The notes under the pieces are model-generated. The model was given only the letters and a program-made list of their open reading frames with translations, was not told where the DNA came from and searched no databases. Positions 1 to 62,749 of a DNA stretch of 62,749 nt are shown here, piece after piece; the stretch's first letter is position 1; every line of letters begins with the position of its first letter. The translations under genes were made by a program, and so were the position numbers. The DNA is from a virus: IMG/VR virus record IMGVR_UViG_3300042520_000420, positions 1 to 62,749 of that record; one strand, 5' to 3'.

Positions 1-25
1 CTTTAAATAGCTGTTTAACTTCTTG
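1..25. other. Inverted 25-bp assembly artefact at contig start
   Basis: These 25 bases are the exact reverse complement of 60-84 (and of 62658-62682). From base 26 on the sequence continues as the terminal overlap. In the circular reading the sequence before 26 should be that before 62624, so this stub is most simply a fold-back or chimeric read end and not genome sequence. Confidence 0.8.
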
Positions 26-151
26 GTCTGAATACGCTGACCCAAGGGCGTTTACTGAACAAGAAGTTAAACAGCTATTTAAAGAGCAGGGCTACACTGC
101 AAGTCAACAAGAGATAAACAATTTTGTTAACTACATTCTTCAAAACAATAA
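26..151. repeat. Left copy of 126-bp terminal direct overlap
   Basis: Identical base for base to 62624-62749. A gene reads through the joint in the same frame, so the overlap marks a circular (or circularly permuted) genome of about 62,598 bp. A length near 127 is typical of the overlap left by de Bruijn assemblers, so it need not be a biological terminal repeat. Confidence 0.9.
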
Positions 152-833
152 CACGGTTCAAACAAATTTTGACCCTAGAAAAGACTACGAAACAACGGTT
201 ACGGATATTCTAAACAAACAATATGACCCTCTTGCCACTCTACCTGATGAGATAAAAGCCATCTATAGGGAAATTGGATACGAGCCAACTGACGCAGAAG
301 TTCAACAATTTGTAGGAAGCCTCTCTGAGTCAGAGCAAACCAGCTTGGCTAAAAAGTATGGACTAGGAAAACAGTCTCAAGCCGCTAGAAAACGCAGAAA
401 TCAATACGGTCAGCTTGTGGCTGAAGGTGAGGCCGATCAAGAGCCAAAATCTATCATTGCTCCAACCTCTGATGTCTTCTATTACGGCAAGGAATTTGGA
501 TCAACCCCACAGCAGATCTCAGCGTCTGGTGAAGTCTCTCCATACCGCCCTGTAGACATTTCCACCTTTGGGCCTGACTATGACGCAATGCTGGGATTGC
601 CCAAAGGGACTCTATCAGCTCTGCCAGCAGTGCAGGCGGCGGCGGTTACCCCAGACCAAACTGGGATTGCGCAAGCTCCAAATACAGGCGAAAATAAGCC
701 AACTGTGCCACAAGAGCCTCAGTCAGATGAGAGTATTAAATTTCTTCAGGATCTTCTATCCAAGGATCCAAGCTTGACGGAAGAAGATTTGATGAAAATT
801 TTGCAAGAGCGTAGCAGTGAATTTATTGAGTAA
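27..833 (+). CDS. Large repeat-containing ejection-type protein, C-terminal part (continues from 59577)
   Basis: This is the C-terminal end of a 1284-aa protein whose start is at 59577; the frame is unbroken through the contig ends. Two copies of a degenerate repeat of about 30 residues are visible here, with the pattern E-x3-(L/I)(F/Y)xxxGY-x-(P/A)(T/S)xxE(I/V)xxFV, followed by a long tail rich in Pro, Gln and Ser. The last 40 residues are acidic and helical. It is followed 14 nt later by the next gene with a GAGG ribosome site. The position between tail nozzle and other ejection proteins suggests an internal virion protein delivered with the DNA; no enzymatic motif is seen. Confidence 0.75.
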   Translation, partial: SEYADPRAFTEQEVKQLFKEQGYTASQQEINNFVNYILQNNNTVQTNFDPRKDYETTVTDILNKQYDPLATLPDEIKAIYREIGYEPTDAEVQQFVGSLSESEQTSLAKKYGLGKQSQAARKRRNQYGQLVAEGEADQEPKSIIAPTSDVFYYGKEFGSTPQQISASGEVSPYRPVDISTFGPDYDAMLGLPKGTLSALPAVQAAAVTPDQTGIAQAPNTGENKPTVPQEPQSDESIKFLQDLLSKDPSLTEEDLMKILQERSSEFIE

Positions 834-847
834 GAAAAGAGGAAAAT

Positions 848-1591
848 ATGCCTGAAAATTCAAGTTCCTATACAGGTGGAGTAGGAGAAGCTGAGAACGA
901 TCCAGTTCTTACGACTCCCGATACCTCTTTTTTGGGGGATCTTTTGGGAAAAGTAGATCTTGCAAATCTAGATTTTGGCAAGATTGTTGGTGGACTTGGT
1001 GATTTGTTTAAAGACACATCTTCCGCTGGAGTTGGCGGTCAGCTTGCAGGACTTGCTGGAATTGCTGCCTTGTTGAACAAGATTTCTCCGCAAGCTGGCC
1101 CTCAGTTTAGTGGCTACAAGGGCGGAATTCCAACATACACAGCAGAGCGAAGCCAACTCCCCATTCCAACCACAATGCCCAACCCTGCTTATGTACCTCC
1201 TGCGGAGGGTCAAACAACTGCCGTGCCTCAAACGTTGCCACGCCGACCCGGCGCAGGCGGTATAACCTACTTCACTCCAATGACTTACAAAGCCGCTGGT
1301 GGCGGCATATCCTCATTGGGGGATTACTCTGATGGTGGGCGCTTGCTCAAAGGCCCCGGAGATGGTGTATCTGATTCAATTCCAGCAAGAATTGGCAAGA
1401 AGCAAGAGGCTAGATTGGCTGATGGTGAATTTGTTGTACCCGCTCGGATTGTCTCTGAACTTGGTAATGGATCTACCGAAGCTGGCGCTCGTAAGCTTTA
1501 TGCCATGATGGATAGAGTCAAAAAGGCAAGATCTAAGTCAATGAAGAATATTGCCGCTGATTCCAAAGCGGAAAAAATGTTACCAGCATAA
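848..1591 (+). CDS. Virion-associated protein in ejection cluster, unknown function
   Basis: 247 aa, ATG with AGAGGAAA upstream. The N-terminal half is rich in Gly, Leu and Asp with a hydrophobic stretch near residues 58-78. The centre is Pro/Thr-rich. The C-terminal third has the recognisable block GPGDGVSDSIPARI followed by ARLADGEFVVPARIVSELG and a basic tail; I recall this block from hypothetical proteins next to ejection proteins in uncultured aquatic podovirus-like genomes. Gene order (nozzle, repeat protein, this, 1601, 2436, polyvalent protein) supports a minor virion or ejected protein. No catalytic motif is visible. Confidence 0.7.
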   Translation: MPENSSSYTGGVGEAENDPVLTTPDTSFLGDLLGKVDLANLDFGKIVGGLGDLFKDTSSAGVGGQLAGLAGIAALLNKISPQAGPQFSGYKGGIPTYTAERSQLPIPTTMPNPAYVPPAEGQTTAVPQTLPRRPGAGGITYFTPMTYKAAGGGISSLGDYSDGGRLLKGPGDGVSDSIPARIGKKQEARLADGEFVVPARIVSELGNGSTEAGARKLYAMMDRVKKARSKSMKNIAADSKAEKMLPA

Positions 1592-1600
1592 GGATTAATC

Positions 1601-2425
1601 ATGGCAGAAGTAAAACCCCCTACCTTGCCATCTACTGGCGGCGTTGAATCGTCTACGTTATCTAGTTATGCTGGGCCGTATGTAACCGGTATGCTCGGCA
1701 AGGCGGAGGCATTGACAAATGCCCCGTATCAGACCTATCAAGGCCCATTGACCGCTGGCGAATCAGGCCTTCAGTCAAAGGTGTTTCAGGGCTTGGGCAG
1801 TTTAAACTTCCCCGGACAGCTAGGGCAGACATTTTCATCATCTCAAGCTCCAACTATTGGATCTGATGGTCAGCCTGTTGGTGGTGGAGGTATTGCCTCC
1901 CAGTACATGAATCCATATTTGCAAAGCGTTCTTGCTCCTCAGCTTGCGGAGCTTCAACGTCAAGCAAAGATTCAACAAATGCAAAATGCTGGTACAGCAA
2001 CCAAGATGGGCGCATTTGGAAGCTCAGGGCAAACCCTAATGGACACTGAGTCTCAGCGAAATGCACTTGATCAAATGAGCAAGACAATTGGCACTGGCTA
2101 CTCAAATGCCTACGATAAGGCGCTGGGTCAATTCAATGTTGAGCAAGGTCAGGCTAAGACTCTTGCCGACATGATGACCAAGGCAGGAGAAGAGCAGCGT
2201 GGCATTGAGCAGCAGGGCGTTACCGCAGATTTAAACGAATTCAATGCGCAGCGTGATTACCCACAAAAGATGTTGCAGTTTCAGCAATCTATGTTGCAGG
2301 GCTTGCCAATTTCTACTGTTGCCACTACCCCAAATCAACAAAGTGGATTGGGAAGCCTTACCTCGACAGTTGGCGGCTTGGGTAATTTGATGGAAAGCCT
2401 GAAAAGCCTCGGCATAAAATTTTGA
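1601..2425 (+). CDS. Putative DNA-ejection/internal virion protein
   Basis: 274 aa, ATG preceded by AAGGATTAATC. The N-terminus is Ser/Thr/Gly-rich with YVTGMLGKAEALTNAPY; the middle has YMNPYLQSVLAPQLAELQRQ and then a long helical, Gln-rich region (about 110-230) with AFGSSGQTLMDTESQRN. This composition (Ala/Gln-rich amphipathic helices, no signal peptide) is typical of small ejection proteins of podoviruses. A GTTTAAAC palindrome lies in the coding sequence at 1800. It is spaced 10 nt from both neighbours, so one operon. Function is inferred from place and composition only. Confidence 0.6.
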   Translation: MAEVKPPTLPSTGGVESSTLSSYAGPYVTGMLGKAEALTNAPYQTYQGPLTAGESGLQSKVFQGLGSLNFPGQLGQTFSSSQAPTIGSDGQPVGGGGIASQYMNPYLQSVLAPQLAELQRQAKIQQMQNAGTATKMGAFGSSGQTLMDTESQRNALDQMSKTIGTGYSNAYDKALGQFNVEQGQAKTLADMMTKAGEEQRGIEQQGVTADLNEFNAQRDYPQKMLQFQQSMLQGLPISTVATTPNQQSGLGSLTSTVGGLGNLMESLKSLGIKF

Positions 2426-2435
2426 GGGCAAATAA

Positions 2436-4034
2436 ATGAATTTAGTCGCCATCCAAGAGAAATTAAAAGATTTCCCTAACCAAATAATCATGGCCTATGC
2501 CAATGGGCAGAACCCAGAGGTTCCCGCCTATATGGCTCTTGCTGAACTCCAGCGCAGAAAACGTATGCAGCAGGGTTCCAAAGAGATGCCTAAAGAGACT
2601 GTCAAGGATAGGATTGAGCGGGAATCTGTCCAGCAGACAATGCCATCAATGGAGGCCCAACAACCCCAACAACAACCCCAACAAGCCCAACAAGCCCAAC
2701 AAGAAATGCCAGCAATGGCGGCTGGCGGCATTGCCCGCCTACCAGTTGGCGATATGTTCAATTACCGTGATGGCGGTATTGTTGCGTTTTCTCAAGGCGA
2801 TGCTGTTGAGTCCGAGATGTCAGGCTCTACGCCTATGAAGCGTGGCAAGACTAGGGCTGAAGTGCGTGAAGAGCTAGAAAGGGAGCGAGAAGAGAATATG
2901 CGGCGTGTTGCAATGGAGGGGCAGAATCAACGCCCCGTAATGCGCCAAGATCCTCGCATAGCGGGAGTAACTCCCCCAGAAGAAACCGTGCAAGATGCGC
3001 AACCTGCGCCACCGCCTGCCGCTAGACCCATCCCTAGAGTCGCCGCTCCCCAGCAAGCCGGTGGTGTAAACGCATTGCCACGCAGAGACTTGGCTATGGA
3101 TATGTTGAAGAAGTCTCAGGAAATGACAACTCAGCAGGCTGAAATTCCAGAAACATATGAAGCCATCATGGAGCGGGAAAGAAAAAGAAACCCAGCTCTT
3201 AAAAAACCTATTGGTGAAGATTATCAAAAGAAACTTGGAGAACTCTCTGAGTTTGACAAAGAGGCCCGAGGTAAATTTGGTGAGCGTGAGACCGCTAGAG
3301 CTAAAAGAGATTTCTTTGATTCTCTAATTGCAGCAGGCGAAGCAACCCGTGGTGGCGGTGGCATTGGCTCGTTACTGGGTGGGTTTGGCAGAGCATCAAG
3401 CGCCGCAAAAAATGCCGCTGATGAGCGAGCAGCTAGACAAGAAGCCTTGCAGCGTGAGCAAGATTTAAACATGGCTAAGTTGAACTCTGAGATAGAGAAC
3501 TTACGCCGTGCCGAAGCCATTGGCGATGTCAAATCTCAGCAAGAATCTTTGACAAAGATTGCTGACATAAAGAACACCATGAAACAAAATGCAATGATCT
3601 TGCAGGCTCAGGCTACTCAGACTGCCGCCATGATTCGTGGTCAGGATCTGCAAGCTAAAACTGCTCGGGAACAGACTTCCGCTTACCGTAAAAACGAGTT
3701 GTTTGATATTGCAGAGCGCCTAAGATCTCAGTATCCAAAGCTCTCCGAAGAACAGTTGTTACAAAAAGCGCTGCCGTTTACACGGGCTGGTGTTGGTGCA
3801 GAATCAAAGTTAGATGCGGCAACCGAAGCCAGATTAAAGCAACTTGATGTAAAGCGTTTGCTAAATGCTCAGGTTTATGCCAGCGACCCCCAAAAGCTTG
3901 CCGCAGCAAACAAGCCTTTAAATGACGAAGAGGCTAGGATTAGAGGTGGCGCTGGTGGATCTGGTGGTGGAGTTAGATTTAAACTAGATGCAAACGGTGA
4001 TCTTAGAGATGCAAACGGTCGTCTTGTTCAGTGA
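2436..4034 (+). CDS. Gln-rich, coiled-coil ejection-cluster protein
   Basis: 532 aa, ATG after GAGGGCAAATAA. An N-terminal helical domain (1-60) is followed by a Gln/Pro stretch (about 70-92) and then the short glycine motif AAGGIARLPVGDMFNYRDGG, a block I associate with the same class of phage proteins as the 848-1591 product. Residues 250-470 are charged and strongly helical (coiled coil), and the tail is Gly-rich. It lies 7 nt before the polyvalent protein gene. Likely a structural or ejected protein; no enzymatic site recognised. Confidence 0.6.
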   Translation: MNLVAIQEKLKDFPNQIIMAYANGQNPEVPAYMALAELQRRKRMQQGSKEMPKETVKDRIERESVQQTMPSMEAQQPQQQPQQAQQAQQEMPAMAAGGIARLPVGDMFNYRDGGIVAFSQGDAVESEMSGSTPMKRGKTRAEVREELEREREENMRRVAMEGQNQRPVMRQDPRIAGVTPPEETVQDAQPAPPPAARPIPRVAAPQQAGGVNALPRRDLAMDMLKKSQEMTTQQAEIPETYEAIMERERKRNPALKKPIGEDYQKKLGELSEFDKEARGKFGERETARAKRDFFDSLIAAGEATRGGGGIGSLLGGFGRASSAAKNAADERAARQEALQREQDLNMAKLNSEIENLRRAEAIGDVKSQQESLTKIADIKNTMKQNAMILQAQATQTAAMIRGQDLQAKTAREQTSAYRKNELFDIAERLRSQYPKLSEEQLLQKALPFTRAGVGAESKLDAATEARLKQLDVKRLLNAQVYASDPQKLAAANKPLNDEEARIRGGAGGSGGGVRFKLDANGDLRDANGRLVQ

Positions 4035-4041
4035 GGTTTAA

Positions 4042-7000
4042 ATGACTATCGAAGTCGAGTTAGTTGATGGTCGAATTCTTGAATTTCCTGATGGGACTTC
4101 TCCCGCTGTTATTCAAAGCACAGCCAAAAAGGCTACGCAGGACAAGTATTTTGGTGTCAGCACCGCAGAGCTAAAGGCCGCTCCGTCTGCGCCAATGTCG
4201 TTTGGCGATACAGCAAGAGCTGGTATTGCTGGCTTGACTGGCGCTCTTGGCTCTGCTGTTTCTGCATTTGGTGCAGATACAGCCCCAGCCCAAGGACTGA
4301 GATCTCTGACTGAGTCAATACAGTCTGGCATGACTCCCGAGCGCCTTGAGGAGCAGCGCCGCCGTGATGAGTTGATGCAAAGGTCTGAGAAAGAAGGCCT
4401 TGGCGCTCAAATCTTGGCTGGTGCTGGCGCTGTTGCCGAAGCGCCAATTCAATCAATTGCACAAGGCTTGGGATCATCCATCCCTGCTATTGCCGCAGGC
4501 CTTGCTACCGTGGTTGCTGGCGCTCCTGTAGCCATTGCTGGAGCAGTGGGTCTAGCAGCCCGTGCCATTTTTGGCGCAGTCCAAGGCGCAGGTGAAGCCA
4601 AGAGCGACATCTATTCCAGCGTCAAAGCCAAGCTCATGGAGTCTGGCAAGAATGAAGCCCAAGCTGAAGCTGAAGCCGCAAAGGCTCAAGAGTATGTAAG
4701 TAAAAACCTGCCCGGAATTATTGGTAGCTCTTTGGCTGGTGCAGTTGATGCAGCCACCGGTGTTGAATCTATTGTTGGTAAAGGTGCGTTTAAATCTGCC
4801 GTTAAACCGCTTGAGAAGCCAAGCCTGCTGCGTGAAACGTTTAAACAAGCAGGCAGCGAAGCTTTGCCAGAAGGTCTTCAGGCTGGTGTTGGTCAGGTTA
4901 CCCAGAATGTTGCACTGCAAAACGCAGGATTTGATACATCTACATTTGAAGGTGTAGCGGGGTCGGTTACCCGTGACGCATTGATGGGCGCATTGACCGG
5001 TGGAGCCGTGACTCCACTCCAGATGTCCAGCCTGCGCAGAGACTATGAGCTTGATAAACAGCGCAAGGTTGAAGAAGAAAACCGTGTTTTAGAAGAAAAA
5101 ATTGCAAAGGAAGAGCAAGCCCGTCAAGAGCAGATAATCAAAACCCAAGAAGATCTTGGTTTAAACAGGGAGTTTCCTGCGCTGCCCGCCCCGGCAGAAC
5201 AGATCGAAGAGCCTCCTGTTGCTGTTGATCCTTTAAAGAACCCGCTTGGCAATATTCAAAAGAACGAGATCCCCGAGATCTCTCAAACCATTGATGAGTA
5301 CCGCAAGAATGCCAACCTGCCTCCTCTGAAGGATTATTCTGTTGAAGATCTTGTGGATGCCATGCCCGGAACCGACCCAAGGGGCGAAGAAGGTCTTTTA
5401 AATGAATGGCTTACAGCAAAGACCGGATGGACTAAAGCAGATAAGATGACCGCCCAGCAAGTGCTGGATCAAGCCAAGCTTAAGAAGATTGAAACCAAGA
5501 CCAAGGGATTTGAAGACTTTCTTGCCCGTGTCACCGGTTATAGAGATCTGACAACCATGTCGCAGCCGCAGCTTTTTGCTGCGTTTAAAGCTCTATCTGC
5601 CTTACCTGAATCTGAAACAACTCAGATCCTCCCAGAGGGAACAAACGCCAGCCGCTTCAGCGAAGACCAATACCGCAAAGCATTAGATGGCGTTGACCAA
5701 TTGCTGGATGGCTTGGTGTCTAAGGATGGAAAGCCAATACCTCTTGATCGTGGTCAGGTGATCAAGGAGATCCAACAATACACTGGTCTAACGAAGACTG
5801 AACATGCTGAATCCATTTTGGATGAGGCTATTCGCCTTGGTGACTTAGACTCCGTTAAGACACCTCGTTACCGCATGGTTGACCCAGCCACTGGGCAGCT
5901 TAAGGGCGTAGCCTATGACAACCGCAAGGCTGCTGACGCTGCTGCCAAGCAACGTGGCTACGATGTAAAGCAGATCACTGCCGAGGGCATCACTCCACCA
6001 TCCACCGCTGCCACGCTGCCAGAAGGTTTTGACATCCGCAAGGGCTCGTTTAAAGAGGGTGAAGCCCCAGAGGGCTACTCCGTCATGGCGGGTGATGAGG
6101 CTTTGTATCAGGCAAAAACATCGGAAGAAGCTGCCACCAAGAAAGCCAGCTTTGAGAAAACCCGTGCTGGTATGGCTAACGCCATTGACAATCAGATTGC
6201 CCAGAAGCTCAACTCCGTAGAGCAAAGCCAAAGCCGTTTAAACAAGATGGAGGCTATGGGCGAGGGGCAGACCGACAACTACGCCAAGGCTAGAGGCAAA
6301 CATGCCCAGCTTGAGGAAAGTGTTGCTAAGGATGTCGAGGGTTTGCTTGAAAAGAAAGCCAAGTACGAGAGCCCCATCAGCATTAAGGCGTTTGGCAAGA
6401 AGGCGGTAGGACGCACAGGCTACACAGTCTTTGAGGGAGGGGAGGCAACAGCTACCTACCCAACCCGCACAGCCGCAGAAGAAGCAATTCTTACAGCAAG
6501 ATCAGATGATGAATTAAAGCAACTTACCAAAGACCAAGGCAGGCGTGGTCTGGGCAAGCGAGCCGAAGCCGAGATCCAGCGCAGAGCCGCTCCACCTCCC
6601 ACTGAAGGTAAGAAGGTCTCTGAAGTCTTGGAAGGCATTGAAGAAGAGAAGAGAAAACCAAAGCCCATACCTCCTGAAGTTAAAGCAAACATTGAGAGGC
6701 TTGAGAAGGAACTTCGTCCATTGATGGAGAAGCTCGGTCTGGGCAAGGTGACTTTAAACGTAGTTCAGGATATTGAGAACAACGCAGAAGGTGCGTTCTC
6801 CAAGACCTTGATGCGTATTGCGTTGGATTCGGAAAAACCTGTGCGCACCATGCGCCATGAGTCCATCCACGCATTGAAAGAACTTGGCTTCTTCACGCCT
6901 GCGCAGTGGAACACCCTACAACGCATGGCAAAAGACAAGTGGATCCAGACTTATCTGAAAGATAAGAATGCAATCCACAAAGGTAAATCCATGACACGCT

Positions 7001-10000
7001 TTGATGCGTACATGGATATTTACGGTGGGAATATGGACACTATCATGGAGGAGGCCATCGCTGATGCGTTTGCTGACTTTGATGTAAACAAGGCTCCTCC
7101 CGGTCTCATCACTGCCCTGCTCAACAAAATCCGTGCGTTCTTTGAGGCTTTGCGTAATGCAATGGCTGGCGCTGGATTCCAGACTGCCGATGAAGTCTTT
7201 GGCATGGTTGAGCGTGGTGAGTTGGTGGAGAACCCATCTGCTTGGAAAGCCACACCCGAGGATGAGGAAGAGGCGGCAAGGTACTCTGTCAACAACGGTA
7301 TTGATCCCTACATATCAGGCGGTCAGCTTAATGTGCCAATGGAGTCGGATGGAACAAAGTACTCCATCAAACAGGCTTACACCCCAGAACAAATAGCCAA
7401 GTCGGCGCAAGCAACAAACCGCAAGGGTGAGACAAAGAAAGTCAAGATCCTTAAGAACGATCCAATAACTGGCTTGCCTCTAAACCAAAACGGCACAGTC
7501 ACGCTGTATTACCCAACCGACAACGCTGGCGCACGAGAGCTTGCCAGAACCAAGCGTTTAAAGGGTCACTCACCAACAGCCAATCGCATTTACTTGACCA
7601 ACGAGTCCAGTGCGCCTGCTGTTGCCACAAATCCCGGAATGATTGAGCAACCCTTGGGTGGCGCAAATGTTTTGCTTGAGATTGATCCATCCTTGCTGCA
7701 CGAGCTAGAAGACCGTAAAGATGGGCGCAGAGATTTCTTCATTCCAATTGCGGAAGGCGCAGTGTTTGCCAAGAAGATGAAGAAGACCAAGCTGTTTACA
7801 CTGAACGCTTTGCGTACCAAGGGTTTGCACCCAGACCGCACACTAAATCAGGTAACCAAGATGGTTAACGATGCGGCGGCTAAATGGGCGGCTTCAAATG
7901 CAAAAGACCGCAGTGTCATGGCGAAGCAAGCCAAAGACACATTGCTTGCAGACCACAACATCACCAATCTGTTTGGAGCCAACTCTAAGCTAGAGAAGAC
8001 CAATATAGGTGAGTATGGGCTAACTTACAAAGACAAGAACGTCATGTCCACTGGCCTTGGCTTTGCCTCGGCTCAAAAGATTAATGATGAGCAACGTGCC
8101 ACCACTTGCCCTCAGTCGGGTATTTGTGAAGATCTGTGCCTTGGCGAAACATCAGGGCAGAACAGGCTCTATGGTGGCGAAGGTCAGTGGCGCTCAGGCC
8201 CCCGCTTGTCCCAGTATCTAAAGACAGAGGCCTTGGTTGTTAATCCTGAAGCTTTTGCGATTGCAATGATTAAGCAAATCACATCGTTCCGTAAGGCTGC
8301 TCAGGATTTGGGTTATTACCCAGCCATCCGTTTAAACGTTACATCTGACTTCAATCCAAAAACATTTGAGAACATCATCAACATGTTCCCTGATGTTATG
8401 TTCTATGACTACACCAAGCTAGACACCAAGCCAATCGCTCCCAACCACCACCTGACTTACAGCTCCACTGGAGCTTCTCAGGTTGTTGATGACGACATTG
8501 TTTACAACAAGTTCTCTAATTGGGATCGCATGGTGGACAAGGTTCTACCAAGCGGGCGCAATGTTGCTATGGCCTTTACAAGCCGTAGTGCAATGCCTAA
8601 GTTTGTGATGGATCAGCGCACAGGCAAGAGTTTTGAAGTTTGGAATGGTGATGAGTACGATGCTCGATTCCTTGATCCAGTTAGGAAAGATGGCGATGGC
8701 TGGATTATTGGTCTAACCAACAAGGACAACACTACCAAGCCAGAGGATGCTGCCAAGAAACACAATGGTTTCTTCCTTGACTATGACCCCGAGCGGGATG
8801 GCGACACCCTTGTCATTCAAAATCAAGAAAAACTCAAGACTGGCGCACCTCAGCCAATAACTTTTACCAAGAAGACTGAAAAATTTAGCCTTAGAGATTT
8901 GCCTCCAGAGCCGGGTACTCAGCCAATTCCAAAAGGAATGGTGCGCTTATACCACCAGACAGACTCTGAATCTCTTGCCAATATTTCCAAAGAAGGCTTG
9001 TCTATTAAATATGCCAAGGGTGTCGAAGGCCCCAAAGCTATTTATGCGGGTGAGACTCCTTTCTACGGCCCAGCAGATACAAGGCCAACCGTAGAATTTT
9101 TTGCTCCAAAAAATCAGTGGGACGCTCCTTTTGTTTTGGCTGATGTAAGCCCAAATCAAATCATTGCAGCCCATTACCCTTGGCACAAGCAGGCAAGATA
9201 TTTGGAGGCAGAGCCAGACTCAATGAAGGTTGCGTTGGATGGCGGGTTTGACAACTTGACAGATCCTGACACGGCAACGGCTGTTAAATACATCAAAGAC
9301 AAATACAAAAATCAAAAGCCTGAGAAGTACAGTCTCCGGTCTGCTCCTGAATCTGAAGAGTTTAAACAGTGGTTTGGCGACAGCAAGATTGTTGATTCCA
9401 AAGGCAAGCCCGTATTGCTTTACCACGCCACCAACTTCTCAGAAGAAGACAAGATTGACCAAGAGAACGTCTTCTCTGTGTTTAAAGAGTCTGATGACGG
9501 TAAGCTTGGCGCAGGCATCTACGCCTCATCCCTACCCAAATACGCAGAAAGCTATGGCCCAACTGGCACAGTGATGCCTTTGTACGCCTCCATCAAAAAT
9601 CCTTTGGTCATTAATATGGATGCCGATGGAATTGAGACTGACGCAGATGGCTATCAAAGCGTCACAACCAAGGTTGGTATCAGAGCCAACACTGCGCTTG
9701 AGGGTGTAGCCAAGAAGATACTGGCTAAGAACCCTGACTTCAAAACAGAGAGTAAACGCTATCTCAGAGGCTCAGAGGTTCAAGAGTTATTGGAGATGGG
9801 CGGGTATGACGGCGTTGTTTTAGAAGACAACGAAGGCAACTTTGTAGAGGTCAATGCGTTTAAACCTGAACAGCTTAAGTCGTCCATTGGGAACATTGGG
9901 ACTTACGATGCATCCAACCCAGACATTCGCTTCAGCCTGAAAGAGGCCCCAAATACACCTGAGTTTAAACAGTTCATAAAAGACAGTAAGGTTGTAGATG

Positions 10001-13000
10001 AAAATGGCGACCCACTTGTTGTTTACCATGCAACGGGCAAAAACTTCAACACATTTGATCCAAAAAAACTTGGTCAAAACACTAAAGATGCAACCGCAAA
10101 ATTAGGATTTTTCTTTGCCGGAAACGTAGATGCGGCAGACGAGTTTATGCGTCAGATGACCTACAAAGGTGTGGGCGAATACCAAGCTGGCGCTAATGTA
10201 ATTCCAGCTTACCTTTCCATAAAAAATCCTTTTGAAATTTCATCTGCGAATTTTGGAATGCAAATGACGGCGTTACAAAGAATGCCGCAAACAAAAGCCA
10301 AACAATTCATTGCTGATTTTTTGGTAGACGTTAAAAATGAAGGGTTTGATGGAATAGTAATTAGATCCACAAGAGGTACAGGCACAAGTTTATTTAAAGC
10401 AAAAGAGTTTGGTGCTGACAATTGGGTTGCGTTTGAACCAACTCAGATTAAATCTGCAATTGGTAACGTTGGATCATATGGTCAACGAGCGCCTACAGCG
10501 TCAGAAGCAAAGCAACTTGGTCTTACGCAGAAGAAAGCCGCCGAGCTTCAGGAAAAGGGTGATGTTCGCTTTAGCTTGCGTAAGGCTCCAGATACGCCAG
10601 CGTTTAAACGATTCTTTGCAGGTAGCAAGGTTGTCAACGAGGACGGATCGCCCAAGGTTATGTACCACGGCACAAACAAAGACTTCAATGAGTTTTTGAT
10701 TGCGGAGAAGGCAAATAGAACCGGAATGCCTGATGGCTTCTATTTCACATCAGATGCTGAAGATGCCAGCCGGTATGCAAAAGGCGATGGCGCTAATGTT
10801 ATGCCTGTCTACCTAAGCATCAAGAGTCCATATAACCTTGGTGGAAAGAACAAAATCTCCAAAGAGATGGTCATGCAATTTAGAGATGAGTTGCGTCAAG
10901 ACAACCCCAATCTACCGTTTAGCTGGATACAGGAAAAGGTCAACATCTTTAAGGAAAACACTGCCGCAGGCAGATTCCCATTCCCCAGCATCAGCTTCCC
11001 CACGGCGGCGATGCAAAGAGTTTTTGAGGCGGGTGGGTATGATGGCTTGATTGATGGCAGCAGAGTCTTTGTTGCGTTTAACCCAAGTCAAATTAAATCT
11101 GCTACCGGCAACATTGGAACCTTTGACAAAGAAAGTTCAGATGTTCGTTTCAGCCTGCGTTACAGCCTTGACCCAAGCATTGAAGAGCGTGTAAACGCTA
11201 CAACCACTTCCCGGGAAGAGAAGGGCCACATTGATAGGATGATTGAGGCAATCTCTCCATCCACCTATTCCCGCTTCCGTGCGCAAGCTTTAAACAGGTA
11301 TGACAGGCTCTCTGAGTACGACAAGATGCTTGCCAAGCAAATGGGTGGAGTTGAACTCCTTGCTGATGCGAGTGCGGAAGCTGCCGCCCTGATGTCTGAT
11401 CTTGGTGCTGGCATCACCGCCTCTGTCTTGGGTGTACATGACCGCAACGGTGGCATCCCTGTGTTCCGCAAGGGCGTTACAACGGTGGACGGATCCATCA
11501 AAGGTCCAATCTCCATCTTTGTGCCGCTGGCAAAGCTCAACAACCCCAAGGCCTATCGAGATTACCAATTTTGGTCTGGCGTTAAGCGGGGTCGCCCATT
11601 CATTGGCGCAGGCGGCAAAGAGTTGTTGTTCCAAGAAGGCGACATCAAGCAGGCCGAACTCTTAGAAAAAGAATACAAGGACATGGGTGTCTCCTTTGAT
11701 CAAATCCAAAAGGAATGGATTCAATTCAACAATGGATTGGTTAAATACCTTGTAGATACTGGAGTCTTGTCTGAGAAGCAGGCTGATCTTTTTACTAGGT
11801 ACAGCGACTACGTCCCCTTCTATCGTCAGATGGATGGTGAGAAGACTGTTGGCCCCAACATCTTCCAATCAATCTCGGGCGTTAAACAGCCCAAGAAATA
11901 CAAGGGTGAGACCGAGGCTCCATTGGCTGACTTCCTTGAAACAATTGTGCGCAACACTCAGTCTGCCATTCAGATGGGGGTCAAGAACACTGCCGCTCAA
12001 CGTGCAGTCGGCGTGGCGACCCAAATCCAGATGGCTGAGAAGCTGAAGTACAAGCCTAAGTCAATGATTAATGTTGTTACGGTTTTGGAAAAAGGCCAAG
12101 AGGCCTATTACGAATGCTATGACCATTTGTTTATTGAGTCAGTCAAGAGTTTAAACATCCCAGATCTGCCGTTTATTGGTCTGCTTTCTGCCCCGGCAAA
12201 CCTGCTGCGTAACTTGGTTACCAAAGATCCCGGATTCATGATGGCAAACATGTTGCGTGACTCCTTGTCTGCTTGGGTAACCAGCGGAGCAAAGATGACA
12301 CCTATTGCATCCACTATCGCTAACTTTGGCAAGTCCCTTGCTGGGACTTCTCCAGAGTTCAAGGCGCTTTTAAACGCAGGTATCTTGGGTGGTTACGAGT
12401 TCTCCCAGAACACAGAGCAAAGCGGCAAAACCTTGGCCCAAGCACTGCGTTTAAAGGCGGGGACAGGAAATCTGGGCGACAAAGCCAGCAGCCTGTGGGA
12501 TTTGCTGGAGAAAGGCACAACAGCCTCCGATGCAGCAACAAGGATTGAAGTCTACAAAAGCACCCTTGCCGAGACTGGAAATGAGGCAGAAGCCCTGTTC
12601 CGTTCTCTGGAGGTAATGAACTTCAACAGGAAGGGCAGTTCTGCCGTTATCCGTGTAATGACTGCCGCCATCCCATTCTTGAATGCTCGTATGCAGGGCT
12701 TGGATGTTCTGTACCGTGCTGGCATCAGACCCCTCACGGACAAGCTCTTTTTTGGCAAAGAGCCAACCGAAAGAGAAAAAGAAATCCAACGCATCTTCTT
12801 TGTTCGTGGCATGACCATCACCGCCTTGTCAGCCATGTATTGGTTACTCACACACGATGATGAAGAGTACAAGAAACAAGAGCAGGAAACAAGGGACAAC
12901 AATTGGCTCTTCCCATCTCTTGGCATCAAGATTCCTATTCCATTTGAGGTTGGCGTGATCTTCAAGGTTATCCCTGAGAGGATCATGGCGGCAACGCTAG

Positions 13001-13713
13001 GTGAAGATACGTCCAAGGATTTCACTGAATCAATGATGCGCAATCTGCGCTCTACGTTGGCAATTGATTACTTGCCTCAAACGCTTAAACCAATTGTTGA
13101 AGTATCGTCAAACTTCTCCTTCTTCACCCGCAGACCAATCGTTGGTCAGGGCTTAGATGGGGTGTCCGATCAATTCCAAGTTGGCCCGACTACCAGCATC
13201 ATTGCGGAAAAGATTGGCAAGCAAATTGGCATGTCACCAATGAAAGTTGATCACCTGATCAGTGGATATACAGGCTCGCTGGGAATGTATATGGTAGATG
13301 CGCTTGATGCCATCATGGATATGAACAATGATTCGCCCAAAGCCGCCAAACGCTTTGAGCAAATGCCAGTACTGAAACGTTTCCTTTTGGATCCAGAGGC
13401 CAGAGGAACTGTGTCGGCGTACTACGAAATGAAGAACTCAGTTGATGAGACTGTGCGCACATCCAATCTATTGGAGAGAACAGGCAACTACGAAGAGTGG
13501 GGGCCTTACATGCAGGACAACATCAAGATGCTTTCAACCAAAGATTACATCGCTGATCTTGAGAAGTCCATGAAAGAGTTTAGGGAGATCCAAGTTCTGA
13601 TTAGAAGCTCAAAAATGAATGCAGTCGAAAAGCGGGAGGCCCTTCTAAACATTACCAAGGCTCAAAACGCCCTGACAGCCAACATCCAACTTCTCAAGAA
13701 GAACGTACAGTGA
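4042..13713 (+). CDS. Giant polyvalent ejected protein: zincin, GP88-like, tandem ADP-ribosyltransferase domains, LPD38-like end
   Basis: 3223 aa. An Ala/Gly-rich, membrane-active-looking stretch lies at about 130-200 and long helical regions follow. A metallopeptidase-like motif HESIH (939-943) is followed near 1004 by EEAIADAF, as in gluzincins. Residues about 1300-1600 resemble the phage GP88 family, with a cysteine cluster starting CPQSGICEDLC near 1356. A divergent ART-like segment (RLYHQT, about 1636) precedes three tandem ART-PolyVal-type domains starting near 1770, 1972 and 2183; each opens with F-x3-SK(I/V)V and YHAT or YHGT and ends with a GYDG(V/L/I) and IKSA(I/T)GN(I/V)G block. 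The remainder (about 2400-3223) resembles LPD38-type polyvalent-associated regions. Linkers of the form RFSLR separate the modules. Such proteins are thought to be injected with phage DNA and to modify host targets. The 3' end overlaps the convergent 13694 gene by 20 bp. Confidence 0.8.
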   Translation: MTIEVELVDGRILEFPDGTSPAVIQSTAKKATQDKYFGVSTAELKAAPSAPMSFGDTARAGIAGLTGALGSAVSAFGADTAPAQGLRSLTESIQSGMTPERLEEQRRRDELMQRSEKEGLGAQILAGAGAVAEAPIQSIAQGLGSSIPAIAAGLATVVAGAPVAIAGAVGLAARAIFGAVQGAGEAKSDIYSSVKAKLMESGKNEAQAEAEAAKAQEYVSKNLPGIIGSSLAGAVDAATGVESIVGKGAFKSAVKPLEKPSLLRETFKQAGSEALPEGLQAGVGQVTQNVALQNAGFDTSTFEGVAGSVTRDALMGALTGGAVTPLQMSSLRRDYELDKQRKVEEENRVLEEKIAKEEQARQEQIIKTQEDLGLNREFPALPAPAEQIEEPPVAVDPLKNPLGNIQKNEIPEISQTIDEYRKNANLPPLKDYSVEDLVDAMPGTDPRGEEGLLNEWLTAKTGWTKADKMTAQQVLDQAKLKKIETKTKGFEDFLARVTGYRDLTTMSQPQLFAAFKALSALPESETTQILPEGTNASRFSEDQYRKALDGVDQLLDGLVSKDGKPIPLDRGQVIKEIQQYTGLTKTEHAESILDEAIRLGDLDSVKTPRYRMVDPATGQLKGVAYDNRKAADAAAKQRGYDVKQITAEGITPPSTAATLPEGFDIRKGSFKEGEAPEGYSVMAGDEALYQAKTSEEAATKKASFEKTRAGMANAIDNQIAQKLNSVEQSQSRLNKMEAMGEGQTDNYAKARGKHAQLEESVAKDVEGLLEKKAKYESPISIKAFGKKAVGRTGYTVFEGGEATATYPTRTAAEEAILTARSDDELKQLTKDQGRRGLGKRAEAEIQRRAAPPPTEGKKVSEVLEGIEEEKRKPKPIPPEVKANIERLEKELRPLMEKLGLGKVTLNVVQDIENNAEGAFSKTLMRIALDSEKPVRTMRHESIHALKELGFFTPAQWNTLQRMAKDKWIQTYLKDKNAIHKGKSMTRFDAYMDIYGGNMDTIMEEAIADAFADFDVNKAPPGLITALLNKIRAFFEALRNAMAGAGFQTADEVFGMVERGELVENPSAWKATPEDEEEAARYSVNNGIDPYISGGQLNVPMESDGTKYSIKQAYTPEQIAKSAQATNRKGETKKVKILKNDPITGLPLNQNGTVTLYYPTDNAGARELARTKRLKGHSPTANRIYLTNESSAPAVATNPGMIEQPLGGANVLLEIDPSLLHELEDRKDGRRDFFIPIAEGAVFAKKMKKTKLFTLNALRTKGLHPDRTLNQVTKMVNDAAAKWAASNAKDRSVMAKQAKDTLLADHNITNLFGANSKLEKTNIGEYGLTYKDKNVMSTGLGFASAQKINDEQRATTCPQSGICEDLCLGETSGQNRLYGGEGQWRSGPRLSQYLKTEALVVNPEAFAIAMIKQITSFRKAAQDLGYYPAIRLNVTSDFNPKTFENIINMFPDVMFYDYTKLDTKPIAPNHHLTYSSTGASQVVDDDIVYNKFSNWDRMVDKVLPSGRNVAMAFTSRSAMPKFVMDQRTGKSFEVWNGDEYDARFLDPVRKDGDGWIIGLTNKDNTTKPEDAAKKHNGFFLDYDPERDGDTLVIQNQEKLKTGAPQPITFTKKTEKFSLRDLPPEPGTQPIPKGMVRLYHQTDSESLANISKEGLSIKYAKGVEGPKAIYAGETPFYGPADTRPTVEFFAPKNQWDAPFVLADVSPNQIIAAHYPWHKQARYLEAEPDSMKVALDGGFDNLTDPDTATAVKYIKDKYKNQKPEKYSLRSAPESEEFKQWFGDSKIVDSKGKPVLLYHATNFSEEDKIDQENVFSVFKESDDGKLGAGIYASSLPKYAESYGPTGTVMPLYASIKNPLVINMDADGIETDADGYQSVTTKVGIRANTALEGVAKKILAKNPDFKTESKRYLRGSEVQELLEMGGYDGVVLEDNEGNFVEVNAFKPEQLKSSIGNIGTYDASNPDIRFSLKEAPNTPEFKQFIKDSKVVDENGDPLVVYHATGKNFNTFDPKKLGQNTKDATAKLGFFFAGNVDAADEFMRQMTYKGVGEYQAGANVIPAYLSIKNPFEISSANFGMQMTALQRMPQTKAKQFIADFLVDVKNEGFDGIVIRSTRGTGTSLFKAKEFGADNWVAFEPTQIKSAIGNVGSYGQRAPTASEAKQLGLTQKKAAELQEKGDVRFSLRKAPDTPAFKRFFAGSKVVNEDGSPKVMYHGTNKDFNEFLIAEKANRTGMPDGFYFTSDAEDASRYAKGDGANVMPVYLSIKSPYNLGGKNKISKEMVMQFRDELRQDNPNLPFSWIQEKVNIFKENTAAGRFPFPSISFPTAAMQRVFEAGGYDGLIDGSRVFVAFNPSQIKSATGNIGTFDKESSDVRFSLRYSLDPSIEERVNATTTSREEKGHIDRMIEAISPSTYSRFRAQALNRYDRLSEYDKMLAKQMGGVELLADASAEAAALMSDLGAGITASVLGVHDRNGGIPVFRKGVTTVDGSIKGPISIFVPLAKLNNPKAYRDYQFWSGVKRGRPFIGAGGKELLFQEGDIKQAELLEKEYKDMGVSFDQIQKEWIQFNNGLVKYLVDTGVLSEKQADLFTRYSDYVPFYRQMDGEKTVGPNIFQSISGVKQPKKYKGETEAPLADFLETIVRNTQSAIQMGVKNTAAQRAVGVATQIQMAEKLKYKPKSMINVVTVLEKGQEAYYECYDHLFIESVKSLNIPDLPFIGLLSAPANLLRNLVTKDPGFMMANMLRDSLSAWVTSGAKMTPIASTIANFGKSLAGTSPEFKALLNAGILGGYEFSQNTEQSGKTLAQALRLKAGTGNLGDKASSLWDLLEKGTTASDAATRIEVYKSTLAETGNEAEALFRSLEVMNFNRKGSSAVIRVMTAAIPFLNARMQGLDVLYRAGIRPLTDKLFFGKEPTEREKEIQRIFFVRGMTITALSAMYWLLTHDDEEYKKQEQETRDNNWLFPSLGIKIPIPFEVGVIFKVIPERIMAATLGEDTSKDFTESMMRNLRSTLAIDYLPQTLKPIVEVSSNFSFFTRRPIVGQGLDGVSDQFQVGPTTSIIAEKIGKQIGMSPMKVDHLISGYTGSLGMYMVDALDAIMDMNNDSPKAAKRFEQMPVLKRFLLDPEARGTVSAYYEMKNSVDETVRTSNLLERTGNYEEWGPYMQDNIKMLSTKDYIADLEKSMKEFREIQVLIRSSKMNAVEKREALLNITKAQNALTANIQLLKKNVQ

Positions 13714-13987
13714 TGTGATTGTTTTCAAAAAGCCAGCCTACCGTTCCCCGGTGGGCTGCTTCCCACATGTTTAAACGTTCTTCCCGGGACATATCCCGGC
13801 CTTGATCCAGTTCTGCGTGGCAGGTAAAACATAACGCCGCAATACGATAGTCATGGGCTTTCAGCCCACGGCCTTTGCCGTCCCGCATCTGATTTGAATG
13901 CGCAGCCACCACCGTGCCATCAGAAATATTGCAATGCTGACAGGGAGATAGCCGCACAACCTCAAGTAACTTCTGATTCCTGTACAT
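13694..13987 (-). CDS. YbcO/DUF1364-like putative HNH nuclease
   Basis: 97 aa, last gene of the leftward block. Near the N-terminus is CQHC, then VVAAHSNQ..GKGRGLKAHD and CFTCHAELD. That layout (Cys pair, AHxN, GKGxGxKAxD, CxxCHxxLD) is characteristic of the DUF1364/YbcO putative nuclease family found beside recombination genes in phages, and fits a zinc-bound HNH-type fold. With the exonuclease, annealase and RusA-like genes it suggests a role in phage DNA processing. A GTTTAAAC copy lies at 13769 inside the gene. Confidence 0.7.
   Translation of the reverse strand: MYRNQKLLEVVRLSPCQHCNISDGTVVAAHSNQMRDGKGRGLKAHDYRIAALCFTCHAELDQGRDMSREERLNMWEAAHRGTVGWLFENNHITVRSS
13726..13758 (-). terminator. 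Intrinsic-type terminator for leftward early operon, inside the last gene
   Basis: On the minus strand a 9-bp stem (13750-13758 with 13734-13742, one G-U pair, 7-nt loop) is followed by GGCTTTTTG. It falls inside the 3' end of the 13694-13987 gene and close to the end of the convergent 4042-13713 gene. There is no T run on the plus strand. Confidence 0.5.
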
Positions 13988-14000
13988 TTGTTATTTTAGT

Positions 14001-14168
14001 TCAGTTATGTTTTTCATTTAGCTTCTCCTTTGCATCTCTGCTTTGTTGTAAAAATTTGCGCAACCACTTAGAGCCGCCAATCCTTTTCCATTCCTCATAC
14101 TCGCTTTGGGTTACCCTAACTGCAACTGTTTTTCCTGATTTGGTCAGTTCACTTTTGGGTCTTGGCAT
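14001..14168 (-). CDS. Small RHH-like DNA-binding protein
   Basis: 55 aa, start ATG at 14168 with AAAGGAT upstream. The sequence begins MPRPKSELTKSGKTVAVRVT and continues with YEEWKRIGGSKWLRKFLQQ. The beta strand (KTVAVRVT) followed by two helices with a G-x-WLRKFL turn resembles the ribbon-helix-helix fold of Arc/CopG-type regulators. It overlaps the end of the upstream gene by 20 nt. Probably a small transcriptional regulator; its target is unknown. Confidence 0.65.
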   Translation of the reverse strand: MPRPKSELTKSGKTVAVRVTQSEYEEWKRIGGSKWLRKFLQQSRDAKEKLNEKHN

Positions 14169-14367
14169 GGCTATCCTTTAGCTCTTGAATCTCTGAAGCA
14201 ACCTCATCGGCGTGAAACAATGTGTCATCTAGTCGTTTAAATCTATCCTCTAAACCCTGAAGAGCTGCAACGTAAGCGGCTTGCCAAACCTCCCATGACC
14301 AACCACCGTCATCTTCAAAAGCCTTTTGACCTATGAAATGGCAGAAATCTTCTTTTATCTTTGTCAT
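14149..14367 (-). CDS. Small hypothetical protein
   Basis: 72 aa from ATG 14367; GAGGCAAAATAACC lies upstream and a longer version could start at 14385. Helical, acidic, with the motif WSWEVWQAAYVAALQGLEDR, reminiscent of small phage proteins of unknown role. Overlaps the 3' part of the upstream gene's end region and the start of the next gene. Confidence 0.6.
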   Translation of the reverse strand: MTKIKEDFCHFIGQKAFEDDGGWSWEVWQAAYVAALQGLEDRFKRLDDTLFHADEVASEIQELKDSHAKTQK

Positions 14368-14369
14368 GG

Positions 14370-14555
14370 TTATTTTGCCTCGCATTTTGTGTAAACAAAA
14401 ACTTGTTTCTTTTCGTCCAACTTATCTCTTGCTCGTTGGCTTGCAAGTTGACCGGCTCGCACACCGCTGGCTACTTGCTTCATTTTTTTGTCAACTGTAA
14501 ACAAACTTGGCCCTTGCCAATCAAATGCTGTCCCTATAGATCTCCGCACAATCAT
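14370..14555 (-). CDS. Small basic hypothetical protein
   Basis: 61 aa with a strong start, AAGGGGACAAGCATGA. The same 16-nt start cassette is used by the 16185-16475 gene. The product is basic and helical (AGQLASQRARDKLDEKK) with a single Cys near the end. No known family recognised. Confidence 0.6.
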   Translation of the reverse strand: MIVRRSIGTAFDWQGPSLFTVDKKMKQVASGVRAGQLASQRARDKLDEKKQVFVYTKCEAK

Positions 14556-14694
14556 GCTTGTCCCCTTCTCTTTTTGTTAAAAATACAAGCTTGCATTTTG
14601 TGCAAGCCCAAGCTGAACCAACCACAACAATGGTCTTTTTATTTGCGTGTGTGCCAATCAGCTTTCCAAAGAATGTTCTTATGCGTTCAAGCAT
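14521..14694 (-). CDS. Small single-zinc-finger-like protein
   Basis: 57 aa from ATG 14694, which overlaps the upstream TAA (TAATG) and follows GGAGGGGG. After a short basic helix and a hydrophobic strand (TIVVVGSAW) comes ACTKCKLVFLTKREGDKHDC, a C-x2-C ... H-x-C arrangement that could bind one zinc. Possible nucleic-acid or protein-binding finger; not assigned to a family. It overlaps the start of the 14370-14555 gene by 35 nt. Confidence 0.6.
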   Translation of the reverse strand: MLERIRTFFGKLIGTHANKKTIVVVGSAWACTKCKLVFLTKREGDKHDCAEIYRDSI

Positions 14695-14849
14695 TATTCT
14701 TTCCCCCTCCAAATTCTTATTGCCCTCTTAATTGCGTACCACAAACTTCTACGCATAAGCTTCTTCTTTAACTCCTCGTTCTCCAGCAGTATTTCGCTGT
14801 TGTGCTTGGACATAAGACTCCATGCTTTTTCAATTGCTTCTTTATCCAT
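14694..14849 (-). CDS. Small helical hypothetical protein
   Basis: 51 aa, start ATG 14849 with GGAGGAAACAAA upstream. It forms a heptad-like helix (SEILLENEELKKKLMRR) followed by a basic, Trp-rich tail (LWYAIKRAIRIWRG). Translationally coupled to the next gene through TAATG. Role unknown; a small membrane- or nucleic-acid-associated peptide is possible. Confidence 0.55.
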   Translation of the reverse strand: MDKEAIEKAWSLMSKHNSEILLENEELKKKLMRRSLWYAIKRAIRIWRGKE

Positions 14850-15042
14850 TTTGTTTCCTCCATCTTCTACACAAATCTTTTGCTGCTTTGCTCTTTGGCT
14901 TCCTGTTGCACATTTCGCTTATGGATTTCTCCTTTGCTTGCACCTGTAACTGCCAAGGTGTAATGGGTTTTGGCGGGTCGGGAAATAAACCATTGAAACC
15001 CACTACACCAAGCACTGCGCTGAGAATGAGTTTGTCAATCAT
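14842..15042 (-). CDS. Small protein with N-terminal hydrophobic segment
   Basis: 66 aa; its ATG overlaps the upstream TGA (ATGA). Residues 5-20 (LILSAVLGVVGFNGLF) look like a signal anchor, followed by a Pro-rich link and a basic region with two Cys (MCNRK, LCRRWRK). Possibly an inner-membrane or periplasmic small protein expressed early. No family recognised. Confidence 0.55.
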   Translation of the reverse strand: MIDKLILSAVLGVVGFNGLFPDPPKPITPWQLQVQAKEKSISEMCNRKPKSKAAKDLCRRWRKQNG

Positions 15043-15161
15043 TTGTAGACAGGCACAACTTCACCACCAAAGTTTTTTTGCACATCCGTAGCCTCCCCCT
15101 CAACCCAAAAAAACTTGGGTTCATGTTTTTCTTTAACCCAAACATATCCGTATGGTTTCAT
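15039..15161 (-). CDS. Very small hypothetical protein
   Basis: 40 aa, ATG 15161 with AAGGAGAAGAACAC upstream, overlapping the stop of the gene before it. The sequence starts MKPYGYVWVKEKHEPKFFW and is aromatic and beta-rich. It is held between two genes with 4-nt overlaps, which supports it as real. Confidence 0.5.
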   Translation of the reverse strand: MKPYGYVWVKEKHEPKFFWVEGEATDVQKNFGGEVVPVYK

Positions 15162-15793
15162 GTGTTCTTCTCCTTGATGTCGTAAAACCAGTCATCTCCT
15201 GCGCTCCACTTGCGTGTGCCGTCTACGGTATAAAAATCTTTAGCGGCCTGAAAGTCGGGAAACTTTGTCTCGGCAGGAATTAAGGATTGGTCGTACCAAA
15301 GGCATCTGTTGTTTGGCTGACAAGCAAACTGTCCGTTGTCCAACATGATCCAGTTAAAGGATTTGTGTTCTTCAGCCTGTTCTGTGAACCCAGTATCCAG
15401 CGTCAGCTCATCTGCACAAAAATCTACAGTGAAAAGATAGCGACCAAAATGCCACTCTTTGTCCTTACCAAGAAACTTTACACCAAGATTTCGTAAGCCA
15501 ATCTTTTCGATGATGGTGAATCTGTAACCCATGCAGTCCCACAACTGCAACGTGTCAATAGACAAAGTGCCGCTGTAATCTTCTTGCCAAACATACGCAT
15601 GGATGGGCAGCTTGTCATACAAAGCGCCATACGCTGGCAGCAATGACTCAATGCGAAACACCTGACCACGCAGCGCCTTAAGGCTCACCCAAATGGCTGG
15701 CTCCAACTCGCCGTGACCTTTGGTGTGGTTGTACAAAAACTCACGTTTTACAAAACATTTAATGGGTGGTAACGATGCCACGATGTAGCTCAT
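15158..15793 (-). CDS. Phage early protein of unknown function
   Basis: 211 aa, ATG after AAGGAGAAGAACAC. Rich in aromatic residues, with many short predicted strands; no TM segment or signal. Motifs that stand out are WVSLKALRGQVFRIESLLP and LWYDQSLIPAETKFPDF. The C-terminus KEKNT is encoded by the ribosome-binding site of the next gene. It is the largest unknown of this block; function not assigned. Confidence 0.65.
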   Translation of the reverse strand: MSYIVASLPPIKCFVKREFLYNHTKGHGELEPAIWVSLKALRGQVFRIESLLPAYGALYDKLPIHAYVWQEDYSGTLSIDTLQLWDCMGYRFTIIEKIGLRNLGVKFLGKDKEWHFGRYLFTVDFCADELTLDTGFTEQAEEHKSFNWIMLDNGQFACQPNNRCLWYDQSLIPAETKFPDFQAAKDFYTVDGTRKWSAGDDWFYDIKEKNT

Positions 15794-16188
15794 GTGTTCT
15801 TCTCCTTGAGTTTGGCTTCAGTCCAACGCACTGCGTATTCACGATCTCCAGTCGAACATTCTCCAGTTACAGGGTCAACATAGCTTTCCCAACAAGCCTC
15901 GTGAAACTCCTCTGGGGTCAGCCCTACCCATGTGCGCTGTGGTGGGTGGGTGCTGCCATTGGGCCATTGAGCAAAATAAACGGGGCGACCAATTAGGTCT
16001 TCTTTGCCCTCAACCATATGTACAAATTCTTTGACATTTATTTGTTTTAGCTCTTGGCTTTCCATCTTTTCAATGGTCTTCAACAGTTTGCCAATGACTC
16101 TGTAACAGTCGGCATGAAGATTGTTTGCCTCATCGTAGTTGCGAGTGCCGACCCGACACCGCTCCATAATCTGTTCTGCTTTTGTCAT
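15790..16188 (-). CDS. Early hypothetical protein
   Basis: 132 aa, ATG after AAGGGGACAAGC, with ATGA overlap to the upstream gene. An N-terminal helical part (ANNLHADCYRVIGKLLKTI) is followed by a Trp/Pro-rich domain (WVGLTPEEFHEACW, DREYAVRWTEAKL). It ends KEKNT like the next protein, because both 3' ends coincide with the same duplicated start cassette. No family assigned. Confidence 0.6.
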   Translation of the reverse strand: MTKAEQIMERCRVGTRNYDEANNLHADCYRVIGKLLKTIEKMESQELKQINVKEFVHMVEGKEDLIGRPVYFAQWPNGSTHPPQRTWVGLTPEEFHEACWESYVDPVTGECSTGDREYAVRWTEAKLKEKNT

Positions 16189-16475
16189 GCTTGTCCCCTT
16201 TCAGGAGTCCCTTGGCCTCTTGCTCTGATGGCGTTTGCCAAATGGGTTGACGCACCAAAATCTTTCATGATGTGTCCTTTGACTGTTGGGTGTTCTGTGT
16301 CAACACCTGCTTCACACACCCTCGCACAGGCTTCACGTTCTTTGGCGGCAATCAACTTAGCAAAGATTTCCAAAAATCTTTTTGGTACTGGGTTAGCTGT
16401 TTCCTCGGGTGATGGAAGTTCTTTCAGCCATTCTTTGCTGGCTTTGTTTGTTATCCCAATAATGTCTTGTGTCAT
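16185..16475 (-). CDS. Conserved small phage protein (REACA motif)
   Basis: 96 aa; ATG overlaps the upstream TAA. It contains FAKLIAAKEREACARVCE and LANAIRARG, a pattern I recognise as widespread in accessory regions of proteobacterial phages and prophages without known function. Mostly helical. Confidence 0.6.
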   Translation of the reverse strand: MTQDIIGITNKASKEWLKELPSPEETANPVPKRFLEIFAKLIAAKEREACARVCEAGVDTEHPTVKGHIMKDFGASTHLANAIRARGQGTPERGQA

Positions 16476-16687
16476 TACTCCTCCTCTGCGTGTTCAAACA
16501 AGCGTTGCTTCAACCTTTCGATACGGCGACTGTTGTATTCGATAGTGGCATCTGCGTACTCAGCGGCAGTCTCAGCTTCCAACTTGCGCAAGTATGCCTC
16601 TTGCAGTTCTGCGTACACAACTTCGTAGATAGTCTTTGGTCTAAGAATATCCTTGATGTATTTGATTGTGGTTTGCCTGAATGTCAT
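16475..16687 (-). CDS. Small coiled-coil protein
   Basis: 70 aa using ATG 16687, which follows GAGGAGAAGCT; longer versions lack a better site. Highly charged helix (YAELQEAYLRKLEAETAAEY ... RRIERLKQRLFEHAEEE), likely a coiled coil. The start cassette GGAGAAGCTATGACATT is duplicated at 16815. Confidence 0.6.
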   Translation of the reverse strand: MTFRQTTIKYIKDILRPKTIYEVVYAELQEAYLRKLEAETAAEYADATIEYNSRRIERLKQRLFEHAEEE

Positions 16688-16815
16688 AGCTTCTCCTCGT
16701 ATGCCCCAAGCGCCGCATTCCACCCCGCCGCCGCAAACTGTTTGGCTATAGGCTCAAGCCAGCGTGTACCAAACTTCCATTCAAAACGATTGCTCCACCA
16801 ATGTTCAAATGTCAT
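16684..16815 (-). CDS. Very small hypothetical protein
   Basis: 43 aa, ATG 16815 with GGAGAAGCT. It starts MTFEHWWSNRFEWKFG and contains WLEPIAKQFAAAGWNAAL, a helix similar to small phage proteins with a W-x-A-A motif. Its stop overlaps the next start. Confidence 0.5.
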   Translation of the reverse strand: MTFEHWWSNRFEWKFGTRWLEPIAKQFAAAGWNAALGAYEEKL

Positions 16816-17084
16816 AGCTTCTCCTTCAAATAAAACTCCATTGCAATACGGTATGGGTTAAGCATTGGAAGCAAGCGATTGGGTTGGTGTTTTGAGTCAT
16901 CGGAGTAGTAATAGTATTTTGGCTTGCTCTCATCTACGCTGGTAACAACTGTCCCATCAACAACGTGGTGATACCTCGTTTTATCCTCACGAATTGTGTA
17001 GCCCTCTGCCTTTGCCACAGCCAACTTCAATTCAATGCTTCCAATAGGAACATAGTTCTTGATGGTGTCGTCTTTTTCAATCAT
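16812..17084 (-). CDS. Early hypothetical protein
   Basis: 90 aa; ATGA overlap with the upstream gene; GCGAGGGAGGC precedes the start. Contains ELKLAVAKAEGYTIRED and a Tyr-rich stretch (PKYYYYSDD), then LPMLNPYRIAMEFYL. Possibly a small globular protein; no family recognised. Confidence 0.55.
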   Translation of the reverse strand: MIEKDDTIKNYVPIGSIELKLAVAKAEGYTIREDKTRYHHVVDGTVVTSVDESKPKYYYYSDDSKHQPNRLLPMLNPYRIAMEFYLKEKL

Positions 17085-17257
17085 GCCTCCCTCGCTTTCA
17101 GCATTGCGTCTGCTATTTCGTAAGCCGTCTTTGCAAGCTGTTCGTAGGATGAACCCACGCTTGTTCTTAACATAGCCTTTGCCGCAAAGTAGTCACGCAA
17201 GGTCATGCCGTCTTGATTAAGCAGTCCATCTGGAAACGCTTGTTGTTCATCATTCAT
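17081..17257 (-). CDS. Small phage protein with MTLRDYFAAKAM motif
   Basis: 58 aa. After an acidic N-terminus comes GMTLRDYFAAKAML and AYEIADAMLKAREA. The MTLRDYFAAxA signature recurs in short phage and prophage proteins of unknown function, usually in accessory early regions. Overlaps its neighbours by 4 nt on both sides. Confidence 0.6.
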   Translation of the reverse strand: MNDEQQAFPDGLLNQDGMTLRDYFAAKAMLRTSVGSSYEQLAKTAYEIADAMLKAREA

Positions 17258-17541
17258 TTCTTCAGCCTCCTGATATAGATTGCAAACGAACTGATGGTGT
17301 CGGGCCCAAAACCTGCCAGCTTCTCAATGTGTTGGGCCACTTCTTCGATGGCATCGTTGCGAATGCCGCCATTCATAATTCTTGTTACATCAGATTGGGT
17401 TTGCTTTTGCATTCCGTCAATGAACCCATTCTCATACCCACGCTGGTACTCCGTAAGGGTATGCACAGCCGCCATCACCGACTCCTTGCGCTGCTTGGCT
17501 TGTCGTTCAATCTCGTTGAATGCTTCATCTTCTTCAGTCAT
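17254..17541 (-). CDS. Early hypothetical protein
   Basis: 95 aa from ATG 17541, which overlaps the upstream TGA and follows GGGAGAAGGT; a longer reading from 17589 lies mostly inside the upstream gene. Helical, Gln/Lys-rich, with the motif TEYQRGYENGFIDGMQKQ typical of small phage proteins. No known role. Confidence 0.55.
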   Translation of the reverse strand: MTEEDEAFNEIERQAKQRKESVMAAVHTLTEYQRGYENGFIDGMQKQTQSDVTRIMNGGIRNDAIEEVAQHIEKLAGFGPDTISSFAIYIRRLKK

Positions 17542-17753
17542 ACCTTCTCCCTTGTAATCTTTGGCTTCCTGCGTAAGACGTACAGCCAATACTTGAATGA
17601 CTTATGCCCCGCTCTCCATGCGCCGATGTTTAAACGTATGGCATACAGGAACACGCCCCACCGATACGCTCGTGCAAGTTCTTTCTGCATTGAAGCCCAA
17701 TCAGCGTAGTTGCCGTTTTTGTATGTGATTCGGTATTTGTACTCAGTCATCAT
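17538..17753 (-). CDS. Small basic hypothetical protein
   Basis: 71 aa (or 70 from the second Met). The N-terminal part reads YRITYKNGNYADWASMQKEL, then a basic aromatic region (AYRWGVFLYAIRLNIGAW, FKYWLYVLRRK). A GTTTAAAC copy is at 17628. Possibly membrane-associated. Unknown function. Confidence 0.5.
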   Translation of the reverse strand: MMTEYKYRITYKNGNYADWASMQKELARAYRWGVFLYAIRLNIGAWRAGHKSFKYWLYVLRRKPKITREKV

Positions 17754-17874
17754 CGCCTCCGTTCTGTGTAGTGAAAATCATCCAGCCAATCATGGCGCAC
17801 ACAAAGACAAACAGAATAGCGCCCAGTGCCAGCATTGCTGTCATTACAAGAATCCCTGCAAGCATTTCAAACAT
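17743..17874 (-). CDS. Small single-TM membrane protein
   Basis: 43 aa, ATG 17874 after GGAGATTGAC. Residues 4-34 form one long hydrophobic helix (GILVMTAMLALGAILFVFVC), with an acidic C-terminus GGDDD. Likely an inner-membrane peptide; it could modulate the host envelope during early infection, but that is inference only. Confidence 0.6.
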   Translation of the reverse strand: MFEMLAGILVMTAMLALGAILFVFVCAMIGWMIFTTQNGGDDD

Positions 17875-17883
17875 GTCAATCTC

Positions 17884-18084
17884 CTAATCAAAGTTGAGTC
17901 GTTGTGCGGTAATCCAAAAGCCCTTTGCGTTTAAACTCATTTTCTTTTGAAGCATCTCCTCTGATGTAAGACATCTTCTGTCCACCTGAAAGTCTCCTCT
18001 TCGGTGTTTGTCAAAAGCATAGGTGCTGTTGAAATACTGTTTACACGTTTGACATTGGTTGCGGTCTCCTCTAAGAACTATCAT
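17884..18084 (-). CDS. Small zinc-finger-like protein
   Basis: 66 aa, ATG after GGAGGGAAAGA. It has CQTCKQYFNSTYAFDKHRRG followed by RRCLTSEEM, i.e. C-x2-C-x12-H-x9-C, compatible with a zinc site. I recall the YAFDKHR..F...RRCLT pattern in small phage proteins annotated only as hypothetical. GTTTAAAC at 17929 encodes part of MSLNAKG. Confidence 0.6.
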   Translation of the reverse strand: MIVLRGDRNQCQTCKQYFNSTYAFDKHRRGDFQVDRRCLTSEEMLQKKMSLNAKGFWITAQRLNFD

Positions 18085-18376
18085 TCTTTCCCTCCGGAAT
18101 CAGTTGCGTTTCAAGGTCTTGCTCCACTTGTTCGGCAAAAGACTTACCCGATGGGAATCTCATCTGCGCCCATTTGCTTGCGGCAACCACTGCAATAGAT
18201 CTTCGGATTCCATCGTTAAAGCCTGCTGTGTATTTGTCTCCAGCAGACAATCTACCGTTAAGGGCTTCCTTAACAATTTGAACCATTGGGACTTTCTTTT
18301 GTCTAGCAAATTTCTTTAGATTTGCGTAGGTTTTTAAATCCAGTCGAGCAAGAAATGGCTTGGTGTTAGAAGGGTT
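18071..18376 (-). CDS. Putative RHH-type regulator
   Basis: 101 aa from GTG 18376, chosen because GGAG lies 8 nt upstream and the overlap with the preceding gene is then short; an ATG at 18421 would extend it by 15 residues. FLARLDLKTYANLKKFARQK followed by VPMVQIVKEALNGRL looks like a ribbon-helix-helix strand plus two helices. Probably DNA-binding; partner sites not identified. Confidence 0.55.
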   Translation of the reverse strand, partial: NPSNTKPFLARLDLKTYANLKKFARQKKVPMVQIVKEALNGRLSAGDKYTAGFNDGIRRSIAVVAASKWAQMRFPSGKSFAEQVEQDLETQLIPEGKNDSS

Positions 18377-18758
18377 CACGGTTTGATCTCCACGCTTCGT
18401 ATTCTTTGAGCATGTCGTCAAAGATTTGTTTTGCTATCTCGTTCCCGTGCAGCTCTGTTCTTGATTCAATACCACAGCGTTTACACAACTCTTGTGCTGC
18501 GTAGTCTTCTGAATCGCCGCCTAGAAATTCTTGGAAGTCAAGGTTTCGGCAAAGAATGCCAGCCTGCTTGACTCTGTTGCTATAAGGAGTAGCCGACTCA
18601 TCGTCTTGTATTCTGACAATGGCGCAGGCATACCTTGCCCCAACAAAATCCCGCAGTAACTCCTCGGGGATCTCGTCAGGGTGGAGAGACAGGGTAAGGA
18701 TGTACCCTGTTCTGTCTTGCTTTAAAGCAACCTTTCGGGCTTCAAATTGCAGTGCCAT
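18366..18758 (-). CDS. Conserved phage protein near recombination genes
   Basis: 130 aa. It begins with strands (FEARKVALKQDRTGYILTLS) and has the motif LHPDEIPEELLRDFVGARYA, then four Cys (ILCRN, ELCKRCG). I recognise the LHPDEIPEELL-x-D pattern from hypothetical proteins close to annealase/exonuclease genes in proteobacterial phages. The gene order supports a role in DNA recombination or ssDNA handling, but this is inference. Confidence 0.55.
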   Translation of the reverse strand: MALQFEARKVALKQDRTGYILTLSLHPDEIPEELLRDFVGARYACAIVRIQDDESATPYSNRVKQAGILCRNLDFQEFLGGDSEDYAAQELCKRCGIESRTELHGNEIAKQIFDDMLKEYEAWRSNREPF

Positions 18759-19102
18759 CAGTCTTCCAAGTCCAGCTTGTGTTCTAGATAAGAGATGACA
18801 GCCTCGTAGCCCGTTATTTGATGAGCCAAATTTTCTAATTGAATCTCAAGAAACTCAATGCGTTTAAATGCCTTGACTAGCTCGTCACGAGCCACATTCT
18901 GCCCATTGGTTGGTGCTTTGTTTGGCGTTGAGTCTTCAGCAAGTGGAACGTATTTTTGCTTTACTTTTCTTTTGTGGTTGTGCAAAAAAACAGCCGCATA
19001 GCTTTTTTTAAAGCCAAGGCTGTCTATCAAATCCTGTGCCGTGGCATTGGGATTCTTTGCCAAAAAATCTCTACCCGCTTTTGCTAAATTTGTTGGTTTC
19101 AT
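18758..19102 (-). CDS. HTH plus coiled-coil hypothetical protein
   Basis: 114 aa, ATG after AGGGGCAACC. The N-terminal half (AKNPNATAQDLIDSLGFKKS and FLHNHKRK) looks like a winged-helix/HTH segment. The C-terminal half is a coiled coil (ELVKAFKRIEFLEIQLENL). It could be a small regulator or accessory to the recombination genes. Not assigned. Confidence 0.5.
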   Translation of the reverse strand: MKPTNLAKAGRDFLAKNPNATAQDLIDSLGFKKSYAAVFLHNHKRKVKQKYVPLAEDSTPNKAPTNGQNVARDELVKAFKRIEFLEIQLENLAHQITGYEAVISYLEHKLDLED

Positions 19103-19111
19103 GGTTGCCCC

Positions 19112-19393
19112 TCAAAATGGAATGTCATCATCGGAAATATCAGCCTTGGGTGGCTGTGCTTGCGCTTTTTCTTCCATGCGCTTGACAGAAAGAGAAAGGT
19201 AGGTGTTTCCATTCTTTGACTTCTTCTTCCATCCGCTGAGTTTGTATATGTGCATACCATTCTCAATAGTTACATTTGCCATATCCTTGGGGTTGATTAC
19301 CACCTCTCCCCAGTAGTCAGGAGATTTGTCTGACTTTTTAGATTGAGCCGCCATCAATCTGCCCGAATCGGGGCGTTGTTCAAATTCACTCAT
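19112..19393 (-). CDS. SSB-like protein with acidic DDDIPF tail
   Basis: 93 aa; ATG overlaps the TGA of the annealase gene and follows GAGGAAACAAA. The core has short strands (VVINPKDMANVTIENGMHIY, KLSGWKKKSKNGNTYLSLSV), compatible with an OB fold. The C-terminus ends SDDDIPF, the acidic tip typical of bacterial SSB that docks host SSB partners. Short for a full SSB (about 170 aa). Likely binds ssDNA beside the annealase and exonuclease. Confidence 0.55.
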   Translation of the reverse strand: MSEFEQRPDSGRLMAAQSKKSDKSPDYWGEVVINPKDMANVTIENGMHIYKLSGWKKKSKNGNTYLSLSVKRMEEKAQAQPPKADISDDDIPF

Positions 19394-20052
19394 TTTGTTT
19401 CCTCTTCTGTAAATGATTTTTTCTTCTCTGCGAAGCTGTTGCGAACCTGAGCGTATAACTCAGGGTGACTTACTTTTAGCGCATCAAGCTGTCCTTGATT
19501 TGCTTTCCAGTAACTGTTTAAACCACTCTTGTCTTTGCAGATGGCAAGGAACTTGACCATTCCGTCTGCAAACAACTGGGCATTTCCATCTGCTTGGTTA
19601 TCGTTGCCGCCGTAATATTCTTTCTTGATCTCCACATCAGCTTGCGCCTCTTGCGTAACCACTGAAACAACTGCTGTATCTTCCATCGGAAGGTCATCTC
19701 CGCTATATATGTATAAACCGAGTCCGTGTAGAGCCAATGCCTTGGTCATGCAACGCATGATTGCAGTATTAACTTGGAACGCATCAGGAGATTGGATGGG
19801 CTTGTTGCGGTGATCCATCACTGGCAACATACATGTGCGCCCTTGATTGAACATAACAACAGATACCCACACCATACCAGTGCCGTTTACATCCATGTAT
19901 GGCTTCTCACCAAAGGTGTGTACTTGGAATGTTGCTTGGGGGTCGGCCTTTAAAGCTTCTGCCCATGCCCATGCCCATGACAGGTAGGTCAAGCCATTCT
20001 TCTTCTCGGTATGAGCGTTGACGTTGACTCTCAATAGATCAAGCGGCGACAT
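19390..20052 (-). CDS. DUF1071-type single-strand annealing protein
   Basis: 220 aa from ATG 20052, which sits behind AAGGAGAAATCA; a start at 20142 would lie deep in the exonuclease gene. Residues 15-130 show the DUF1071 pattern: KNGLTYLSWAWAWAEALKAD, VWVSVVMFNQGRTCMLPVMD, then NTAIMRCMTKALALHGLGLY. Proteins of this family act as phage recombinases (Sak/ERF-like annealases) that pair single strands. It follows the PD-(D/E)XK exonuclease with a 14-nt overlap, the usual exonuclease-annealase pairing. Confidence 0.75.
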   Translation of the reverse strand: MSPLDLLRVNVNAHTEKKNGLTYLSWAWAWAEALKADPQATFQVHTFGEKPYMDVNGTGMVWVSVVMFNQGRTCMLPVMDHRNKPIQSPDAFQVNTAIMRCMTKALALHGLGLYIYSGDDLPMEDTAVVSVVTQEAQADVEIKKEYYGGNDNQADGNAQLFADGMVKFLAICKDKSGLNSYWKANQGQLDALKVSHPELYAQVRNSFAEKKKSFTEEETK

Positions 20053-20905
20053 TGATTTCTCCTTGGTATTGTTCGCACCACTGGGCGACTCCACAGAAGT
20101 TCCCTGTACATCGCTTGGGTTCGCCTTTTCTTGTTTCGACATATCCTTTTTCCTTTTCTGCCAACTCTGTGGCTTCCTCTATCGTTTTAAACACACGGAT
20201 CGCAGTCTTGCGACCCTCCCTCTTCACTGCATAGATGGTTTCTGACTGCCACCTTTCCTCATCGGAGCAGGGTTGCAACTCCTCTCCAAAATCATGTGCC
20301 ATCTTGGCGTTGCGGTGCATCTCCAACCGCTCTCTGATGTATGTCTCTGTGGTCACGGAGTCCCACATTGGAATATCAATGTTTACAATGTTGGCTATGG
20401 GATATCCATCCTTCTTTTCATGGCGACTAAAGTCCCTGATAAAGGCGCAGATCTTCAATCCACAGACCTTCTTGCGCTTGACTGTCTCAACCAACCATTT
20501 GTAGATGTTGAGTTGCTGAACCCACTCCTCTTTGTCCTGCATGACTGCCCACGCAGAAGTGAACTTCCAATCTGTAATGATGACCCCATCAGGGGTCTCT
20601 TGTTGAGCATCAATCTGCCCACTGATGGTGACTCCATCAACATCGTGGAACAGGCGCTCTTCCATCGTCCAGCCCTCGGTAGCGCCCCTCTCCATAACCA
20701 CATGTAGAGCAGAGCCAAGCAACTGCCACAACATGTCAGAGACATCCTGCTCAATCAAATCATCGTATTGTTCCCGCAACCGTCTGACTTTTGGTGGAGA
20801 CATTATCTCGGTAACACTGTACTGAGAAGCCCCTTTGCTGTAGTATTCACGGGATGCCAATGTCATAAGCGGCGCTGGTACATTGAATTTGTTTGTGATT
20901 TTCAT
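20039..20905 (-). CDS. PD-(D/E)XK exonuclease (RecB/Cas4-like)
   Basis: 288 aa, first gene of the leftward early operon; GGAGAGTAG precedes ATG 20905. The nuclease motifs are in order: GSALH (64-68), SGQID (D99), then TDWKFTSAW with D112 and K114. A C-terminal cysteine cluster (RCTGNFCGVAQWCEQ) recalls the iron-sulfur end of Cas4/AddB-type nucleases, though only three Cys are close together. It probably resects phage DNA ends to give single strands for the annealase. The start codons of this gene and the rightward RusA-like gene are only 19 bp apart, so their promoters lie inside each other's coding region. Confidence 0.75.
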   Translation of the reverse strand: MKITNKFNVPAPLMTLASREYYSKGASQYSVTEIMSPPKVRRLREQYDDLIEQDVSDMLWQLLGSALHVVMERGATEGWTMEERLFHDVDGVTISGQIDAQQETPDGVIITDWKFTSAWAVMQDKEEWVQQLNIYKWLVETVKRKKVCGLKICAFIRDFSRHEKKDGYPIANIVNIDIPMWDSVTTETYIRERLEMHRNAKMAHDFGEELQPCSDEERWQSETIYAVKREGRKTAIRVFKTIEEATELAEKEKGYVETRKGEPKRCTGNFCGVAQWCEQYQGEINVAA

Positions 20906-20924
20906 CTACTCTCCAAAGGTTGTT

Positions 20925-21368
20925 ATGAGTTCGAATTTGTATGATATCAATATCACGGAAGAATTGCAACAGATATCTTTAATTATTTTTGGGGAGCCTG
21001 CAAGCAAGGCCAACTCAAGGAGGGTTGTGAAGTTTGGCAACATGTCCAGACTCATCAAATCGCAGAAAGCCCTGAATTACTCAGAGGCGTTTAAACGGCA
21101 ATGCACACCTCTGGCGGTGTTGATGTCTGGGGATATCCGTATGACTATGTGGATCTATTACGCCAGCCGCAGGCCTGACCTAGACGAGTCTTTGATTCTG
21201 GATCTGCTGCAAGGGGTGGTGTATTTAAACGATAGGCAAGTGAAGGAGAGGCATGTGTACTGGGGGCTGGATCCTGAGAAGCCAAGGGCAGAGATAATCA
21301 TTGAGCAAATCCCACCCGTTTACACCAAAAAGAAGCCCGCACGGAGGCGGGCTAAAGAGGGAGAGTGA
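20925..21368 (+). CDS. RusA-like Holliday junction resolvase
   Basis: 147 aa using ATG 20925; an earlier start at 20883 would run into the divergent exonuclease gene. The fold signature is IIFGEPASKANSRRVV near the N-terminus, then RRPDLDESLILDLLQG and YLNDRQV. RusA needs D70, D72, K76 and D91; here D85, D87 and D103 match, but the lysine position holds Ile, which may lower or change activity. The basic C-terminal tail (KKKPARRRAKEG) may bind DNA. It would resolve branched DNA before packaging. GTTTAAAC at 21089. Confidence 0.65.
   Translation: MSSNLYDINITEELQQISLIIFGEPASKANSRRVVKFGNMSRLIKSQKALNYSEAFKRQCTPLAVLMSGDIRMTMWIYYASRRPDLDESLILDLLQGVVYLNDRQVKERHVYWGLDPEKPRAEIIIEQIPPVYTKKKPARRRAKEGE
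20941..20969 (-). promoter_or_regulatory. Candidate promoter of leftward early operon with dyad
   Basis: On the minus strand TTGCAA (20969-20964) and TATCAT (20946-20941) are 17 bp apart, placing the start about 30 nt before the 20905 ATG. The -10 overlaps the dyad GATAT-CA-ATATC (20943-20954), and a second GATATC lies at 20972, next to the -35. The site is within the first codons of the RusA-like gene. Confidence 0.45.
21326..21353 (-). terminator. Minus-strand terminator-like hairpin inside the RusA-like gene end
   Basis: Stem AGCCCGC/GCGGGCT (21334-21340 with 21347-21353, 6-nt loop) is followed on the minus strand by TTCTTTTTGG. On the plus strand it lacks a T run. It could stop antisense transcription approaching the early promoter. 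Confidence 0.4.
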
Positions 21369-21433
21369 CAACTGCTTGTCGGGGTTAATTGTACGTCATG
21401 TACAAAAAACCCACAAATTTATACATGACCCGC

Positions 21434-21461
21434 TTGACACATATAAAAAATGTGATAGAGT
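21434..21461 (+). promoter_or_regulatory. Extended sigma70-type promoter for the 21.5-kb RNA
   Basis: TTGACA (21434-21439), a 16-bp spacer, and TAGAGT (21456-21461) preceded by TG one base away (extended -10). It is the first strong plus-strand promoter after the RusA-like gene. The predicted start is near 21468, just before the structured segment. Confidence 0.65.
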
Positions 21462-21467
21462 TTGCTC

Positions 21468-21586
21468 CGTTGGATGTGAGAAACCCAGCAGGCAAGCCGT
21501 TAGATCTGATCCCGACCCCGCATGGGGTGTCAAATGTCCACAAGACAATTTGGTTTCTCACCGGGGTCAGTTCTAACGGCTTTTTT
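21468..21586 (+). ncRNA. Candidate structured small RNA ending in an intrinsic terminator
   Basis: No coding frame fits this stretch. A stem of about 21 bp pairs 21494-21514 with 21562-21582 (one mismatch at 21505/21571, one G-U) and ends in a run of six T (21581-21586). Its 47-nt loop holds a small hairpin (21515-21528) and the 10-mer 21552-21561. That 10-mer is perfectly complementary to 21476-21485 upstream of the stem, giving a pseudoknot or a competing fold. The strong promoter directly upstream and terminator at the end define a unit of about 120 nt. It could act as a free regulatory RNA or as an attenuator for the 21874-24619 genes. I do not recognise a known RNA family. Confidence 0.6.
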
Positions 21587-21873
21587 GTTGCCCATTTCAC
21601 TTCAGCCGGACTCCATCCGTAACAAGAGTTCAGCCTGACTGCGTGGAAGAAAAGGGCTACACGGTACGACTTACGTCTAGGGGGCAGTTCCCGAACAATC
21701 CGTGCGACTGGTCGAATCATCAAGTCGAGGGGTCTTGGCTTACGCCAAGCATGATGATGCCGTAAGGCGGGTGAACCTCCTCTCCTACTCCTTTGTTCGC
21801 ACTGGGGTAGGGGGGTCTTTGGGGTGAATTTATCAACAAGCCCCGCAAAGGGGCGTTAATACAGGGGGTGACG
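21587..21873 (+). other. Structured intergenic leader without a gene
   Basis: About 290 bp between the candidate RNA terminator and the next start. I see no supported reading frame or tRNA. Several hairpins are present: CTTGGC-TTAC-GCCAAG (21733-21748), GCC-GTAA-GGC (21761-21770), CCTACTCC with GGGGTAGG (around 21785-21812, one G-U) and GCCCC-GCAAA-GGGGC (21841-21855) directly before the ribosome site. It may be a 5' leader affecting expression of 21874 onwards. Confidence 0.4.
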
Positions 21874-22086
21874 ATGAAAGAAGAGATAACCAAGCTTTGC
21901 ATGGAAAGCTATGACCAAGGAGTTAAGGATGCAATGGATTCAATACTGATGACCATTGAAGCTTTGTACGATTCAGAAGATCCAACGCCGATGTATCAAA
22001 CAGGATACAACCATGCGCTTAGTCACATAGAAGAATTTATTAAACATCGGGGGAGTAAAAATGAGAATTTATCTAATAGCAAGTAA
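21874..22086 (+). CDS. Small hypothetical protein
   Basis: 70 aa from ATG 21874, chosen over GTG 21868 because AGGGGG then sits at normal spacing. Acidic and helical: MKEEITKLCMESYDQGVKDA with YQTGYNHALSHIEEFI. Similar small acidic proteins are common in phage early regions. No function assigned. Confidence 0.6.
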   Translation: MKEEITKLCMESYDQGVKDAMDSILMTIEALYDSEDPTPMYQTGYNHALSHIEEFIKHRGSKNENLSNSK

Positions 22087-22258
22087 CAAGGGGATCCGGC
22101 TTGTCAGGGCTAATCACAGGGCGCAGGCATTGTCCTACGTTGCCTCTCAAGAATTAACTGTTCGTGTCGCCACACAGGATGATTTGGTAAAGTATTTGTC
22201 TGAGGGCAACTCTGTTGAAACGGCTATCCCGCCCAATCAGGGAAAGCTGGATTTGTGA
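22061..22258 (+). CDS. Small conserved phage protein
   Basis: 65 aa, ATG after GGGGGAGTAAAA. Pattern MRIYLIASNKGIRLVRANHR, then AQALSYVASQELTVRVATQ and DLVKYL: a beta-alpha-beta layout seen in small phage proteins with an RLVRA..xxQA motif. Function unknown. It overlaps the end of the upstream gene by 26 nt. Confidence 0.6.
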   Translation: MRIYLIASNKGIRLVRANHRAQALSYVASQELTVRVATQDDLVKYLSEGNSVETAIPPNQGKLDL

Positions 22259-22695
22259 GGAAGCCGTTCAGTCAAGACATGCATACTGAATATGATGGGG
22301 TTGGTAAATCCCGTGTTGCGGAGCATTTCAAAATCGCATATGGTATTGACTTGGTTGAGCATGAAGACAAATACGCAGTGGATCTTGTTGCGTATAAAGA
22401 TGGAAAGAAATTGGGATATGTAGAGGTTGAGGTGAGGGACTCATGGTCTAGGGATGAGTTTCCATTTGACTCTCTGCATATTCCAGAAAGGAAAGAAAAG
22501 CTTTTAAACAATGACATGAGAACCTATCTTGTGTCTGTTAACAAGCTTGGCACAAAGGCATTCATCTGCGATGCCAATGTGATTTTGAATTCACCCCGCA
22601 TGGAAAAGAACAACAAGTATGTTGAGCATGGCGAGTTGTTCTTCCTTGTTGACCCGTCACGGATAAAGCTGGTAAATCTGAGGAGAGAGAAATGA
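22255..22695 (+). CDS. Putative PD-(D/E)XK-fold nuclease
   Basis: 146 aa from GTG 22255 (ATGA-type overlap GTGA with the previous stop); ATG 22279 is a possible alternative start. DKYAVDLVAYKDGKKLGYVEVEVRDSW has the D-x(n)-E-x-E arrangement of a PD-(D/E)XK core with a preceding helix, followed by IPERKEKLLNND. This suggests a restriction-endonuclease-like fold, but the catalytic Lys is replaced (EVEVR), so activity is uncertain. Confidence 0.45.
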   Translation: MRKPFSQDMHTEYDGVGKSRVAEHFKIAYGIDLVEHEDKYAVDLVAYKDGKKLGYVEVEVRDSWSRDEFPFDSLHIPERKEKLLNNDMRTYLVSVNKLGTKAFICDANVILNSPRMEKNNKYVEHGELFFLVDPSRIKLVNLRREK

Positions 22696-22931
22696 GAGAC
22701 TACAAAAAAGAATATGAAAACTACCAAGGCAAGCCCGAACAAATTAAGAACAGGGCAGAACGAAATGCCGCTCGTGCCAAGTTAAAGAAAAAGGGCGCTC
22801 CAATTGCAGGCAAGGATGTCGCCCATGTCAAAGCGTTATCCAAAGGCGGGACAAACAAGGACGGCGTGAAGATCCAGACGGCAGCCCAGAACCGAAGCTT
22901 TAAACGCAAATCAGACGGCAGCATGAAATGA
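22692..22931 (+). CDS. Small HNH-like protein
   Basis: 79 aa, ATG after GAGGAGAGAGAA with ATGA overlap. The basic N-terminus (NRAERNAARAKLKKKG) leads to KDVAHVKALSKGGTNKDGVK and AQNRSFKRK. The D-(V)-x-H ... GG-x-N ... N-R motif is that of short HNH-type nuclease-like proteins placed beside phage primase-helicases. No zinc Cys pairs are present. Probably DNA-binding, possibly a nicking enzyme. Confidence 0.55.
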   Translation: MRDYKKEYENYQGKPEQIKNRAERNAARAKLKKKGAPIAGKDVAHVKALSKGGTNKDGVKIQTAAQNRSFKRKSDGSMK

Positions 22932-24619
22932 CTCCCGACTTTGTCGATCAATTTCATTTCAACGAATCAACACGGGTAGCCTGCCCTGACTGCTCACCCG
23001 AACGCAGAAAACAAAATTCAAAAGATATGACACTGACCCGTAGACCTGACGGGGCGGTCGTTTATCACTGCCATCACTGCTTCACAAGCGGATCAATACA
23101 ACCACACAAGGAGAGAAAATTGTCTGTCGTTCCCGCACAAACTATCATCAACAACAAACTTCAGCCACATCATTACGCATGGTTGGCTGGTCGAGGAATC
23201 TCCCAGCAGACAGCCGACAAGATGAAGCTCTTTGCTTCTGACAAATATTTTGGTCGTTTAAACAAAACAGCAGACGCAATTGGATTCCCGTACTACCGTA
23301 ATGGGGCTCTCGTATCAGCAAAGTATCGAAGCTTTCCTGAGAAAGACTTTACACAAGAGGCAGGCGGGGCGCATGATTTCTTTGGCATTGATCAGGTGGA
23401 GAAAGGCAAACCCTTAATCATTGTTGAGGGTGAGATAGATTGCCTAACGCTGATGGAGGCAGGGATTGGCAATGTCGTATCAGTTCCAAGCGGCGCACCC
23501 ATCAAAGTGGCAGATGGCAAGGTATCGGCAACGGAAGACAAGAAGTTTGCTTATGTATGGAATGCTCGGGACATCATTGATGCCGCACCTTATGTAATCC
23601 TTGCAACTGACCAAGACACAGCAGGGCAGGCTCTTGCCGAAGAGTTAGCCAGACGCATAGGAAAAGAAAAGTGCCGGGTGGCTAAGTTCGATAAGAAGGA
23701 TTTAAACGAGGTGTTTCTCGATGATGACCCCACACGGACTGGGGAGGAGGCGATCCAAGAGATACTTGACTCGGCGGTGGCGTACCCGATTGCAGGCTTG
23801 AGCGATGCGACAACCTACCAAGATCGTTTAAACGACTTGTATGCGAAGGGTACGGGCAAAGGCTTTAGCACGGGCTACGCCTCCGTTGATAGCGTTTACA
23901 CGGTAGCGCCTGCCCAGTTGACGGTGGTCACAGGATATCCAAGTTCGGGTAAGTCCAACTTTGTTGATCAGGTCATGGTCAACCTTGCGAGGGGCGCTGA
24001 TTGGAAGTTTGCCATATGCTCGTTTGAAAACCAGCCCGAGATCCACATAAGCAGACTCATGGAAATCTACACAAAGAAACGATTCTTTGATGGGCGAGAC
24101 AGGATGACCGATGCCGACAAGGAGAGGGCGTTTAAATTCGTTAACGATCATTTTCTTTTCATCGACACCAATGGCGAAGAACCCAGCACTCTTGAGTCAA
24201 TCCTAGATCGGGCGAGGGTAGCGGTTAAACGCATGGGTGTAAGGGGCTTGGTCATCGACCCCTACAACTACATTGAGTTGGACAAATCAAATAGCACAGA
24301 GACCGAGGCGATCAGCAATATGCTGACCAAGGTGCAGAAGTTTTGTAAAGCACACGATGTACACACATGGTTTATCGCTCACCCATCAAAGATAAATCGG
24401 TCAGGTGTGGAGCAACCACGCCCCGATGGTATGTCGATCAGCGGATCAATGGCATGGTGGGCTAAGACCGACTGCGGCGTGACCGTTCACAGAAAAGATG
24501 ACTACGTTGAAATCGCAGTATGGAAATCAAGGTATCGCTGGGTTGGAACACAAGGCGAAACGACCCTGCTCTATAACAAGACCAGCGGCACATACGAAGA
24601 GAACCTCGACAAGTTCTAA
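22928..24619 (+). CDS. Primase-helicase (T7 gp4/Twinkle-type)
   Basis: 563 aa. N-terminal zinc ribbon with Cys at 19, 22, 48 and 51; TOPRIM core with IIVEGEIDCLTL (about 163-174) and ATDQDTAGQ (about 226); RecA-type helicase with GYPSSGKSN (about 336), GLVIDPYNY (about 440) and the WFIAHPSK motif (about 481). It would prime the lagging strand and unwind the fork as a ring in the cytoplasm. The ATG overlaps the stop of the HNH-like gene. No polymerase accompanies it here, so it probably works with the host polymerase. Contains GTTTAAAC at 23256 and 23826. Confidence 0.85.
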   Translation: MTPDFVDQFHFNESTRVACPDCSPERRKQNSKDMTLTRRPDGAVVYHCHHCFTSGSIQPHKERKLSVVPAQTIINNKLQPHHYAWLAGRGISQQTADKMKLFASDKYFGRLNKTADAIGFPYYRNGALVSAKYRSFPEKDFTQEAGGAHDFFGIDQVEKGKPLIIVEGEIDCLTLMEAGIGNVVSVPSGAPIKVADGKVSATEDKKFAYVWNARDIIDAAPYVILATDQDTAGQALAEELARRIGKEKCRVAKFDKKDLNEVFLDDDPTRTGEEAIQEILDSAVAYPIAGLSDATTYQDRLNDLYAKGTGKGFSTGYASVDSVYTVAPAQLTVVTGYPSSGKSNFVDQVMVNLARGADWKFAICSFENQPEIHISRLMEIYTKKRFFDGRDRMTDADKERAFKFVNDHFLFIDTNGEEPSTLESILDRARVAVKRMGVRGLVIDPYNYIELDKSNSTETEAISNMLTKVQKFCKAHDVHTWFIAHPSKINRSGVEQPRPDGMSISGSMAWWAKTDCGVTVHRKDDYVEIAVWKSRYRWVGTQGETTLLYNKTSGTYEENLDKF

Positions 24620-24848
24620 TCGTTTAAACAAAGCGATGCAGCCAGACGGGAAAAATCTGGCGAGCAGCGGGCTCGCTAGTAATGACCCGTTTAAACACAA
24701 CAGCAGCGTAGCGGCGTAGCATTTAAAATCAGAGAGTAAATTTGGTGGTAGGGAAACGTTTAAACACACAAGCTCATCTGGTGAGCTTCAGGTGGAGTTC
24801 GAGGCGCATAAGAAATCTTATGCACGTTTAAACGGTATGCACAAGACA
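24620..24848. repeat. Four regularly spaced GTTTAAAC palindromes with hairpins
   Basis: Noncoding stretch between the primase-helicase stop and the leftward terminator. GTTTAAAC occurs at 24622, 24689, 24758 and 24826, i.e. 67, 69 and 68 bp apart. The first interval holds two adjoining hairpins (24641-24646/24656-24661 and 24660-24665/24671-24676). The third holds two perfect 7-bp hairpins (24770-24776/24782-24788 and 24806-24812/24817-24823). The second contains a CGTAGC direct repeat. The spacers are not alike in sequence; only the palindrome and spacing are conserved. Confidence 0.7.
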
Positions 24849-24874
24849 AAAAAATACCCAGCACGAGGCTGGGT
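24848..24874 (-). terminator. Intrinsic terminator of leftward block
   Basis: ACCCAGC/GCTGGGT (24856-24862 with 24868-24874, 5-nt loop) followed on the minus strand by a run of seven T interrupted by one A (complement of 24848-24855). It lies 7 nt after the stop of the 24881 gene and ends the leftward operon. Confidence 0.8.
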
Positions 24875-24880
24875 TGGCGC

Positions 24881-25114
24881 TCACATATGAGCATGGAAGA
24901 CTGCTCGGGTTAGCTTGTCATAGCGCCCCACAATCCTACGTTGTCGGTCTTTATCCATCCGATACAACTCCCATATTCCAGCGGCATACCGAATGAATTT
25001 CTCATTGGTCTTGATGAATCGCTCGTCATTCTGAAGATCGATAAGGTTGTCATGCTTGTATGCAGTTTTGAGGAATATGGGATCACGGTTAGTTATGGTC
25101 TTGATTGGGCTCAT
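24881..25114 (-). CDS. Small hypothetical protein
   Basis: 77 aa from ATG 25114; TTG 25120 is possible. Basic and helical (FLKTAYKHDNLIDLQNDERF, KFIRYAAGIWELYRMDKDRQ). Last gene of the leftward block, overlapping the gene before it by 26 nt. Function unknown. Confidence 0.5.
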   Translation of the reverse strand: MSPIKTITNRDPIFLKTAYKHDNLIDLQNDERFIKTNEKFIRYAAGIWELYRMDKDRQRRIVGRYDKLTRAVFHAHM

Positions 25115-25391
25115 CACCAATAAACAATTCAGCGTCCTTGACTGGGATTGCCTTATCGAACACTATCTGTCCAAAGTAATAATGCCCCAGTGCGGCATCG
25201 AGGACATCCCAGTTGATGCCCACCTCTGCATCATGTTTGTCAGCCATGATCTTCAAGACGTTTAAACAATCATTGTCGGTCATGGTGCTTTGATCTGCGC
25301 CCGACTCTTCCATGTACTGGCGTACATCTTCAATGCACCACTCGACACGCAACACCCATTCACCCTCGTTGTTTTGAATTACTTGTGCCAT
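25089..25391 (-). CDS. Hypothetical protein
   Basis: 100 aa; ATG overlaps the upstream TAA (TAATG). Acidic; begins MAQVIQNNEGEWVLRVEWCI and contains VGINWDVLDAALGHYY. A GTTTAAAC copy at 25260 encodes VLK. No family recognised. Confidence 0.55.
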   Translation of the reverse strand: MAQVIQNNEGEWVLRVEWCIEDVRQYMEESGADQSTMTDNDCLNVLKIMADKHDAEVGINWDVLDAALGHYYFGQIVFDKAIPVKDAELFIGDEPNQDHN

Positions 25392-25558
25392 TATTCAATC
25401 TCCTCTACGTCAACAATTCTCCAGTCACCACTGTCGGCGCTGGTAAAGTTTCCACCGTCCATGCTCCTAGCCAACTCGTAAGCTTGGTCTTTATCTTCTG
25501 CCTCAATCTCGACAAAGCAGGTCTTGGTGTAGTAAGCGGTGATATTATATTTTTTCAT
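25391..25558 (-). CDS. DpnD/PcfM-like small protein
   Basis: 55 aa, ATG 25558. The sequence MKKYNITAYYTKTCFVEIEA, then EDKDQAYELARSM and a C-terminal WRIVDVEEIE, fits the DpnD-PcfM-like pattern (short strand, V-E-V-x-A-E-D-x-x-x-A-x-x-x-A, strand). Such proteins are common in phages and mobile elements, with no settled role. It overlaps the upstream gene by 14 nt. Confidence 0.55.
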   Translation of the reverse strand: MKKYNITAYYTKTCFVEIEAEDKDQAYELARSMDGGNFTSADSGDWRIVDVEEIE

Positions 25559-25697
25559 CAGTCATCTCCTCTTCCAAATCATCATCGCTGACCTCGTCAA
25601 CCATAATTGATATTACTCGTAAGCCCTCAAAGATTTCGACAACCTCAAAGTCGATACCCGCCTTGTCCAGTGCTTCATACAGTTCATCTGCAGTCAT
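25545..25697 (-). CDS. Small acidic protein
   Basis: 50 aa, ATG 25697 with ATGA overlap to the previous gene. MTADELYEALDKAGIDFEVV and a very acidic end (VSDDDLEEEM). Acidic early phage proteins sometimes bind host enzymes, but no family is recognised here. Confidence 0.5.
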   Translation of the reverse strand: MTADELYEALDKAGIDFEVVEIFEGLRVISIMVDEVSDDDLEEEMTDEKI

Positions 25698-25945
25698 TCT
25701 GATTCTCCATTATCTTCACCGTGCGCATTGAATTTATGCGGCACGTTGGTCTCTGACAATACCAAGCCATTGCAATCAAATACAGTGACGGTAAACCATT
25801 CTTCCATTTGACGTATGCACACATACCCGCCATCCTTTGTCACCTCATGGTAGGCTTTGTCGTATACGTCAAAGTTGACAACAACTGAGTCATCATCAAG
25901 TCGATCTGTGTTCATCAAAATTACTTCATGGTCTTGCAGTTTCAT
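25694..25945 (-). CDS. Hypothetical protein
   Basis: 83 aa; start within the last codons of the upstream gene, preceded by GGAGAGAGAAA. Beta-rich (SVVVNFDVYDKAYHEV, FTVTVFDCNGLVLSET) and acidic, compatible with a small beta-sandwich. No family recognised. Confidence 0.5.
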   Translation of the reverse strand: MKLQDHEVILMNTDRLDDDSVVVNFDVYDKAYHEVTKDGGYVCIRQMEEWFTVTVFDCNGLVLSETNVPHKFNAHGEDNGESE

Positions 25946-26246
25946 TTTCTCTCTCCTTTGTGTTTAAACGTTTATCCAGTCGAATGGATTCTTTGTGTGC
26001 GGCGGCAAGTGCAAGTTCAATGGTTGTATGCGCCGAGAGGTTGACCCACCCCACATTGCGCTTGCGAACAAGCGAAACGATATAGGGGCGTTTGCGATCA
26101 ACATCGACCCATCTACTCAAATTACGCCATGACTGATGTCTGATGTAAATAAAGTCACCGTGCTTGAGGCACTCAAGCCAAGGCGTGGTCACCAGTGAAT
26201 CTTGGAGTGCGCCTGTCGGCATACCCTCACCTAAAAATATCTTCAT
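25926..26246 (-). CDS. Hypothetical protein
   Basis: 106 aa from ATG 26246, which has AGGAGAGACAAC upstream; the longer frame to 26315 lacks a site. Contains FIYIRHQSWRNLSRWVDVDR and RNVGWVNLSAHTTIELALAA. GTTTAAAC lies at 25962 in the coding region and at 26259 just upstream of the start. Unknown role. Confidence 0.55.
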   Translation of the reverse strand: MKIFLGEGMPTGALQDSLVTTPWLECLKHGDFIYIRHQSWRNLSRWVDVDRKRPYIVSLVRKRNVGWVNLSAHTTIELALAAAHKESIRLDKRLNTKERENETARP

Positions 26247-26268
26247 GTTGTCTCTCCTGTTTAAACGG

Positions 26269-26493
26269 TTAATGAATCTCGTCACTTGATGGACGAGTGA
26301 ATTGCTCAAAGTCATATGTCAGCGCACATGACTTGAGGTAGTCCTCTGCCCCGATCTTTGCATCCAATGCAAGATTAGCGGCGACCTTTAGCAGAATCGG
26401 CACAAGCACCTCTGCTGAGAGTTCAACCATGTCGCAACCATCGATCACGGCACGGTAGAACGCTCCAGCACGTTTGACTTCATCTTCATTCAT
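26269..26493 (-). CDS. Small helical protein
   Basis: 74 aa; its start overlaps the stop of the upstream gene. Contains FYRAVIDGCDMVELSAEVLV and LKVAANLALDAKIGAEDYLK. Helical and acidic; unknown. Confidence 0.5.
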   Translation of the reverse strand: MNEDEVKRAGAFYRAVIDGCDMVELSAEVLVPILLKVAANLALDAKIGAEDYLKSCALTYDFEQFTRPSSDEIH

Positions 26494-26803
26494 TGGGCAG
26501 GCTCATTCGATTGAAGACGTAGTCAATACCCCTCTTGGCATTGGCATCAAGCCCATGCTTTTTTATGTCCTCAAGCACCATGTACATATCGGGGGCGATG
26601 GCGATCAATTTGGCATTCGCCTGCTGGGTGAGCAGGCTCGACACGTTGCTGGAGCAGTTGGCGACCAGCACCTCACCCTTGGTTGTCTTTGCCCATACGG
26701 TGTTGCCCTTGAGACCAGTACCAAGCTTGCGCTCCCAAAAACCAGCGGTAGTGTGCTTGAACGTGTTGTTGTGGTGCAGTAAGCCAACTATCATGTTTTT
26801 CAT
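26486..26803 (-). CDS. Hypothetical protein downstream of the VWA gene
   Basis: 105 aa from ATG 26803, with GGAG 8 nt upstream; ATG 26818 would overlap the VWA stop. MIVGLLHHNNTFKHTTAGFW leads into strands (LKGNTVWAKTTKGEVLVANC) and then helices. Placement directly after the AAA+/VWA pair suggests a shared transcript. No family assigned. Confidence 0.5.
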   Translation of the reverse strand: MKNMIVGLLHHNNTFKHTTAGFWERKLGTGLKGNTVWAKTTKGEVLVANCSSNVSSLLTQQANAKLIAIAPDMYMVLEDIKKHGLDANAKRGIDYVFNRMSLPNE

Positions 26804-26819
26804 AAAAGTGTTCTCCATT

Positions 26820-28538
26820 TCATGCCGCCAACTTGATCTGCTTGAATGTTGCAGTGCCAAGATCAGTCACGTTGCTGATCATGATGCCTTGACCATAGGT
26901 GCTGGTAACGTCATTGCAGATGCCGATACCGATTGTGGTGATGCCAAGATTGCGACCAGCGTCAGCCTGTTGCTTGACTGCATTGCGGTTACCGTCACCG
27001 TCAGTGATAACAAAGCAGATCTTGCGCTCTTCACGGCGACCCAGCAACATATTGTGGGCATAGCGCAGGGCAAAGAAGTCATTGGTAGCACCACCATTAC
27101 CAACCGCCTGCAAGAGCGGCAGAGTGCGCTTGTAAGGGGCGCTGAATGGCTTGATGATGGACGCCTCGTCACCGAATGTCAGCACGGCGGTTGACACATT
27201 GGCGGCACTGAGGGTCTCCAGCAAGGCGGCACAAGTCTGCACTGCTGGGCTGATGTTGCTTGCTTTTATGTCATAACCAAACATGGAGTTGGAAACATCC
27301 AACACGATCACCACTGCAGAGTCGATGCCCTCGACCTCTTCACGGCGTTTAAACAGATTGACGTTGCCGATGGGGATTGTCTTCAGTGTGCGAGAGTTGA
27401 TCTTGCCTGCACGTTGGTTGGGGTTGTAGTTGCTGGTATCGCTGTTGTCGAACAGGCGCTTGACTTCAAAGCGCAGGCGAGCAGGCACTGCATTGGTCAA
27501 GGTGATACGCTGATTCATGCCGACATGAGCGCCATCTTTTTTCAGCGATGAATGCTCGGCGTATGTACCGTGCGTTGCTTGACCCTTGGGTGCTTGGTTG
27601 CTGGGCTCGACCAAGACTGCCTGAGTCTTGGAAGTGATGGGCTTGGCAGTGCCTGCATCAGGGGCATCAGCGCCATTGTCGGGGTCACCCTTGGGGTCAC
27701 CCTTACCTTGACCCTGATCGGGGCTTGTAGGGGCATTCTGACCGTCCTCAGAGGCATCACCTTGACCAGCATCACCTTGGGCTTGACCGTCTTGTGGCTG
27801 ACCAGCGTCACCATTTTGGAACTGACCGTCTTGATCACCAGCGTCACCATCTTGGGGTTGATCGGGTTGATCAAGCTTGGGTGCATCGGCGGTCTTGGGC
27901 AGTTGGTTGTAAACCCACTCAGCGATGGCGAGGGTATCGGCGCTGGACTTTGCAACCATTGTGCGTTTAAACGCTTCATCGAATATGGGCTTGAGTCCCA
28001 GTGCGACAGGCACTTTTTGAGTCGCATGGCGGCGGCAGTACACGGCGAGGGCAAAGGGGTATTGGGCGGGGTTAGTCCAATCGACCTTGGCGGCAAGGGC
28101 TTGATCGACCATGTCATCGATCAGAGCGGTCAGCGTGGCAGTGATGTTGCCCAGCAAGTTGGCGGCGATCCCAGCGTGTTCGATGTATGCGTCCTCGACT
28201 GCATTGTGCAGGCGTTGAACGTAACCGATGGATGCTTGCACGTTGAAGTCGGTGTACTTGGAATGAAGCAATTCATGGATGATGAAACCCACATACTTGG
28301 TCATGGTTGCTTGGGTGATCACTGCATCATCTTGAATGTTGGCGACCTTGACCACGCCCTTGGCGTTGACGCAAGCGGTTTGTGTGCCTACGCACCAAAT
28401 CAGGCGTGGGTGTTTCACGCCCAGTGCTTGAGCGGCATGGTGAAAGAACGAGTCGATGGCAGAGCGGAACTGGTAGCCACGCACCGAGCGGCGACCAAGC
28501 ATTTGCTGAATTGTGGTGATGGGTTTAGCGGTTGTCAT
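26820..28538 (-). CDS. CobT-like protein: HExxH zincin-like domain plus VWA domain
   Basis: 572 aa from ATG 28538 (GAGGTCAAC upstream). N-terminal domain with HELLHSKYTDF (H88, E89, H92) followed by NAVEDAYIEH (E115), the arrangement seen in VWA/CobT-type metallo-domains. A long Asp/Gln/Gly-rich linker (about 210-320) follows. The C-terminal VWA domain has the MIDAS sequence DVSNSM (about 411) and ITDGDGN further on. Paired with the AAA+ gene 7 nt upstream, it resembles CobS-CobT/MoxR-VWA chelatase or remodelling pairs. A true cobalt chelatase role is not implied; the target in infection is unknown. Confidence 0.75.
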   Translation of the reverse strand: MTTAKPITTIQQMLGRRSVRGYQFRSAIDSFFHHAAQALGVKHPRLIWCVGTQTACVNAKGVVKVANIQDDAVITQATMTKYVGFIIHELLHSKYTDFNVQASIGYVQRLHNAVEDAYIEHAGIAANLLGNITATLTALIDDMVDQALAAKVDWTNPAQYPFALAVYCRRHATQKVPVALGLKPIFDEAFKRTMVAKSSADTLAIAEWVYNQLPKTADAPKLDQPDQPQDGDAGDQDGQFQNGDAGQPQDGQAQGDAGQGDASEDGQNAPTSPDQGQGKGDPKGDPDNGADAPDAGTAKPITSKTQAVLVEPSNQAPKGQATHGTYAEHSSLKKDGAHVGMNQRITLTNAVPARLRFEVKRLFDNSDTSNYNPNQRAGKINSRTLKTIPIGNVNLFKRREEVEGIDSAVVIVLDVSNSMFGYDIKASNISPAVQTCAALLETLSAANVSTAVLTFGDEASIIKPFSAPYKRTLPLLQAVGNGGATNDFFALRYAHNMLLGRREERKICFVITDGDGNRNAVKQQADAGRNLGITTIGIGICNDVTSTYGQGIMISNVTDLGTATFKQIKLAA

Positions 28539-28545
28539 GTTGACC

Positions 28546-29991
28546 TCAGATGTTGTTGGCGATGAATGACTGATCGATGCAAGCTTGCTTGATCGCTTCA
28601 ATGGCGGCGTGGGACTCGGCGGGTTGCTTGGCGACAATGGTTGACTCCCATGCCTCGTTGACGCTCATCATGTCGAGTGAGCGAATGAATGCGAGAACGC
28701 ATCGAATCGATGGGGCATCGACAACATCACCAGTGGCGACCTTGGTGCGAGCGACATGGACTGCTTTAAGAACGTGTCTCGCCAACTCGGGCTTGCAGTT
28801 TGTGTGGTTGACCACTGCCTCGACTTCTTTTTCAAGGGGTAAGAAGTCAAAGTGAACGACTCGGGCAAAGCGATCAACGAGGGATGAATTCATTTGACGA
28901 GTGTCGGCATACCGACCCGAGTCATCACCATTGCCCAGCGTGTTGTCGGCAGTGAAGACCAATACCCCAAGGGCTCGTCTCCACACTGCACCGCCGTAGG
29001 AAACGGCACTGCGAGGCTCTAGGAAGCCATTCAAGGGGGCTAAGTTACCAGCGGCGGCATTGGTGACCTCGTCCAACAGAATGACCGTTGATGGGCTTGT
29101 AAAGGCGGTCAGGAAGTCCCTTGGTTGGAACTGAGTGCCTGTGGTTGGATCGTACCCAGTGTCACCGAGGTAATGGGCAGGCTCAGTGTGCTTTTCAAAG
29201 TTGATGCGAACAAAATTGCGACCAGTGCGAGCGGCAAACTGCTGGGCGGTCATGGTCTTGCCTGTACCCTTGTCACCGCCGAACCATACATTCTCACCAG
29301 TGCGCTGGGATTGAATCAAGTGGCGCAGGATGGTCTCAGTCCAAATGAACGTGTCATCGATGGCGGGTGCGTTGGCGTGATCCCAAATGTCAACTATCAC
29401 AGGCTTGCCCTTGGCATCTCTCAGGTCAATGCCGAATACATCGATGCAGGGCTTGGATGCCACGACAGTGGCGGCGACCAGTGACCCGATAACGTCTTGA
29501 GCCCCAGCGTCCTCGACTGCCTGCTTGAACGGTTTAAACGCATCAGCGACTGCTTGGGTGACTGCAAGGTTGACCGAGGCGGGATCGACCACTGCCTGCT
29601 TGGTGATGGCATCGACTGACTGCTTGAGTTGATCGATGCGACCATTCGCAATGAACAGGGCATCATCCAGTTCTTTAGCCTGCTCATGGTTTTGCTGGGC
29701 GATGGTGACCGAGGTCTTAGCCTGCTTGAGGGCATCAAGGGCGACTGACTCAGCCCGAGATGCGGCTTGGGCGGCGGCATCAACCTTTGCAGTGTCGTGC
29801 GATGCGGCGGCGGGTGCTTGGGCGATGCAGTCATCGATGCTGATTTTGCCTGCCACTACCAAGTCAGCGAGGCGCTCGGCGGCTTGGGCTTTGCTGACTG
29901 CCATGTGGTCAGAGATGTACTTTTTGTAGGCTTGGTTCACTGCCACTGTGGGCAGGGTGAAGATCTTGTCGAAAATGATTTGTCTGCTCAT
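28546..29991 (-). CDS. MoxR/CobS-like AAA+ ATPase
   Basis: 481 aa. N-terminal coiled-coil region (about 66-165), then a AAA+ core with Walker A GDKGTGKT (239-246), Walker B VILLDE (303-308), a sensor-1 segment FTADNTLGNGDDSGRY, and the arginine-finger region NSSLVDRFARVVHFDF. This matches CobS/MoxR ATPases, which work with a VWA partner to remodel protein complexes or insert metals. The VWA gene follows immediately. A GTTTAAAC copy lies at 29532. The region looks richer in G and C than the rest of the window. Confidence 0.8.
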   Translation of the reverse strand: MSRQIIFDKIFTLPTVAVNQAYKKYISDHMAVSKAQAAERLADLVVAGKISIDDCIAQAPAAASHDTAKVDAAAQAASRAESVALDALKQAKTSVTIAQQNHEQAKELDDALFIANGRIDQLKQSVDAITKQAVVDPASVNLAVTQAVADAFKPFKQAVEDAGAQDVIGSLVAATVVASKPCIDVFGIDLRDAKGKPVIVDIWDHANAPAIDDTFIWTETILRHLIQSQRTGENVWFGGDKGTGKTMTAQQFAARTGRNFVRINFEKHTEPAHYLGDTGYDPTTGTQFQPRDFLTAFTSPSTVILLDEVTNAAAGNLAPLNGFLEPRSAVSYGGAVWRRALGVLVFTADNTLGNGDDSGRYADTRQMNSSLVDRFARVVHFDFLPLEKEVEAVVNHTNCKPELARHVLKAVHVARTKVATGDVVDAPSIRCVLAFIRSLDMMSVNEAWESTIVAKQPAESHAAIEAIKQACIDQSFIANNI

Positions 29992-30000
29992 GATGTTCTT

Positions 30001-30297
30001 TCAGAGTGCGGTTTTTTGAATGGCTGACTTCACTATGCGATTCCAGTCGCTGATCGTGATGGCGGCAGGCAACCAAGTGGGGCGCTTGCGTTGATGGATT
30101 TGCTCTGCCCCGAAAGGCAAAATCACGCCGTTTAAAAGCACCCTAGTGCGAACGTCATAACCCCAGCCCATTGGAGTGCCATAGTCAAACAGTTCGACCC
30201 GCACCTCGTAGGTTTTAAAGTAAGAGTCAGTGGCGTTGATGACTGGGGCGGTGCGAATGACTTGATCCGCCTTGGTCATGTTGATAAAGAATTGCAT
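30001..30297 (-). CDS. Hypothetical protein in AAA+/VWA operon
   Basis: 98 aa from ATG 30297 (AAGGGGCAGACC upstream). Beta-rich: DSYFKTYEVRVELFDYG, GYDVRTRVLLNGVILPFGAE, then basic RKRPTW and a C-terminal helix. It lies between the SprT-like and AAA+ genes with short gaps, so likely co-expressed. No family assigned. Confidence 0.55.
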   Translation of the reverse strand: MQFFINMTKADQVIRTAPVINATDSYFKTYEVRVELFDYGTPMGWGYDVRTRVLLNGVILPFGAEQIHQRKRPTWLPAAITISDWNRIVKSAIQKTAL

Positions 30298-30307
30298 GGT
30301 CTGCCCC

Positions 30308-30904
30308 TTATGCCAAGATGAATTTTGCGTTGCACATTTCAATGCCATTGGGCATTTTTGTGCCGCACGTTGGCAGACCCTTATCTGCCCAGTGCTGAGT
30401 CAAGCGCACCTTGAATCCACACTTGGGGCAGAGCGCCAACATCATGCGAGTCCCCTGTTTTTTGCGGGTAGTCATGGTCAGAGCGCCATGCGGGTACTCG
30501 CCAAGAGCGGCGATGATTGACCCATATACATCCATGAACTTAAGGTTGCCCTTAGTCGCCTTGTAAGGGGCAGATCCTGCCCCGATTGGGATCAAGTGCA
30601 TGGCATCAGCGACACGCTGGAAGTTCACGCCATGATTCATTGCACCAGCAGTGGCATGGCATAACTCATGCACAAGGGTCTCAAAGATCTGCACAGGGTC
30701 TTCAAGTGTGGGGCTAATGAAGATGTTGAACGAGCCATCGCTCGATGTAGTGTCAGCCCAGCATTCGCCAATAGCACCTGATCGCTTGGCAGTCGAGGGT
30801 AAGCCACAAGCCACTTTGATGGCGAGTGGCAGGGTCTCACCGTAGTGAGTGAACAGTGGGCGCAACTCGCTCACTGCATCTGCTAACCAGTCTTCACGAT
30901 TCAT
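30308..30904 (-). CDS. SprT-like zinc metalloprotease-like protein
   Basis: 198 aa, first gene of this leftward block, AAGGACTCTGAA before ATG. The motif LVHELCHATAGAMNHG supplies H79, E80, H83 and H91 in the SprT arrangement. The C-terminal part has CPKCGFKVRL ... CGTKM ... MCNAKF, a zinc ribbon as in SprT family members. SprT/SPRTN-type proteins cut proteins crosslinked to or bound on DNA. It could clear host proteins from phage DNA, or serve the neighbouring AAA+/VWA pair. Confidence 0.65.
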   Translation of the reverse strand: MNREDWLADAVSELRPLFTHYGETLPLAIKVACGLPSTAKRSGAIGECWADTTSSDGSFNIFISPTLEDPVQIFETLVHELCHATAGAMNHGVNFQRVADAMHLIPIGAGSAPYKATKGNLKFMDVYGSIIAALGEYPHGALTMTTRKKQGTRMMLALCPKCGFKVRLTQHWADKGLPTCGTKMPNGIEMCNAKFILA

Positions 30905-31109
30905 TTCAGAGTCCTTTTAAACATCACCAATATGGGTGAATCCGCATTTGACCACTCTGATATCAAATGCACAAGAACTATTGATATATGCCTGACTGTA
31001 GTGTGGGGTTATTAGCTGGGTACTGGTGCAAATCGAGGGTCAATTTTGCCTGTTGAAAACAAAAAGCAACATGGCATTTAGAAGCGTTTTAAGGGGGGTA
31101 GAAGGGGGG

Positions 31110-31235
31110 TCTAGATCAACGAGTGTCTAGGTATCAACCGAGGTCAAAATCGATTCTAGGGGGGTTTTAATCGATTCTAGAGCCATGTATGTTTATACAG
31201 TAACACTTTGCCTAATTATTTAGCACTGGTTCTAG
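31110..31235. repeat. Five TCTAG sites in divergent intergenic region
   Basis: TCTAG at 31110, 31126, 31155, 31176 and 31231. The first two sit in a direct repeat (GTCTAG-(A)TCAAC / GTCTAGGTATCAAC); the middle pair sits in repeats of ATCGATTCTAG. They may be operator or replication-protein sites. Confidence 0.4.
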
Positions 31236-31321
31236 TTTGCTTTGACAATTGATTGATTTTGAGATCTATAGGTTTAGGATTTGACCATACTGATTGTGTG
31301 GGTATGAGTACTTGTGGCATA

Positions 31322-31399
31322 TGTGGACAATTCTGTGGGTAAAGCTGGGTGAAGTGTGTGGATATGTGGATACTGTGGATAACAATAACCTGTGGATAA
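31322..31399 (+). promoter_or_regulatory. DnaA-box cluster, putative replication origin
   Basis: Perfect TGTGGATAA (reverse of TTATCCACA) at 31374 and 31391; near matches at 31322 (TGTGGACAA), 31334 (TGTGGGTAA), 31357 (TGTGGATAT) and 31365 (TGTGGATAC), several 8-17 bp apart and all in one orientation. The rest of the 30905-31504 gap has no supportable gene. AT-rich sequence at 31185-31270 could unwind. Two transcription blocks diverge from here. Confidence 0.65.
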
Positions 31400-31403
31400 G
31401 TCA

Positions 31404-31432
31404 TTGACAGGGCATTGATGGGCGCTGATAAT
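31404..31432 (+). promoter_or_regulatory. Strong sigma70-type promoter for the virion block
   Basis: TTGACA (31404-31409), 17-bp spacer, GATAAT (31427-31432). The predicted leader of about 65 nt carries a small hairpin (CATGCA/TGCATG, 31449-31465) and then GTTTAAAC at 31495 between a weak AGGG site and the ATG at 31505. The promoter starts immediately after the last DnaA box, so DnaA binding could also affect it. Confidence 0.65.
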
Positions 31433-31504
31433 GCGAACAGTGCTGGTCATGCATACAGTGCATGGCTGGGATTATTGTCAATTGTATAAACAGGGTTTAA
31501 ACGC

Positions 31505-32128
31505 ATGAACAAGACTACCAAAGACGAGTACTTGGCGGCGCTGGAGCAAGCTAATCAGGATGATGAGGATTATCAAATTGAGGATGATCAATCGCTGGGT
31601 GAACTGAGCGTAGCGGAACGGTCTGCAATGAGGGCAGATCCACCTAGAGTGCGATTAGATGGTAAGCCTGTAGGGACTGAAGAGCGAAAGAGAATCCAGC
31701 CATTGACGGTAAGCCAAGTGGCTTTCGCCCAAGGGATCATCCAAGGGAAAACATACCGTCAAGCGTACAGGGACGCATACCCGAATGCTCAAGGGTCTGA
31801 TGCGTCAATCACCAGCAGTGCTTACAAGCTAAGTAAGGATCAACGCATTCAAGCAATGGTCACCGAGGCACTGGACGAGACCATCGAACACTTGGCAGAG
31901 GACAGAGCGCATACAGAACGGTATGTGATGAAGAGGTTGTTGGCACTAAGTAAACAGGGCAAGCAAGAGGGCTCCCAATTAAAAGCACTAGAACTACTTG
32001 GTAAGTCAGTGGGTATGTTCATCGACAAGGCAGAGACCAAGCCCGAGGTTGTCACTGCTGACCAACTCAAGCGTGAACTGTCGGGGCATCTCAAGCTACT
32101 GGTCTCCGACAAGCGCAAGACGGTTTAA
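31505..32128 (+). CDS. Terminase small subunit
   Basis: 207 aa. An acidic N-terminal extension (about 60 aa) precedes the family core: LTVSQVAFAQGIIQGKTYRQ, AYRDAYPNAQGSDASITSSAY, then KLSKDQRIQAMV, a helix-turn-helix-like DNA-recognition part, with helical oligomerisation sequence and LKALELLGKSVGMF after it. It recognises phage DNA and starts packaging with the large subunit. Its stop codon TAA lies inside a GTTTAAAC copy at 32123. It is separated from the large subunit by about 330 bp plus a small regulator gene. Confidence 0.75.
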   Translation: MNKTTKDEYLAALEQANQDDEDYQIEDDQSLGELSVAERSAMRADPPRVRLDGKPVGTEERKRIQPLTVSQVAFAQGIIQGKTYRQAYRDAYPNAQGSDASITSSAYKLSKDQRIQAMVTEALDETIEHLAEDRAHTERYVMKRLLALSKQGKQEGSQLKALELLGKSVGMFIDKAETKPEVVTADQLKRELSGHLKLLVSDKRKTV

Positions 32129-32463
32129 ACGTGGGCGGGGCATCGATGGGAACTATCACCGTGCTGACCCCACCGTACCCGCACCCCCCAGCATAGCCAG
32201 CGACCACCCGCCACCTGTATACGCTGTGCTCCACACCAACATATATGTACCCCCATCAAACACATACAACTGTCTCCATCCCCACTCCCCTCTTTTATGG
32301 GTTTGCAAAACTGAATGTGTGAATTAAAAGGGTGGGGGTATATATATTTTTGAGAAAGCTTGCTCATGTTTAAACGCTGTGGATAACTTGTGGATAACGT
32401 GTTGAGATCTAGGTGTTGCAATTGTTCGCACATACGTTTAAACTCAATGCAACGGAGGGCAGC
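32129..32463. other. Intergenic region: C-rich stretch, AT tract, two DnaA boxes
   Basis: No supportable gene. 32150-32290 is C-rich and very poor in G on the plus strand. An AT tract (TATATATATTTTT) lies at 32339-32351. GTTTAAAC copies at 32368 and 32436 are 68 bp apart, and two perfect TGTGGATAA boxes start at 32378 and 32389. A dyad (32415-32424 with 32445-32453) brackets the second palindrome directly before the ribosome site of the next gene. Confidence 0.6.
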
Positions 32464-32694
32464 ATGACTGAACGGCAGAGGTTGGTATTTGATTTTATTA
32501 AGGCTTACATCAAGATTCATGGGATTGCTCCATCCTATGAGGTAATTGCCAAGGGTTTAAACATGAAGTCCAGAGCCAACATGCACAGGATTGTCCAGAA
32601 GCTCAAAGATGAAGGTCATGTTGAGAAGAGGCCCAAGAAGTTCTATGGGATTAAGTTATTGGATAAGTCGGTAAGGGAGATGGCTGCTTTATGA
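32464..32694 (+). CDS. LexA-like winged-helix DNA-binding protein without protease domain
   Basis: 76 aa, ATG after GGAGGGCAGC. MTERQRLVFDFIKAYIKIHG, APSYEVIAKGLNMKSRANMH and VQKLKDEGHVEKRP follow the LexA N-terminal domain closely. The LexA cleavage site and Ser/Lys peptidase domain are absent. It is probably a phage transcription regulator acting on nearby dyads; it also contains a GTTTAAAC at 32555. Its stop overlaps the terminase start, so it is co-transcribed with packaging genes. Confidence 0.7.
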   Translation: MTERQRLVFDFIKAYIKIHGIAPSYEVIAKGLNMKSRANMHRIVQKLKDEGHVEKRPKKFYGIKLLDKSVREMAAL

Positions 32695-34187
32695 CTTTAC
32701 TGACAAGGGCAGAAATATCCCAATACTTGGCTGTAGTGGACTCAGTCCCTGAAGCTGAGAGGAATAAGATATTTGCCTTGTTGGAGATGGATAGGGTTGA
32801 GAGGTGCAGGGATTCTTATCTGTTCTTTGTTACCCAGATGTGGCCCGGGTTTATTTCGGGTAAGCACCATCAGATCATGGCAGATGCTTTTGAAAGGGTC
32901 GCTAATGGCGACCTAAAGAGATTGATCATTAATATGCCACCCAGACACACTAAGTCTGAGTTTGCCTCCTACCTGCTTCCTTCTTGGTTCTTGGGTAAGT
33001 TCCCTGAGAAGAAGATCATTCAGACTGCCCACACTGCGGAGTTAGCCGTTGGCTTTGGGCGTAAGGTCAGGAACCTTGTTTCTTCTGAGCATTATGGCAA
33101 GGTGTTTGACACTAAACTGTCCTCCGATTCAAAAGCAGCAGGCAGATGGAACACCCATGTGGGCGGGGATTACTTCGCTATTGGTGTTGGCGGTGCTGTG
33201 ACTGGTAAGGGTGCGGATCTCTTGATCATTGATGACCCGCATTCTGAGCAAGAAGCCAAACAAGGCAACCCTGCGGTGTTTGACAGTGTGTATGAGTGGT
33301 ACACATCCGGCCCTCGTCAGCGTCTACAGCCCGGAGGAGCCATCATTATTGTGATGACCCGCTGGTCTAAAAGAGATCTGACAGGGAAGATCATTAAAAA
33401 CTCGGAAAAAGATGGTGTAAACGACTGGGAAGTCATAGATTTCCCTGCAATCTTGCCCTCTGGAACCCCTTTATGGCCTGCTTTTTGGAAAAAAGAAGAG
33501 CTTGAGGCTCTAAAAGCTGAACTTCCAGTGGCTAAATGGGAGGCCCAGTACCAACAGAACCCCACATCCGAAGAAGGTGCGATTGTTAAGCGGGATCAAT
33601 GGCGAATCTGGGAGAAAGATGAAGCCCCACCTTGTGATTTTATCATCCAAAGCTGGGATACAGCCTTTGAGACCAACAACAGGGCAGATTATTCAGCCTG
33701 TACAACATGGGGAGTCTTTGAACATGCCGACTCCAAAGGAAATATTAAGACCAACATCATCCTTCTTGATGCGTTTAAACGTAGGATGGAGTTTCCTGAA
33801 CTCAAAAAGAAGGCATTTGAGATGTGGAAAGAGTGGGAGCCTGATACTCTGATTGTGGAGAAGCGAGCCGCTGGCGCTCCGCTTATTTATGAGATGAGGA
33901 AGATAGGAATTCCTGTTTCAGAGTATACGCCGCACAAAGGAAACGATAAGATAGCCCGTGTAAACGCAATCTCAGACCTGTTTGCTTCAGGAATTGTCTG
34001 GTGTCCAGACACCAGATGGGCAGATGAAGTCATGGAAGAAATGGCCTCCTTCCCCAACGGCGACCATGATGACTTGGTTGACTCCTCTTCTCAGGCTTTG
34101 ATGCAGTTTAGAAAAGGTGGTTTTGTCTCCATCGACACAGATGAAGAAGATGAGCCAATTTACCGCAGGCGAGTGGAATATTACTAA
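32691..34187 (+). CDS. Terminase large subunit
   Basis: 498 aa; ATG overlaps the upstream TGA. ATPase: MPPRHTKSE Walker A-like (about 82-90), LLIIDDPHSEQE Walker B (about 177-188), VMTRWSKRDLTG (about 219-230). Nuclease: QSWDTAFETNN with Asp at 323, LIVEKRAAG and a later NGDHDDLVD motif, as in RNase H-fold terminase nucleases. It cuts concatemeric DNA and pumps it into the prohead at the portal. The nearest family is the large subunit of the Terminase_6-C type; the packaging mode cannot be read from this sequence alone. Confidence 0.9.
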   Translation: MTLLTRAEISQYLAVVDSVPEAERNKIFALLEMDRVERCRDSYLFFVTQMWPGFISGKHHQIMADAFERVANGDLKRLIINMPPRHTKSEFASYLLPSWFLGKFPEKKIIQTAHTAELAVGFGRKVRNLVSSEHYGKVFDTKLSSDSKAAGRWNTHVGGDYFAIGVGGAVTGKGADLLIIDDPHSEQEAKQGNPAVFDSVYEWYTSGPRQRLQPGGAIIIVMTRWSKRDLTGKIIKNSEKDGVNDWEVIDFPAILPSGTPLWPAFWKKEELEALKAELPVAKWEAQYQQNPTSEEGAIVKRDQWRIWEKDEAPPCDFIIQSWDTAFETNNRADYSACTTWGVFEHADSKGNIKTNIILLDAFKRRMEFPELKKKAFEMWKEWEPDTLIVEKRAAGAPLIYEMRKIGIPVSEYTPHKGNDKIARVNAISDLFASGIVWCPDTRWADEVMEEMASFPNGDHDDLVDSSSQALMQFRKGGFVSIDTDEEDEPIYRRRVEYY

Positions 34188-34195
34188 GGAAGATC

Positions 34196-36586
34196 ATGGC
34201 AACCAATATGGACAAGAGTGTTTATCAGTCTCCCGCAGGAATTGCTGGGTTGGAAGAAGATCCTATTGAGATAGAGATTGAGGATCCTGAGTCTGTCTCT
34301 ATTAGCATGGGTGGGGTAGAGATCATCCTTGAGCCCGGCAAAGAATATGACGGCGATTTTGAGTCCAACCTTGCAGAAGTATTGGATGAGGGAGTCCTTG
34401 CGCAGATTGCCTCTGACCTGTGCGAGTTAGTGGATGCTGACGTTAATTCCCGCAAAGACTGGGCAGAAACCTTTGTCAAAGGCTTGGAAGTGCTGGGTCT
34501 ACAGTATGAAGAGCGCACCCAGCCTTGGAATGGAGCCTGTGGCGTTTATTCAACAATCCTGACAGAAGCTGCCATTCGATTCCAATCAGAGTCCATTATG
34601 GAGACCTTCCCAGCACAAGGCCCAGTAAAGACTCAGATTATTGGCGCAGTTACCAAGATGAAAGAAGAGGCGGCAGAGCGGGTTCGCACTGACATGAACT
34701 ACCGCCTGACCGAGCAAATGCCGGAATACCGCCCAGAACATGAGCGTCTTTTGTATTCTCTTGGATTGGCGGGAGCAGCCTTTAAGAAGGTTTACTATGA
34801 CCCCGCACTTGGTCGGGAGGTGTCAATGTTCATCCCAGCCGAGGATGTCATTGTTCCTTATGGAGCTTCAAATCTGAACAACGCAGAACGTGTTACACAT
34901 GTGATGCGAAAGACAGAGAATGAGATTAAAAAGCTACAGGTAGCAGGCTTTTACAGAGATATTGAGCTTGGCGAGCCAGTCAACATTCTTTCTGATATTG
35001 AAAAGAAAAAGGCAGAACAGCAAGGTTACAAAACCACAGATGACAACCGCTATCAAATCTTTGAAATCCACACAGAACTGGATATTGAAGGCATGGAAGA
35101 TGTTGACGAGGACGGAGAGCCAAGTGGAATCGCCCTGCCTTATGTGGTCACAATTGACCGTGGAACCAATGAGGTTCTGTCTATTTACCGCAACTACAAC
35201 GCAGATGATGATAAAAAACTCAAACGTCAACATTTTGTGGATTACTGCTATGTACCCGGCTTTGGCTTCTACGGCTTAGGTTTAATCCATATTATTGGCG
35301 GGTATGCCCGTGCTGGCACTGCCCTGATTCGTCAATTGGTGGACGCAGGAACTCTTTCTAACCTGCCCGGAGGTCTTAAGTCCCGTGGTATGAGGGTTAA
35401 AGGGGATGACACCCCAATCGCCCCCGGAGAGTTCAGGGATGTGGATGTTCCGTCAGGAACCATCAAAGACAACGTAATGACGTTGCCCTACAAAGAACCC
35501 AGCGCTACATTGCTGACACTGCTCAACCAGATAACTGAAGAAGGCAGACGCTTAGGATCTATCGGGGAAATGAAGATATCTGACATGAGTGCAAATGCAC
35601 CTGTCGGGACAACTCTAGCCCTGTTAGAGCGCCAGCTCAAAACCATGAGTGCTGTACAGGCCCGTGTACATAACTCCATGAAACAGGAGTTTAAACTGCT
35701 CAAGAACATCATCAGGGACTATGCTCCAGATGATTATGAATACGACCCAGAAAGCGGAAATCGCCAAGCAAAGCAGGCAGATTACGACATTGTTGAGGTT
35801 ATCCCTGTCAGCGATCCCAATAGCTCCACAATGGCTCAAAGGATCATGCAGTACCAAGCTGTTATTCAGTTGGCAAGCCAAGCCCCGCAAATCTATGACT
35901 TGCCAAACTTGCACCGCCAAATGATTGAGGTTCTGGGCGTTCGCAATGCTGATAAGTTAATACCCACTTCGGACGATCAAACACCCAAAGATCCTGTTAG
36001 CGAAAACATGGCATTCCTTAATGGGAAGCCAACAAAAGCGTTTATCTACCAAGACCACGATGCTCACATCATGGCGCACCAATCGTTTATGCAGGATCCA
36101 ATGATTGCGGCGACCATTGGTCAAAACCCAATGGCGCAAAAGATTCAAGCATCGGCTATGGCTCACATTGCAGAACACTTGGCGTTTAAATACCGCAAGA
36201 ACGTGGAAGAACAGATTGGCGTTCCAATCCCTGCGCCAGATTCAAAATTGCCAGAAGATGTCGAAGTCGAGTTGTCTCGCTTGGTTGCCCAAGGAGCCGC
36301 ACAGCTTTTACAGGCAAATCAAGCCCAAGCCCAACAGGCTCAGGCTCAACAGCAAGCTCAAGACCCCCTTATCCAAATGCAACAAGCAGAACTACAAATC
36401 AAGCAGGCAGATGTGCAGCGCAAGGCTCAGAAAGACCAGACAGATGCGCAGATTGCGCAAGCCAAGCTACAGCTTGAGGAGCAAAGGCTGCAAGGAACTC
36501 AGCAGATTGAGCAGCAACGAATCCAGTCTCAGGAAAAGCAGGCAAACCAAAAAGTGCAAGTTGATTTGTTTAAACGGAAACAATGA
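34196..36586 (+). CDS. Portal protein
   Basis: 796 aa, ATG after AAGGAAGATC. A long acidic N-terminus precedes a conserved region with WNGACGVYSTILTEAAIRFQ, YRPEHERLLYSLGLAGAAFK and PGFGFYGLGLIHIIGGYAR, which are familiar podovirus-like portal blocks. The final 95 residues are a Gln-rich coiled coil (AQQAQAQQQAQDPLIQMQQA). It forms the dodecameric DNA gate at the capsid vertex. Position between terminase and scaffold fits. Confidence 0.85.
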   Translation: MATNMDKSVYQSPAGIAGLEEDPIEIEIEDPESVSISMGGVEIILEPGKEYDGDFESNLAEVLDEGVLAQIASDLCELVDADVNSRKDWAETFVKGLEVLGLQYEERTQPWNGACGVYSTILTEAAIRFQSESIMETFPAQGPVKTQIIGAVTKMKEEAAERVRTDMNYRLTEQMPEYRPEHERLLYSLGLAGAAFKKVYYDPALGREVSMFIPAEDVIVPYGASNLNNAERVTHVMRKTENEIKKLQVAGFYRDIELGEPVNILSDIEKKKAEQQGYKTTDDNRYQIFEIHTELDIEGMEDVDEDGEPSGIALPYVVTIDRGTNEVLSIYRNYNADDDKKLKRQHFVDYCYVPGFGFYGLGLIHIIGGYARAGTALIRQLVDAGTLSNLPGGLKSRGMRVKGDDTPIAPGEFRDVDVPSGTIKDNVMTLPYKEPSATLLTLLNQITEEGRRLGSIGEMKISDMSANAPVGTTLALLERQLKTMSAVQARVHNSMKQEFKLLKNIIRDYAPDDYEYDPESGNRQAKQADYDIVEVIPVSDPNSSTMAQRIMQYQAVIQLASQAPQIYDLPNLHRQMIEVLGVRNADKLIPTSDDQTPKDPVSENMAFLNGKPTKAFIYQDHDAHIMAHQSFMQDPMIAATIGQNPMAQKIQASAMAHIAEHLAFKYRKNVEEQIGVPIPAPDSKLPEDVEVELSRLVAQGAAQLLQANQAQAQQAQAQQQAQDPLIQMQQAELQIKQADVQRKAQKDQTDAQIAQAKLQLEEQRLQGTQQIEQQRIQSQEKQANQKVQVDLFKRKQ

Positions 36587-36777
36587 TGAACGAATTGGAA
36601 TATGTTTTAAAACAATTGAAGGAACGAGGCGAAATTGTTTCTGAAAGGATTGGTACGGGCGGAGCTAAAGACTACGCCGAGTATCGAGAGCTGTGCGGGC
36701 AAATTCAGGGTCTACTGTTTGCACAGTCCGTTGTAGTTGACCTTGTTCGAAAAATGGAGAGATACGAAGATGACTGA
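36583..36777 (+). CDS. Small phage protein in head operon
   Basis: 64 aa, ATGATG start overlapping the portal stop. Helical: NELEYVLKQLKERGEIVSER, YRELCGQIQGLLFAQSVVVD. Similar short proteins sit after portal genes in related podovirus-like genomes. Function unknown. Confidence 0.6.
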   Translation: MMNELEYVLKQLKERGEIVSERIGTGGAKDYAEYRELCGQIQGLLFAQSVVVDLVRKMERYEDD

Positions 36778-37168
36778 ATTCGATATTCAGGCGGTAGATC
36801 TGTCGGGTATTTTGAATACCTCGGCGGAGGAAAAGGCAAAACAAGTGCCAGATCCAGCAACCTTTTACCTCTTATGTGTTTTACCAGAGGTAGAAGAAGA
36901 GTATGAAAGCGGTCTTGCAAAGGCTGGGCAAACCATGCATTACGAAGAAATACTGTCGCCAGTGTTGTTCGTTGTGAAAATGGGGCCTGATGCGTTTAAA
37001 GACACCAAGCGGTTTCCGTCTGGGCCTTCATGCAAAACTGGGGATTTCGTCCTTGTCCGACCCAATACTGGGACTCGGATCAAGATTCATGGCAAAGAAT
37101 TTCGCCTGATCAACGATGACAGCGTAGAAGCTGTTGTTCAAGATCCTCGTGGAATAACCCGTGCGTAA
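36770..37168 (+). CDS. GroES-like co-chaperonin
   Basis: 132 aa from ATG 36770 (GGAGAG upstream). The C-terminal half follows Cpn10: an open region near AKAGQTMHYEEI, VLFVVKMGPDAF, then KTGDFVLVRPNTGTRIKIHG and KEFRLINDDSVEAVV, matching the GroES strands (kvGD-V ... G-x-x-v-x-x-x-G-k-e-y-x-i-v-x-x-d-D-I-x-a-v-v). Lying between portal and scaffold, it may act like T4 gp31, giving host GroEL a cap suited to folding the capsid protein. N-terminal 35 residues are extra. Confidence 0.6.
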   Translation: MTEFDIQAVDLSGILNTSAEEKAKQVPDPATFYLLCVLPEVEEEYESGLAKAGQTMHYEEILSPVLFVVKMGPDAFKDTKRFPSGPSCKTGDFVLVRPNTGTRIKIHGKEFRLINDDSVEAVVQDPRGITRA

Positions 37169-37179
37169 GGGAAAAAATC

Positions 37180-38133
37180 ATGTCCGATAACGAGAAAACT
37201 GAATTTGAATTTCAGGACTCTGAGATTGAGCAGCCAAAACGTGGGCTTCTTATGACCGAACCAGAGCCGGAAATTGAAATTGTTGATGACACGCCTGAAG
37301 ATGATCGTGGGCGAACCCCCATGACATCACCTCCTCAAGAGCCAACCGATGAGGAATTGGAGTCATATTCAAAGCGAGACCGCAACAAAATTCGTGAATT
37401 TACTAAGGGTTATCACGAAGAACGCAGAGCAAAAGAGGCAGCTCTTAGAGAAAAGGAAGAGGCTATTCGCATAGCCCAAACCGTTTTTGAAGAGAATAAG
37501 CGCCTCAAAGGCACTGTAAACACCAGTCAATCTGCTCTATTAGAGCAGGCTAAAAAAGTGGTTGCACAAGAGTTGGAAGAGGCTCGGCGCAAATACAAGT
37601 CAGCCTATGAATCAGGGGACTCCGATGCTTTAGTCCAAGCTCAGGAAGAAATGACCACGGCTAAGATGAAGGTGGAGCGTGTAAACAATTTTAAGCCAGC
37701 CCCTTTACAGGAGCAGGAAAATGTTGTACAAACCAAGCACCTGCAAGCAGAACCCGCTCCAGATCCTAAAGCTGAGAATTGGCGAAAACAAAATTCTTGG
37801 TGGGGATCGGATAAGGAAATGACCAGTTTTGCGCTTGGAGTGCATGACAAGCTGGTTAATGACGAGGGTGTTGATCCTCAAAGTGACGATTACTATTTGC
37901 GCTTAAATGGTAGGTTACGCCAAGTATTCCCAGATAAGTTTGAGTCTGGTGAATCCGATGATTCGAAATCTCATCGCCCTAAATCAAGCGTTGTTGCTTC
38001 TGCAAGCAGAAGTGTTGCGCCCAGAAAAATCACACTTTCCCAGTCAGAAGTCAACATTGCCAAGCGGCTTGGAGTTCCATTGGAACAATATGCTCGTGAG
38101 GTAGCGGTTTTAAGGAGAAATCAAAATGGATGA
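37180..38133 (+). CDS. Scaffolding protein
   Basis: 317 aa. Acidic N-terminus, a long coiled coil (about 60-170: REFTKGYHEERRAKEAALRE, KKVVAQELEEARRKYKSAYE) and a compact C-terminus (NSWWGSDKEMTSFALGVHDK, DDYYLRLNGRLRQVFPDKF). High charge, helical content and position before the capsid genes are typical of podovirus scaffold proteins that guide prohead assembly and then leave. Confidence 0.75.
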   Translation: MSDNEKTEFEFQDSEIEQPKRGLLMTEPEPEIEIVDDTPEDDRGRTPMTSPPQEPTDEELESYSKRDRNKIREFTKGYHEERRAKEAALREKEEAIRIAQTVFEENKRLKGTVNTSQSALLEQAKKVVAQELEEARRKYKSAYESGDSDALVQAQEEMTTAKMKVERVNNFKPAPLQEQENVVQTKHLQAEPAPDPKAENWRKQNSWWGSDKEMTSFALGVHDKLVNDEGVDPQSDDYYLRLNGRLRQVFPDKFESGESDDSKSHRPKSSVVASASRSVAPRKITLSQSEVNIAKRLGVPLEQYAREVAVLRRNQNG

Positions 38134-38578
38134 TCAAAAACGTGAAAAAAGATCTGTAGAGTCCCGTGAAGCAGAGATGCGCCCCAAACGTTGGATGCCG
38201 CCTCAATTGCTACCTGAACCTGAAAAGGAAGATGGTTGGGATTTCCGTTGGATTCGTATTTCCATGTTAGGAAAAGATGATCCAGTAAATGCTTCTACGA
38301 AATTCCGTGAGGGTTGGGAGCCTGTGAAGGCCATCACCCAACCAAAACTCCGCATGTTAAATAACCCTAACGGGCGTTTTCCAGACGGAATTGAAATTGG
38401 TGGATTGCTTCTTTGCAAAACCCCTGTTGAGTTCACCCGTGACCGTGATGCGTACTTCCAAGAACAGGCAAGAGCGCAGATGGAATCAGTGGACAACAAC
38501 TTTATGCGTGAAAGTGACGCAAGAATGCCTCTTTTCAGTGAGCGGCGTTCTAAGGTCTCATTTGGTAAATCAATCTAA
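38126..38578 (+). CDS. Conserved head-operon protein
   Basis: 150 aa; overlaps the scaffold end by 8 nt. Contains PKRWMPPQLLPEPEKEDGWD, FRWIRISMLGKDDPVNASTK, FREGWEPV and FPDGIEIGGLLLCKTP. I recall this pattern in head-gene clusters of related phages. Possibly a minor head or assembly protein; no enzymatic motif. Confidence 0.6.
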   Translation: MDDQKREKRSVESREAEMRPKRWMPPQLLPEPEKEDGWDFRWIRISMLGKDDPVNASTKFREGWEPVKAITQPKLRMLNNPNGRFPDGIEIGGLLLCKTPVEFTRDRDAYFQEQARAQMESVDNNFMRESDARMPLFSERRSKVSFGKSI

Positions 38579-38594
38579 CTTTGGAGCTTAAAAC

Positions 38595-39191
38595 ATGGCT
38601 TACCCCACTGTCTCAGCACCCTACGGTCTAAAGCCTATCAATTCAATTGATGGCAAGCCCTATGCAGGTGCTTTTCGGCAGATTCCCGTTGCAGCCGCAT
38701 TTGGCACTGCTATCTTCTTTGGAGATACAGTACAAATCGACAGCAATGGCTATCTGATTAAATCAACTTCTACCAATGCTGGCACTATTGTTGGCGTTTG
38801 CGTAGGCGGCTCGTATGTCAACTCCAGCGGTCAAACCGTTGAGGGTCAGTACATTCCTGCATCCGTATCAACTACAACCAACTATGCTTATGCGTATGTT
38901 GTAGATGACCAACAAGCCTTGTTCAAAGTAGCCGTTGTTACCTCTGGTACAACTATGGGTACTGCGGCTCGTGCTGATGTTGGCTCTAACGTGGCATTGG
39001 TTCTGAACGCTGGTAGCACTACCACCGGCAATTCAGCCTTTGCTGTAACTTTAACGGGTGCTGGTACTACTGCCACTATCCCAATCCGTGTGATCGATGT
39101 TGTGCCTGAAACCGCTACTGCGGCAGATGCTTTCACCGAGCTGTTGGTGAAAATCAACGCACACCAGTACAACAACACCACTGGTGTTTAA
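38595..39191 (+). CDS. Capsid decoration-type structural protein
   Basis: 198 aa, starts MAYPTVSAPYGLKPINSIDG with FRQIPVAAAFGTAIFFGDTV. Thr/Ala/Val-rich beta protein without charged clusters, no signal. The YGLKP-(I/V)-N N-terminus is shared by structural proteins beside major capsid genes in many uncultured phages. Likely stabilises the capsid surface. Confidence 0.65.
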   Translation: MAYPTVSAPYGLKPINSIDGKPYAGAFRQIPVAAAFGTAIFFGDTVQIDSNGYLIKSTSTNAGTIVGVCVGGSYVNSSGQTVEGQYIPASVSTTTNYAYAYVVDDQQALFKVAVVTSGTTMGTAARADVGSNVALVLNAGSTTTGNSAFAVTLTGAGTTATIPIRVIDVVPETATAADAFTELLVKINAHQYNNTTGV

Positions 39192-39201
39192 GGAGTAAGA
39201 A

Positions 39202-40113
39202 ATGGCAATTTCTCGTGCGCAACTACTGAAAGAACTGCTTCCCGGTTTGAACGCTTTGTTTGGCTTGGAATACAAGACTTACGGCGAGCAACACAAAGAG
39301 ATCTACGAAACCGAGACCTCAGAGCGTTCTTTTGAAGAAGAAACCAAGCTGTCAGGCTTTTCTGCTGCACCCGTCAAGAACGAAGGCTCCGCCATCGCTT
39401 ATGACAATGCACAAGAAGCATGGACTGCTCGTTACAACCACGAAACCATCGCAATGGGCTTCTCCATCACTGAAGAAGCTGTGGAAGACAATCTGTATGA
39501 CAGCTTGTCCAGCCGCTATACCAAAGCATTGGCTCGTGCGATGTCTTACACCAAGCAGGTCAAGGCCGCTTTTGTGTTGAACAATGCGTTCACCACTACA
39601 GTGACCTACGGTGACGGCGTTACCTTGTGTAGCACCGCCCACCCCCTGATCTCTGGTGGCACAAACAGCAACCGCCCAACTACTGGCGCTGACTTGAATG
39701 AAACTTCGTTGGAAAACGCTGTCATTCAAATCGCAGGCTGGACAGATGAGCGTGGCTTGCTGATTGCTGCCAAGCCTAAGAAATTGGTTGTGCCTCCCGC
39801 ACTCCAGTTCGTTGCTACTCGTTTGTTGGAAACCGAACTCCGTGTCGGAACAGCTGACAACGACATCAACGCCATTAAGAACAACGGCTCCATCCCCGGC
39901 GGATACACTGTCAATAACTATTTGACAGACACAAACGCTTGGTTCTTGTTGACTGACGTTCCTAACGGTCTGAAGCACTTCATCCGTACCCCCATGTCTA
40001 CCGGCATGGACGGCGACTTTGATACCGGCAACGTCCGTTACAAAGCCCGTGAGCGTTATAGCTTCGGCGTATCTGATCCTTTGGGCATTTTCGGGTCTCC
40101 CGGATCGTCCTAA
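39202..40113 (+). CDS. Major capsid protein (Mu gpT-like, HK97 fold)
   Basis: 303 aa, ATG after AAGGAGTAAGA. It starts MAISRAQLLKELLPGLNALF and has TKLSGFSAAPVKNEGSAIAY, ITEEAVEDNLYDSL, FVLNNAF and LCSTAHPLISGGTNSN, the run of motifs typical of the Mu gpT-like head subunit family. The codon pattern (GCC, AAG, TCC, CGT) looks more biased than its neighbours, as expected for a highly expressed gene. A strong terminator follows. Confidence 0.85.
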   Translation: MAISRAQLLKELLPGLNALFGLEYKTYGEQHKEIYETETSERSFEEETKLSGFSAAPVKNEGSAIAYDNAQEAWTARYNHETIAMGFSITEEAVEDNLYDSLSSRYTKALARAMSYTKQVKAAFVLNNAFTTTVTYGDGVTLCSTAHPLISGGTNSNRPTTGADLNETSLENAVIQIAGWTDERGLLIAAKPKKLVVPPALQFVATRLLETELRVGTADNDINAIKNNGSIPGGYTVNNYLTDTNAWFLLTDVPNGLKHFIRTPMSTGMDGDFDTGNVRYKARERYSFGVSDPLGIFGSPGSS

Positions 40114-40121
40114 GCAGCAGA

Positions 40122-40149
40122 AAAAAAGGGGGCTTTGGCTCCCTTTTTT
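40122..40149 (+). terminator. Intrinsic terminator after major capsid gene
   Basis: 12-bp stem (40122-40133 with 40138-40149, one G-U) with TTTG loop and a run of six T, 8 nt after the capsid stop. The A run on the other side makes it potentially active in both directions. Confidence 0.8.
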
Positions 40150-40269
40150 ATTGCCATTGTTTAAACAGCATGGTATAAACAACACATCCCGGGGTCATCC
40201 GGTGTATCTGACAGTCCCGGCTGACGACATGCAGACAGATACGCCCCACTTGCATGTAAGGAAAAAATC
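40150..40269 (+). promoter_or_regulatory. Structured 5' leader of the 40270 gene
   Basis: 120 bp after the capsid terminator. It holds GTTTAAAC (40159) and C/G-rich self-complementary stretches (around 40188-40222). A perfect 7-bp stem ACATGCA/TGCATGT (40227-40233 with 40251-40257) ends directly at the AAGGAAAAAATC ribosome site. I do not see a clear promoter, so either read-through or a non-consensus promoter serves the next genes. Confidence 0.4.
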
Positions 40270-40869
40270 ATGGCATTAACCACATTCTCCGGCCCAGTCT
40301 CTTCCCTTAATGGTTTTATCGGTGGTACAGCCGCTAGCCCTATTGTTGAAACCACTGCTGGCAACGTATCTGAGTTTTACGCTACGACCTCAGCCACCAC
40401 TGGCGATACACGTTTGTCGTATAACCGATTGGAATTTACTTCCACCGGTTCTGGCGAAACTTTTCGTGCTTTAACCCGAGTTACGGGTGCAAATGCTGCT
40501 ACAGGCGGCACAATCAACGGTGCGCACATTTCTACTTCAATTAACACAGGCGGCACGATCTCTGGTGCGGCTAACGCTATTCGTGCAACCTTGGGGGGTT
40601 CTGTAGCTACTCCGGGCGGCACTTTGGCTGTTCTGCAGTTGGACACAGATTACTCTGTTAACGCTTCTTTGCCCGGTACAGCTTCGTTTATTCGTGTAAC
40701 GGACAGCGGCGCAAACACAGGGGAGGTTCCTTTGTTGATGAACATTGAAACAGCCCCTGCCGCTACGATTGCGCCCACTGCAAGCAGCGTAACTACTGTG
40801 TCTAAAGCAATCAAAGTGATGATTGGCGGCACTGTGTATTACGTTCCTGCTTACGCTACATTCGCATAA
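40270..40869 (+). CDS. Head fibre/decoration-type structural protein
   Basis: 199 aa. Starts MALTTFSGPVSSLNGFIGG, then a Thr/Gly/Ala-rich beta protein (TGGTINGAHISTSINTGGTI, ATLGGSVATPGGTLAVLQL) ending IKVMIGGTVYYVPAYATFA. This composition and ending are common for structural proteins next to phage capsid genes. No enzymatic site. Confidence 0.6.
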   Translation: MALTTFSGPVSSLNGFIGGTAASPIVETTAGNVSEFYATTSATTGDTRLSYNRLEFTSTGSGETFRALTRVTGANAATGGTINGAHISTSINTGGTISGAANAIRATLGGSVATPGGTLAVLQLDTDYSVNASLPGTASFIRVTDSGANTGEVPLLMNIETAPAATIAPTASSVTTVSKAIKVMIGGTVYYVPAYATFA

Positions 40870-41039
40870 TGCAGATCACCAAGGAATTCTTGGAGACTGA
40901 GATTCGTGACCTTGAGACTGAAGCACAAAAAGCCCAAACCTTTTTAATTCAAGCTCAGGCCACGATCCAAGCGTACAAGATGCTCATAAACAGAATAGAA
41001 GCACCAGAACTGGAGCAGCAAAATGGCGATGCAATATGA
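40869..41039 (+). CDS. Small coiled-coil protein
   Basis: 56 aa; TAATG overlap with the gene before. Helical heptads (EFLETEIRDLETEAQKAQTF, LIQAQATIQAYKMLINRIEA). Its end overlaps the next start by 17 nt. Short coiled-coil proteins of this kind recur in head gene clusters; role unknown. Confidence 0.6.
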   Translation: MQITKEFLETEIRDLETEAQKAQTFLIQAQATIQAYKMLINRIEAPELEQQNGDAI

Positions 41040-41538
41040 CGTAAAACAAGGACACTTAAACCAAAGCGGGTTTTTTGTGCTTGGACGCAACCGTGTAAAG
41101 GGTGTTTCTTTTTATGGTGGCAGTGGCACTCTTGTATTGTTTGATACAACCACAGCTCCAGTAACTTCAAGTGTTAGTTATGGTCGTAGCAGCACAACCG
41201 TAACAATAACCAAGACAGCCCACGGTTTGTCTACGGGTGCTGTTGTTGGAATTCACTTTGACGGCGGTTCTGGTGGCGCTGCTACTGATGGCAATTACAG
41301 TATTACTAGAGTAGACGCTGATACATTTACGCTAACCGACATCAATACTGGGAATATTACAGGTTCTCCGGCAGCGGTTTATGTTAGCGGCGCAAATCGT
41401 TGGCTGTTAACCTATGAAACGCACTCATCAGATGAGTTCCAGAATGCTCCACTTATTCCCGGCGAAGGTGTATTGGCAGCAAATGGAATTTACGCCTATA
41501 TGAATGCAATTGACGCAGCGCAGATTTACTATGGCTGA
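41023..41538 (+). CDS. Structural protein with inserted FCCH-like beta domain
   Basis: 171 aa. N- and C-terminal parts (VKQGHLNQSGFFVLGRNRVK ... GEGVLAANGIYAYMNAIDAA) look like one small structural protein. Between them (about 47-125) is SSTTVTITKTAHGLSTGAVV ... GNYSITRVDADTFTLTD, a module resembling E1 FCCH-like beta domains that are inserted in phage structural proteins. Likely surface exposed on the virion. Confidence 0.6.
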   Translation: MAMQYDVKQGHLNQSGFFVLGRNRVKGVSFYGGSGTLVLFDTTTAPVTSSVSYGRSSTTVTITKTAHGLSTGAVVGIHFDGGSGGAATDGNYSITRVDADTFTLTDINTGNITGSPAAVYVSGANRWLLTYETHSSDEFQNAPLIPGEGVLAANGIYAYMNAIDAAQIYYG

Positions 41539-42274
41539 CAAGAGCTTTAACTTAATTGGTCGCAAGCTAATGATTGCGATCCCTTGTTACGATGGCAAAG
41601 TAAACATCAGAACTGCTTTTGCCATTGCTGAACTTGTGCCTAAGTTAGACAAGATGGGTGTACGACTAAGCCTCGTACACATATCTGGTTGCTCAATCAT
41701 TACCAAGGCTCGCAATAAGCTGGTTCGTAACTTCATGGAGTCAGATTGCACAGACTTTTTGTTTGTGGACTCTGATGTTGTGATTAATACGGATGCTGTT
41801 ACTCGCTTGCTTGCGCTGTCATCAGACAAAGATGTTGTGGCTGGATCGTACCCACGCAGATCAAAAGACACCAAATTTTTCTTGGATTTTTATCTAGACG
41901 AAGATGGTCAGTTAGAGTTTGACAATCATGGATTGATGCGTGTTGAAAGTGTTTCCACTGGCTTCATGCTTGTGCGCCGCCATGTGTTTGAACACATGAT
42001 TGAGAAGCATCCTGAGTGGCAATACAAAGGCGATGGTGACGGCGAAACAGAACACGCCATCTTTGACTTTATGATTCTTGATGGTCAATATATTGGCGAA
42101 GACTATGCTTTCTGTTTGAGAGCAAGGACTGAAGGATTTAAGATTTACTTAGATCCTATGATTAGTCTTCCCCATATTGGCACAGAAGAATTTACACGGG
42201 ACTTTGAGAAAGATGTTTTGAGGCCACTTCTTAAGGATCGTTCAAAACCTCAATTGAAAGTTGCAAATGGCTAG
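41531..42274 (+). CDS. Glycosyltransferase family 2-like (GT-A)
   Basis: 247 aa from ATG 41531, overlapping the upstream stop. GT-A layout: LMIAIPCYDGKVNIRTAFAI, then ITKARNKLVRNFMES, the DxD motif LFVDSDVVIN, VVAGSYPRRS, and SVSTGFMLVRRHVFEHM, GEDYAFCLRARTEGFKIYLD. It would transfer a sugar from a nucleotide donor. In the middle of the head/tail genes it may decorate a virion protein or a host surface molecule. Confidence 0.75.
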   Translation: MADKSFNLIGRKLMIAIPCYDGKVNIRTAFAIAELVPKLDKMGVRLSLVHISGCSIITKARNKLVRNFMESDCTDFLFVDSDVVINTDAVTRLLALSSDKDVVAGSYPRRSKDTKFFLDFYLDEDGQLEFDNHGLMRVESVSTGFMLVRRHVFEHMIEKHPEWQYKGDGDGETEHAIFDFMILDGQYIGEDYAFCLRARTEGFKIYLDPMISLPHIGTEEFTRDFEKDVLRPLLKDRSKPQLKVANG

Positions 42275-42578
42275 TCCAGCATGGCAGAGAAAAGAAGGCA
42301 AGAGCGAGAAGGGCGGATTGAACGCCAAAGGGCGAGCCTCTGCCAAGAAACAAGGGATGAATCTGAAGCCTCCACAGCCAGAGGGCGGCAAACGGCGAGA
42401 CTCTTTCTGCGCCCGTATGGAAGGCATGAAGAAGAAATTGACGAGCGAAAAGACCGCCAAGGATCCAGATTCGAGGATTAACAAAAGCCTTCGTGCATGG
42501 AATTGCGCTGATGGCGGATATGTAACTCAAGCCGATGGTTGTGCTACTAAAGGCAAAACGAAGGGTAGGTTTGTTTAA
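42267..42578 (+). CDS. DUF6321-like protein with C-terminal ADG..KGKTKG tag
   Basis: 103 aa, ATG 42267 overlapping the upstream stop. Basic protein with SPAWQRKEGKSEKGGLNAKG, PPQPEGGKRRDSFCARMEGM and a C-terminus ADGCATKGKTKGRFV. I recognise the RRDSFCARMEGMK region from DUF6321-type phage proteins. The C-terminal tag is a variant of that on the next four proteins. Confidence 0.65.
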   Translation: MASPAWQRKEGKSEKGGLNAKGRASAKKQGMNLKPPQPEGGKRRDSFCARMEGMKKKLTSEKTAKDPDSRINKSLRAWNCADGGYVTQADGCATKGKTKGRFV

Positions 42579-43058
42579 ATGGCAAAAATTGGGAAAAAAC
42601 CAACCGATGACCAGCTTCTTGAGGGTGGCGGTGGCGGTGGCGGATATAGCTCTTCCATCAAAGGGACAAAATGGAGCAGTATGCCCTCTTTCAAGGGAAG
42701 CTCCAGCACTTTAGACGACCTTAAAAAATTAACAGCAAAGCCAACCAAGGCAAAAGGCGCTGCAAAGCGAGCCTTTGAGATGGCGCAAGATCGTGCTGTA
42801 AGCCGCACGGTTGCCAGAGGCGCAGGCGCTTCCGCTCTTGCCGCAGGTGCAAAATCTATGACGGGTAAAGATGCCACTGCTTCCGATTCTTCTAAATCAG
42901 ATGATTACGAAGATATGGGTGGCGATGTAAGCTTGGACTATTCAAATCCTACAGGCGTTGCTGGCAGGGGAATGAAGGGCGGCGGTAAAGTCTCTAGCGC
43001 CTCCAAGCGAGCAGATGGTATAGCCCAAAAAGGAAAAACAAAAGGACGGATGTTGTAA
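42579..43058 (+). CDS. Basic protein with RADGIA C-terminal tag
   Basis: 159 aa. Gly-rich early region (EGGGGGGGYSS), Lys/Ala-rich middle, Asp/Ser-rich stretch, and a C-terminus ASKRADGIAQKGKTKGRML. No fold recognised. The tag is shared with four neighbouring, otherwise dissimilar proteins. Confidence 0.6.
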   Translation: MAKIGKKPTDDQLLEGGGGGGGYSSSIKGTKWSSMPSFKGSSSTLDDLKKLTAKPTKAKGAAKRAFEMAQDRAVSRTVARGAGASALAAGAKSMTGKDATASDSSKSDDYEDMGGDVSLDYSNPTGVAGRGMKGGGKVSSASKRADGIAQKGKTKGRML

Positions 43059-43297
43059 TGGACATCAACACCATTTGGTCTGCTGGCTTATCTGTCCTGA
43101 TGGGTGGACTGTGGTTTTTCATTCGTGAAAAATTTGATGAACTAAATCGTTTAAACATATTACTTAACCGAACACGAGAGGAAATAGCCCGTGATTACGC
43201 AACTAACGCAGAAGTGCAAAGAATTACTGACCACATTGACCAGCGTTTTAACAAGCTGGAAGCAAAAATTGACCAACTTATTCAAGCGGGGCGATAA
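43058..43297 (+). CDS. Small single-TM coiled-coil protein
   Basis: 79 aa, TAATGG overlap. N-terminal TM (SAGLSVLMGGLWFFI) followed by a charged coiled coil (NRLNILLNRTREEIARDYAT, DQRFNKLEAKIDQLI). It resembles small spanin- or holin-accessory-like membrane proteins, but lies in the structural cluster; role unknown. Confidence 0.6.
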   Translation: MDINTIWSAGLSVLMGGLWFFIREKFDELNRLNILLNRTREEIARDYATNAEVQRITDHIDQRFNKLEAKIDQLIQAGR

Positions 43298-43299
43298 AG

Positions 43300-43785
43300 A
43301 TGCCCAGCACAAGTAAGAAGCAACACAATTTCATGGCTGCGGTGGCGAACAACCCATCTTTTGCCAAGAAAGTGGGAGTCCCACAGTCTGTGGGTAAAGA
43401 TTTCAGCAAGGCCGACAAAGGCAAAACGTTTAAACAAGGTGGTGACATGAAAGAATCTAAAGCAATGGTTAAAAAAGAAATTGGCTTTATGAAAGCCAAG
43501 GGCGCTCCTAAGTCTATGGTCAAGCATGAGATGGCTGAGATGAAGGGTGCAAAAAAGATGGCTGGCGGCGGTATGCCTATGGTTATGAAAGACGGACAAA
43601 AAGTTCCAGCTTTTGCCGCAGACGGCAAGGGCAAAATGGCTCACGGTGGTGTAGCTAAAAAAATGATGGGTGGCGGTATGGCCTACGCCAAGGGTGGATC
43701 TGCATCTAGTCGTGCTGACGGTATTGCTCGTAAAGGCAAAACCCAAGGTACTCAAGTAAAAATGAATCGTGGCGGTAAATGCTAA
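43300..43785 (+). CDS. Basic Gly/Met/Lys-rich protein with RADGIA tag
   Basis: 161 aa. Begins MPSTSKKQHNFMAAVANNPS with FAKKVGVPQSVGKDFSKADK, a start I have seen in phage proteins of unknown role. The middle is rich in Lys, Met and Gly (KMAGGGMPMVMKDG). The C-terminus ASSRADGIARKGKTQ is followed by a short basic tail ending GGKC. GTTTAAAC at 43428. Confidence 0.65.
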   Translation: MPSTSKKQHNFMAAVANNPSFAKKVGVPQSVGKDFSKADKGKTFKQGGDMKESKAMVKKEIGFMKAKGAPKSMVKHEMAEMKGAKKMAGGGMPMVMKDGQKVPAFAADGKGKMAHGGVAKKMMGGGMAYAKGGSASSRADGIARKGKTQGTQVKMNRGGKC

Positions 43786-43795
43786 GAGGTGAATC

Positions 43796-44692
43796 ATGGC
43801 TAAAACTATGAAGAAAAAACGTTTTGACGAAGGCGGAGTCCTTCGGACTCGCTCTGATGATGAGATTGGGGACACCGATCCACGCACTGGTATCGTCACA
43901 CCCGGAAGCTTTGACCGCCGTAGAGCGCAGGGTGAAAAAAATCTTCAGGCCTTTAAGAGCTTTTTTGGCATGGGATCCGCCAAACCAAGTGCTGATGTCG
44001 ATCAAGGGTCTGTGCCTACTGCTTCCACATACTTTGATCGCCGCAGAGAAGCACCGACTCCAGCTCTTGTGTCTCCAGCCGCTGATTCTGCAATGAATCA
44101 AAGTATTCGTGAGGCTATTTCAAAGCGCCCAACCAGCATGTCTCCCAATACTTCTCAGGGTCAAGACCGCTCGGTTACGCCAAGCGTTATACCCTCATCT
44201 CCAGCCAACCCACCTGCTCCTAAGAAAAAGCCACCTACTCCCAAACCGTCAGTCCAGCCATCAAAAGGCGGATCAGGTGGCGGCAGAGGGCCAACAGCTC
44301 AACAGCTACAAGATTACGCCAAACAAAAGGATGCTCAACGTAAGGCTGATTACGACAAAGCAAACAAAGAGGCGGCAACTCCAGCGGGTAAGGCCAAGCG
44401 CAGTGAGCGTGAGAAAGCTGAAGCCATCGTCACTGATACAGATGTAATGCCAATTCCCGGCGGAAGCGCAATATCTGCCGCAGCAAAGCTTGCTAAGAAA
44501 TTGGCTCAAATGGGCAAAAAGGCAAAATCGACAGCTCCTTTTATGAAGGAGATTGGCAACGAGCCTTTGAAGCTTGGGATGAATCGGGGTGGCTCTGTCA
44601 AGAAGATGGCTTCTGGTGGGTTAACCGGAAATGCATCTAAACGTGCTGATGGTATTGCCCAGCGTGGCAGAACCAAATGCAAAACTTATTGA
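43796..44692 (+). CDS. Disordered Pro/Lys-rich protein with RADGIA tag
   Basis: 298 aa, ATG after AGAGGTGAATC. Largely low-complexity: Arg/Asp-rich start, Pro/Ser/Lys-rich middle (PKKKPPTPKPSVQPSKG), helical basic part, and an end ASKRADGIAQRGRTKCKTY. No catalytic motif. Belongs with the tagged neighbours. Confidence 0.6.
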   Translation: MAKTMKKKRFDEGGVLRTRSDDEIGDTDPRTGIVTPGSFDRRRAQGEKNLQAFKSFFGMGSAKPSADVDQGSVPTASTYFDRRREAPTPALVSPAADSAMNQSIREAISKRPTSMSPNTSQGQDRSVTPSVIPSSPANPPAPKKKPPTPKPSVQPSKGGSGGGRGPTAQQLQDYAKQKDAQRKADYDKANKEAATPAGKAKRSEREKAEAIVTDTDVMPIPGGSAISAAAKLAKKLAQMGKKAKSTAPFMKEIGNEPLKLGMNRGGSVKKMASGGLTGNASKRADGIAQRGRTKCKTY

Positions 44693-44700
44693 GGTGAACC

Positions 44701-45105
44701 ATGAAATATGCTTATACTGCGTCCCCCGGAAAAACATCAGACGACAAGTTTGAAATTGAAAAGCTAAAAAAAGGTGAAGCGGAACTTCGTGAAAGCGATG
44801 TACCTAACCGTAAAGCTATGCGTGTCATGCAAGGCAATAGTTTGTCTGGATTTATGAATCCTAAAGCCGGAGCGGGTCGTGGCAAACAAGGCGGCCCTAC
44901 AGCCAAAGAACTTCAAGAAGAGCCAATGACCGCAGGTCAGAAGCAGTCTATGCAAGAAGCAAAAGACGAGGAAGCGTATCAGAAGAGAAAGACTGCGCCC
45001 ACAACCAAGACGGAAATGGGCAAGGCATTTGCTAAAGGCGGCTCGGCTTCCAGCCGTGCAGACGGTATTGCCCAGCGTGGCAAGACTCGTGGGATGATGT
45101 GCTAA
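44701..45105 (+). CDS. Basic protein with RADGIA tag
   Basis: 134 aa, ATG after GAGGTGAACC. Charged helical body (KLKKGEAELRESDVPNRKAM, AGRGKQGGPTAKELQEEPMT) ending ASSRADGIAQRGKTRGMMC. Last of five consecutive tagged or near-tagged proteins (a TM gene interrupts). Function unknown. Confidence 0.6.
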   Translation: MKYAYTASPGKTSDDKFEIEKLKKGEAELRESDVPNRKAMRVMQGNSLSGFMNPKAGAGRGKQGGPTAKELQEEPMTAGQKQSMQEAKDEEAYQKRKTAPTTKTEMGKAFAKGGSASSRADGIAQRGKTRGMMC

Positions 45106-45395
45106 TGATGCCGAGCAGAGGCATGGGAGCCGTTAATCCCGACAAAATCAAAAAGCCAAGGATCATCCATAAAAAGGATGGGAACTTCCCCGTTGAAGTT
45201 TTTAAAGAGGGCGGAGAAGTAAAGTCTAAGGTAAATGAAGCTGGTAACTACACGAAACCCAGTTTGCGTAAAAAGATTGTGTCTCAGGTCAAGGCGGCGG
45301 CAACTCATGGCACGGGAGCTGGTCAGTGGTCGGCAAGAAAAGCACAGTTGGTGGCAAAGAAATACAAGGCAGCAGGCGGAGGTTACAAAGATTGA
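45105..45395 (+). CDS. Small basic conserved phage protein
   Basis: 96 aa from ATG 45105 (TAATG overlap). After a short start comes VKSKVNEAGNYTKPSLRKKI, VSQVKAAATHGTGAGQWSAR and KAQLVAKKYKAAGGGYKD. This pattern is widespread in uncultured podovirus-like genomes; the basic helical body suggests DNA or capsid contact. Function unproven. Confidence 0.7.
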   Translation: MMPSRGMGAVNPDKIKKPRIIHKKDGNFPVEVFKEGGEVKSKVNEAGNYTKPSLRKKIVSQVKAAATHGTGAGQWSARKAQLVAKKYKAAGGGYKD

Positions 45396-45625
45396 AAGCG
45401 CCGCAGACTTCTCTTAAAAACTGGGGCGACCAGAAATGGCGCACTAAGTCGGGGAAGCCTTCGTCAAAAACAGGTGAGAGGTATCTCCCTGAAGCGGCTA
45501 TCAAGTCTTTGTCTCCTGCTGAATATGCTGCGACAACCAAAGCCAAGCGTAAGGGTAAGGCGGCGGGTAAGCAGTTTGTAGCCCAGCCTAAAGGTATTGC
45601 AAAGAAAACAGCAGGATTTAGATAA
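45392..45625 (+). CDS. DUF5872-like basic protein, TTG start
   Basis: 77 aa starting at TTG 45392, favoured because GGAGG lies 9 nt upstream and the frame's earlier ATG is deep in the previous gene. Motifs LKNWGDQKWRTKSGKPSSKT, GERYLPEAAIKSLSPAEYAA and TTKAKRKGKAAGKQFVAQPK fit DUF5872-type phage proteins. Usually found paired with the preceding gene. Confidence 0.7.
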   Translation: MKAPQTSLKNWGDQKWRTKSGKPSSKTGERYLPEAAIKSLSPAEYAATTKAKRKGKAAGKQFVAQPKGIAKKTAGFR

Positions 45626-46560
45626 TGGCATACACCACCGGCACATCAATCTTTGATATGGACTTTACGGAGATCGCCGAAGAATCGTGGGAACGTGCTG
45701 GGCGTGAAATGCGTAGTGGTTATGACTTGCGTACAGCCCGCAGGTCAATGAACCTAATGACCATTGAGTGGCAAAACCGTGGCATTAACATGTGGACAAT
45801 TGAACAGGGAACTATTGACCTTGTTCAGGGTTTAAACACCTACCCGCTTCCTACTGACACGATTGATCTGATGGAGCATGTAATTCGCACCGGTCAGGCA
45901 AATTCTTCTACTCAAGCCGATCTAAGCATTACCCGTATCAGCGTTTCTACCTATGCCACCATTCCAAACAAATTAACCCAAGCAAGACCAATTCAAGTTT
46001 TTATCCAAAGGTTGTCTGGTCAGACCAGTATGACGCAGTTGACCTTGAATGGGTCGATTAACGCCACAGCCACAACTATCACATTAAATTCAACAATTGG
46101 ATTGGCTGCTGCTGGGTACATTCAATTGGACTCAGAGATCATCTATTACCAGTACATCACTGGAAATGTTTTAAATGTCTGCTCTCGTGCGCAAGCAAAT
46201 ACAGTTGCAGCGTCACACACCACTAGCACCTCTGTTTATGTTCCTCAACTTCCTGCTATAACCGTTTGGCCCACGCCTGACGGCTCAACAAGCTACCAAT
46301 TCGTATATTGGCGATTGCGTAGAGTGCAGGACGCTGGTTCAGGCGTAACCACAGCCGACATGAATTTTCGCTTCCTGCCATGCCTTGTAGCTGGCTTGGC
46401 TTACTACATAGCCATGAAAGTGCCAGAGCTTGTGACACGCATGGATATGCTGAAAATGGCATACGAAGAGCAATTCCAATTGGCGGCAGGCGAGGACAGG
46501 GAAAAGGCTTCCAGCTTGTTTGTTCCTCGCCAGCAATTCATTGGTGGAGGATCTCCCTAA
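45625..46560 (+). CDS. Head-tail connector/tail adaptor-like protein
   Basis: 311 aa, TAATGG overlap. N-terminal part FTEIAEESWERAGREMRSGY, DLRTARRSMNLMTIEWQNRG and YPLPTDTIDLMEHVIRTG, and C-terminal helices (LAYYIAMKVPELVTRMDMLK, YEEQFQLAAGEDREKAS), as in podovirus adaptor proteins. A beta insertion in the middle (about 135-205, with IQLDSEIIYYQYI) looks like an added module. It probably sits under the portal. Confidence 0.65.
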   Translation: MAYTTGTSIFDMDFTEIAEESWERAGREMRSGYDLRTARRSMNLMTIEWQNRGINMWTIEQGTIDLVQGLNTYPLPTDTIDLMEHVIRTGQANSSTQADLSITRISVSTYATIPNKLTQARPIQVFIQRLSGQTSMTQLTLNGSINATATTITLNSTIGLAAAGYIQLDSEIIYYQYITGNVLNVCSRAQANTVAASHTTSTSVYVPQLPAITVWPTPDGSTSYQFVYWRLRRVQDAGSGVTTADMNFRFLPCLVAGLAYYIAMKVPELVTRMDMLKMAYEEQFQLAAGEDREKASSLFVPRQQFIGGGSP

Positions 46561-46976
46561 TGGCTAATATGTTCTCGTCAGGCAAGTTCAGCATTGCAAT
46601 GTGTGACCGTTGTGGTCAGCAGTTCAAGCTGAAGCAGCTTAAGTACGAGGTCATTAAAACCAAGCTTTACCAATTGAAGGTTTGCAGTGAATGCTGGGAT
46701 CCTGATCACCCTCAATTGCAGCTAGGTATGTATCCAGTAGAGGATCCGCAGGCAGTCAGGGAGCCACGCAATGACAGCACATATGTAGCCGCTGGTTTAA
46801 ACGGATTGCAGGATTCGCCTACTGAGGCTGACAATGGATTCCCAACAGGCGGATCACGAGATATTCAATGGGGCTGGTATCCAGTCGGAGGATCCAAGAG
46901 TTTTGATGCGGTTTTAACGCCCAACTACTTGGTTGGAACCGCTGACGTTGGCAATGTAACTGTAAGCATCACTTAG
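46560..46976 (+). CDS. Zinc-ribbon structural-cluster protein
   Basis: 138 aa from ATG 46560 (TAATGG overlap). CDRCGQQFKLKQLKYEVIKT then KVCSECWDPDHP gives two Cys pairs for a zinc ribbon, followed by PQLQLGMYPVEDPQAVREPR and a beta tail. I recall this CDRCG..F...L..E ... C..CWDPDHPQ pattern in phage structural regions. Likely a minor virion or assembly protein. Confidence 0.65.
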   Translation: MANMFSSGKFSIAMCDRCGQQFKLKQLKYEVIKTKLYQLKVCSECWDPDHPQLQLGMYPVEDPQAVREPRNDSTYVAAGLNGLQDSPTEADNGFPTGGSRDIQWGWYPVGGSKSFDAVLTPNYLVGTADVGNVTVSIT

Positions 46977-46985
46977 GAGTGGAAA

Positions 46986-47171
46986 ATGAAAAAATCGGAA
47001 GTAAAGCGCATCGCTGATGTTGAAGCTGGCAAGGCTGTCAAAGGCCATGAAAAGTCTATGCACGGTGTAAAAAAGATGGCAAAAGGCGGCAAAACAAACG
47101 AAAATATGCGCATGTATGGTCGTGGCATGGCTAAGGTGATCAATCAACGCACATCTTCAAAGGGTGGCTAA
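46986..47171 (+). CDS. Small basic hypothetical protein
   Basis: 61 aa, ATG after AGGAGTGGAAA. Starts MKKSEVKRIADVEAGKAVKG and ends with a Lys/Gly/Met-rich stretch (KKMAKGGKTNENMRMYGRG) like the body of the tagged proteins. Function unknown. Confidence 0.55.
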   Translation: MKKSEVKRIADVEAGKAVKGHEKSMHGVKKMAKGGKTNENMRMYGRGMAKVINQRTSSKGG

Positions 47172-47172
47172 T

Positions 47173-47442
47173 ATGGCAAAATTCAGCAAAAAGATAATGG
47201 GCAAAGAAGTTGGCGATGCCAGCGTTTACGCCGAGCCTCATACTATGGATGGCAAGCCGCTCACAAAAACACGACAGAAGGATCCAAACATGCTTACAGC
47301 ATTGGAGTCTGGTGTGCGGTCTGCCGCTAAAAGAGTGAGCGATGGAGACCCCGGCGCTGATGATGTAAAGACAACTGGTATCAAGATCCGTGGTACTGGC
47401 GCAGCCACCAAAGGCGTGATGGCTAGAGGCCCAATGGCATGA
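47173..47442 (+). CDS. Small basic hypothetical protein
   Basis: 89 aa from ATG 47173. Contains TALESGVRSAAKRVSDGDPG and a basic tail with KIRGTGAATKGVMARGPMA, an ending common to small proteins before adaptor genes. Overlaps the next gene by 4 nt. Confidence 0.6.
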   Translation: MAKFSKKIMGKEVGDASVYAEPHTMDGKPLTKTRQKDPNMLTALESGVRSAAKRVSDGDPGADDVKTTGIKIRGTGAATKGVMARGPMA

Positions 47443-48092
47443 CTTACAACGAATTGGTCATTGCAGTGAGTGACTACTGTGAGAACACGTTTCCCACGGT
47501 GGACATGAACATAATGATTAAGCAAGCTGAACAGCGTATATATAACACTGTTCAGATAGCGAATCTGCGCAAGAACATGACTGGTACTATTACCGCTGGT
47601 AATCCGTATCTGTCTGCGCCTGATGATTTCTTGTCTGCTTATTCGTTGGCGGTGATTAGTGGAAGCGATTATCTTTATTTGTTGAATAAGGATGTGAACT
47701 TCATGCGTGAGGCGTATCCAAGCACGGCAGCGGCCTATCGTGGCAAGCCTAAGCACTATGCTATTTTTGGCCCACAATCAAATGCCGTTACCGAGTTATC
47801 GTTTCTTCTTGGCCCAACACCAGACACAACGTATTCAGTAGAGCTGCACTTCTACTATTACCCTGAGTCCATTGTTACAGCCAGCACCACTTGGCTTGGG
47901 GATAACTTTGACTCTGCTCTTTTGAATGGAACGATGGTTGAAGCTATTCGCTACATGAAGGGTGAACCAGATATGGTCAAGTTTTACCAAGACATGTATG
48001 TGCAGTCTATTACCTTGCTCAAGAACTTGGGTGATGGCAAGCAACGTGCAGATGCTTATCGTGATGGTCAAGTTCGGATTCAGGTAAATTAA
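47439..48092 (+). CDS. Tail tubular A/gp4-like adaptor
   Basis: 217 aa. MTYNELVIAVSDYCENTFPT, IMIKQAEQRIYNTVQIANLR and PYLSAPDDFLSAYSLAVI followed by VNFMREAYPS and MVEAIRYMKGEPDMVKFYQD match the phage adaptor family that connects the portal to the tail nozzle. Together with the 775-aa nozzle-like protein it supports a podovirus-like tail. Confidence 0.7.
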   Translation: MTYNELVIAVSDYCENTFPTVDMNIMIKQAEQRIYNTVQIANLRKNMTGTITAGNPYLSAPDDFLSAYSLAVISGSDYLYLLNKDVNFMREAYPSTAAAYRGKPKHYAIFGPQSNAVTELSFLLGPTPDTTYSVELHFYYYPESIVTASTTWLGDNFDSALLNGTMVEAIRYMKGEPDMVKFYQDMYVQSITLLKNLGDGKQRADAYRDGQVRIQVN

Positions 48093-48514
48093 TGTCAATA
48101 GTCCAAACTCAGACAACAAGCTTCAAGGCAGAGCTGTATCAAGGCATTCACGATCTGACAACAGATGTAATAAAAATTGCTTTGTACACAGCTAATGTAA
48201 ATTTAAACGCAGAAACTACTGCTTATTCAGCCACCAACGAAGCAAGTGGCGGCAACTATGTGGCGGGTGGATCTATATTGACACCAATCACGGTGAATAG
48301 CTCAGGATACACGGCGTATGTTGGATTTCCAAATGTGTCGTGGACTGGAGCTATAACTGCAAGATGCGCATTAATCTATAACTCAAGCAAAGCAAACAAG
48401 TCTGTTGCTGTTTTGGATTTTGGGTCAGACAAAGTGTCCACATCGGGCGGTACATTTTTAATCACGATGCCACCAAACACGGCAACAGAAGCACTTATTA
48501 GGAGTTCAAATTGA
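48092..48514 (+). CDS. Structural protein, paralogue of 48718 product
   Basis: 140 aa. FKAELYQGIHDLTTDVIKIA, LYTANVNLNAETTAYSATNE, then ALIYNSSKANKSVAVLDFGS and ITMPPNTATEALIR. The same framework appears in the 48718-49194 product, so the two are duplicates that have diverged. Beta-rich; likely a tail or decoration protein. Confidence 0.65.
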   Translation: MSIVQTQTTSFKAELYQGIHDLTTDVIKIALYTANVNLNAETTAYSATNEASGGNYVAGGSILTPITVNSSGYTAYVGFPNVSWTGAITARCALIYNSSKANKSVAVLDFGSDKVSTSGGTFLITMPPNTATEALIRSSN

Positions 48515-48705
48515 TTGTTACCACTACCAAAGGCGAGATGGATGACTCATTGCTGGAGAAGCGTGAGGGTACTGTGGACAACGATAATGAATTGACCACA
48601 TGGATAGAGTATTGGTTGGAGGGTGAACTTGTCCACCGCTCTGCTCATGTGACCTTAAAGAAACCACTGGCATTCGTTGGTGGCGAAACAGCATCAATTG
48701 GTTAA
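48511..48705 (+). CDS. Small acidic protein, TTG start
   Basis: 64 aa starting at TTG with AGGAG 6 nt upstream. IVTTTKGEMDDSLLEKREGT and WIEYWLEGELVHRSAHVTLK. It sits between the two paralogues. Possibly a small structural or chaperone protein; unknown. Confidence 0.6.
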   Translation: MIVTTTKGEMDDSLLEKREGTVDNDNELTTWIEYWLEGELVHRSAHVTLKKPLAFVGGETASIG

Positions 48706-48717
48706 AGGAGAAATAAA

Positions 48718-49194
48718 GTGGCAAACACCCAATCAATGTGTACTTCGTTTATGGGCGAGTTGATGACTGCGACTCATAACTTTGGCACTGCACCCATACG
48801 GGCATCAGGCGCTACAGACGCTTTCAAGGCGGCGTTATACCTAGCATCGGCTACCGTAAATGCAGCCACGACTGCGTACACAGTCAGTGGTGAAGTATCT
48901 GGTGCGGGTTATGCGGCTGGAGGTGTGGCGGTGACTATGGCAACCCCTCCAACGGCAACAAACTCTTCGGCAACGGCGGGGGTGGCTTTTGTCACACCTT
49001 CTGCGTCAATCACATACACCACGGTAACTTTGACCACGGCGTTTGATGCGGTGCTGATCTACAACTCAACACAGAGCGATAAGGCTGTCAGCGTCCACAC
49101 GTTTGGTTCACAGACCATTACGGCGGGTACTTTCACTTTGACTATGCCTGCAAACACTACATCAACCGCTTTGCTGCGTTTGGCAACTACTTAA
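48718..49194 (+). CDS. Structural protein, paralogue of 48092 product, GTG start
   Basis: 158 aa from GTG with AAAGGAGAAATAAA upstream. FKAALYLASATVNAATTAYT, GEVSGAGYAAGGVAVTMA and VLIYNSTQSDKAVSVHTFGS align with the 48092 product. Thr/Ala-rich beta protein. Probably part of the tail or capsid surface. Confidence 0.65.
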   Translation: MANTQSMCTSFMGELMTATHNFGTAPIRASGATDAFKAALYLASATVNAATTAYTVSGEVSGAGYAAGGVAVTMATPPTATNSSATAGVAFVTPSASITYTTVTLTTAFDAVLIYNSTQSDKAVSVHTFGSQTITAGTFTLTMPANTTSTALLRLATT

Positions 49195-49203
49195 GGGTAG
49201 GTC

Positions 49204-50115
49204 ATGTCTCTCGGCTGGGGCGACAGTACTTGGGGCGCAAACGGCTGGGGCGGCACTCTTGAAGCAACCGGAGATGAAGCAACAGGAGCCGTTGGAACAG
49301 TTGCGCCGGTCATTACTGTTGCATTAAGTGGGGTTCTAGCTTCTGGGAATGTTGGGACTGTTGTTGAGACAAATAACCCAACGGAAGACGGCAATATTGC
49401 TTACGGAAACGTGGGCAACGCCGCACCTGTTCTCACAATTGCTTTAACTGGGACTGCGGCATCGGGTGGGGTCGGGACAGTTACCGTTGCGGAAAGATCG
49501 TTTGCAATTACAGGCGTTGCGGCTTCTGGCGATGCTGGGATAGCGACTCCCAACACAACAATTGCGCTGTTTGGTGTATCGGCAGCGGGATTAGTTGGAA
49601 CGGTAACGGTCGCAGAAAGATCATTGGCCCTTGCCGGGGTGTCAGCTACTGGTGCAGTTGGGGTGATGACCCCCAGTACGTCCGAAGGGGAAGATGGTGA
49701 GGTAGCCTATGGTTTTGCCGGGGATGTAGGGAATGCTCGCACAGTTGCTTTGACAGGTGTCTCTGCCGCTGGTGCAGTAGGTACGGTCATCCACAGCAAA
49801 GATGTTTCCCTCACTGGTAACGTTTCCACTGGGGCTGTTGGATCGGTGGGAGGGAGCGAAAAAGTCTTATCGCTGACAGGCAACCAAGCACAAGGATATG
49901 TTGGAACTCTGATTGCGGTTTATTGGAAGATAATTGACGATAGTCAGACGGCGGATTGGGGGACAATCTCTAACATACAAACGGCTGATTGGTCAAATAT
50001 AGATGACACGCAGGCCGCAAACTGGCAAAATATCAGCAACCCGCAAACTCCCGGCTGGTCGTTGATTGATGATGAACAAACCCCGAATTGGGAAGAAATT
50101 GAGGTAACAACATGA
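49204..50115 (+). CDS. Repetitive fibre-like protein
   Basis: 303 aa. Begins MSLGWGDSTWGANGWGG, then about ten repeats of the type ALxGVxAxGxVGTV with Gly at fixed spacing, and a C-terminal set of W-repeats (SQTADWGTISNIQTADW, TPGWSLIDDEQTPNWEEI). The repeats suggest an elongated beta fibre. It overlaps the large fibre gene by 4 nt, so probably part of the same adhesin. Confidence 0.6.
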   Translation: MSLGWGDSTWGANGWGGTLEATGDEATGAVGTVAPVITVALSGVLASGNVGTVVETNNPTEDGNIAYGNVGNAAPVLTIALTGTAASGGVGTVTVAERSFAITGVAASGDAGIATPNTTIALFGVSAAGLVGTVTVAERSLALAGVSATGAVGVMTPSTSEGEDGEVAYGFAGDVGNARTVALTGVSAAGAVGTVIHSKDVSLTGNVSTGAVGSVGGSEKVLSLTGNQAQGYVGTLIAVYWKIIDDSQTADWGTISNIQTADWSNIDDTQAANWQNISNPQTPGWSLIDDEQTPNWEEIEVTT

Positions 50116-53100
50116 CGACAGCATATACATCACTTTTGGGTCTAGCCTTACCCGTTACCGGCGAACTGTCCGGCACATGGGGCGACACGGTAAATAACAG
50201 CATTACCTCGCTGCTCGACTCAGCTATTGCGGGTACTCAAACACTTACAGCCGATACCACGCTGACCACAACCACGGGTGCAGCCAATCAGTCCCGTCAG
50301 GCGATTCTGTTGTGTTCACCGGCCTCAGCGAACATCACCATCACGGCTCCTGCTCAGTCCAAGATTTACACGGTCATCAACACCTCTGCTGTTTACACGG
50401 TGAAGATTCGTGGCGTTGGCCCGACCACAGGCGTGACCTTGGCTGTCAGCGAGTCTGCTGTTGTGGCTTGGAACGGAACAGACTTTATCCGCATCAGCAG
50501 TAATAGTGCCACCACTGGTAACTTTACCGTCAATGGCAATTTGATCGTTACGGGAAACACCACCCTTGGCGATGCCGACACTGACACCATCACCCAAACG
50601 GCTTCTTACGTCACAGGCACTCAGCTTAAATCAGCAAAGACAGCAACCAATACGTTAAACCTTGCCGCTTATGACACAGACGGTGCAGCATACACAAACT
50701 TAATCACATTAACTGCCAGCACTACACCTACGCTTGCGTTGACTTCAACAGGTGTTGGCACGATTAATAATATGTCCATTGGTGCTACGACAGCTTCAAC
50801 TGGTGCATTTACCTCGCTCACAGCATCTACTACTTTGGGTGTGACAGGTATCTCCACCTTAACTGCTGGAGCAGTTGTTGAAGGACTCACAGTAGGCAGA
50901 GGCGCTAGTGCTGTTGCAACCAATACAGTAGTTGGCACAACTGCTTTAGCAGCTAATACGTCAGGCAGTAACAATTCGGCATTTGGAACACAATCACTTC
51001 AAGCAAATACAACTGGAGCAGAAAACTCTGCTTTTGGTCTTTATTCTCTTTTAGGTAATACTACAGGAAGCAACAATTCTGCTTTTGGTCGAGGTGCTTT
51101 GCAAGCAAACACCACCGCCTCCAACAATACTGCTGTAGGTTATCAGTCCCTAACTGCCAATACCACAGGAACTGAAAATAATAGTTTTGGCAACTTAGCG
51201 TTATTTACCAATACAACTGGTTCTCAAAACAATGCTTTTGGTACAGGAACTTTACAAGCCAATACAACTGCAAGTTATAACAATGCGTTTGGAAAGCAAG
51301 CACTTTTAGCCAATACAACAGGTTCAGCAAACTGTGCTTTTGGGCATCAATCGCTTTTGTCTAATACTACTGGAAATACCAATGTAGCTTTTGGTGGCAC
51401 AGACCTAGCTACTGGTGCGGCTTTACAGTTAAACACTACAGGTTCTGCTAATACTGCTATAGGTGCTGGTGCTTTAAAGTCCAACACCACAGCCTCTAAC
51501 AATACTGCTGTTGGGTTTCAAGCGGGGAATGGCAGTACGACTGGTATCAACATAGTAGCCATTGGTTATCAGGCAATGAATGGCGTAAATACAGGCAATT
51601 CAAATAATGCCGTTGGCTACCAAGCATTGTTTGCAAACACCAGCGGCACACAAAATAGTTCCTTTGGCACGCAAAGTTTACTTGCCAATACTACGGGTGG
51701 CTTTAATACAGCACTAGGCAACGAGGCTCTTAAAGCCAACACCACATCCTCTGGCAACACTGCTGTAGGATATCAGGCGGGTTTCAGTCAAACCATAGTA
51801 AGCTCAACATACCCAAGCACATATTTGGGGTATCAAGCTGGCTATACCAACGTAACTGGTGTTGCTAACACTGCTGTTGGCGCTTCTGCTCTTTATGCAA
51901 ATACAGGTGATAACAATACAGGTATTGGACAGGGTGCATTGAGAGCCAATACAACAGCCATTAATAATACAGCGGTTGGTTCTTTTGCTTTAAATGTAAA
52001 CACAACTGGCAATAACAATACATCTGTTGGTCAAGGTGCTTTGCCTACAAATACAACAGGGTCTAGCAACACAGCTATTGGTCAGGCCTCCCTCTTTTCC
52101 AACACCACAGCCGCTAACAATACTGCTGTAGGTTATCAGGCGATGTACAACAACACAGGACAAAGTTCGGATGCCTTTGGCGCACAGGCTTTGTACAGTT
52201 TGACAACTGGCTCACAAAATCAAGCATTTGGTCGTGAGGCTCTTTATTCGACCACCACAGGTAGCAATAACGTAGCTATGGGTCGTTCCGCTCTTCAAGC
52301 CAACACCACAGCCAGCAACAACACTGCTGTGGGCTATCAGTCATTGCTTGCAAACACCACAGCAGGAAACAACACTGCGGTAGGTTTTCAGTCATTGCTT
52401 GCCAACACCACGGGAACTGACCATACTGCTGTTGGTAAAAGCGCTTTGGCTTCAAACACAACTGGTTTATACAATACTGCCGTTGGGTTTAGTGCATTAA
52501 CTTCAAATACAACTGCTTCTCAAAACAACGCATTTGGTTATCAAGCGTTAAATGCAAATACGACTGGGTCTAACAACAATGCTTTCGGCTTGCAAGCCCT
52601 TGCCGCCAACACCACAGGCGCAAGCAACACGGCTTTTGGGCATACAGCACTTACTGCCAACACCACAGGCGCAAGCAACACTGCCATTGGTTTGCAAGCC
52701 TTAGACTCAAACACCACAGCCTCTGCCAACACTGCTGTAGGCACTAACGCTTTAACCGCTGTAACTACGTCTCCATCCAACACCGCCGTAGGTAATGCAG
52801 CACTTGCAAGCGTAACAACAGGTAGTGGCGAAAACGTAGGTATTGGCAATCGTGCAGGTTTCGCTATTACAACAGGCCAACAAAACATCATTATTGGTGA
52901 CAATGCCGCCGCTAGTAGTGCTACTGGTACGTTTTCAGGTGTCGTCATCATTGGAGACAATGCAGGCCTTGTTAACACTGCAAGTGACAACGTATTTATT
53001 GGTATCGTGGCAGGTACGGCAAATACTACTGGTAATAACTTAGTTGCTGTCGGCGCAAATGCTCTTGACGCAAACACTAGCGGGGTAAGCAATACTGGAG

Positions 53101-54026
53101 TTGGCTCAAATTCATTGGGCGCAAACACAACTGGCGGTAGCAACAGTGCCTTGGGTTATCTGTCTTTATTTGCAAACACAACTGGAACAAATAACGCCGC
53201 ATTAGGAAGGTCGGCCTTAGAACAAAATACAACTGGCGCAACCAATACTGCGTTTGGTGCTAACGCTCTTGCCGCTAACACCACAGCATCTAACAACACT
53301 GCTGTAGGTTATCAGGCTTTGGATGCTAACACTACAGGTGATTCTCATGCCGCTGTCGGTGTTAATTCGCTTGGTGCAGTTACTACAGCCACTCATTGCA
53401 CTGCTGTTGGTATTGATTCGGGTGTTGCAGTTACAACTGGAGTAGATAACACTTGCATTGGAAGTAATGCTGGTAATAACATTACAACAGGCGCTCAAAA
53501 TACTTGTGTTGGTCGTCTTGCTAGAACAAGCGCAGTTGGCTCAAATCGCCAAATTGTTATAGGTTATAACTTAACAGGACAGGCTGATTCAAATGTAACT
53601 CTTGGCGCTGACACAGGAAAAATCTACAATGCGTTCACAGTAAATGCTACTTGGACACAAACATCTGATGGACGGATGAAGAAAAACATCCAAGAAGATA
53701 CTCTTGGTTTGTCCTTTATAAATCGTTTAAGACCAGTCAAATACGAATGGAAAGCAAGCAACGAACTTGATAAAGATAACTCATATTATGCGGAAGAAAA
53801 TAAACGCACAACTGGCGTTGTCATGCACGGACTTATTGCTCAAGAAGTCAAGGCGGCTCTTGATGCAGAGGGTGTAGATACTTTTGCTGGTTGGGATATG
53901 GGAGCAGATGGCATACAGGCAATCAGCCGTGAGATGTTTATAAGCCCACTAATCAAAGCAATCCAAGAACAGCAAGCCCTCATCACAGCCCTGACAGCAC
54001 GAATCACCGCACTCGAATCCACTTAA
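50112..54026 (+). CDS. Tail fibre with YadA-like repeats and S74 intramolecular chaperone
   Basis: 1304 aa. N-terminus YTSLLGLALPVTGELSGTWG and DTVNNSITSLLDSAI is a common fibre anchor. From about 270 to 1150 there are dozens of 13-15-residue units of the type NNTAVGYQALxANTTG, like the left-handed beta roll of trimeric YadA-type adhesins. The end has SDGRMKKNIQED, FINRLRPVKYEWK, VMHGLIAQEVKAAL and a terminal helix, the peptidase S74/intramolecular chaperone layout with self-cleavage around the SDGR-x-KK(N/D) motif. Trimeric host-binding fibre. The repeats make this stretch prone to recombination and assembly error. Confidence 0.8.
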   Translation: MTTAYTSLLGLALPVTGELSGTWGDTVNNSITSLLDSAIAGTQTLTADTTLTTTTGAANQSRQAILLCSPASANITITAPAQSKIYTVINTSAVYTVKIRGVGPTTGVTLAVSESAVVAWNGTDFIRISSNSATTGNFTVNGNLIVTGNTTLGDADTDTITQTASYVTGTQLKSAKTATNTLNLAAYDTDGAAYTNLITLTASTTPTLALTSTGVGTINNMSIGATTASTGAFTSLTASTTLGVTGISTLTAGAVVEGLTVGRGASAVATNTVVGTTALAANTSGSNNSAFGTQSLQANTTGAENSAFGLYSLLGNTTGSNNSAFGRGALQANTTASNNTAVGYQSLTANTTGTENNSFGNLALFTNTTGSQNNAFGTGTLQANTTASYNNAFGKQALLANTTGSANCAFGHQSLLSNTTGNTNVAFGGTDLATGAALQLNTTGSANTAIGAGALKSNTTASNNTAVGFQAGNGSTTGINIVAIGYQAMNGVNTGNSNNAVGYQALFANTSGTQNSSFGTQSLLANTTGGFNTALGNEALKANTTSSGNTAVGYQAGFSQTIVSSTYPSTYLGYQAGYTNVTGVANTAVGASALYANTGDNNTGIGQGALRANTTAINNTAVGSFALNVNTTGNNNTSVGQGALPTNTTGSSNTAIGQASLFSNTTAANNTAVGYQAMYNNTGQSSDAFGAQALYSLTTGSQNQAFGREALYSTTTGSNNVAMGRSALQANTTASNNTAVGYQSLLANTTAGNNTAVGFQSLLANTTGTDHTAVGKSALASNTTGLYNTAVGFSALTSNTTASQNNAFGYQALNANTTGSNNNAFGLQALAANTTGASNTAFGHTALTANTTGASNTAIGLQALDSNTTASANTAVGTNALTAVTTSPSNTAVGNAALASVTTGSGENVGIGNRAGFAITTGQQNIIIGDNAAASSATGTFSGVVIIGDNAGLVNTASDNVFIGIVAGTANTTGNNLVAVGANALDANTSGVSNTGVGSNSLGANTTGGSNSALGYLSLFANTTGTNNAALGRSALEQNTTGATNTAFGANALAANTTASNNTAVGYQALDANTTGDSHAAVGVNSLGAVTTATHCTAVGIDSGVAVTTGVDNTCIGSNAGNNITTGAQNTCVGRLARTSAVGSNRQIVIGYNLTGQADSNVTLGADTGKIYNAFTVNATWTQTSDGRMKKNIQEDTLGLSFINRLRPVKYEWKASNELDKDNSYYAEENKRTTGVVMHGLIAQEVKAALDAEGVDTFAGWDMGADGIQAISREMFISPLIKAIQEQQALITALTARITALEST

Positions 54027-54044
54027 CCATAAAGGAGCTTAAAA

Positions 54045-54257
54045 ATGGAAATTGAAATCACAGCAGAACAAATTGCACAGCATTACTCTGCCGCTATGGA
54101 CAGCGTAAACCTCATCAATGCAGGTCAGCCAGAAGGCATGACAGCAGAAGATTGGGCAGATTGCTTGTCACGCAACAAAGAGCATTTGAAGATTATGCTT
54201 GCCAAAGATTTTTGGACAACAGAGAATCTGACTCCATTGCGTACAGCATCAGCATAA
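54045..54257 (+). CDS. Small acidic protein after fibre
   Basis: 70 aa, ATG after AAGGAGCTTAAAA. EITAEQIAQHYSAAMDSVNL and GMTAEDWADCLSRNKEHLKI. Small helical acidic proteins commonly follow fibre genes; it could be a fibre chaperone, but that is inference. Confidence 0.55.
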   Translation: MEIEITAEQIAQHYSAAMDSVNLINAGQPEGMTAEDWADCLSRNKEHLKIMLAKDFWTTENLTPLRTASA

Positions 54258-54302
54258 GGGGTACTCACCGCTGCCCCATCTCAGCGGTGCTTTGGAGAAA
54301 CC

Positions 54303-54470
54303 ATGAACGACAAAAAAATTGAACTGACCTTGGGTCTGGTGAATGCTGTTTTGCAGTATTTGGGTACACGCCCCTATGCTGAAGTGGCTGACATTATCCA
54401 AGCCATTCGGGAGCAAGCTATTCCCCAAGTGCCAATGCCTGAAGCCAAAGCTGAAGAAGCTGCGGAGTAA
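54303..54470 (+). CDS. Small helical protein
   Basis: 55 aa, GGAGAAACC before ATG. IELTLGLVNAVLQYLGTRPY and EVADIIQAIREQAIPQVP. The upstream 45 bp hold a perfect 8-bp hairpin CACCGCTG/CAGCGGTG (54266-54273 with 54282-54289). Recurs as a tiny protein in related phages; role unknown. Confidence 0.6.
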   Translation: MNDKKIELTLGLVNAVLQYLGTRPYAEVADIIQAIREQAIPQVPMPEAKAEEAAE

Positions 54471-54472
54471 TC

Positions 54473-55150
54473 ATTGATCCTCTCAGCATTCTTTTTGCCG
54501 CCAATGCTTGTGTCGCTGCTATCAAGCAGGGATGCAAGCTATACAAAGACGCTAAAACGTCTTTCATGGAGATCAAAAAGACTGTTAATGAGGTCGCTGA
54601 GATATATAAGGAAGTTACTGGGTTTTGGAGTAAATTTAGTAACTTCTTCAAGTCCAGCGACAAGCCCGCCCCGACCAAGCCTGTGGCGAAAAAGGAAGCC
54701 TATGTCGCCGTTGACGAAACCCAAGTCATGGCAGACATCGTTGTCCAGCTATCCCAATTTTTCAAACTGCAAGAACAGCTTGCCGATCACATAAGGGAAG
54801 AGGAAGAGAAGAGCAAATCAGTCTACGACCCTGACGCTAATCTGATGGAAGCCGCCCTTAAGCGGGTCATGGCTCAAGACCAGATGGCGTTGCTGGAGAC
54901 TGAGATTAGAGAAGCAATGGTGTACGGCGCTCCTAAAGAGATGGGAGCTTTGTATAGCAAAGTGTTTGATATGCGGGATGTCATTAAGGTAGAGCAGGAC
55001 AAAGCAAGGAAGAAGCGGGATGATGAATCATGGCAACGCAGGGAAGAGGAGCGGCTCCTAAAAGAAAGGCAGGCGTATCTGCTGGCGACTTTCCTATTCC
55101 TCCTATATATGTGGTTGCTCCTCGGCCTCTTGCACAGGATTGGGAAATAG
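54473..55150 (+). CDS. Membrane-associated lysis-cluster protein, probable ATT start
   Basis: 225 aa if it starts at ATT 54473 (194 from ATG 54566). The extended N-terminus IDPLSILFAANACVAAIKQG and CKLYKDAKTSF is a conserved opening I associate with this gene in related phages, and GCGGAG sits 8 nt before the ATT. The middle is helical and charged; residues near 200-222 form a TM segment (LLATFLFLLYMWLLLGLL). It precedes the membrane-protein/holin/endolysin run. Confidence 0.6.
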   Translation: MDPLSILFAANACVAAIKQGCKLYKDAKTSFMEIKKTVNEVAEIYKEVTGFWSKFSNFFKSSDKPAPTKPVAKKEAYVAVDETQVMADIVVQLSQFFKLQEQLADHIREEEEKSKSVYDPDANLMEAALKRVMAQDQMALLETEIREAMVYGAPKEMGALYSKVFDMRDVIKVEQDKARKKRDDESWQRREEERLLKERQAYLLATFLFLLYMWLLLGLLHRIGK

Positions 55151-55317
55151 TTGTGGGGTGGATTGCAGCTTGTGTTCTTGTAGTATTGTTGCTGCCGCTG
55201 ATTGGAATGCTGTACATGGATGTGCTGCAAACCAAAAAGGAAGCCCAAGCGCAGATTGAGAAGATGGAAAAGTTACGCAGAGAAGTTGAACAACAGAAAC
55301 GTGGGGAAGAAAAATGA
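55030..55317 (+). CDS. Single-TM lysis-cluster protein
   Basis: 95 aa. Pro-rich N-terminus (AGDFPIPPIYVVAPRPLAQD), TM (IVVGWIAACVLVVLLLPLIG), then a charged helix. Its first 121 nt overlap the 3' end of the previous gene in another frame, and both frames encode plausible protein. It could be an Rz-like or holin-accessory component; no clear match. Confidence 0.55.
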   Translation: MATQGRGAAPKRKAGVSAGDFPIPPIYVVAPRPLAQDWEIVVGWIAACVLVVLLLPLIGMLYMDVLQTKKEAQAQIEKMEKLRREVEQQKRGEEK

Positions 55318-55661
55318 GTGAAGAAAAAATCCAAGCTATGGAAACCAAAAGCGCTTTGGTTGAAAAAATCACATTTGCTTTGTTGCCTCTTTTGTTTTCG
55401 TGCGTGGTCTACCTTATGTCTGCGTTATCTAATTTATCGCATGAAGTGACCATCCTAAACAGCAAAATAAGCTTGGTTGTGACTTCTGACAACAAGCAAG
55501 CCAGCAACACGGGCGCTGAATTGGCAAGAGAAAAGTTGCGTCAAGACTTGGAAAAAGAAATCCAAAAGAACAGGGATGATATTCAAGTCAATCGTTTGCA
55601 CATAGCCATATTGGAAGACAGGGCTGGAATGAAAACTACATTCAAAAGGGAAGATAAATGA
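55314..55661 (+). CDS. Single-TM coiled-coil protein of lysis cluster
   Basis: 115 aa; ATGA overlap. TM at about 22-45 (ITFALLPLLFSCVVYLMSAL), then a coiled coil (ELAREKLRQDLEKEIQKNRD). An i-spanin-like or holin-regulator role is possible from topology and position just before the holin. Confidence 0.6.
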   Translation: MSEEKIQAMETKSALVEKITFALLPLLFSCVVYLMSALSNLSHEVTILNSKISLVVTSDNKQASNTGAELAREKLRQDLEKEIQKNRDDIQVNRLHIAILEDRAGMKTTFKREDK

Positions 55662-56170
55662 TTCCAATAGTCGCATCCCTCCTCGGTAGCCTAGCCGAAA
55701 ACGGCTTAGGGTTACTGTCGTCTGCCATCCAAGCCAAAGGCAAAGAGGTGGTTGAGAAAACACTTGGCGTAAAAATTCCCGATGCTCCTACCGCAGAAGA
55801 TGTCAGCAATTTGCGCCAACTTCAATACGAACACGAAGAGCGTTTGCTTGAACTTGGCATTGAGAAGGCCAAGATGGAGTTGGAAGAGATGAAGGTGCTG
55901 GCGGCAACGGCGCAGAACGAAGATGACAACGTAACAGACCGCTGGCAGTCAGATATGAACAGTGATTCTTGGCTGTCCAAGAACATTCGCCCCATGAGCC
56001 TGATTGCTATTTTCTTTGGTTATTTCCTGTTTGCCATGATGAGCGCCTTTGGTTTAAACGCCAACGAGTCCTACGTCCAGTTGCTTGGGCAGTGGGGGAT
56101 GTTAATCATGGGCGCTTACTTTGGCGGCAGAACCATTGAGAAACTTGCAGAAATGAAAGGCAAAAAATGA
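55658..56170 (+). CDS. Holin, 3TM-type
   Basis: 170 aa; ATGA overlap. N-terminal hydrophobic helix (IVASLLGSLAENGLGLLSSA), charged helical middle, the motif DNVTDRWQSDMNSDSWLSKN followed by IRPMSLIAIFFGYFLFAMMS and QLLGQWGMLIMGAYFGGRTI. The D-x-x-T-x-R-W-x-x-D...W-x-x-x-(N)-I-R-P block is the signature of the 3TM phage holin family. It makes lethal inner-membrane holes that release the endolysin. GTTTAAAC at 56052. Confidence 0.75.
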   Translation: MIPIVASLLGSLAENGLGLLSSAIQAKGKEVVEKTLGVKIPDAPTAEDVSNLRQLQYEHEERLLELGIEKAKMELEEMKVLAATAQNEDDNVTDRWQSDMNSDSWLSKNIRPMSLIAIFFGYFLFAMMSAFGLNANESYVQLLGQWGMLIMGAYFGGRTIEKLAEMKGKK

Positions 56171-56508
56171 GTTTAAACACAGAACAAGCTGCGTTTTTGC
56201 TGGACACTTGTAAGCTAATCCAGTACGCTACAGACCAAGGATTCGTGGTGACCGGCGGGGAACTTGCCCGTACTCCCGAACAACAAGCCATTTATTTCAA
56301 GACGGGGCGTTCCAAAACAATGAATTCCATCCATCTAAAGCGGTGCGCCATAGACTTGAATTTTTTCAAGGACGGAAAAATCATTTGGGACAAGGTAATC
56401 CTTGCCCCTCTAGGAGCGTATTGGGAGACTCTGCATCCAAAGAACCGCTGGGGCGGTAACTTTAAGTCTCTTGTTGATTGCCCTCATTTTGAGCGCAATG
56501 TAGGTTAA
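56167..56508 (+). CDS. M15-family endolysin (peptidase)
   Basis: 113 aa. Zinc ligands in the VanY/M15 pattern: SIHLKRCAIDLNFF gives H56 and D63, and DCPHFE gives H107. RTPEQQAIYFKTGRSKT is the usual preceding block. Short, single-domain, no signal peptide, so release depends on the holin next door. It cuts a D-Ala/L-Ala-linked peptide bond in the stem of peptidoglycan. GTTTAAAC (56171) forms codons 2-4. Confidence 0.85.
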   Translation: MSLNTEQAAFLLDTCKLIQYATDQGFVVTGGELARTPEQQAIYFKTGRSKTMNSIHLKRCAIDLNFFKDGKIIWDKVILAPLGAYWETLHPKNRWGGNFKSLVDCPHFERNVG

Positions 56509-56510
56509 AA

Positions 56511-58838
56511 ATGCTCAAGAAAATCCTTCTCAAGCCCGGTGTAAACAAAGAGAACACTCGTTACACAAGTGAGAACGGGTGGTATGACTGCGACAAGATT
56601 CGCTTTCGCCAAGGTACGCCAGAAAAGATAGGCGGTTGGGAGAGAATTTCCTCCAGCACGTTTTTGGGTGTGTGCCGATCTTTGTGGGCTTGGGTGACGC
56701 TGGGTGCGCAACAGTTGCTGGGCGTAGGAACAAACCTCAAGTTCTACATTGAGAATGGCGGTAGTTACTACGACATTACCCCATTAAATCAAACCAACAC
56801 GCTCACAAACCCGTTTGATATGGTGAGCGGTTCCTCCACGGTGACCGTAACTGATGCTAACGGCGGATACTCAAACAACAACTACGTCACATTTACCGGC
56901 TCTTCGGCAAATGGCGGTATTACCTTGTTGGGTGAGTATCTGCTAACAACGGCTTCAGTGGCTAATACTTATACGGTTGTTGCCTCCTCCACAGCAGCCA
57001 TATCAGCAGCTAATCCTGCTGTATTTACCACTCAGTTTAAGTTAGCTAATAACGTAGAGGTAACGTTAACAAGCACAGGAATGTTGCCTAGCCCGTTTGT
57101 GGCAGGCACAACCTACCATGTTGTGTCAACTTCAGGATATACATTTAGCCTTGCTGCCACATCAGGCGGAACGGCAATAAGTACGATTGGATCGATTCAA
57201 TCTGGCATTCATACAGTAACTGCAAAAGCCTCATCTACTGCCGCTGCCGGTGGTGGAACTGTTAGGGCAGCATATCAAATTGCTACTGGCGAAGCATTTG
57301 CCGTAAGTCTTGTTGGTTGGGGCGCTGGTGGCTGGGGGTCAGGAACGTGGGGGATAGGAACAGAATCAACCCAAACATTCCGTCAGTGGAGCCAGAGTAA
57401 CTTTGGGGAAGATTTAATCTTTGGCCCAAAAGGTGATGGCATTTACTACTGGGACGCTTCATTTGGATTGGTTGGCACAACATTTACCGTTACTATTGCA
57501 ACACCTGCGATTTTGTCTACATCCATTACGCTTACGAATGGTATGGTGTTCGTATTAACAACAGATGGCGCTTTGCCTACGGGTTTAAACGTTGGTCAAA
57601 ATTACTACGTCATTAACACTACCGGTACATCTTGTGAGTTATCAGCTACTTATGGCGGCGTTGCTATTAATACATCAGGATCGCAGTCTGGTACACACAA
57701 AATTGCGTCTAGAGCAATTGCTTTAGAGGACTACGGCGGCGCATCAGCTGTGCCTACAGAACAGAATTACTTGCTGGTGTCAGACTCTAGTAGGTTTGTT
57801 TTTGCATTTGGCGCTACGGAGTTTGGTTCATCTACATTTAATCCAATGTTGATTCGCTGGTCAGACCAAGGCGATCCATTTAACTGGACTCCCAGCGCAA
57901 CAGTACAGGCTGGATTTACTTATCTGTCTCACGGCTCTGAGATCGTGACAGCAATACAAGCTCGCCAAGAAATTTTGGTTTGGACTGATTCGTCTTTGTA
58001 TTCGCTTCAATACCAAGGCGCACCCGTTGTTTGGTCTACACAGATTGTGGGCGATAACCTTTCCATTGCAGGAGAAAACGCAGTGGCTTATGCCAACGGC
58101 GTAGCCTATTGGATGGGTGTGGATAAGTTTTATAAATACGATGGTAGGACTCAAACGCAAAACTGCGATCTACGTCAGTATGTTTTTTCGGACATAAACA
58201 AGTCGCAGTTTGCTCAGGTAGTTGCCGGTACAAATGAAGGTTTTAATGAGATTTGGTGGTTCTATTGCTCCGGCACAAGCATCACAATTGATAGCTATGT
58301 AGTGTTTAACTACATGGAGAATCAAGGTCAAGGCGCTTGGTACTACGGGTCTATGGCTCGCACAGCTTGGCTGGACAGTGGATTGAGAGATTATCCAATT
58401 GCAGCCACATACGACTACAACATTGTGAACCATGAGCAGGGTGTTGATGACAACGCTACTGGAACCACCTTGCCTATTGAGGCTTTTATTACTTCTGCCG
58501 AGTTTGATTTGGAGGATGGTGATCGCTTTGGCTTTGTGTGGCGGGTTGTTCCTGACATTACGTTCCGTGGATCCACCGCCGCCAGTCCTCAAGTAACCAT
58601 GTATCTCAAGCCCATGCAGAACTCAGGTTCTGGATATAACGTCCCACCCTCTGTTGGTGGAGAGAATAATGCCACGGTGACAAGAACGGCAATACTTCCA
58701 ATTGAAGAATTTACCGGTCAGATCTACACCCGTGTGCGTGGGCGACAGATTGCTATGGAGGTAAGGTCTACTGCTGCTGGAGTGACTTGGCAGCTTGGCT
58801 CTCCTCGACTTGACATCAAGCAGGATGGCAGACGATGA
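56511..58838 (+). CDS. Tail nozzle-like (tubular B-type) protein with two inserted beta modules
   Basis: 775 aa. Start MLKKILLKPGVNKENTRYTS, RFRQGTPEKIGGWERIS and later DEIVTAIQARQEILVWTDSS-like blocks (SHGSEIVTAIQARQEILVW), GVAYWMGVDKFYKYDGRT, GFNEIWWFYCS are typical of large podovirus nozzle proteins that form the tube below the adaptor. Two similar insertions (about 165-245 and 320-400, each with a 'G.LP.....G..Y.V......F.L....GG.AI' pattern) look like exposed FCCH-like domains. It lies downstream of the lysis genes and upstream of the ejection proteins. Confidence 0.7.
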   Translation: MLKKILLKPGVNKENTRYTSENGWYDCDKIRFRQGTPEKIGGWERISSSTFLGVCRSLWAWVTLGAQQLLGVGTNLKFYIENGGSYYDITPLNQTNTLTNPFDMVSGSSTVTVTDANGGYSNNNYVTFTGSSANGGITLLGEYLLTTASVANTYTVVASSTAAISAANPAVFTTQFKLANNVEVTLTSTGMLPSPFVAGTTYHVVSTSGYTFSLAATSGGTAISTIGSIQSGIHTVTAKASSTAAAGGGTVRAAYQIATGEAFAVSLVGWGAGGWGSGTWGIGTESTQTFRQWSQSNFGEDLIFGPKGDGIYYWDASFGLVGTTFTVTIATPAILSTSITLTNGMVFVLTTDGALPTGLNVGQNYYVINTTGTSCELSATYGGVAINTSGSQSGTHKIASRAIALEDYGGASAVPTEQNYLLVSDSSRFVFAFGATEFGSSTFNPMLIRWSDQGDPFNWTPSATVQAGFTYLSHGSEIVTAIQARQEILVWTDSSLYSLQYQGAPVVWSTQIVGDNLSIAGENAVAYANGVAYWMGVDKFYKYDGRTQTQNCDLRQYVFSDINKSQFAQVVAGTNEGFNEIWWFYCSGTSITIDSYVVFNYMENQGQGAWYYGSMARTAWLDSGLRDYPIAATYDYNIVNHEQGVDDNATGTTLPIEAFITSAEFDLEDGDRFGFVWRVVPDITFRGSTAASPQVTMYLKPMQNSGSGYNVPPSVGGENNATVTRTAILPIEEFTGQIYTRVRGRQIAMEVRSTAAGVTWQLGSPRLDIKQDGRR

Positions 58839-59185
58839 CCTTACTAGTAACTTCTGACTTTGAAATCAACAGGGTTGCAACGCCAGCATTGCCGTTGGCT
58901 CCGGAGATATATCAGCGCTCTTACCAAGATCAGCTAAACAATGTCTTGCGCCTGTATTTCAATAGAGTAGATAGCATTCTGGGTCAGCTTTCTGCATCTA
59001 CTCAAAGCGTAATTTCAACTACCGTTTACACAGTGGTAACGTTACCAAGTGCCGCTACGTCCGGCGTTGGGGCTAGGTCGTTTGTTTCTGATGCTAACGC
59101 TACAACATTTGCTTCAATTGTTGCTGGTGGCGGGGCTAATCAGGTTCCGGTTTACTCCGATGGAACAAATTGGAGAATTGGGTAA
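58835..59185 (+). CDS. Structural protein, short
   Basis: 116 aa; ATGA overlap. VTSDFEINRVATPALPLAPE and YQRSYQDQLNNVLRLYFNRV, then a beta tail ending VPVYSDGTNWRIG, a common ending of phage fibre or nozzle-tip proteins. Likely part of the tail tip. Confidence 0.65.
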   Translation: MTLLVTSDFEINRVATPALPLAPEIYQRSYQDQLNNVLRLYFNRVDSILGQLSASTQSVISTTVYTVVTLPSAATSGVGARSFVSDANATTFASIVAGGGANQVPVYSDGTNWRIG

Positions 59186-59187
59186 GC

Positions 59188-59577
59188 ATGGAAAAGTTAA
59201 CTGATTTCAGAATTCTTGAAATAGATGCAAAGCGCAACTCACAAGGAGCAGATGCTCATGAATTACAGGAAATGATAGAACACGCAATAGAGCATCAAAA
59301 CGCAGCTATTGTGAGAGAGGGTGATACATTGATTCTTTACATAGAAGTCAGCGATGGTCATGCCGAGTTCCATTGTTTTAATGCAGATACCGCAGACAAT
59401 TTGGTTGAGAACGTATCTAGGTTTTATGATGTATTGAGGAAAGAGGGATTTAAGACGGCAGAAACAGACTATGACAATCCAAAAATAAACGATTTAATTG
59501 TTCGCACAACCTCGCCAGAAAACGTAACAATTACTGATGGTGTGCATCATACTTATCTTGCAAAGGTGGTGTTGTAA
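59188..59577 (+). CDS. Hypothetical protein in tail/ejection cluster
   Basis: 129 aa from ATG 59188 (a TTG at 59170 would overlap the previous gene). Alpha/beta: FRILEIDAKRNSQGADAHEL, VREGDTLILYIEVSDGHAEF and DNLVENVSRFYDVLRKEGF. Cytoplasmic-looking fold; unknown role. TAATG links it to the large repeat protein. Confidence 0.6.
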   Translation: MEKLTDFRILEIDAKRNSQGADAHELQEMIEHAIEHQNAAIVREGDTLILYIEVSDGHAEFHCFNADTADNLVENVSRFYDVLRKEGFKTAETDYDNPKINDLIVRTTSPENVTITDGVHHTYLAKVVL

Positions 59578-62500
59578 TGGGATTCGTTAAAAAAACAGTT
59601 GCAAAAGTTGACCCTGTCAAAGTCCTTGCCAAAGTTGATGACGCAATTGTTCAACCTGTTGTTCAGCCAGTTTCAAAAACTTTAGCCAAAGTTGAAGATG
59701 TTGTAAAGGAGGAGATCCTAGCCAAGCCTGCTGGTCAACTTCTTTTAATGGTTGCAATGCCTTATGCGGCATCTTATTTAGCTCCATATATGGTTGCCGC
59801 AGGTGTGCCTGCCGCCTATGCTACAGCAGTAGCCGGTGCTGTTGCGCAAACTACTATTGCTACTGCTTCTGGCGTTCCATTTGATAAGGCTTTGGAGGCT
59901 GGAATTATCAATGTAGCGACTGGCATAGGCGCTGACAAGCTTACGCCCTATGTAAATAATTTTGTAAAAAACCCACAGATTACATCAGCAATTGTTAATG
60001 CATCAACTACTGTTGCCCAAGGCGTTGCGTCAGGTCAGTCGGAAGCTCAAATCAAAGCGGCTTTGAGTGGGTCATTGGCTGGATCAACGGCAGGGATGTT
60101 AAACCTAGTCCCCGGTTACTCTGATTTGCCAGTGCCAGCAAAAAACGTCATTGGCGCTAGTGTCAGAGCGCAACTGCTTGACAAGGATGTTGGTGATGCC
60201 GCCACTCAGTCACTCATCACATCTGGCCTGCAATCAGCCGCAAACGGAGTGGTTGCCTACAACAAGATCAGCAATAAGCTTGGAAGGCCAGCCACAGAGG
60301 ATGAAATTAAGCAATTTGCTCTTTATTCCAATCCATCGCAAGCCAATAAAGACATTGACTCATATATTGATTCTAAATCCGTCACCGAAGATGAGGTAAG
60401 ACAAGCCTTTGCAAAAGAGGGTGTTACCAAATTAACGCCTCAACAAATTGAAAAATATGTAAAAAATGATGTTGACCCAATAAAGCTGCTAGAGGATGCT
60501 CAAAAAGAAGCGGATTCTTTATATACCAATCGTGATGAATTAAAAGAAATATATAAATTCAACCTTGACGACGATCCAACACAAAAAGAGATTGATTCAT
60601 TTGTTGGCAAAACAGAATCAGATGTTTTGGCGGCAATTACAAAAACAAAAGATACCGCTTTTGACATGTATGAAAAAATATATGGCAAGCAGGCGGAATC
60701 CCCTAAAGATGTTTTAGATTTGCTTCAAGACATATCTGATAACCCAGATACAAATTGGGGGGATCTAGACAAAGCCATAGAGGCTCAAAGCGAGATTAAA
60801 CAAAAAGTCACCCGTGGAGAAGCTTATGCTGCCGCTAGAGCGGCATTTGGCCCCAATGCGACATTTGAATGGACTGATCCAAAAACAGGAAAAACAGGCA
60901 CTTACACAACAGAATCAGCTACCGAAAAAGCGGTAAGAGATTCCTCATCTTTAATTACGCAGGCCTCTTCAAACCAAAAGGCTGTTGACTACGTTAAAGA
61001 AAAGCTTGCAAGTAACATCCAAGATCCAAATTTTAACCCTGCTGATTTAAATAAAAAATCAATGCAGAGCTGGGTTGATGCTTACGTCAAGGCCACCCCA
61101 ACCCAACAAGCAGCAATGCTAAAAGGGCAGGATAAGTCCACCTTTACAGTCATCGATACCTTGTTGCGTCAAACACAGCAATACAACCCAACAGGTAGCG
61201 CCGCAGTAACGAAAGATACCGGCGACAAGATAATTGAATCACCAGTTACAAATTACTGGGGCGTTGCAACAACTGGAGCAAACTTAGCTGCCGCAGACTT
61301 AGCCTCCCTTGGTGTGCGTGGTGTTGATATTGTTGGAAAGTCTCTTGGTTACGACTCTAAAACCACTTCAGACATCTTAAAACTTCTTGATGAGGACAAG
61401 GAAACTCAGCTTGGCAAGTTAGTTGGATATGAAAAGGCATCCGCAGGAGGCGTTGCATCTGGAATTACATCTGCCGCAGCTTATTTATCGGGCGGCAAAT
61501 GGGCAAGTGTTGCTGCAAACACGGGCATAGTGGCAAATACCTCATGGATGCAAGGTGAAAAAGCCGGGTTAAGTGTATTAGACAACTCAGCCAGAACTGC
61601 CGTCATGGCAACTATGGAAATGGTCGGGGAAACACTTGGTATTTCCGGCTTGGAAAAAATAATGAAAGGCATCCCCGTTACGGGCGGGGTAGATGCCATG
61701 ATTGATGGGGTAAAAAGGCTTGGCGCTGGCTTAATAACTGAAGAAGCACAAGAGTTGTTGACTACAACTATGCAGTTCACCGCTGACAAGTATGCTAGTT
61801 TTGGTCTTGGAAAAGAATCCACTGTTGAAGATTTTGCTCAGGCCCTTAAGGATACAGTTGTTGCAACAGCAGCAGCAGTTGGGTCTTCTGGAAGCATAGC
61901 AACATCCACAAATAATCTTAACAAAGCCCTTGAGACCGCCGCCACAAGGGATTCCAATTATTTCAACAGCGATGATGCCATTTTATTTAATGACGCAAAT
62001 TTTAAAAATGCAGATTTAATTACAAAGCAAGAAACTTTGCGTGGCACAAGGGATAATATTATTGACGAGCTTTTAAATTCTGGACTAACAGAAGATCAAG
62101 CCACATCTAAAGCCAATCAGGTAATTGGCAAAGAATTTGTCAACACTTCAGAGTTTGAATCCGGCTTAGAAGAAACTGATATTAATCAAGTTATTGGTAA
62201 GAACTCCACAGGTCAAGACATTACTTTGTCTGAATTAATTGGAGCAACAGCTACAGGAACAGAGTTAAGTGGCAATCCCGTTATTGCAGAAAACTTTGCC
62301 CAGCAAGTGTTGGCAATGGAAGATAGCAATGTAAACGATGTCTTTAAAAATGCTGTAGATCCTTATTACATATCAAAAGATGAGGCAAGCAGTATTTTTC
62401 AAGAGTTGGGGTACACGGCCTCAGAGCAAGAATTAAACGACATCATAGGTAGTCGTGTTGAATCACAAACAACAAAATCAACACAAGAAAAATATGACCC

Positions 62501-62749
62501 ACTTGCAGTTTCGGAGGCTGAGGCAAAAGCCGCATTTGCAGCTGAGGGTATATTAAATCCAACGACGCAGGAAATTGCCAACTATATTGGAAATAAAAAC
62601 GAGCAAGAGACCATAAAATCATTGTCTGAATACGCTGACCCAAGGGCGTTTACTGAACAAGAAGTTAAACAGCTATTTAAAGAGCAGGGCTACACTGCAA
62701 GTCAACAAGAGATAAACAATTTTGTTAACTACATTCTTCAAAACAATAA
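59577..62749 (+). CDS. Large repeat-containing ejection-type protein, N-terminal part (continues at 152-833)
   Basis: First 1057 residues of a 1284-aa protein; the frame stays open to the last base and continues at 152. N-terminal amphipathic repeats (VAKVDPVKVLAKVDDAIVQP) and a hydrophobic stretch at about 48-98. Degenerate repeats E(E/D)EVxxxFxxxGxxxPTxxEIxxYV occur at about 270-360 and again from about 930 on. Ala/Gly-rich helices in the middle (VASGITSAAAYLSGGKWASV) could insert in membranes. Likely an internal virion protein ejected into the host; no catalytic residues found. Confidence 0.75.
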   Translation, partial: MGFVKKTVAKVDPVKVLAKVDDAIVQPVVQPVSKTLAKVEDVVKEEILAKPAGQLLLMVAMPYAASYLAPYMVAAGVPAAYATAVAGAVAQTTIATASGVPFDKALEAGIINVATGIGADKLTPYVNNFVKNPQITSAIVNASTTVAQGVASGQSEAQIKAALSGSLAGSTAGMLNLVPGYSDLPVPAKNVIGASVRAQLLDKDVGDAATQSLITSGLQSAANGVVAYNKISNKLGRPATEDEIKQFALYSNPSQANKDIDSYIDSKSVTEDEVRQAFAKEGVTKLTPQQIEKYVKNDVDPIKLLEDAQKEADSLYTNRDELKEIYKFNLDDDPTQKEIDSFVGKTESDVLAAITKTKDTAFDMYEKIYGKQAESPKDVLDLLQDISDNPDTNWGDLDKAIEAQSEIKQKVTRGEAYAAARAAFGPNATFEWTDPKTGKTGTYTTESATEKAVRDSSSLITQASSNQKAVDYVKEKLASNIQDPNFNPADLNKKSMQSWVDAYVKATPTQQAAMLKGQDKSTFTVIDTLLRQTQQYNPTGSAAVTKDTGDKIIESPVTNYWGVATTGANLAAADLASLGVRGVDIVGKSLGYDSKTTSDILKLLDEDKETQLGKLVGYEKASAGGVASGITSAAAYLSGGKWASVAANTGIVANTSWMQGEKAGLSVLDNSARTAVMATMEMVGETLGISGLEKIMKGIPVTGGVDAMIDGVKRLGAGLITEEAQELLTTTMQFTADKYASFGLGKESTVEDFAQALKDTVVATAAAVGSSGSIATSTNNLNKALETAATRDSNYFNSDDAILFNDANFKNADLITKQETLRGTRDNIIDELLNSGLTEDQATSKANQVIGKEFVNTSEFESGLEETDINQVIGKNSTGQDITLSELIGATATGTELSGNPVIAENFAQQVLAMEDSNVNDVFKNAVDPYYISKDEASSIFQELGYTASEQELNDIIGSRVESQTTKSTQEKYDPLAVSEAEAKAAFAAEGILNPTTQEIANYIGNKNEQETIKSLSEYADPRAFTEQEVKQLFKEQGYTASQQEINNFVNYILQNN
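62624..62749. repeat. Right copy of 126-bp terminal direct overlap
   Basis: Identical to 26-151. Joining the copies gives one uninterrupted gene (59577 to 833). Confidence 0.9.

Follow-up and report, generated by a model that had tools for sequence, protein, structure and literature searches.

The window analysed here, a 62.7-kb IMG/VR virus record taken over its whole 62,749 nucleotides, comes from a freshwater tailed phage and carries 43 exact copies of GTTTAAAC, a perfect palindrome of 8 bp. This repetition is real and kept by natural selection and, judging from sequence comparisons across phages, GTTTAAAC is very probably the word that the phage's own SprT-like protein, its putative reader, recognises on DNA.

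Repetition of the palindrome in the window

An exact scan of the whole window found GTTTAAAC at ~0.7 per kb, with 43 copies versus 1.2 expected under the first-order Markov model used for expectations throughout, while the runner-up 8-bp palindrome has 6 (maximal-order Markov models are uninformative for GTTTAAAC because its 7-mers belong to the motif). The preliminary description of this DNA had counted 43 copies against about one expected, and both figures hold, every listed first base being exact. Its remarks on placement were borne out as well: genic copies use two non-stop frames only (18 and 14 copies, automatic gene call), density is ~5x higher outside genes than inside (2.64/kb versus 0.55/kb, with crude gene calls of which a few are wrong), and the lack of copies between 46.8 and 56.0 kb is real. 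Codon-pair usage, named there as an explanation that could refute the claim, is ruled out by synonymous-codon shuffles of hand-corrected genes, in which 33 observed coding copies compare with 2.1 +/- 1.3 (maximum 8).

Most copies in the window lie within gene bodies, and the motif occurs on both strands and also in intergenic DNA. The early/replication region (13.7-32.7 kb) holds 22 copies in 19 kb (1.2/kb) versus 21 in the 44 kb outside it (0.5/kb). Four copies at 24622-24826 are spaced 67-69 bp apart; over all sites, spacing has no clear helical periodicity. DnaA-box clusters adjoin sites at 31.4 and 32.4 kb. The GTTTAAAC sites are as follows.

1800..1807: site, exact scan
4839..4846: site, exact scan
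5159..5166: site, exact scan
6236..6243: site, exact scan
8330..8337: site, exact scan
9360..9367: site, ATTTAAAC in G022
9858..9865: site, conserved in G002
9963..9970: site, conserved in G029
10602..10609: site, conserved in G033, G029 and G049
12149..12156: site, conserved in 5 distant relatives
13769..13776: site, conserved in 5 distant relatives
17628..17635: site, exact scan
17929..17936: site, exact scan
19516..19523: site, conserved in G033
21089..21096: site, conserved in 5 distant relatives, ATTTAAAG in G022
23256..23263: site, GTTTAAAT in G022
23826..23833: site, conserved in 6 distant relatives, GTTTAAAT in G022
24622..24629: site 1 of 4 in the gap past the primase/helicase gene
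24689..24696: site 2 of 4 in the same gap
24758..24765: site 3 of 4 in the same gap
24826..24833: site 4 of 4 in the same gap
25260..25267: site, exact scan
25962..25969: site, exact scan
26259..26266: site, exact scan
27347..27354: site, conserved in G002 and G029
27965..27972: site, exact scan
29532..29539: site, exact scan
31495..31502: site 2 bp ahead of the ATG of the terminase small-subunit gene, ~600 bp upstream of opposite-strand sprT
32123..32130: site at the terminase small-subunit stop
32368..32375: site upstream of the LexA-like gene
32436..32443: site upstream of the LexA-like gene
32555..32562: site within the LexA-like gene
33773..33780: site, conserved in several distant relatives, TTTTAAAG in G022
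35689..35696: site, conserved in G044 and G008
36568..36575: site, conserved in G044 and G008
40159..40166: intergenic site, conserved in 4 distant relatives
43149..43156: site, exact scan
43428..43435: site, exact scan
45830..45837: site, conserved in 4 distant relatives
46795..46802: site, conserved in G008
56052..56059: site, exact scan
56171..56178: site starting 1 bp past a gene's ATG
57583..57590: site, exact scan

Conservation of single sites among relatives

The window encodes terminase, portal, CobS/CobT-like proteins, a Sak recombinase and a primase-helicase. Portals similar to its own, at 34-46% identity, are found in Pelagibacter, cyanobacterial and Caulobacter phages of ~52-65 kb, and 24 kb of the window gave no Megablast match to known phages. 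Selection acts on single sites: in the relative G020 (83% overall identity) 31 of 36 aligned copies are intact versus 26% of neighbouring 8-mers, and in G002 (73% identity) 10 of 19 versus 11%. The contigs compared are fragments with automatic gene calls. A comparison of related phages, which the preliminary description had proposed, found the same excess in portal relatives down to ~75% amino-acid identity, at roughly 0.3-1 per kb among 80 portal-related contigs; a few relatives have just 0.1-0.3 per kb, and the 74% group and nearly all more distant members of the 80 are without GTTTAAAC. The relative G022 has 83 TTTAAA versus 24 expected, with changed outer bases, and at aligned window sites it often keeps TTTAAA but as GTTTAAAT, ATTTAAAG and similar words.

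The consensus across motif-rich contigs is YGTTTAAACR. Lineage A, which is unrelated to the window phage and whose terminase shares 50% identity with the one of Streptomyces phage Stella, reaches up to 4 GTTTAAAC per kb, and lineage C (G048) has 29 sites. Some motif hits elsewhere are local arrays and not dispersed sites (e.g. L139/G047).

A SprT-like protein accompanies the motif

When all ORFs were compared, the commonest protein family in motif-rich viral contigs was SprT-like with a C-terminal zinc ribbon, present in 89 motif-rich versus 2 motif-poor contigs, both of the latter being one genome, G022, with the TTTAAA variant. In a whole-record search the SprT profile matched 29 of 51 records. 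Among the portal relatives with few or no GTTTAAAC it matched only G022, and the unmatched motif bearers include contigs that stop short of the sprT locus (G001, G004-G006 and G009 break off near the LexA-like gene, a neighbour of that locus). The relevant features of the window are these.

30308..30904, minus strand: SprT-like (Spartan-fold) protein, 198 aa, putative GTTTAAAC reader, HExxH intact
30308..30463, minus strand: C-terminal zinc ribbon including KKQGTR, sole part kept in the densest phages' 58-100 aa versions
30446..30463, minus strand: KKQGTR codons, putative base-reading element (Arg153), covarying with the motif's outer base pair
32464..32694, plus strand: LexA-type winged-helix protein, 76 aa, without peptidase domain (PF01726, E=2e-11)

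By its sequence, the window protein is a SprT-like/phrog_6361 member (E=1e-37 to phrog_6361) with a predicted Spartan-type fold and putative protease activity. It scores E=7e-4 against Pfam SprT-like (19.8 bits, under the 25.6 cut-off), and its best viral match is SprT of Bordetella phage FP1 (E=6e-17). The AF2 model (pLDDT 93.5) has Spartan as its top PDB fold match (6mdx, E=0.017, prob 0.80) and abylysin as the other nearest solved fold, both with marginal scores, and CapP as a weak match; a sequence-profile search also finds Spartan (E=0.0017). HExxH, present as HELCH in the window, is lost in 47 of 92 family members. The densest genomes are without HExxH or the entire protease body and keep the ribbon, several of the densest contigs having nothing left but a protein of 58-100 aa that holds KQxTR and the zinc ribbon. 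SPRTN is a DNA-dependent protease and, to our knowledge, the SprT-like/Spartan family is not known to read DNA sequence.

The association also holds reciprocally. Phages were picked by their SprT-like protein alone and GTTTAAAC was then counted, in ten isolates and IMG/VR loci clustered together at 65% identity (kinship was handled by this clustering only, and loci are not independent beyond it). Among the 36 clusters with KQxTR (GC 30-70%), which hold 208 GTTTAAAC versus 7.8 expected and CTTTAAAG at expectation, 27 are significantly enriched and the nine that are not are mostly GC-rich; the 82 IMG/VR loci with KQxTR carry 465 versus 13.2. Enriched isolates are Venkman (34 versus 1.4 expected), R5C (10 versus 0.1, all TTTAAA in its 50 kb being GTTTAAAC), Alexa (8 versus 1.45), Persinger (4 versus 0.16), ep3 (4 versus 0.68) and Caron (2 versus 0.01). 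Zero copies were found in MW2 and Eden, whose ribbons are without KQxTR, and in the GC-rich isolates Crewmate and Crosby, and L479 is without TTTAAA against an expectation of 3.5. The ribbon of lineage C is without KQxTR despite its 29 sites. Chromosomal SprT homologues of Burkholderiales without KQxTR go with 2 GTTTAAAC versus 1.9 expected, and the single Burkholderiales homologue with KQSTR has its one local copy within the sprT gene region. The pairing recurs in many unrelated phages.

Since the motif is common to unrelated freshwater phages, it might instead be imposed by a host protein or by host genome bias, a HIP1-like mirror that the preliminary description had considered. However, ~570 cellular genomes (399 from the order to which Polaromonas belongs, 151 from that of a freshwater Actinomycetota MAG and 20 others) have at most ~0.05 GTTTAAAC per kb versus 0.7 in the window; bearers span GC 0.30 to 0.70 and infect several phyla, with the motif recurring in phages of Methylophilales, Dinoroseobacter, Acinetobacter and others; and close relatives without the SprT-like protein are also without GTTTAAAC. 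A host origin is highly improbable. A scan of genome contigs for such a mirror gave, among the matches listed and loci inspected, almost only CRISPR and short tandem arrays. The earlier idea of a binding site for a phage or host protein survives for a phage protein, with the SprT-like one as named candidate, and is highly improbable for a host protein, the ~570 cellular genomes being at background. Likeness to uptake sequences, also raised earlier, fits poorly with a motif confined to phages.

Covariation between the ribbon and the outer base pair

The Arg of KQxTR covaries with the outer base pair of the palindrome. In three clusters in which it is replaced by Ala, Ser or Tyr, CTTTAAAG is present in 72 copies versus 0.9 expected, with 0 GTTTAAAC in the cluster representatives. 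L425 (KKKTYLLK) has 23 CTTTAAAG and zero GTTTAAAC; its relatives with KQxTA or KQATS have 7-28 CTTTAAAG and, except for one copy in L514, zero GTTTAAAC; and L513, a distant relative with KKQSTR, has 22 GTTTAAAC and zero CTTTAAAG. In the Asn forms (G022, L516, L517) TTTAAA is enriched, its flanks being a mixture of A/C and G/T. Contact between the KQxTR Arg and the outer G is the simplest reading. As the cases other than Arg are few and some of them are related, the basis of the code is perhaps two independent switches, the non-Arg clusters being probably the outcome of just these two in evolution. We lean towards the view that the zinc ribbon with KQxTR on a Spartan-type protease fold is a new class of sequence-specific DNA-binding domain with a one-residue code (Arg for GTTTAAAC; Ala, Ser or Tyr for CTTTAAAG), which would put a protease-fold regulator at dozens of DNA sites in phages of several bacterial phyla.

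Another phage protein could read GTTTAAAC, for example the LexA-like winged helix. This protein fits the window clade, where its domain is present in all motif bearers covering the region and two sites lie upstream of its gene, but it fails in other lineages, being missing from A and C, which have the same motif and a SprT or ribbon; it would also leave the covariation of Arg with the flank unexplained. We regard such a reader as very unlikely, and the LexA-like gene as probably a regulated gene.

Site placement and a probable role in transcription

Sites in the sprT promoter region are found in ten other phage loci (L405, L408, L411, L436, L475, L469, L478, L461, L431 and L460), and several low-copy phages have their only site in the sprT promoter or within sprT. 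With promoter boxes judged by eye, L431 and L460 have the site between TTGACA (-35) and a -10-like box; in L408, L469 and L478 it comes shortly downstream of such a -10-like box. Over all loci, the region just upstream of sprT has a modest excess (11 sites versus 6.1 expected), and sprT itself has 122 versus 23, a count to which one cluster of related phages contributes most. The window's own nearest site upstream of sprT is ~600 bp away, outside its promoter. In Venkman ~30 of 34 sites are within the first 14.6 kb, and six sit exactly between Shine-Dalgarno and ATG, an arrangement shared by 75 of 703 sites versus 13.7 expected (21 sequences).

This placement at sprT promoters, start codons and early regions fits an autoregulator with distributed, stoperator-like sites and, if recognition is granted, a role of the sites in transcription is likely. 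We infer that GTTTAAAC (YGTTTAAACR) would be the operator of the phage's own SprT-like protein, which would physically bind it, presumably as a dimer, with the KQxTR segment of the ribbon reading the palindrome and its Arg contacting the outer G:C pair. The protein would repress its own promoter in several relatives, and the sites would have multiplied over gene bodies as well as promoters and start codons, with the highest density in early regions, so that the bound protein may block or tune transcription as a roadblock in a palindromic, stoperator-like regulon; its protease activity would be dispensable. This operator model as a whole, from reading through autorepression to the distributed regulon, appears rather likely. 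Repression is harder to argue for sites within genes, which are most of the sites.

The SprT-like protein might read the sites for another purpose, being loaded on phage DNA to cut proteins off it (DNA-protein crosslinks or anti-defence) or to organise, replicate or package the genome. Its Spartan-like fold, the HExxH that the window protein and about half of the family retain, the gene bodies holding most sites and the DnaA-box clusters beside the sites at 31.4 and 32.4 kb are compatible with this. However, the densest genomes have lost HExxH or the protease body and kept the ribbon alone, and promoter-overlapping and start-codon placement points to gene control, which leaves a non-transcriptional role rather unlikely. 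The exact Shine-Dalgarno-site-ATG placement in Venkman and others would also suit an RNA-level signal, with GUUUAAAC acting in mRNA near start codons; this is quite improbable, as sites overlap promoters between -35 and -10 (L431, L460), are carried by both strands and also by intergenic stretches, and are perfect palindromes at the DNA level. Least probable of all is a methylation target or restriction relic. GTTTAAAC is the PmeI recognition site, but restriction selects against sites and not for them, an association with SprT is not predicted, and the modification site considered in the preliminary description found no support, with no methyltransferase among the window proteins scanned (not every ORF).

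Significance and relation to known systems

We found nothing relevant on the GTTTAAAC motif or on phage SprT as a DNA reader in open-access text, a literature in which the pairing of SprT ribbon and GTTTAAAC is without prior description that we could find. If the reading is true, a target on DNA, a recognition code and a testable role could be assigned to a widespread phage gene that is annotated as 'SprT-like protease' or 'unknown function'. A kind of DNA-reading domain separate from the known classes would also be added, and an extreme case of iterated palindromes would be explained. An excess of GTTTAAAC or CTTTAAAG would then be a sequence signature of phages using such a protein. With the isolates Methylophilales phage Venkman and Dinoroseobacter phage R5C, SprT reading is open to immediate testing.

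The stoperators of cluster A mycobacteriophages are asymmetric sites read by an immunity repressor of another fold (PMC9283540, PMC6550527). As in that system, a phage-encoded protein, here a putative one, would bind tens of sites genome-wide, site variants differ among relatives, and some sites lie in short gaps and near promoters. Unlike stoperators, which keep one orientation to transcription, GTTTAAAC is an 8-10 bp perfect palindrome, is paired with a SprT-fold/zinc-ribbon protein and not with a cluster A type immunity repressor, has many copies in gene bodies and includes lytic-looking phages among its bearers. HIP1 of cyanobacteria is an iterated short palindrome in host chromosomes. The likeness that the preliminary description drew to it holds as an analogy in form (a highly iterated short palindrome at ~1 per kb) and no further, GTTTAAAC being linked to a phage gene and staying at background in the cellular genomes that were scanned. 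With the SprT, Spartan (SPRTN) and Wss1 metalloproteases the phage proteins share the HExxH fold and zinc ribbon, although many phage members are without HExxH, and cellular Burkholderiales SprT homologues, apart from the single one with KQSTR, have neither KQxTR nor the motif. Finally, the metallopeptidase-repressor pairs CapP/CapH and IrrE/DdrO likewise link a metallopeptidase fold to gene control; in those pairs the protease cleaves a separate repressor, whereas in the phages the reader domain appears to be part of the protease-fold protein itself.

Further genes and a possible replication origin

The window also encodes the following proteins.

4042-13713, polyvalent protein of 3223 aa whose domains include GP88, several ART-PolyVal and LPD38
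26820-29991, CobS/CobT-like pair (AAA ATPase and VWA) within the sprT operon region
32464-32694, 76-aa protein consisting solely of a LexA DNA-binding domain, beside the terminase genes and retained throughout the clade

DnaA-box-like TTATCCACA/TGTGGATAA motifs cluster at 31360-31399, where the sprT and terminase operons diverge, and again at 32378-32400, 5' of the LexA-like gene. These clusters are a possible replication origin.

Palindromes and ribbons in other phages

Under the simple code that we propose, Arg in the KQxTR motif of the SprT-like zinc ribbon specifies GTTTAAAC, while Ala, Ser or Tyr at that position specifies CTTTAAAG. The pairing found in lineage C (G048, loci L274-L275) does not fit this code: 29 copies of GTTTAAAC, in the extended context TTTAAACRC, accompany a GRNNNK ribbon that lacks KQxTR. 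The L479 phage has a KKQTTR ribbon, yet the core TTTAAA is absent from its 20.6 kb (3.5 expected), which may reflect avoidance or a different target.

In the L416-L467 group (e.g. L416 and L427), several GTTTAAAC sites lie within the coding sequence of sprT itself, at the fixed positions +50, +290, +356 and +561. The CTTTAAAG phages L508 and L507 also carry a second iterated palindrome, AAGTACTT/AGTACT, with AGTACT counted 22 times in L508 against 4.3 expected. Finally, Bordetella phage MW2 (L407) and Microbacterium phage Eden (L412), whose SprT-like ribbons are devoid of KQxTR, over-represent other palindromes (TGATCA, 36 versus 7.6 expected, and GCCGGC, 131 versus 39.6, respectively), an excess that may represent host bias or a further code.
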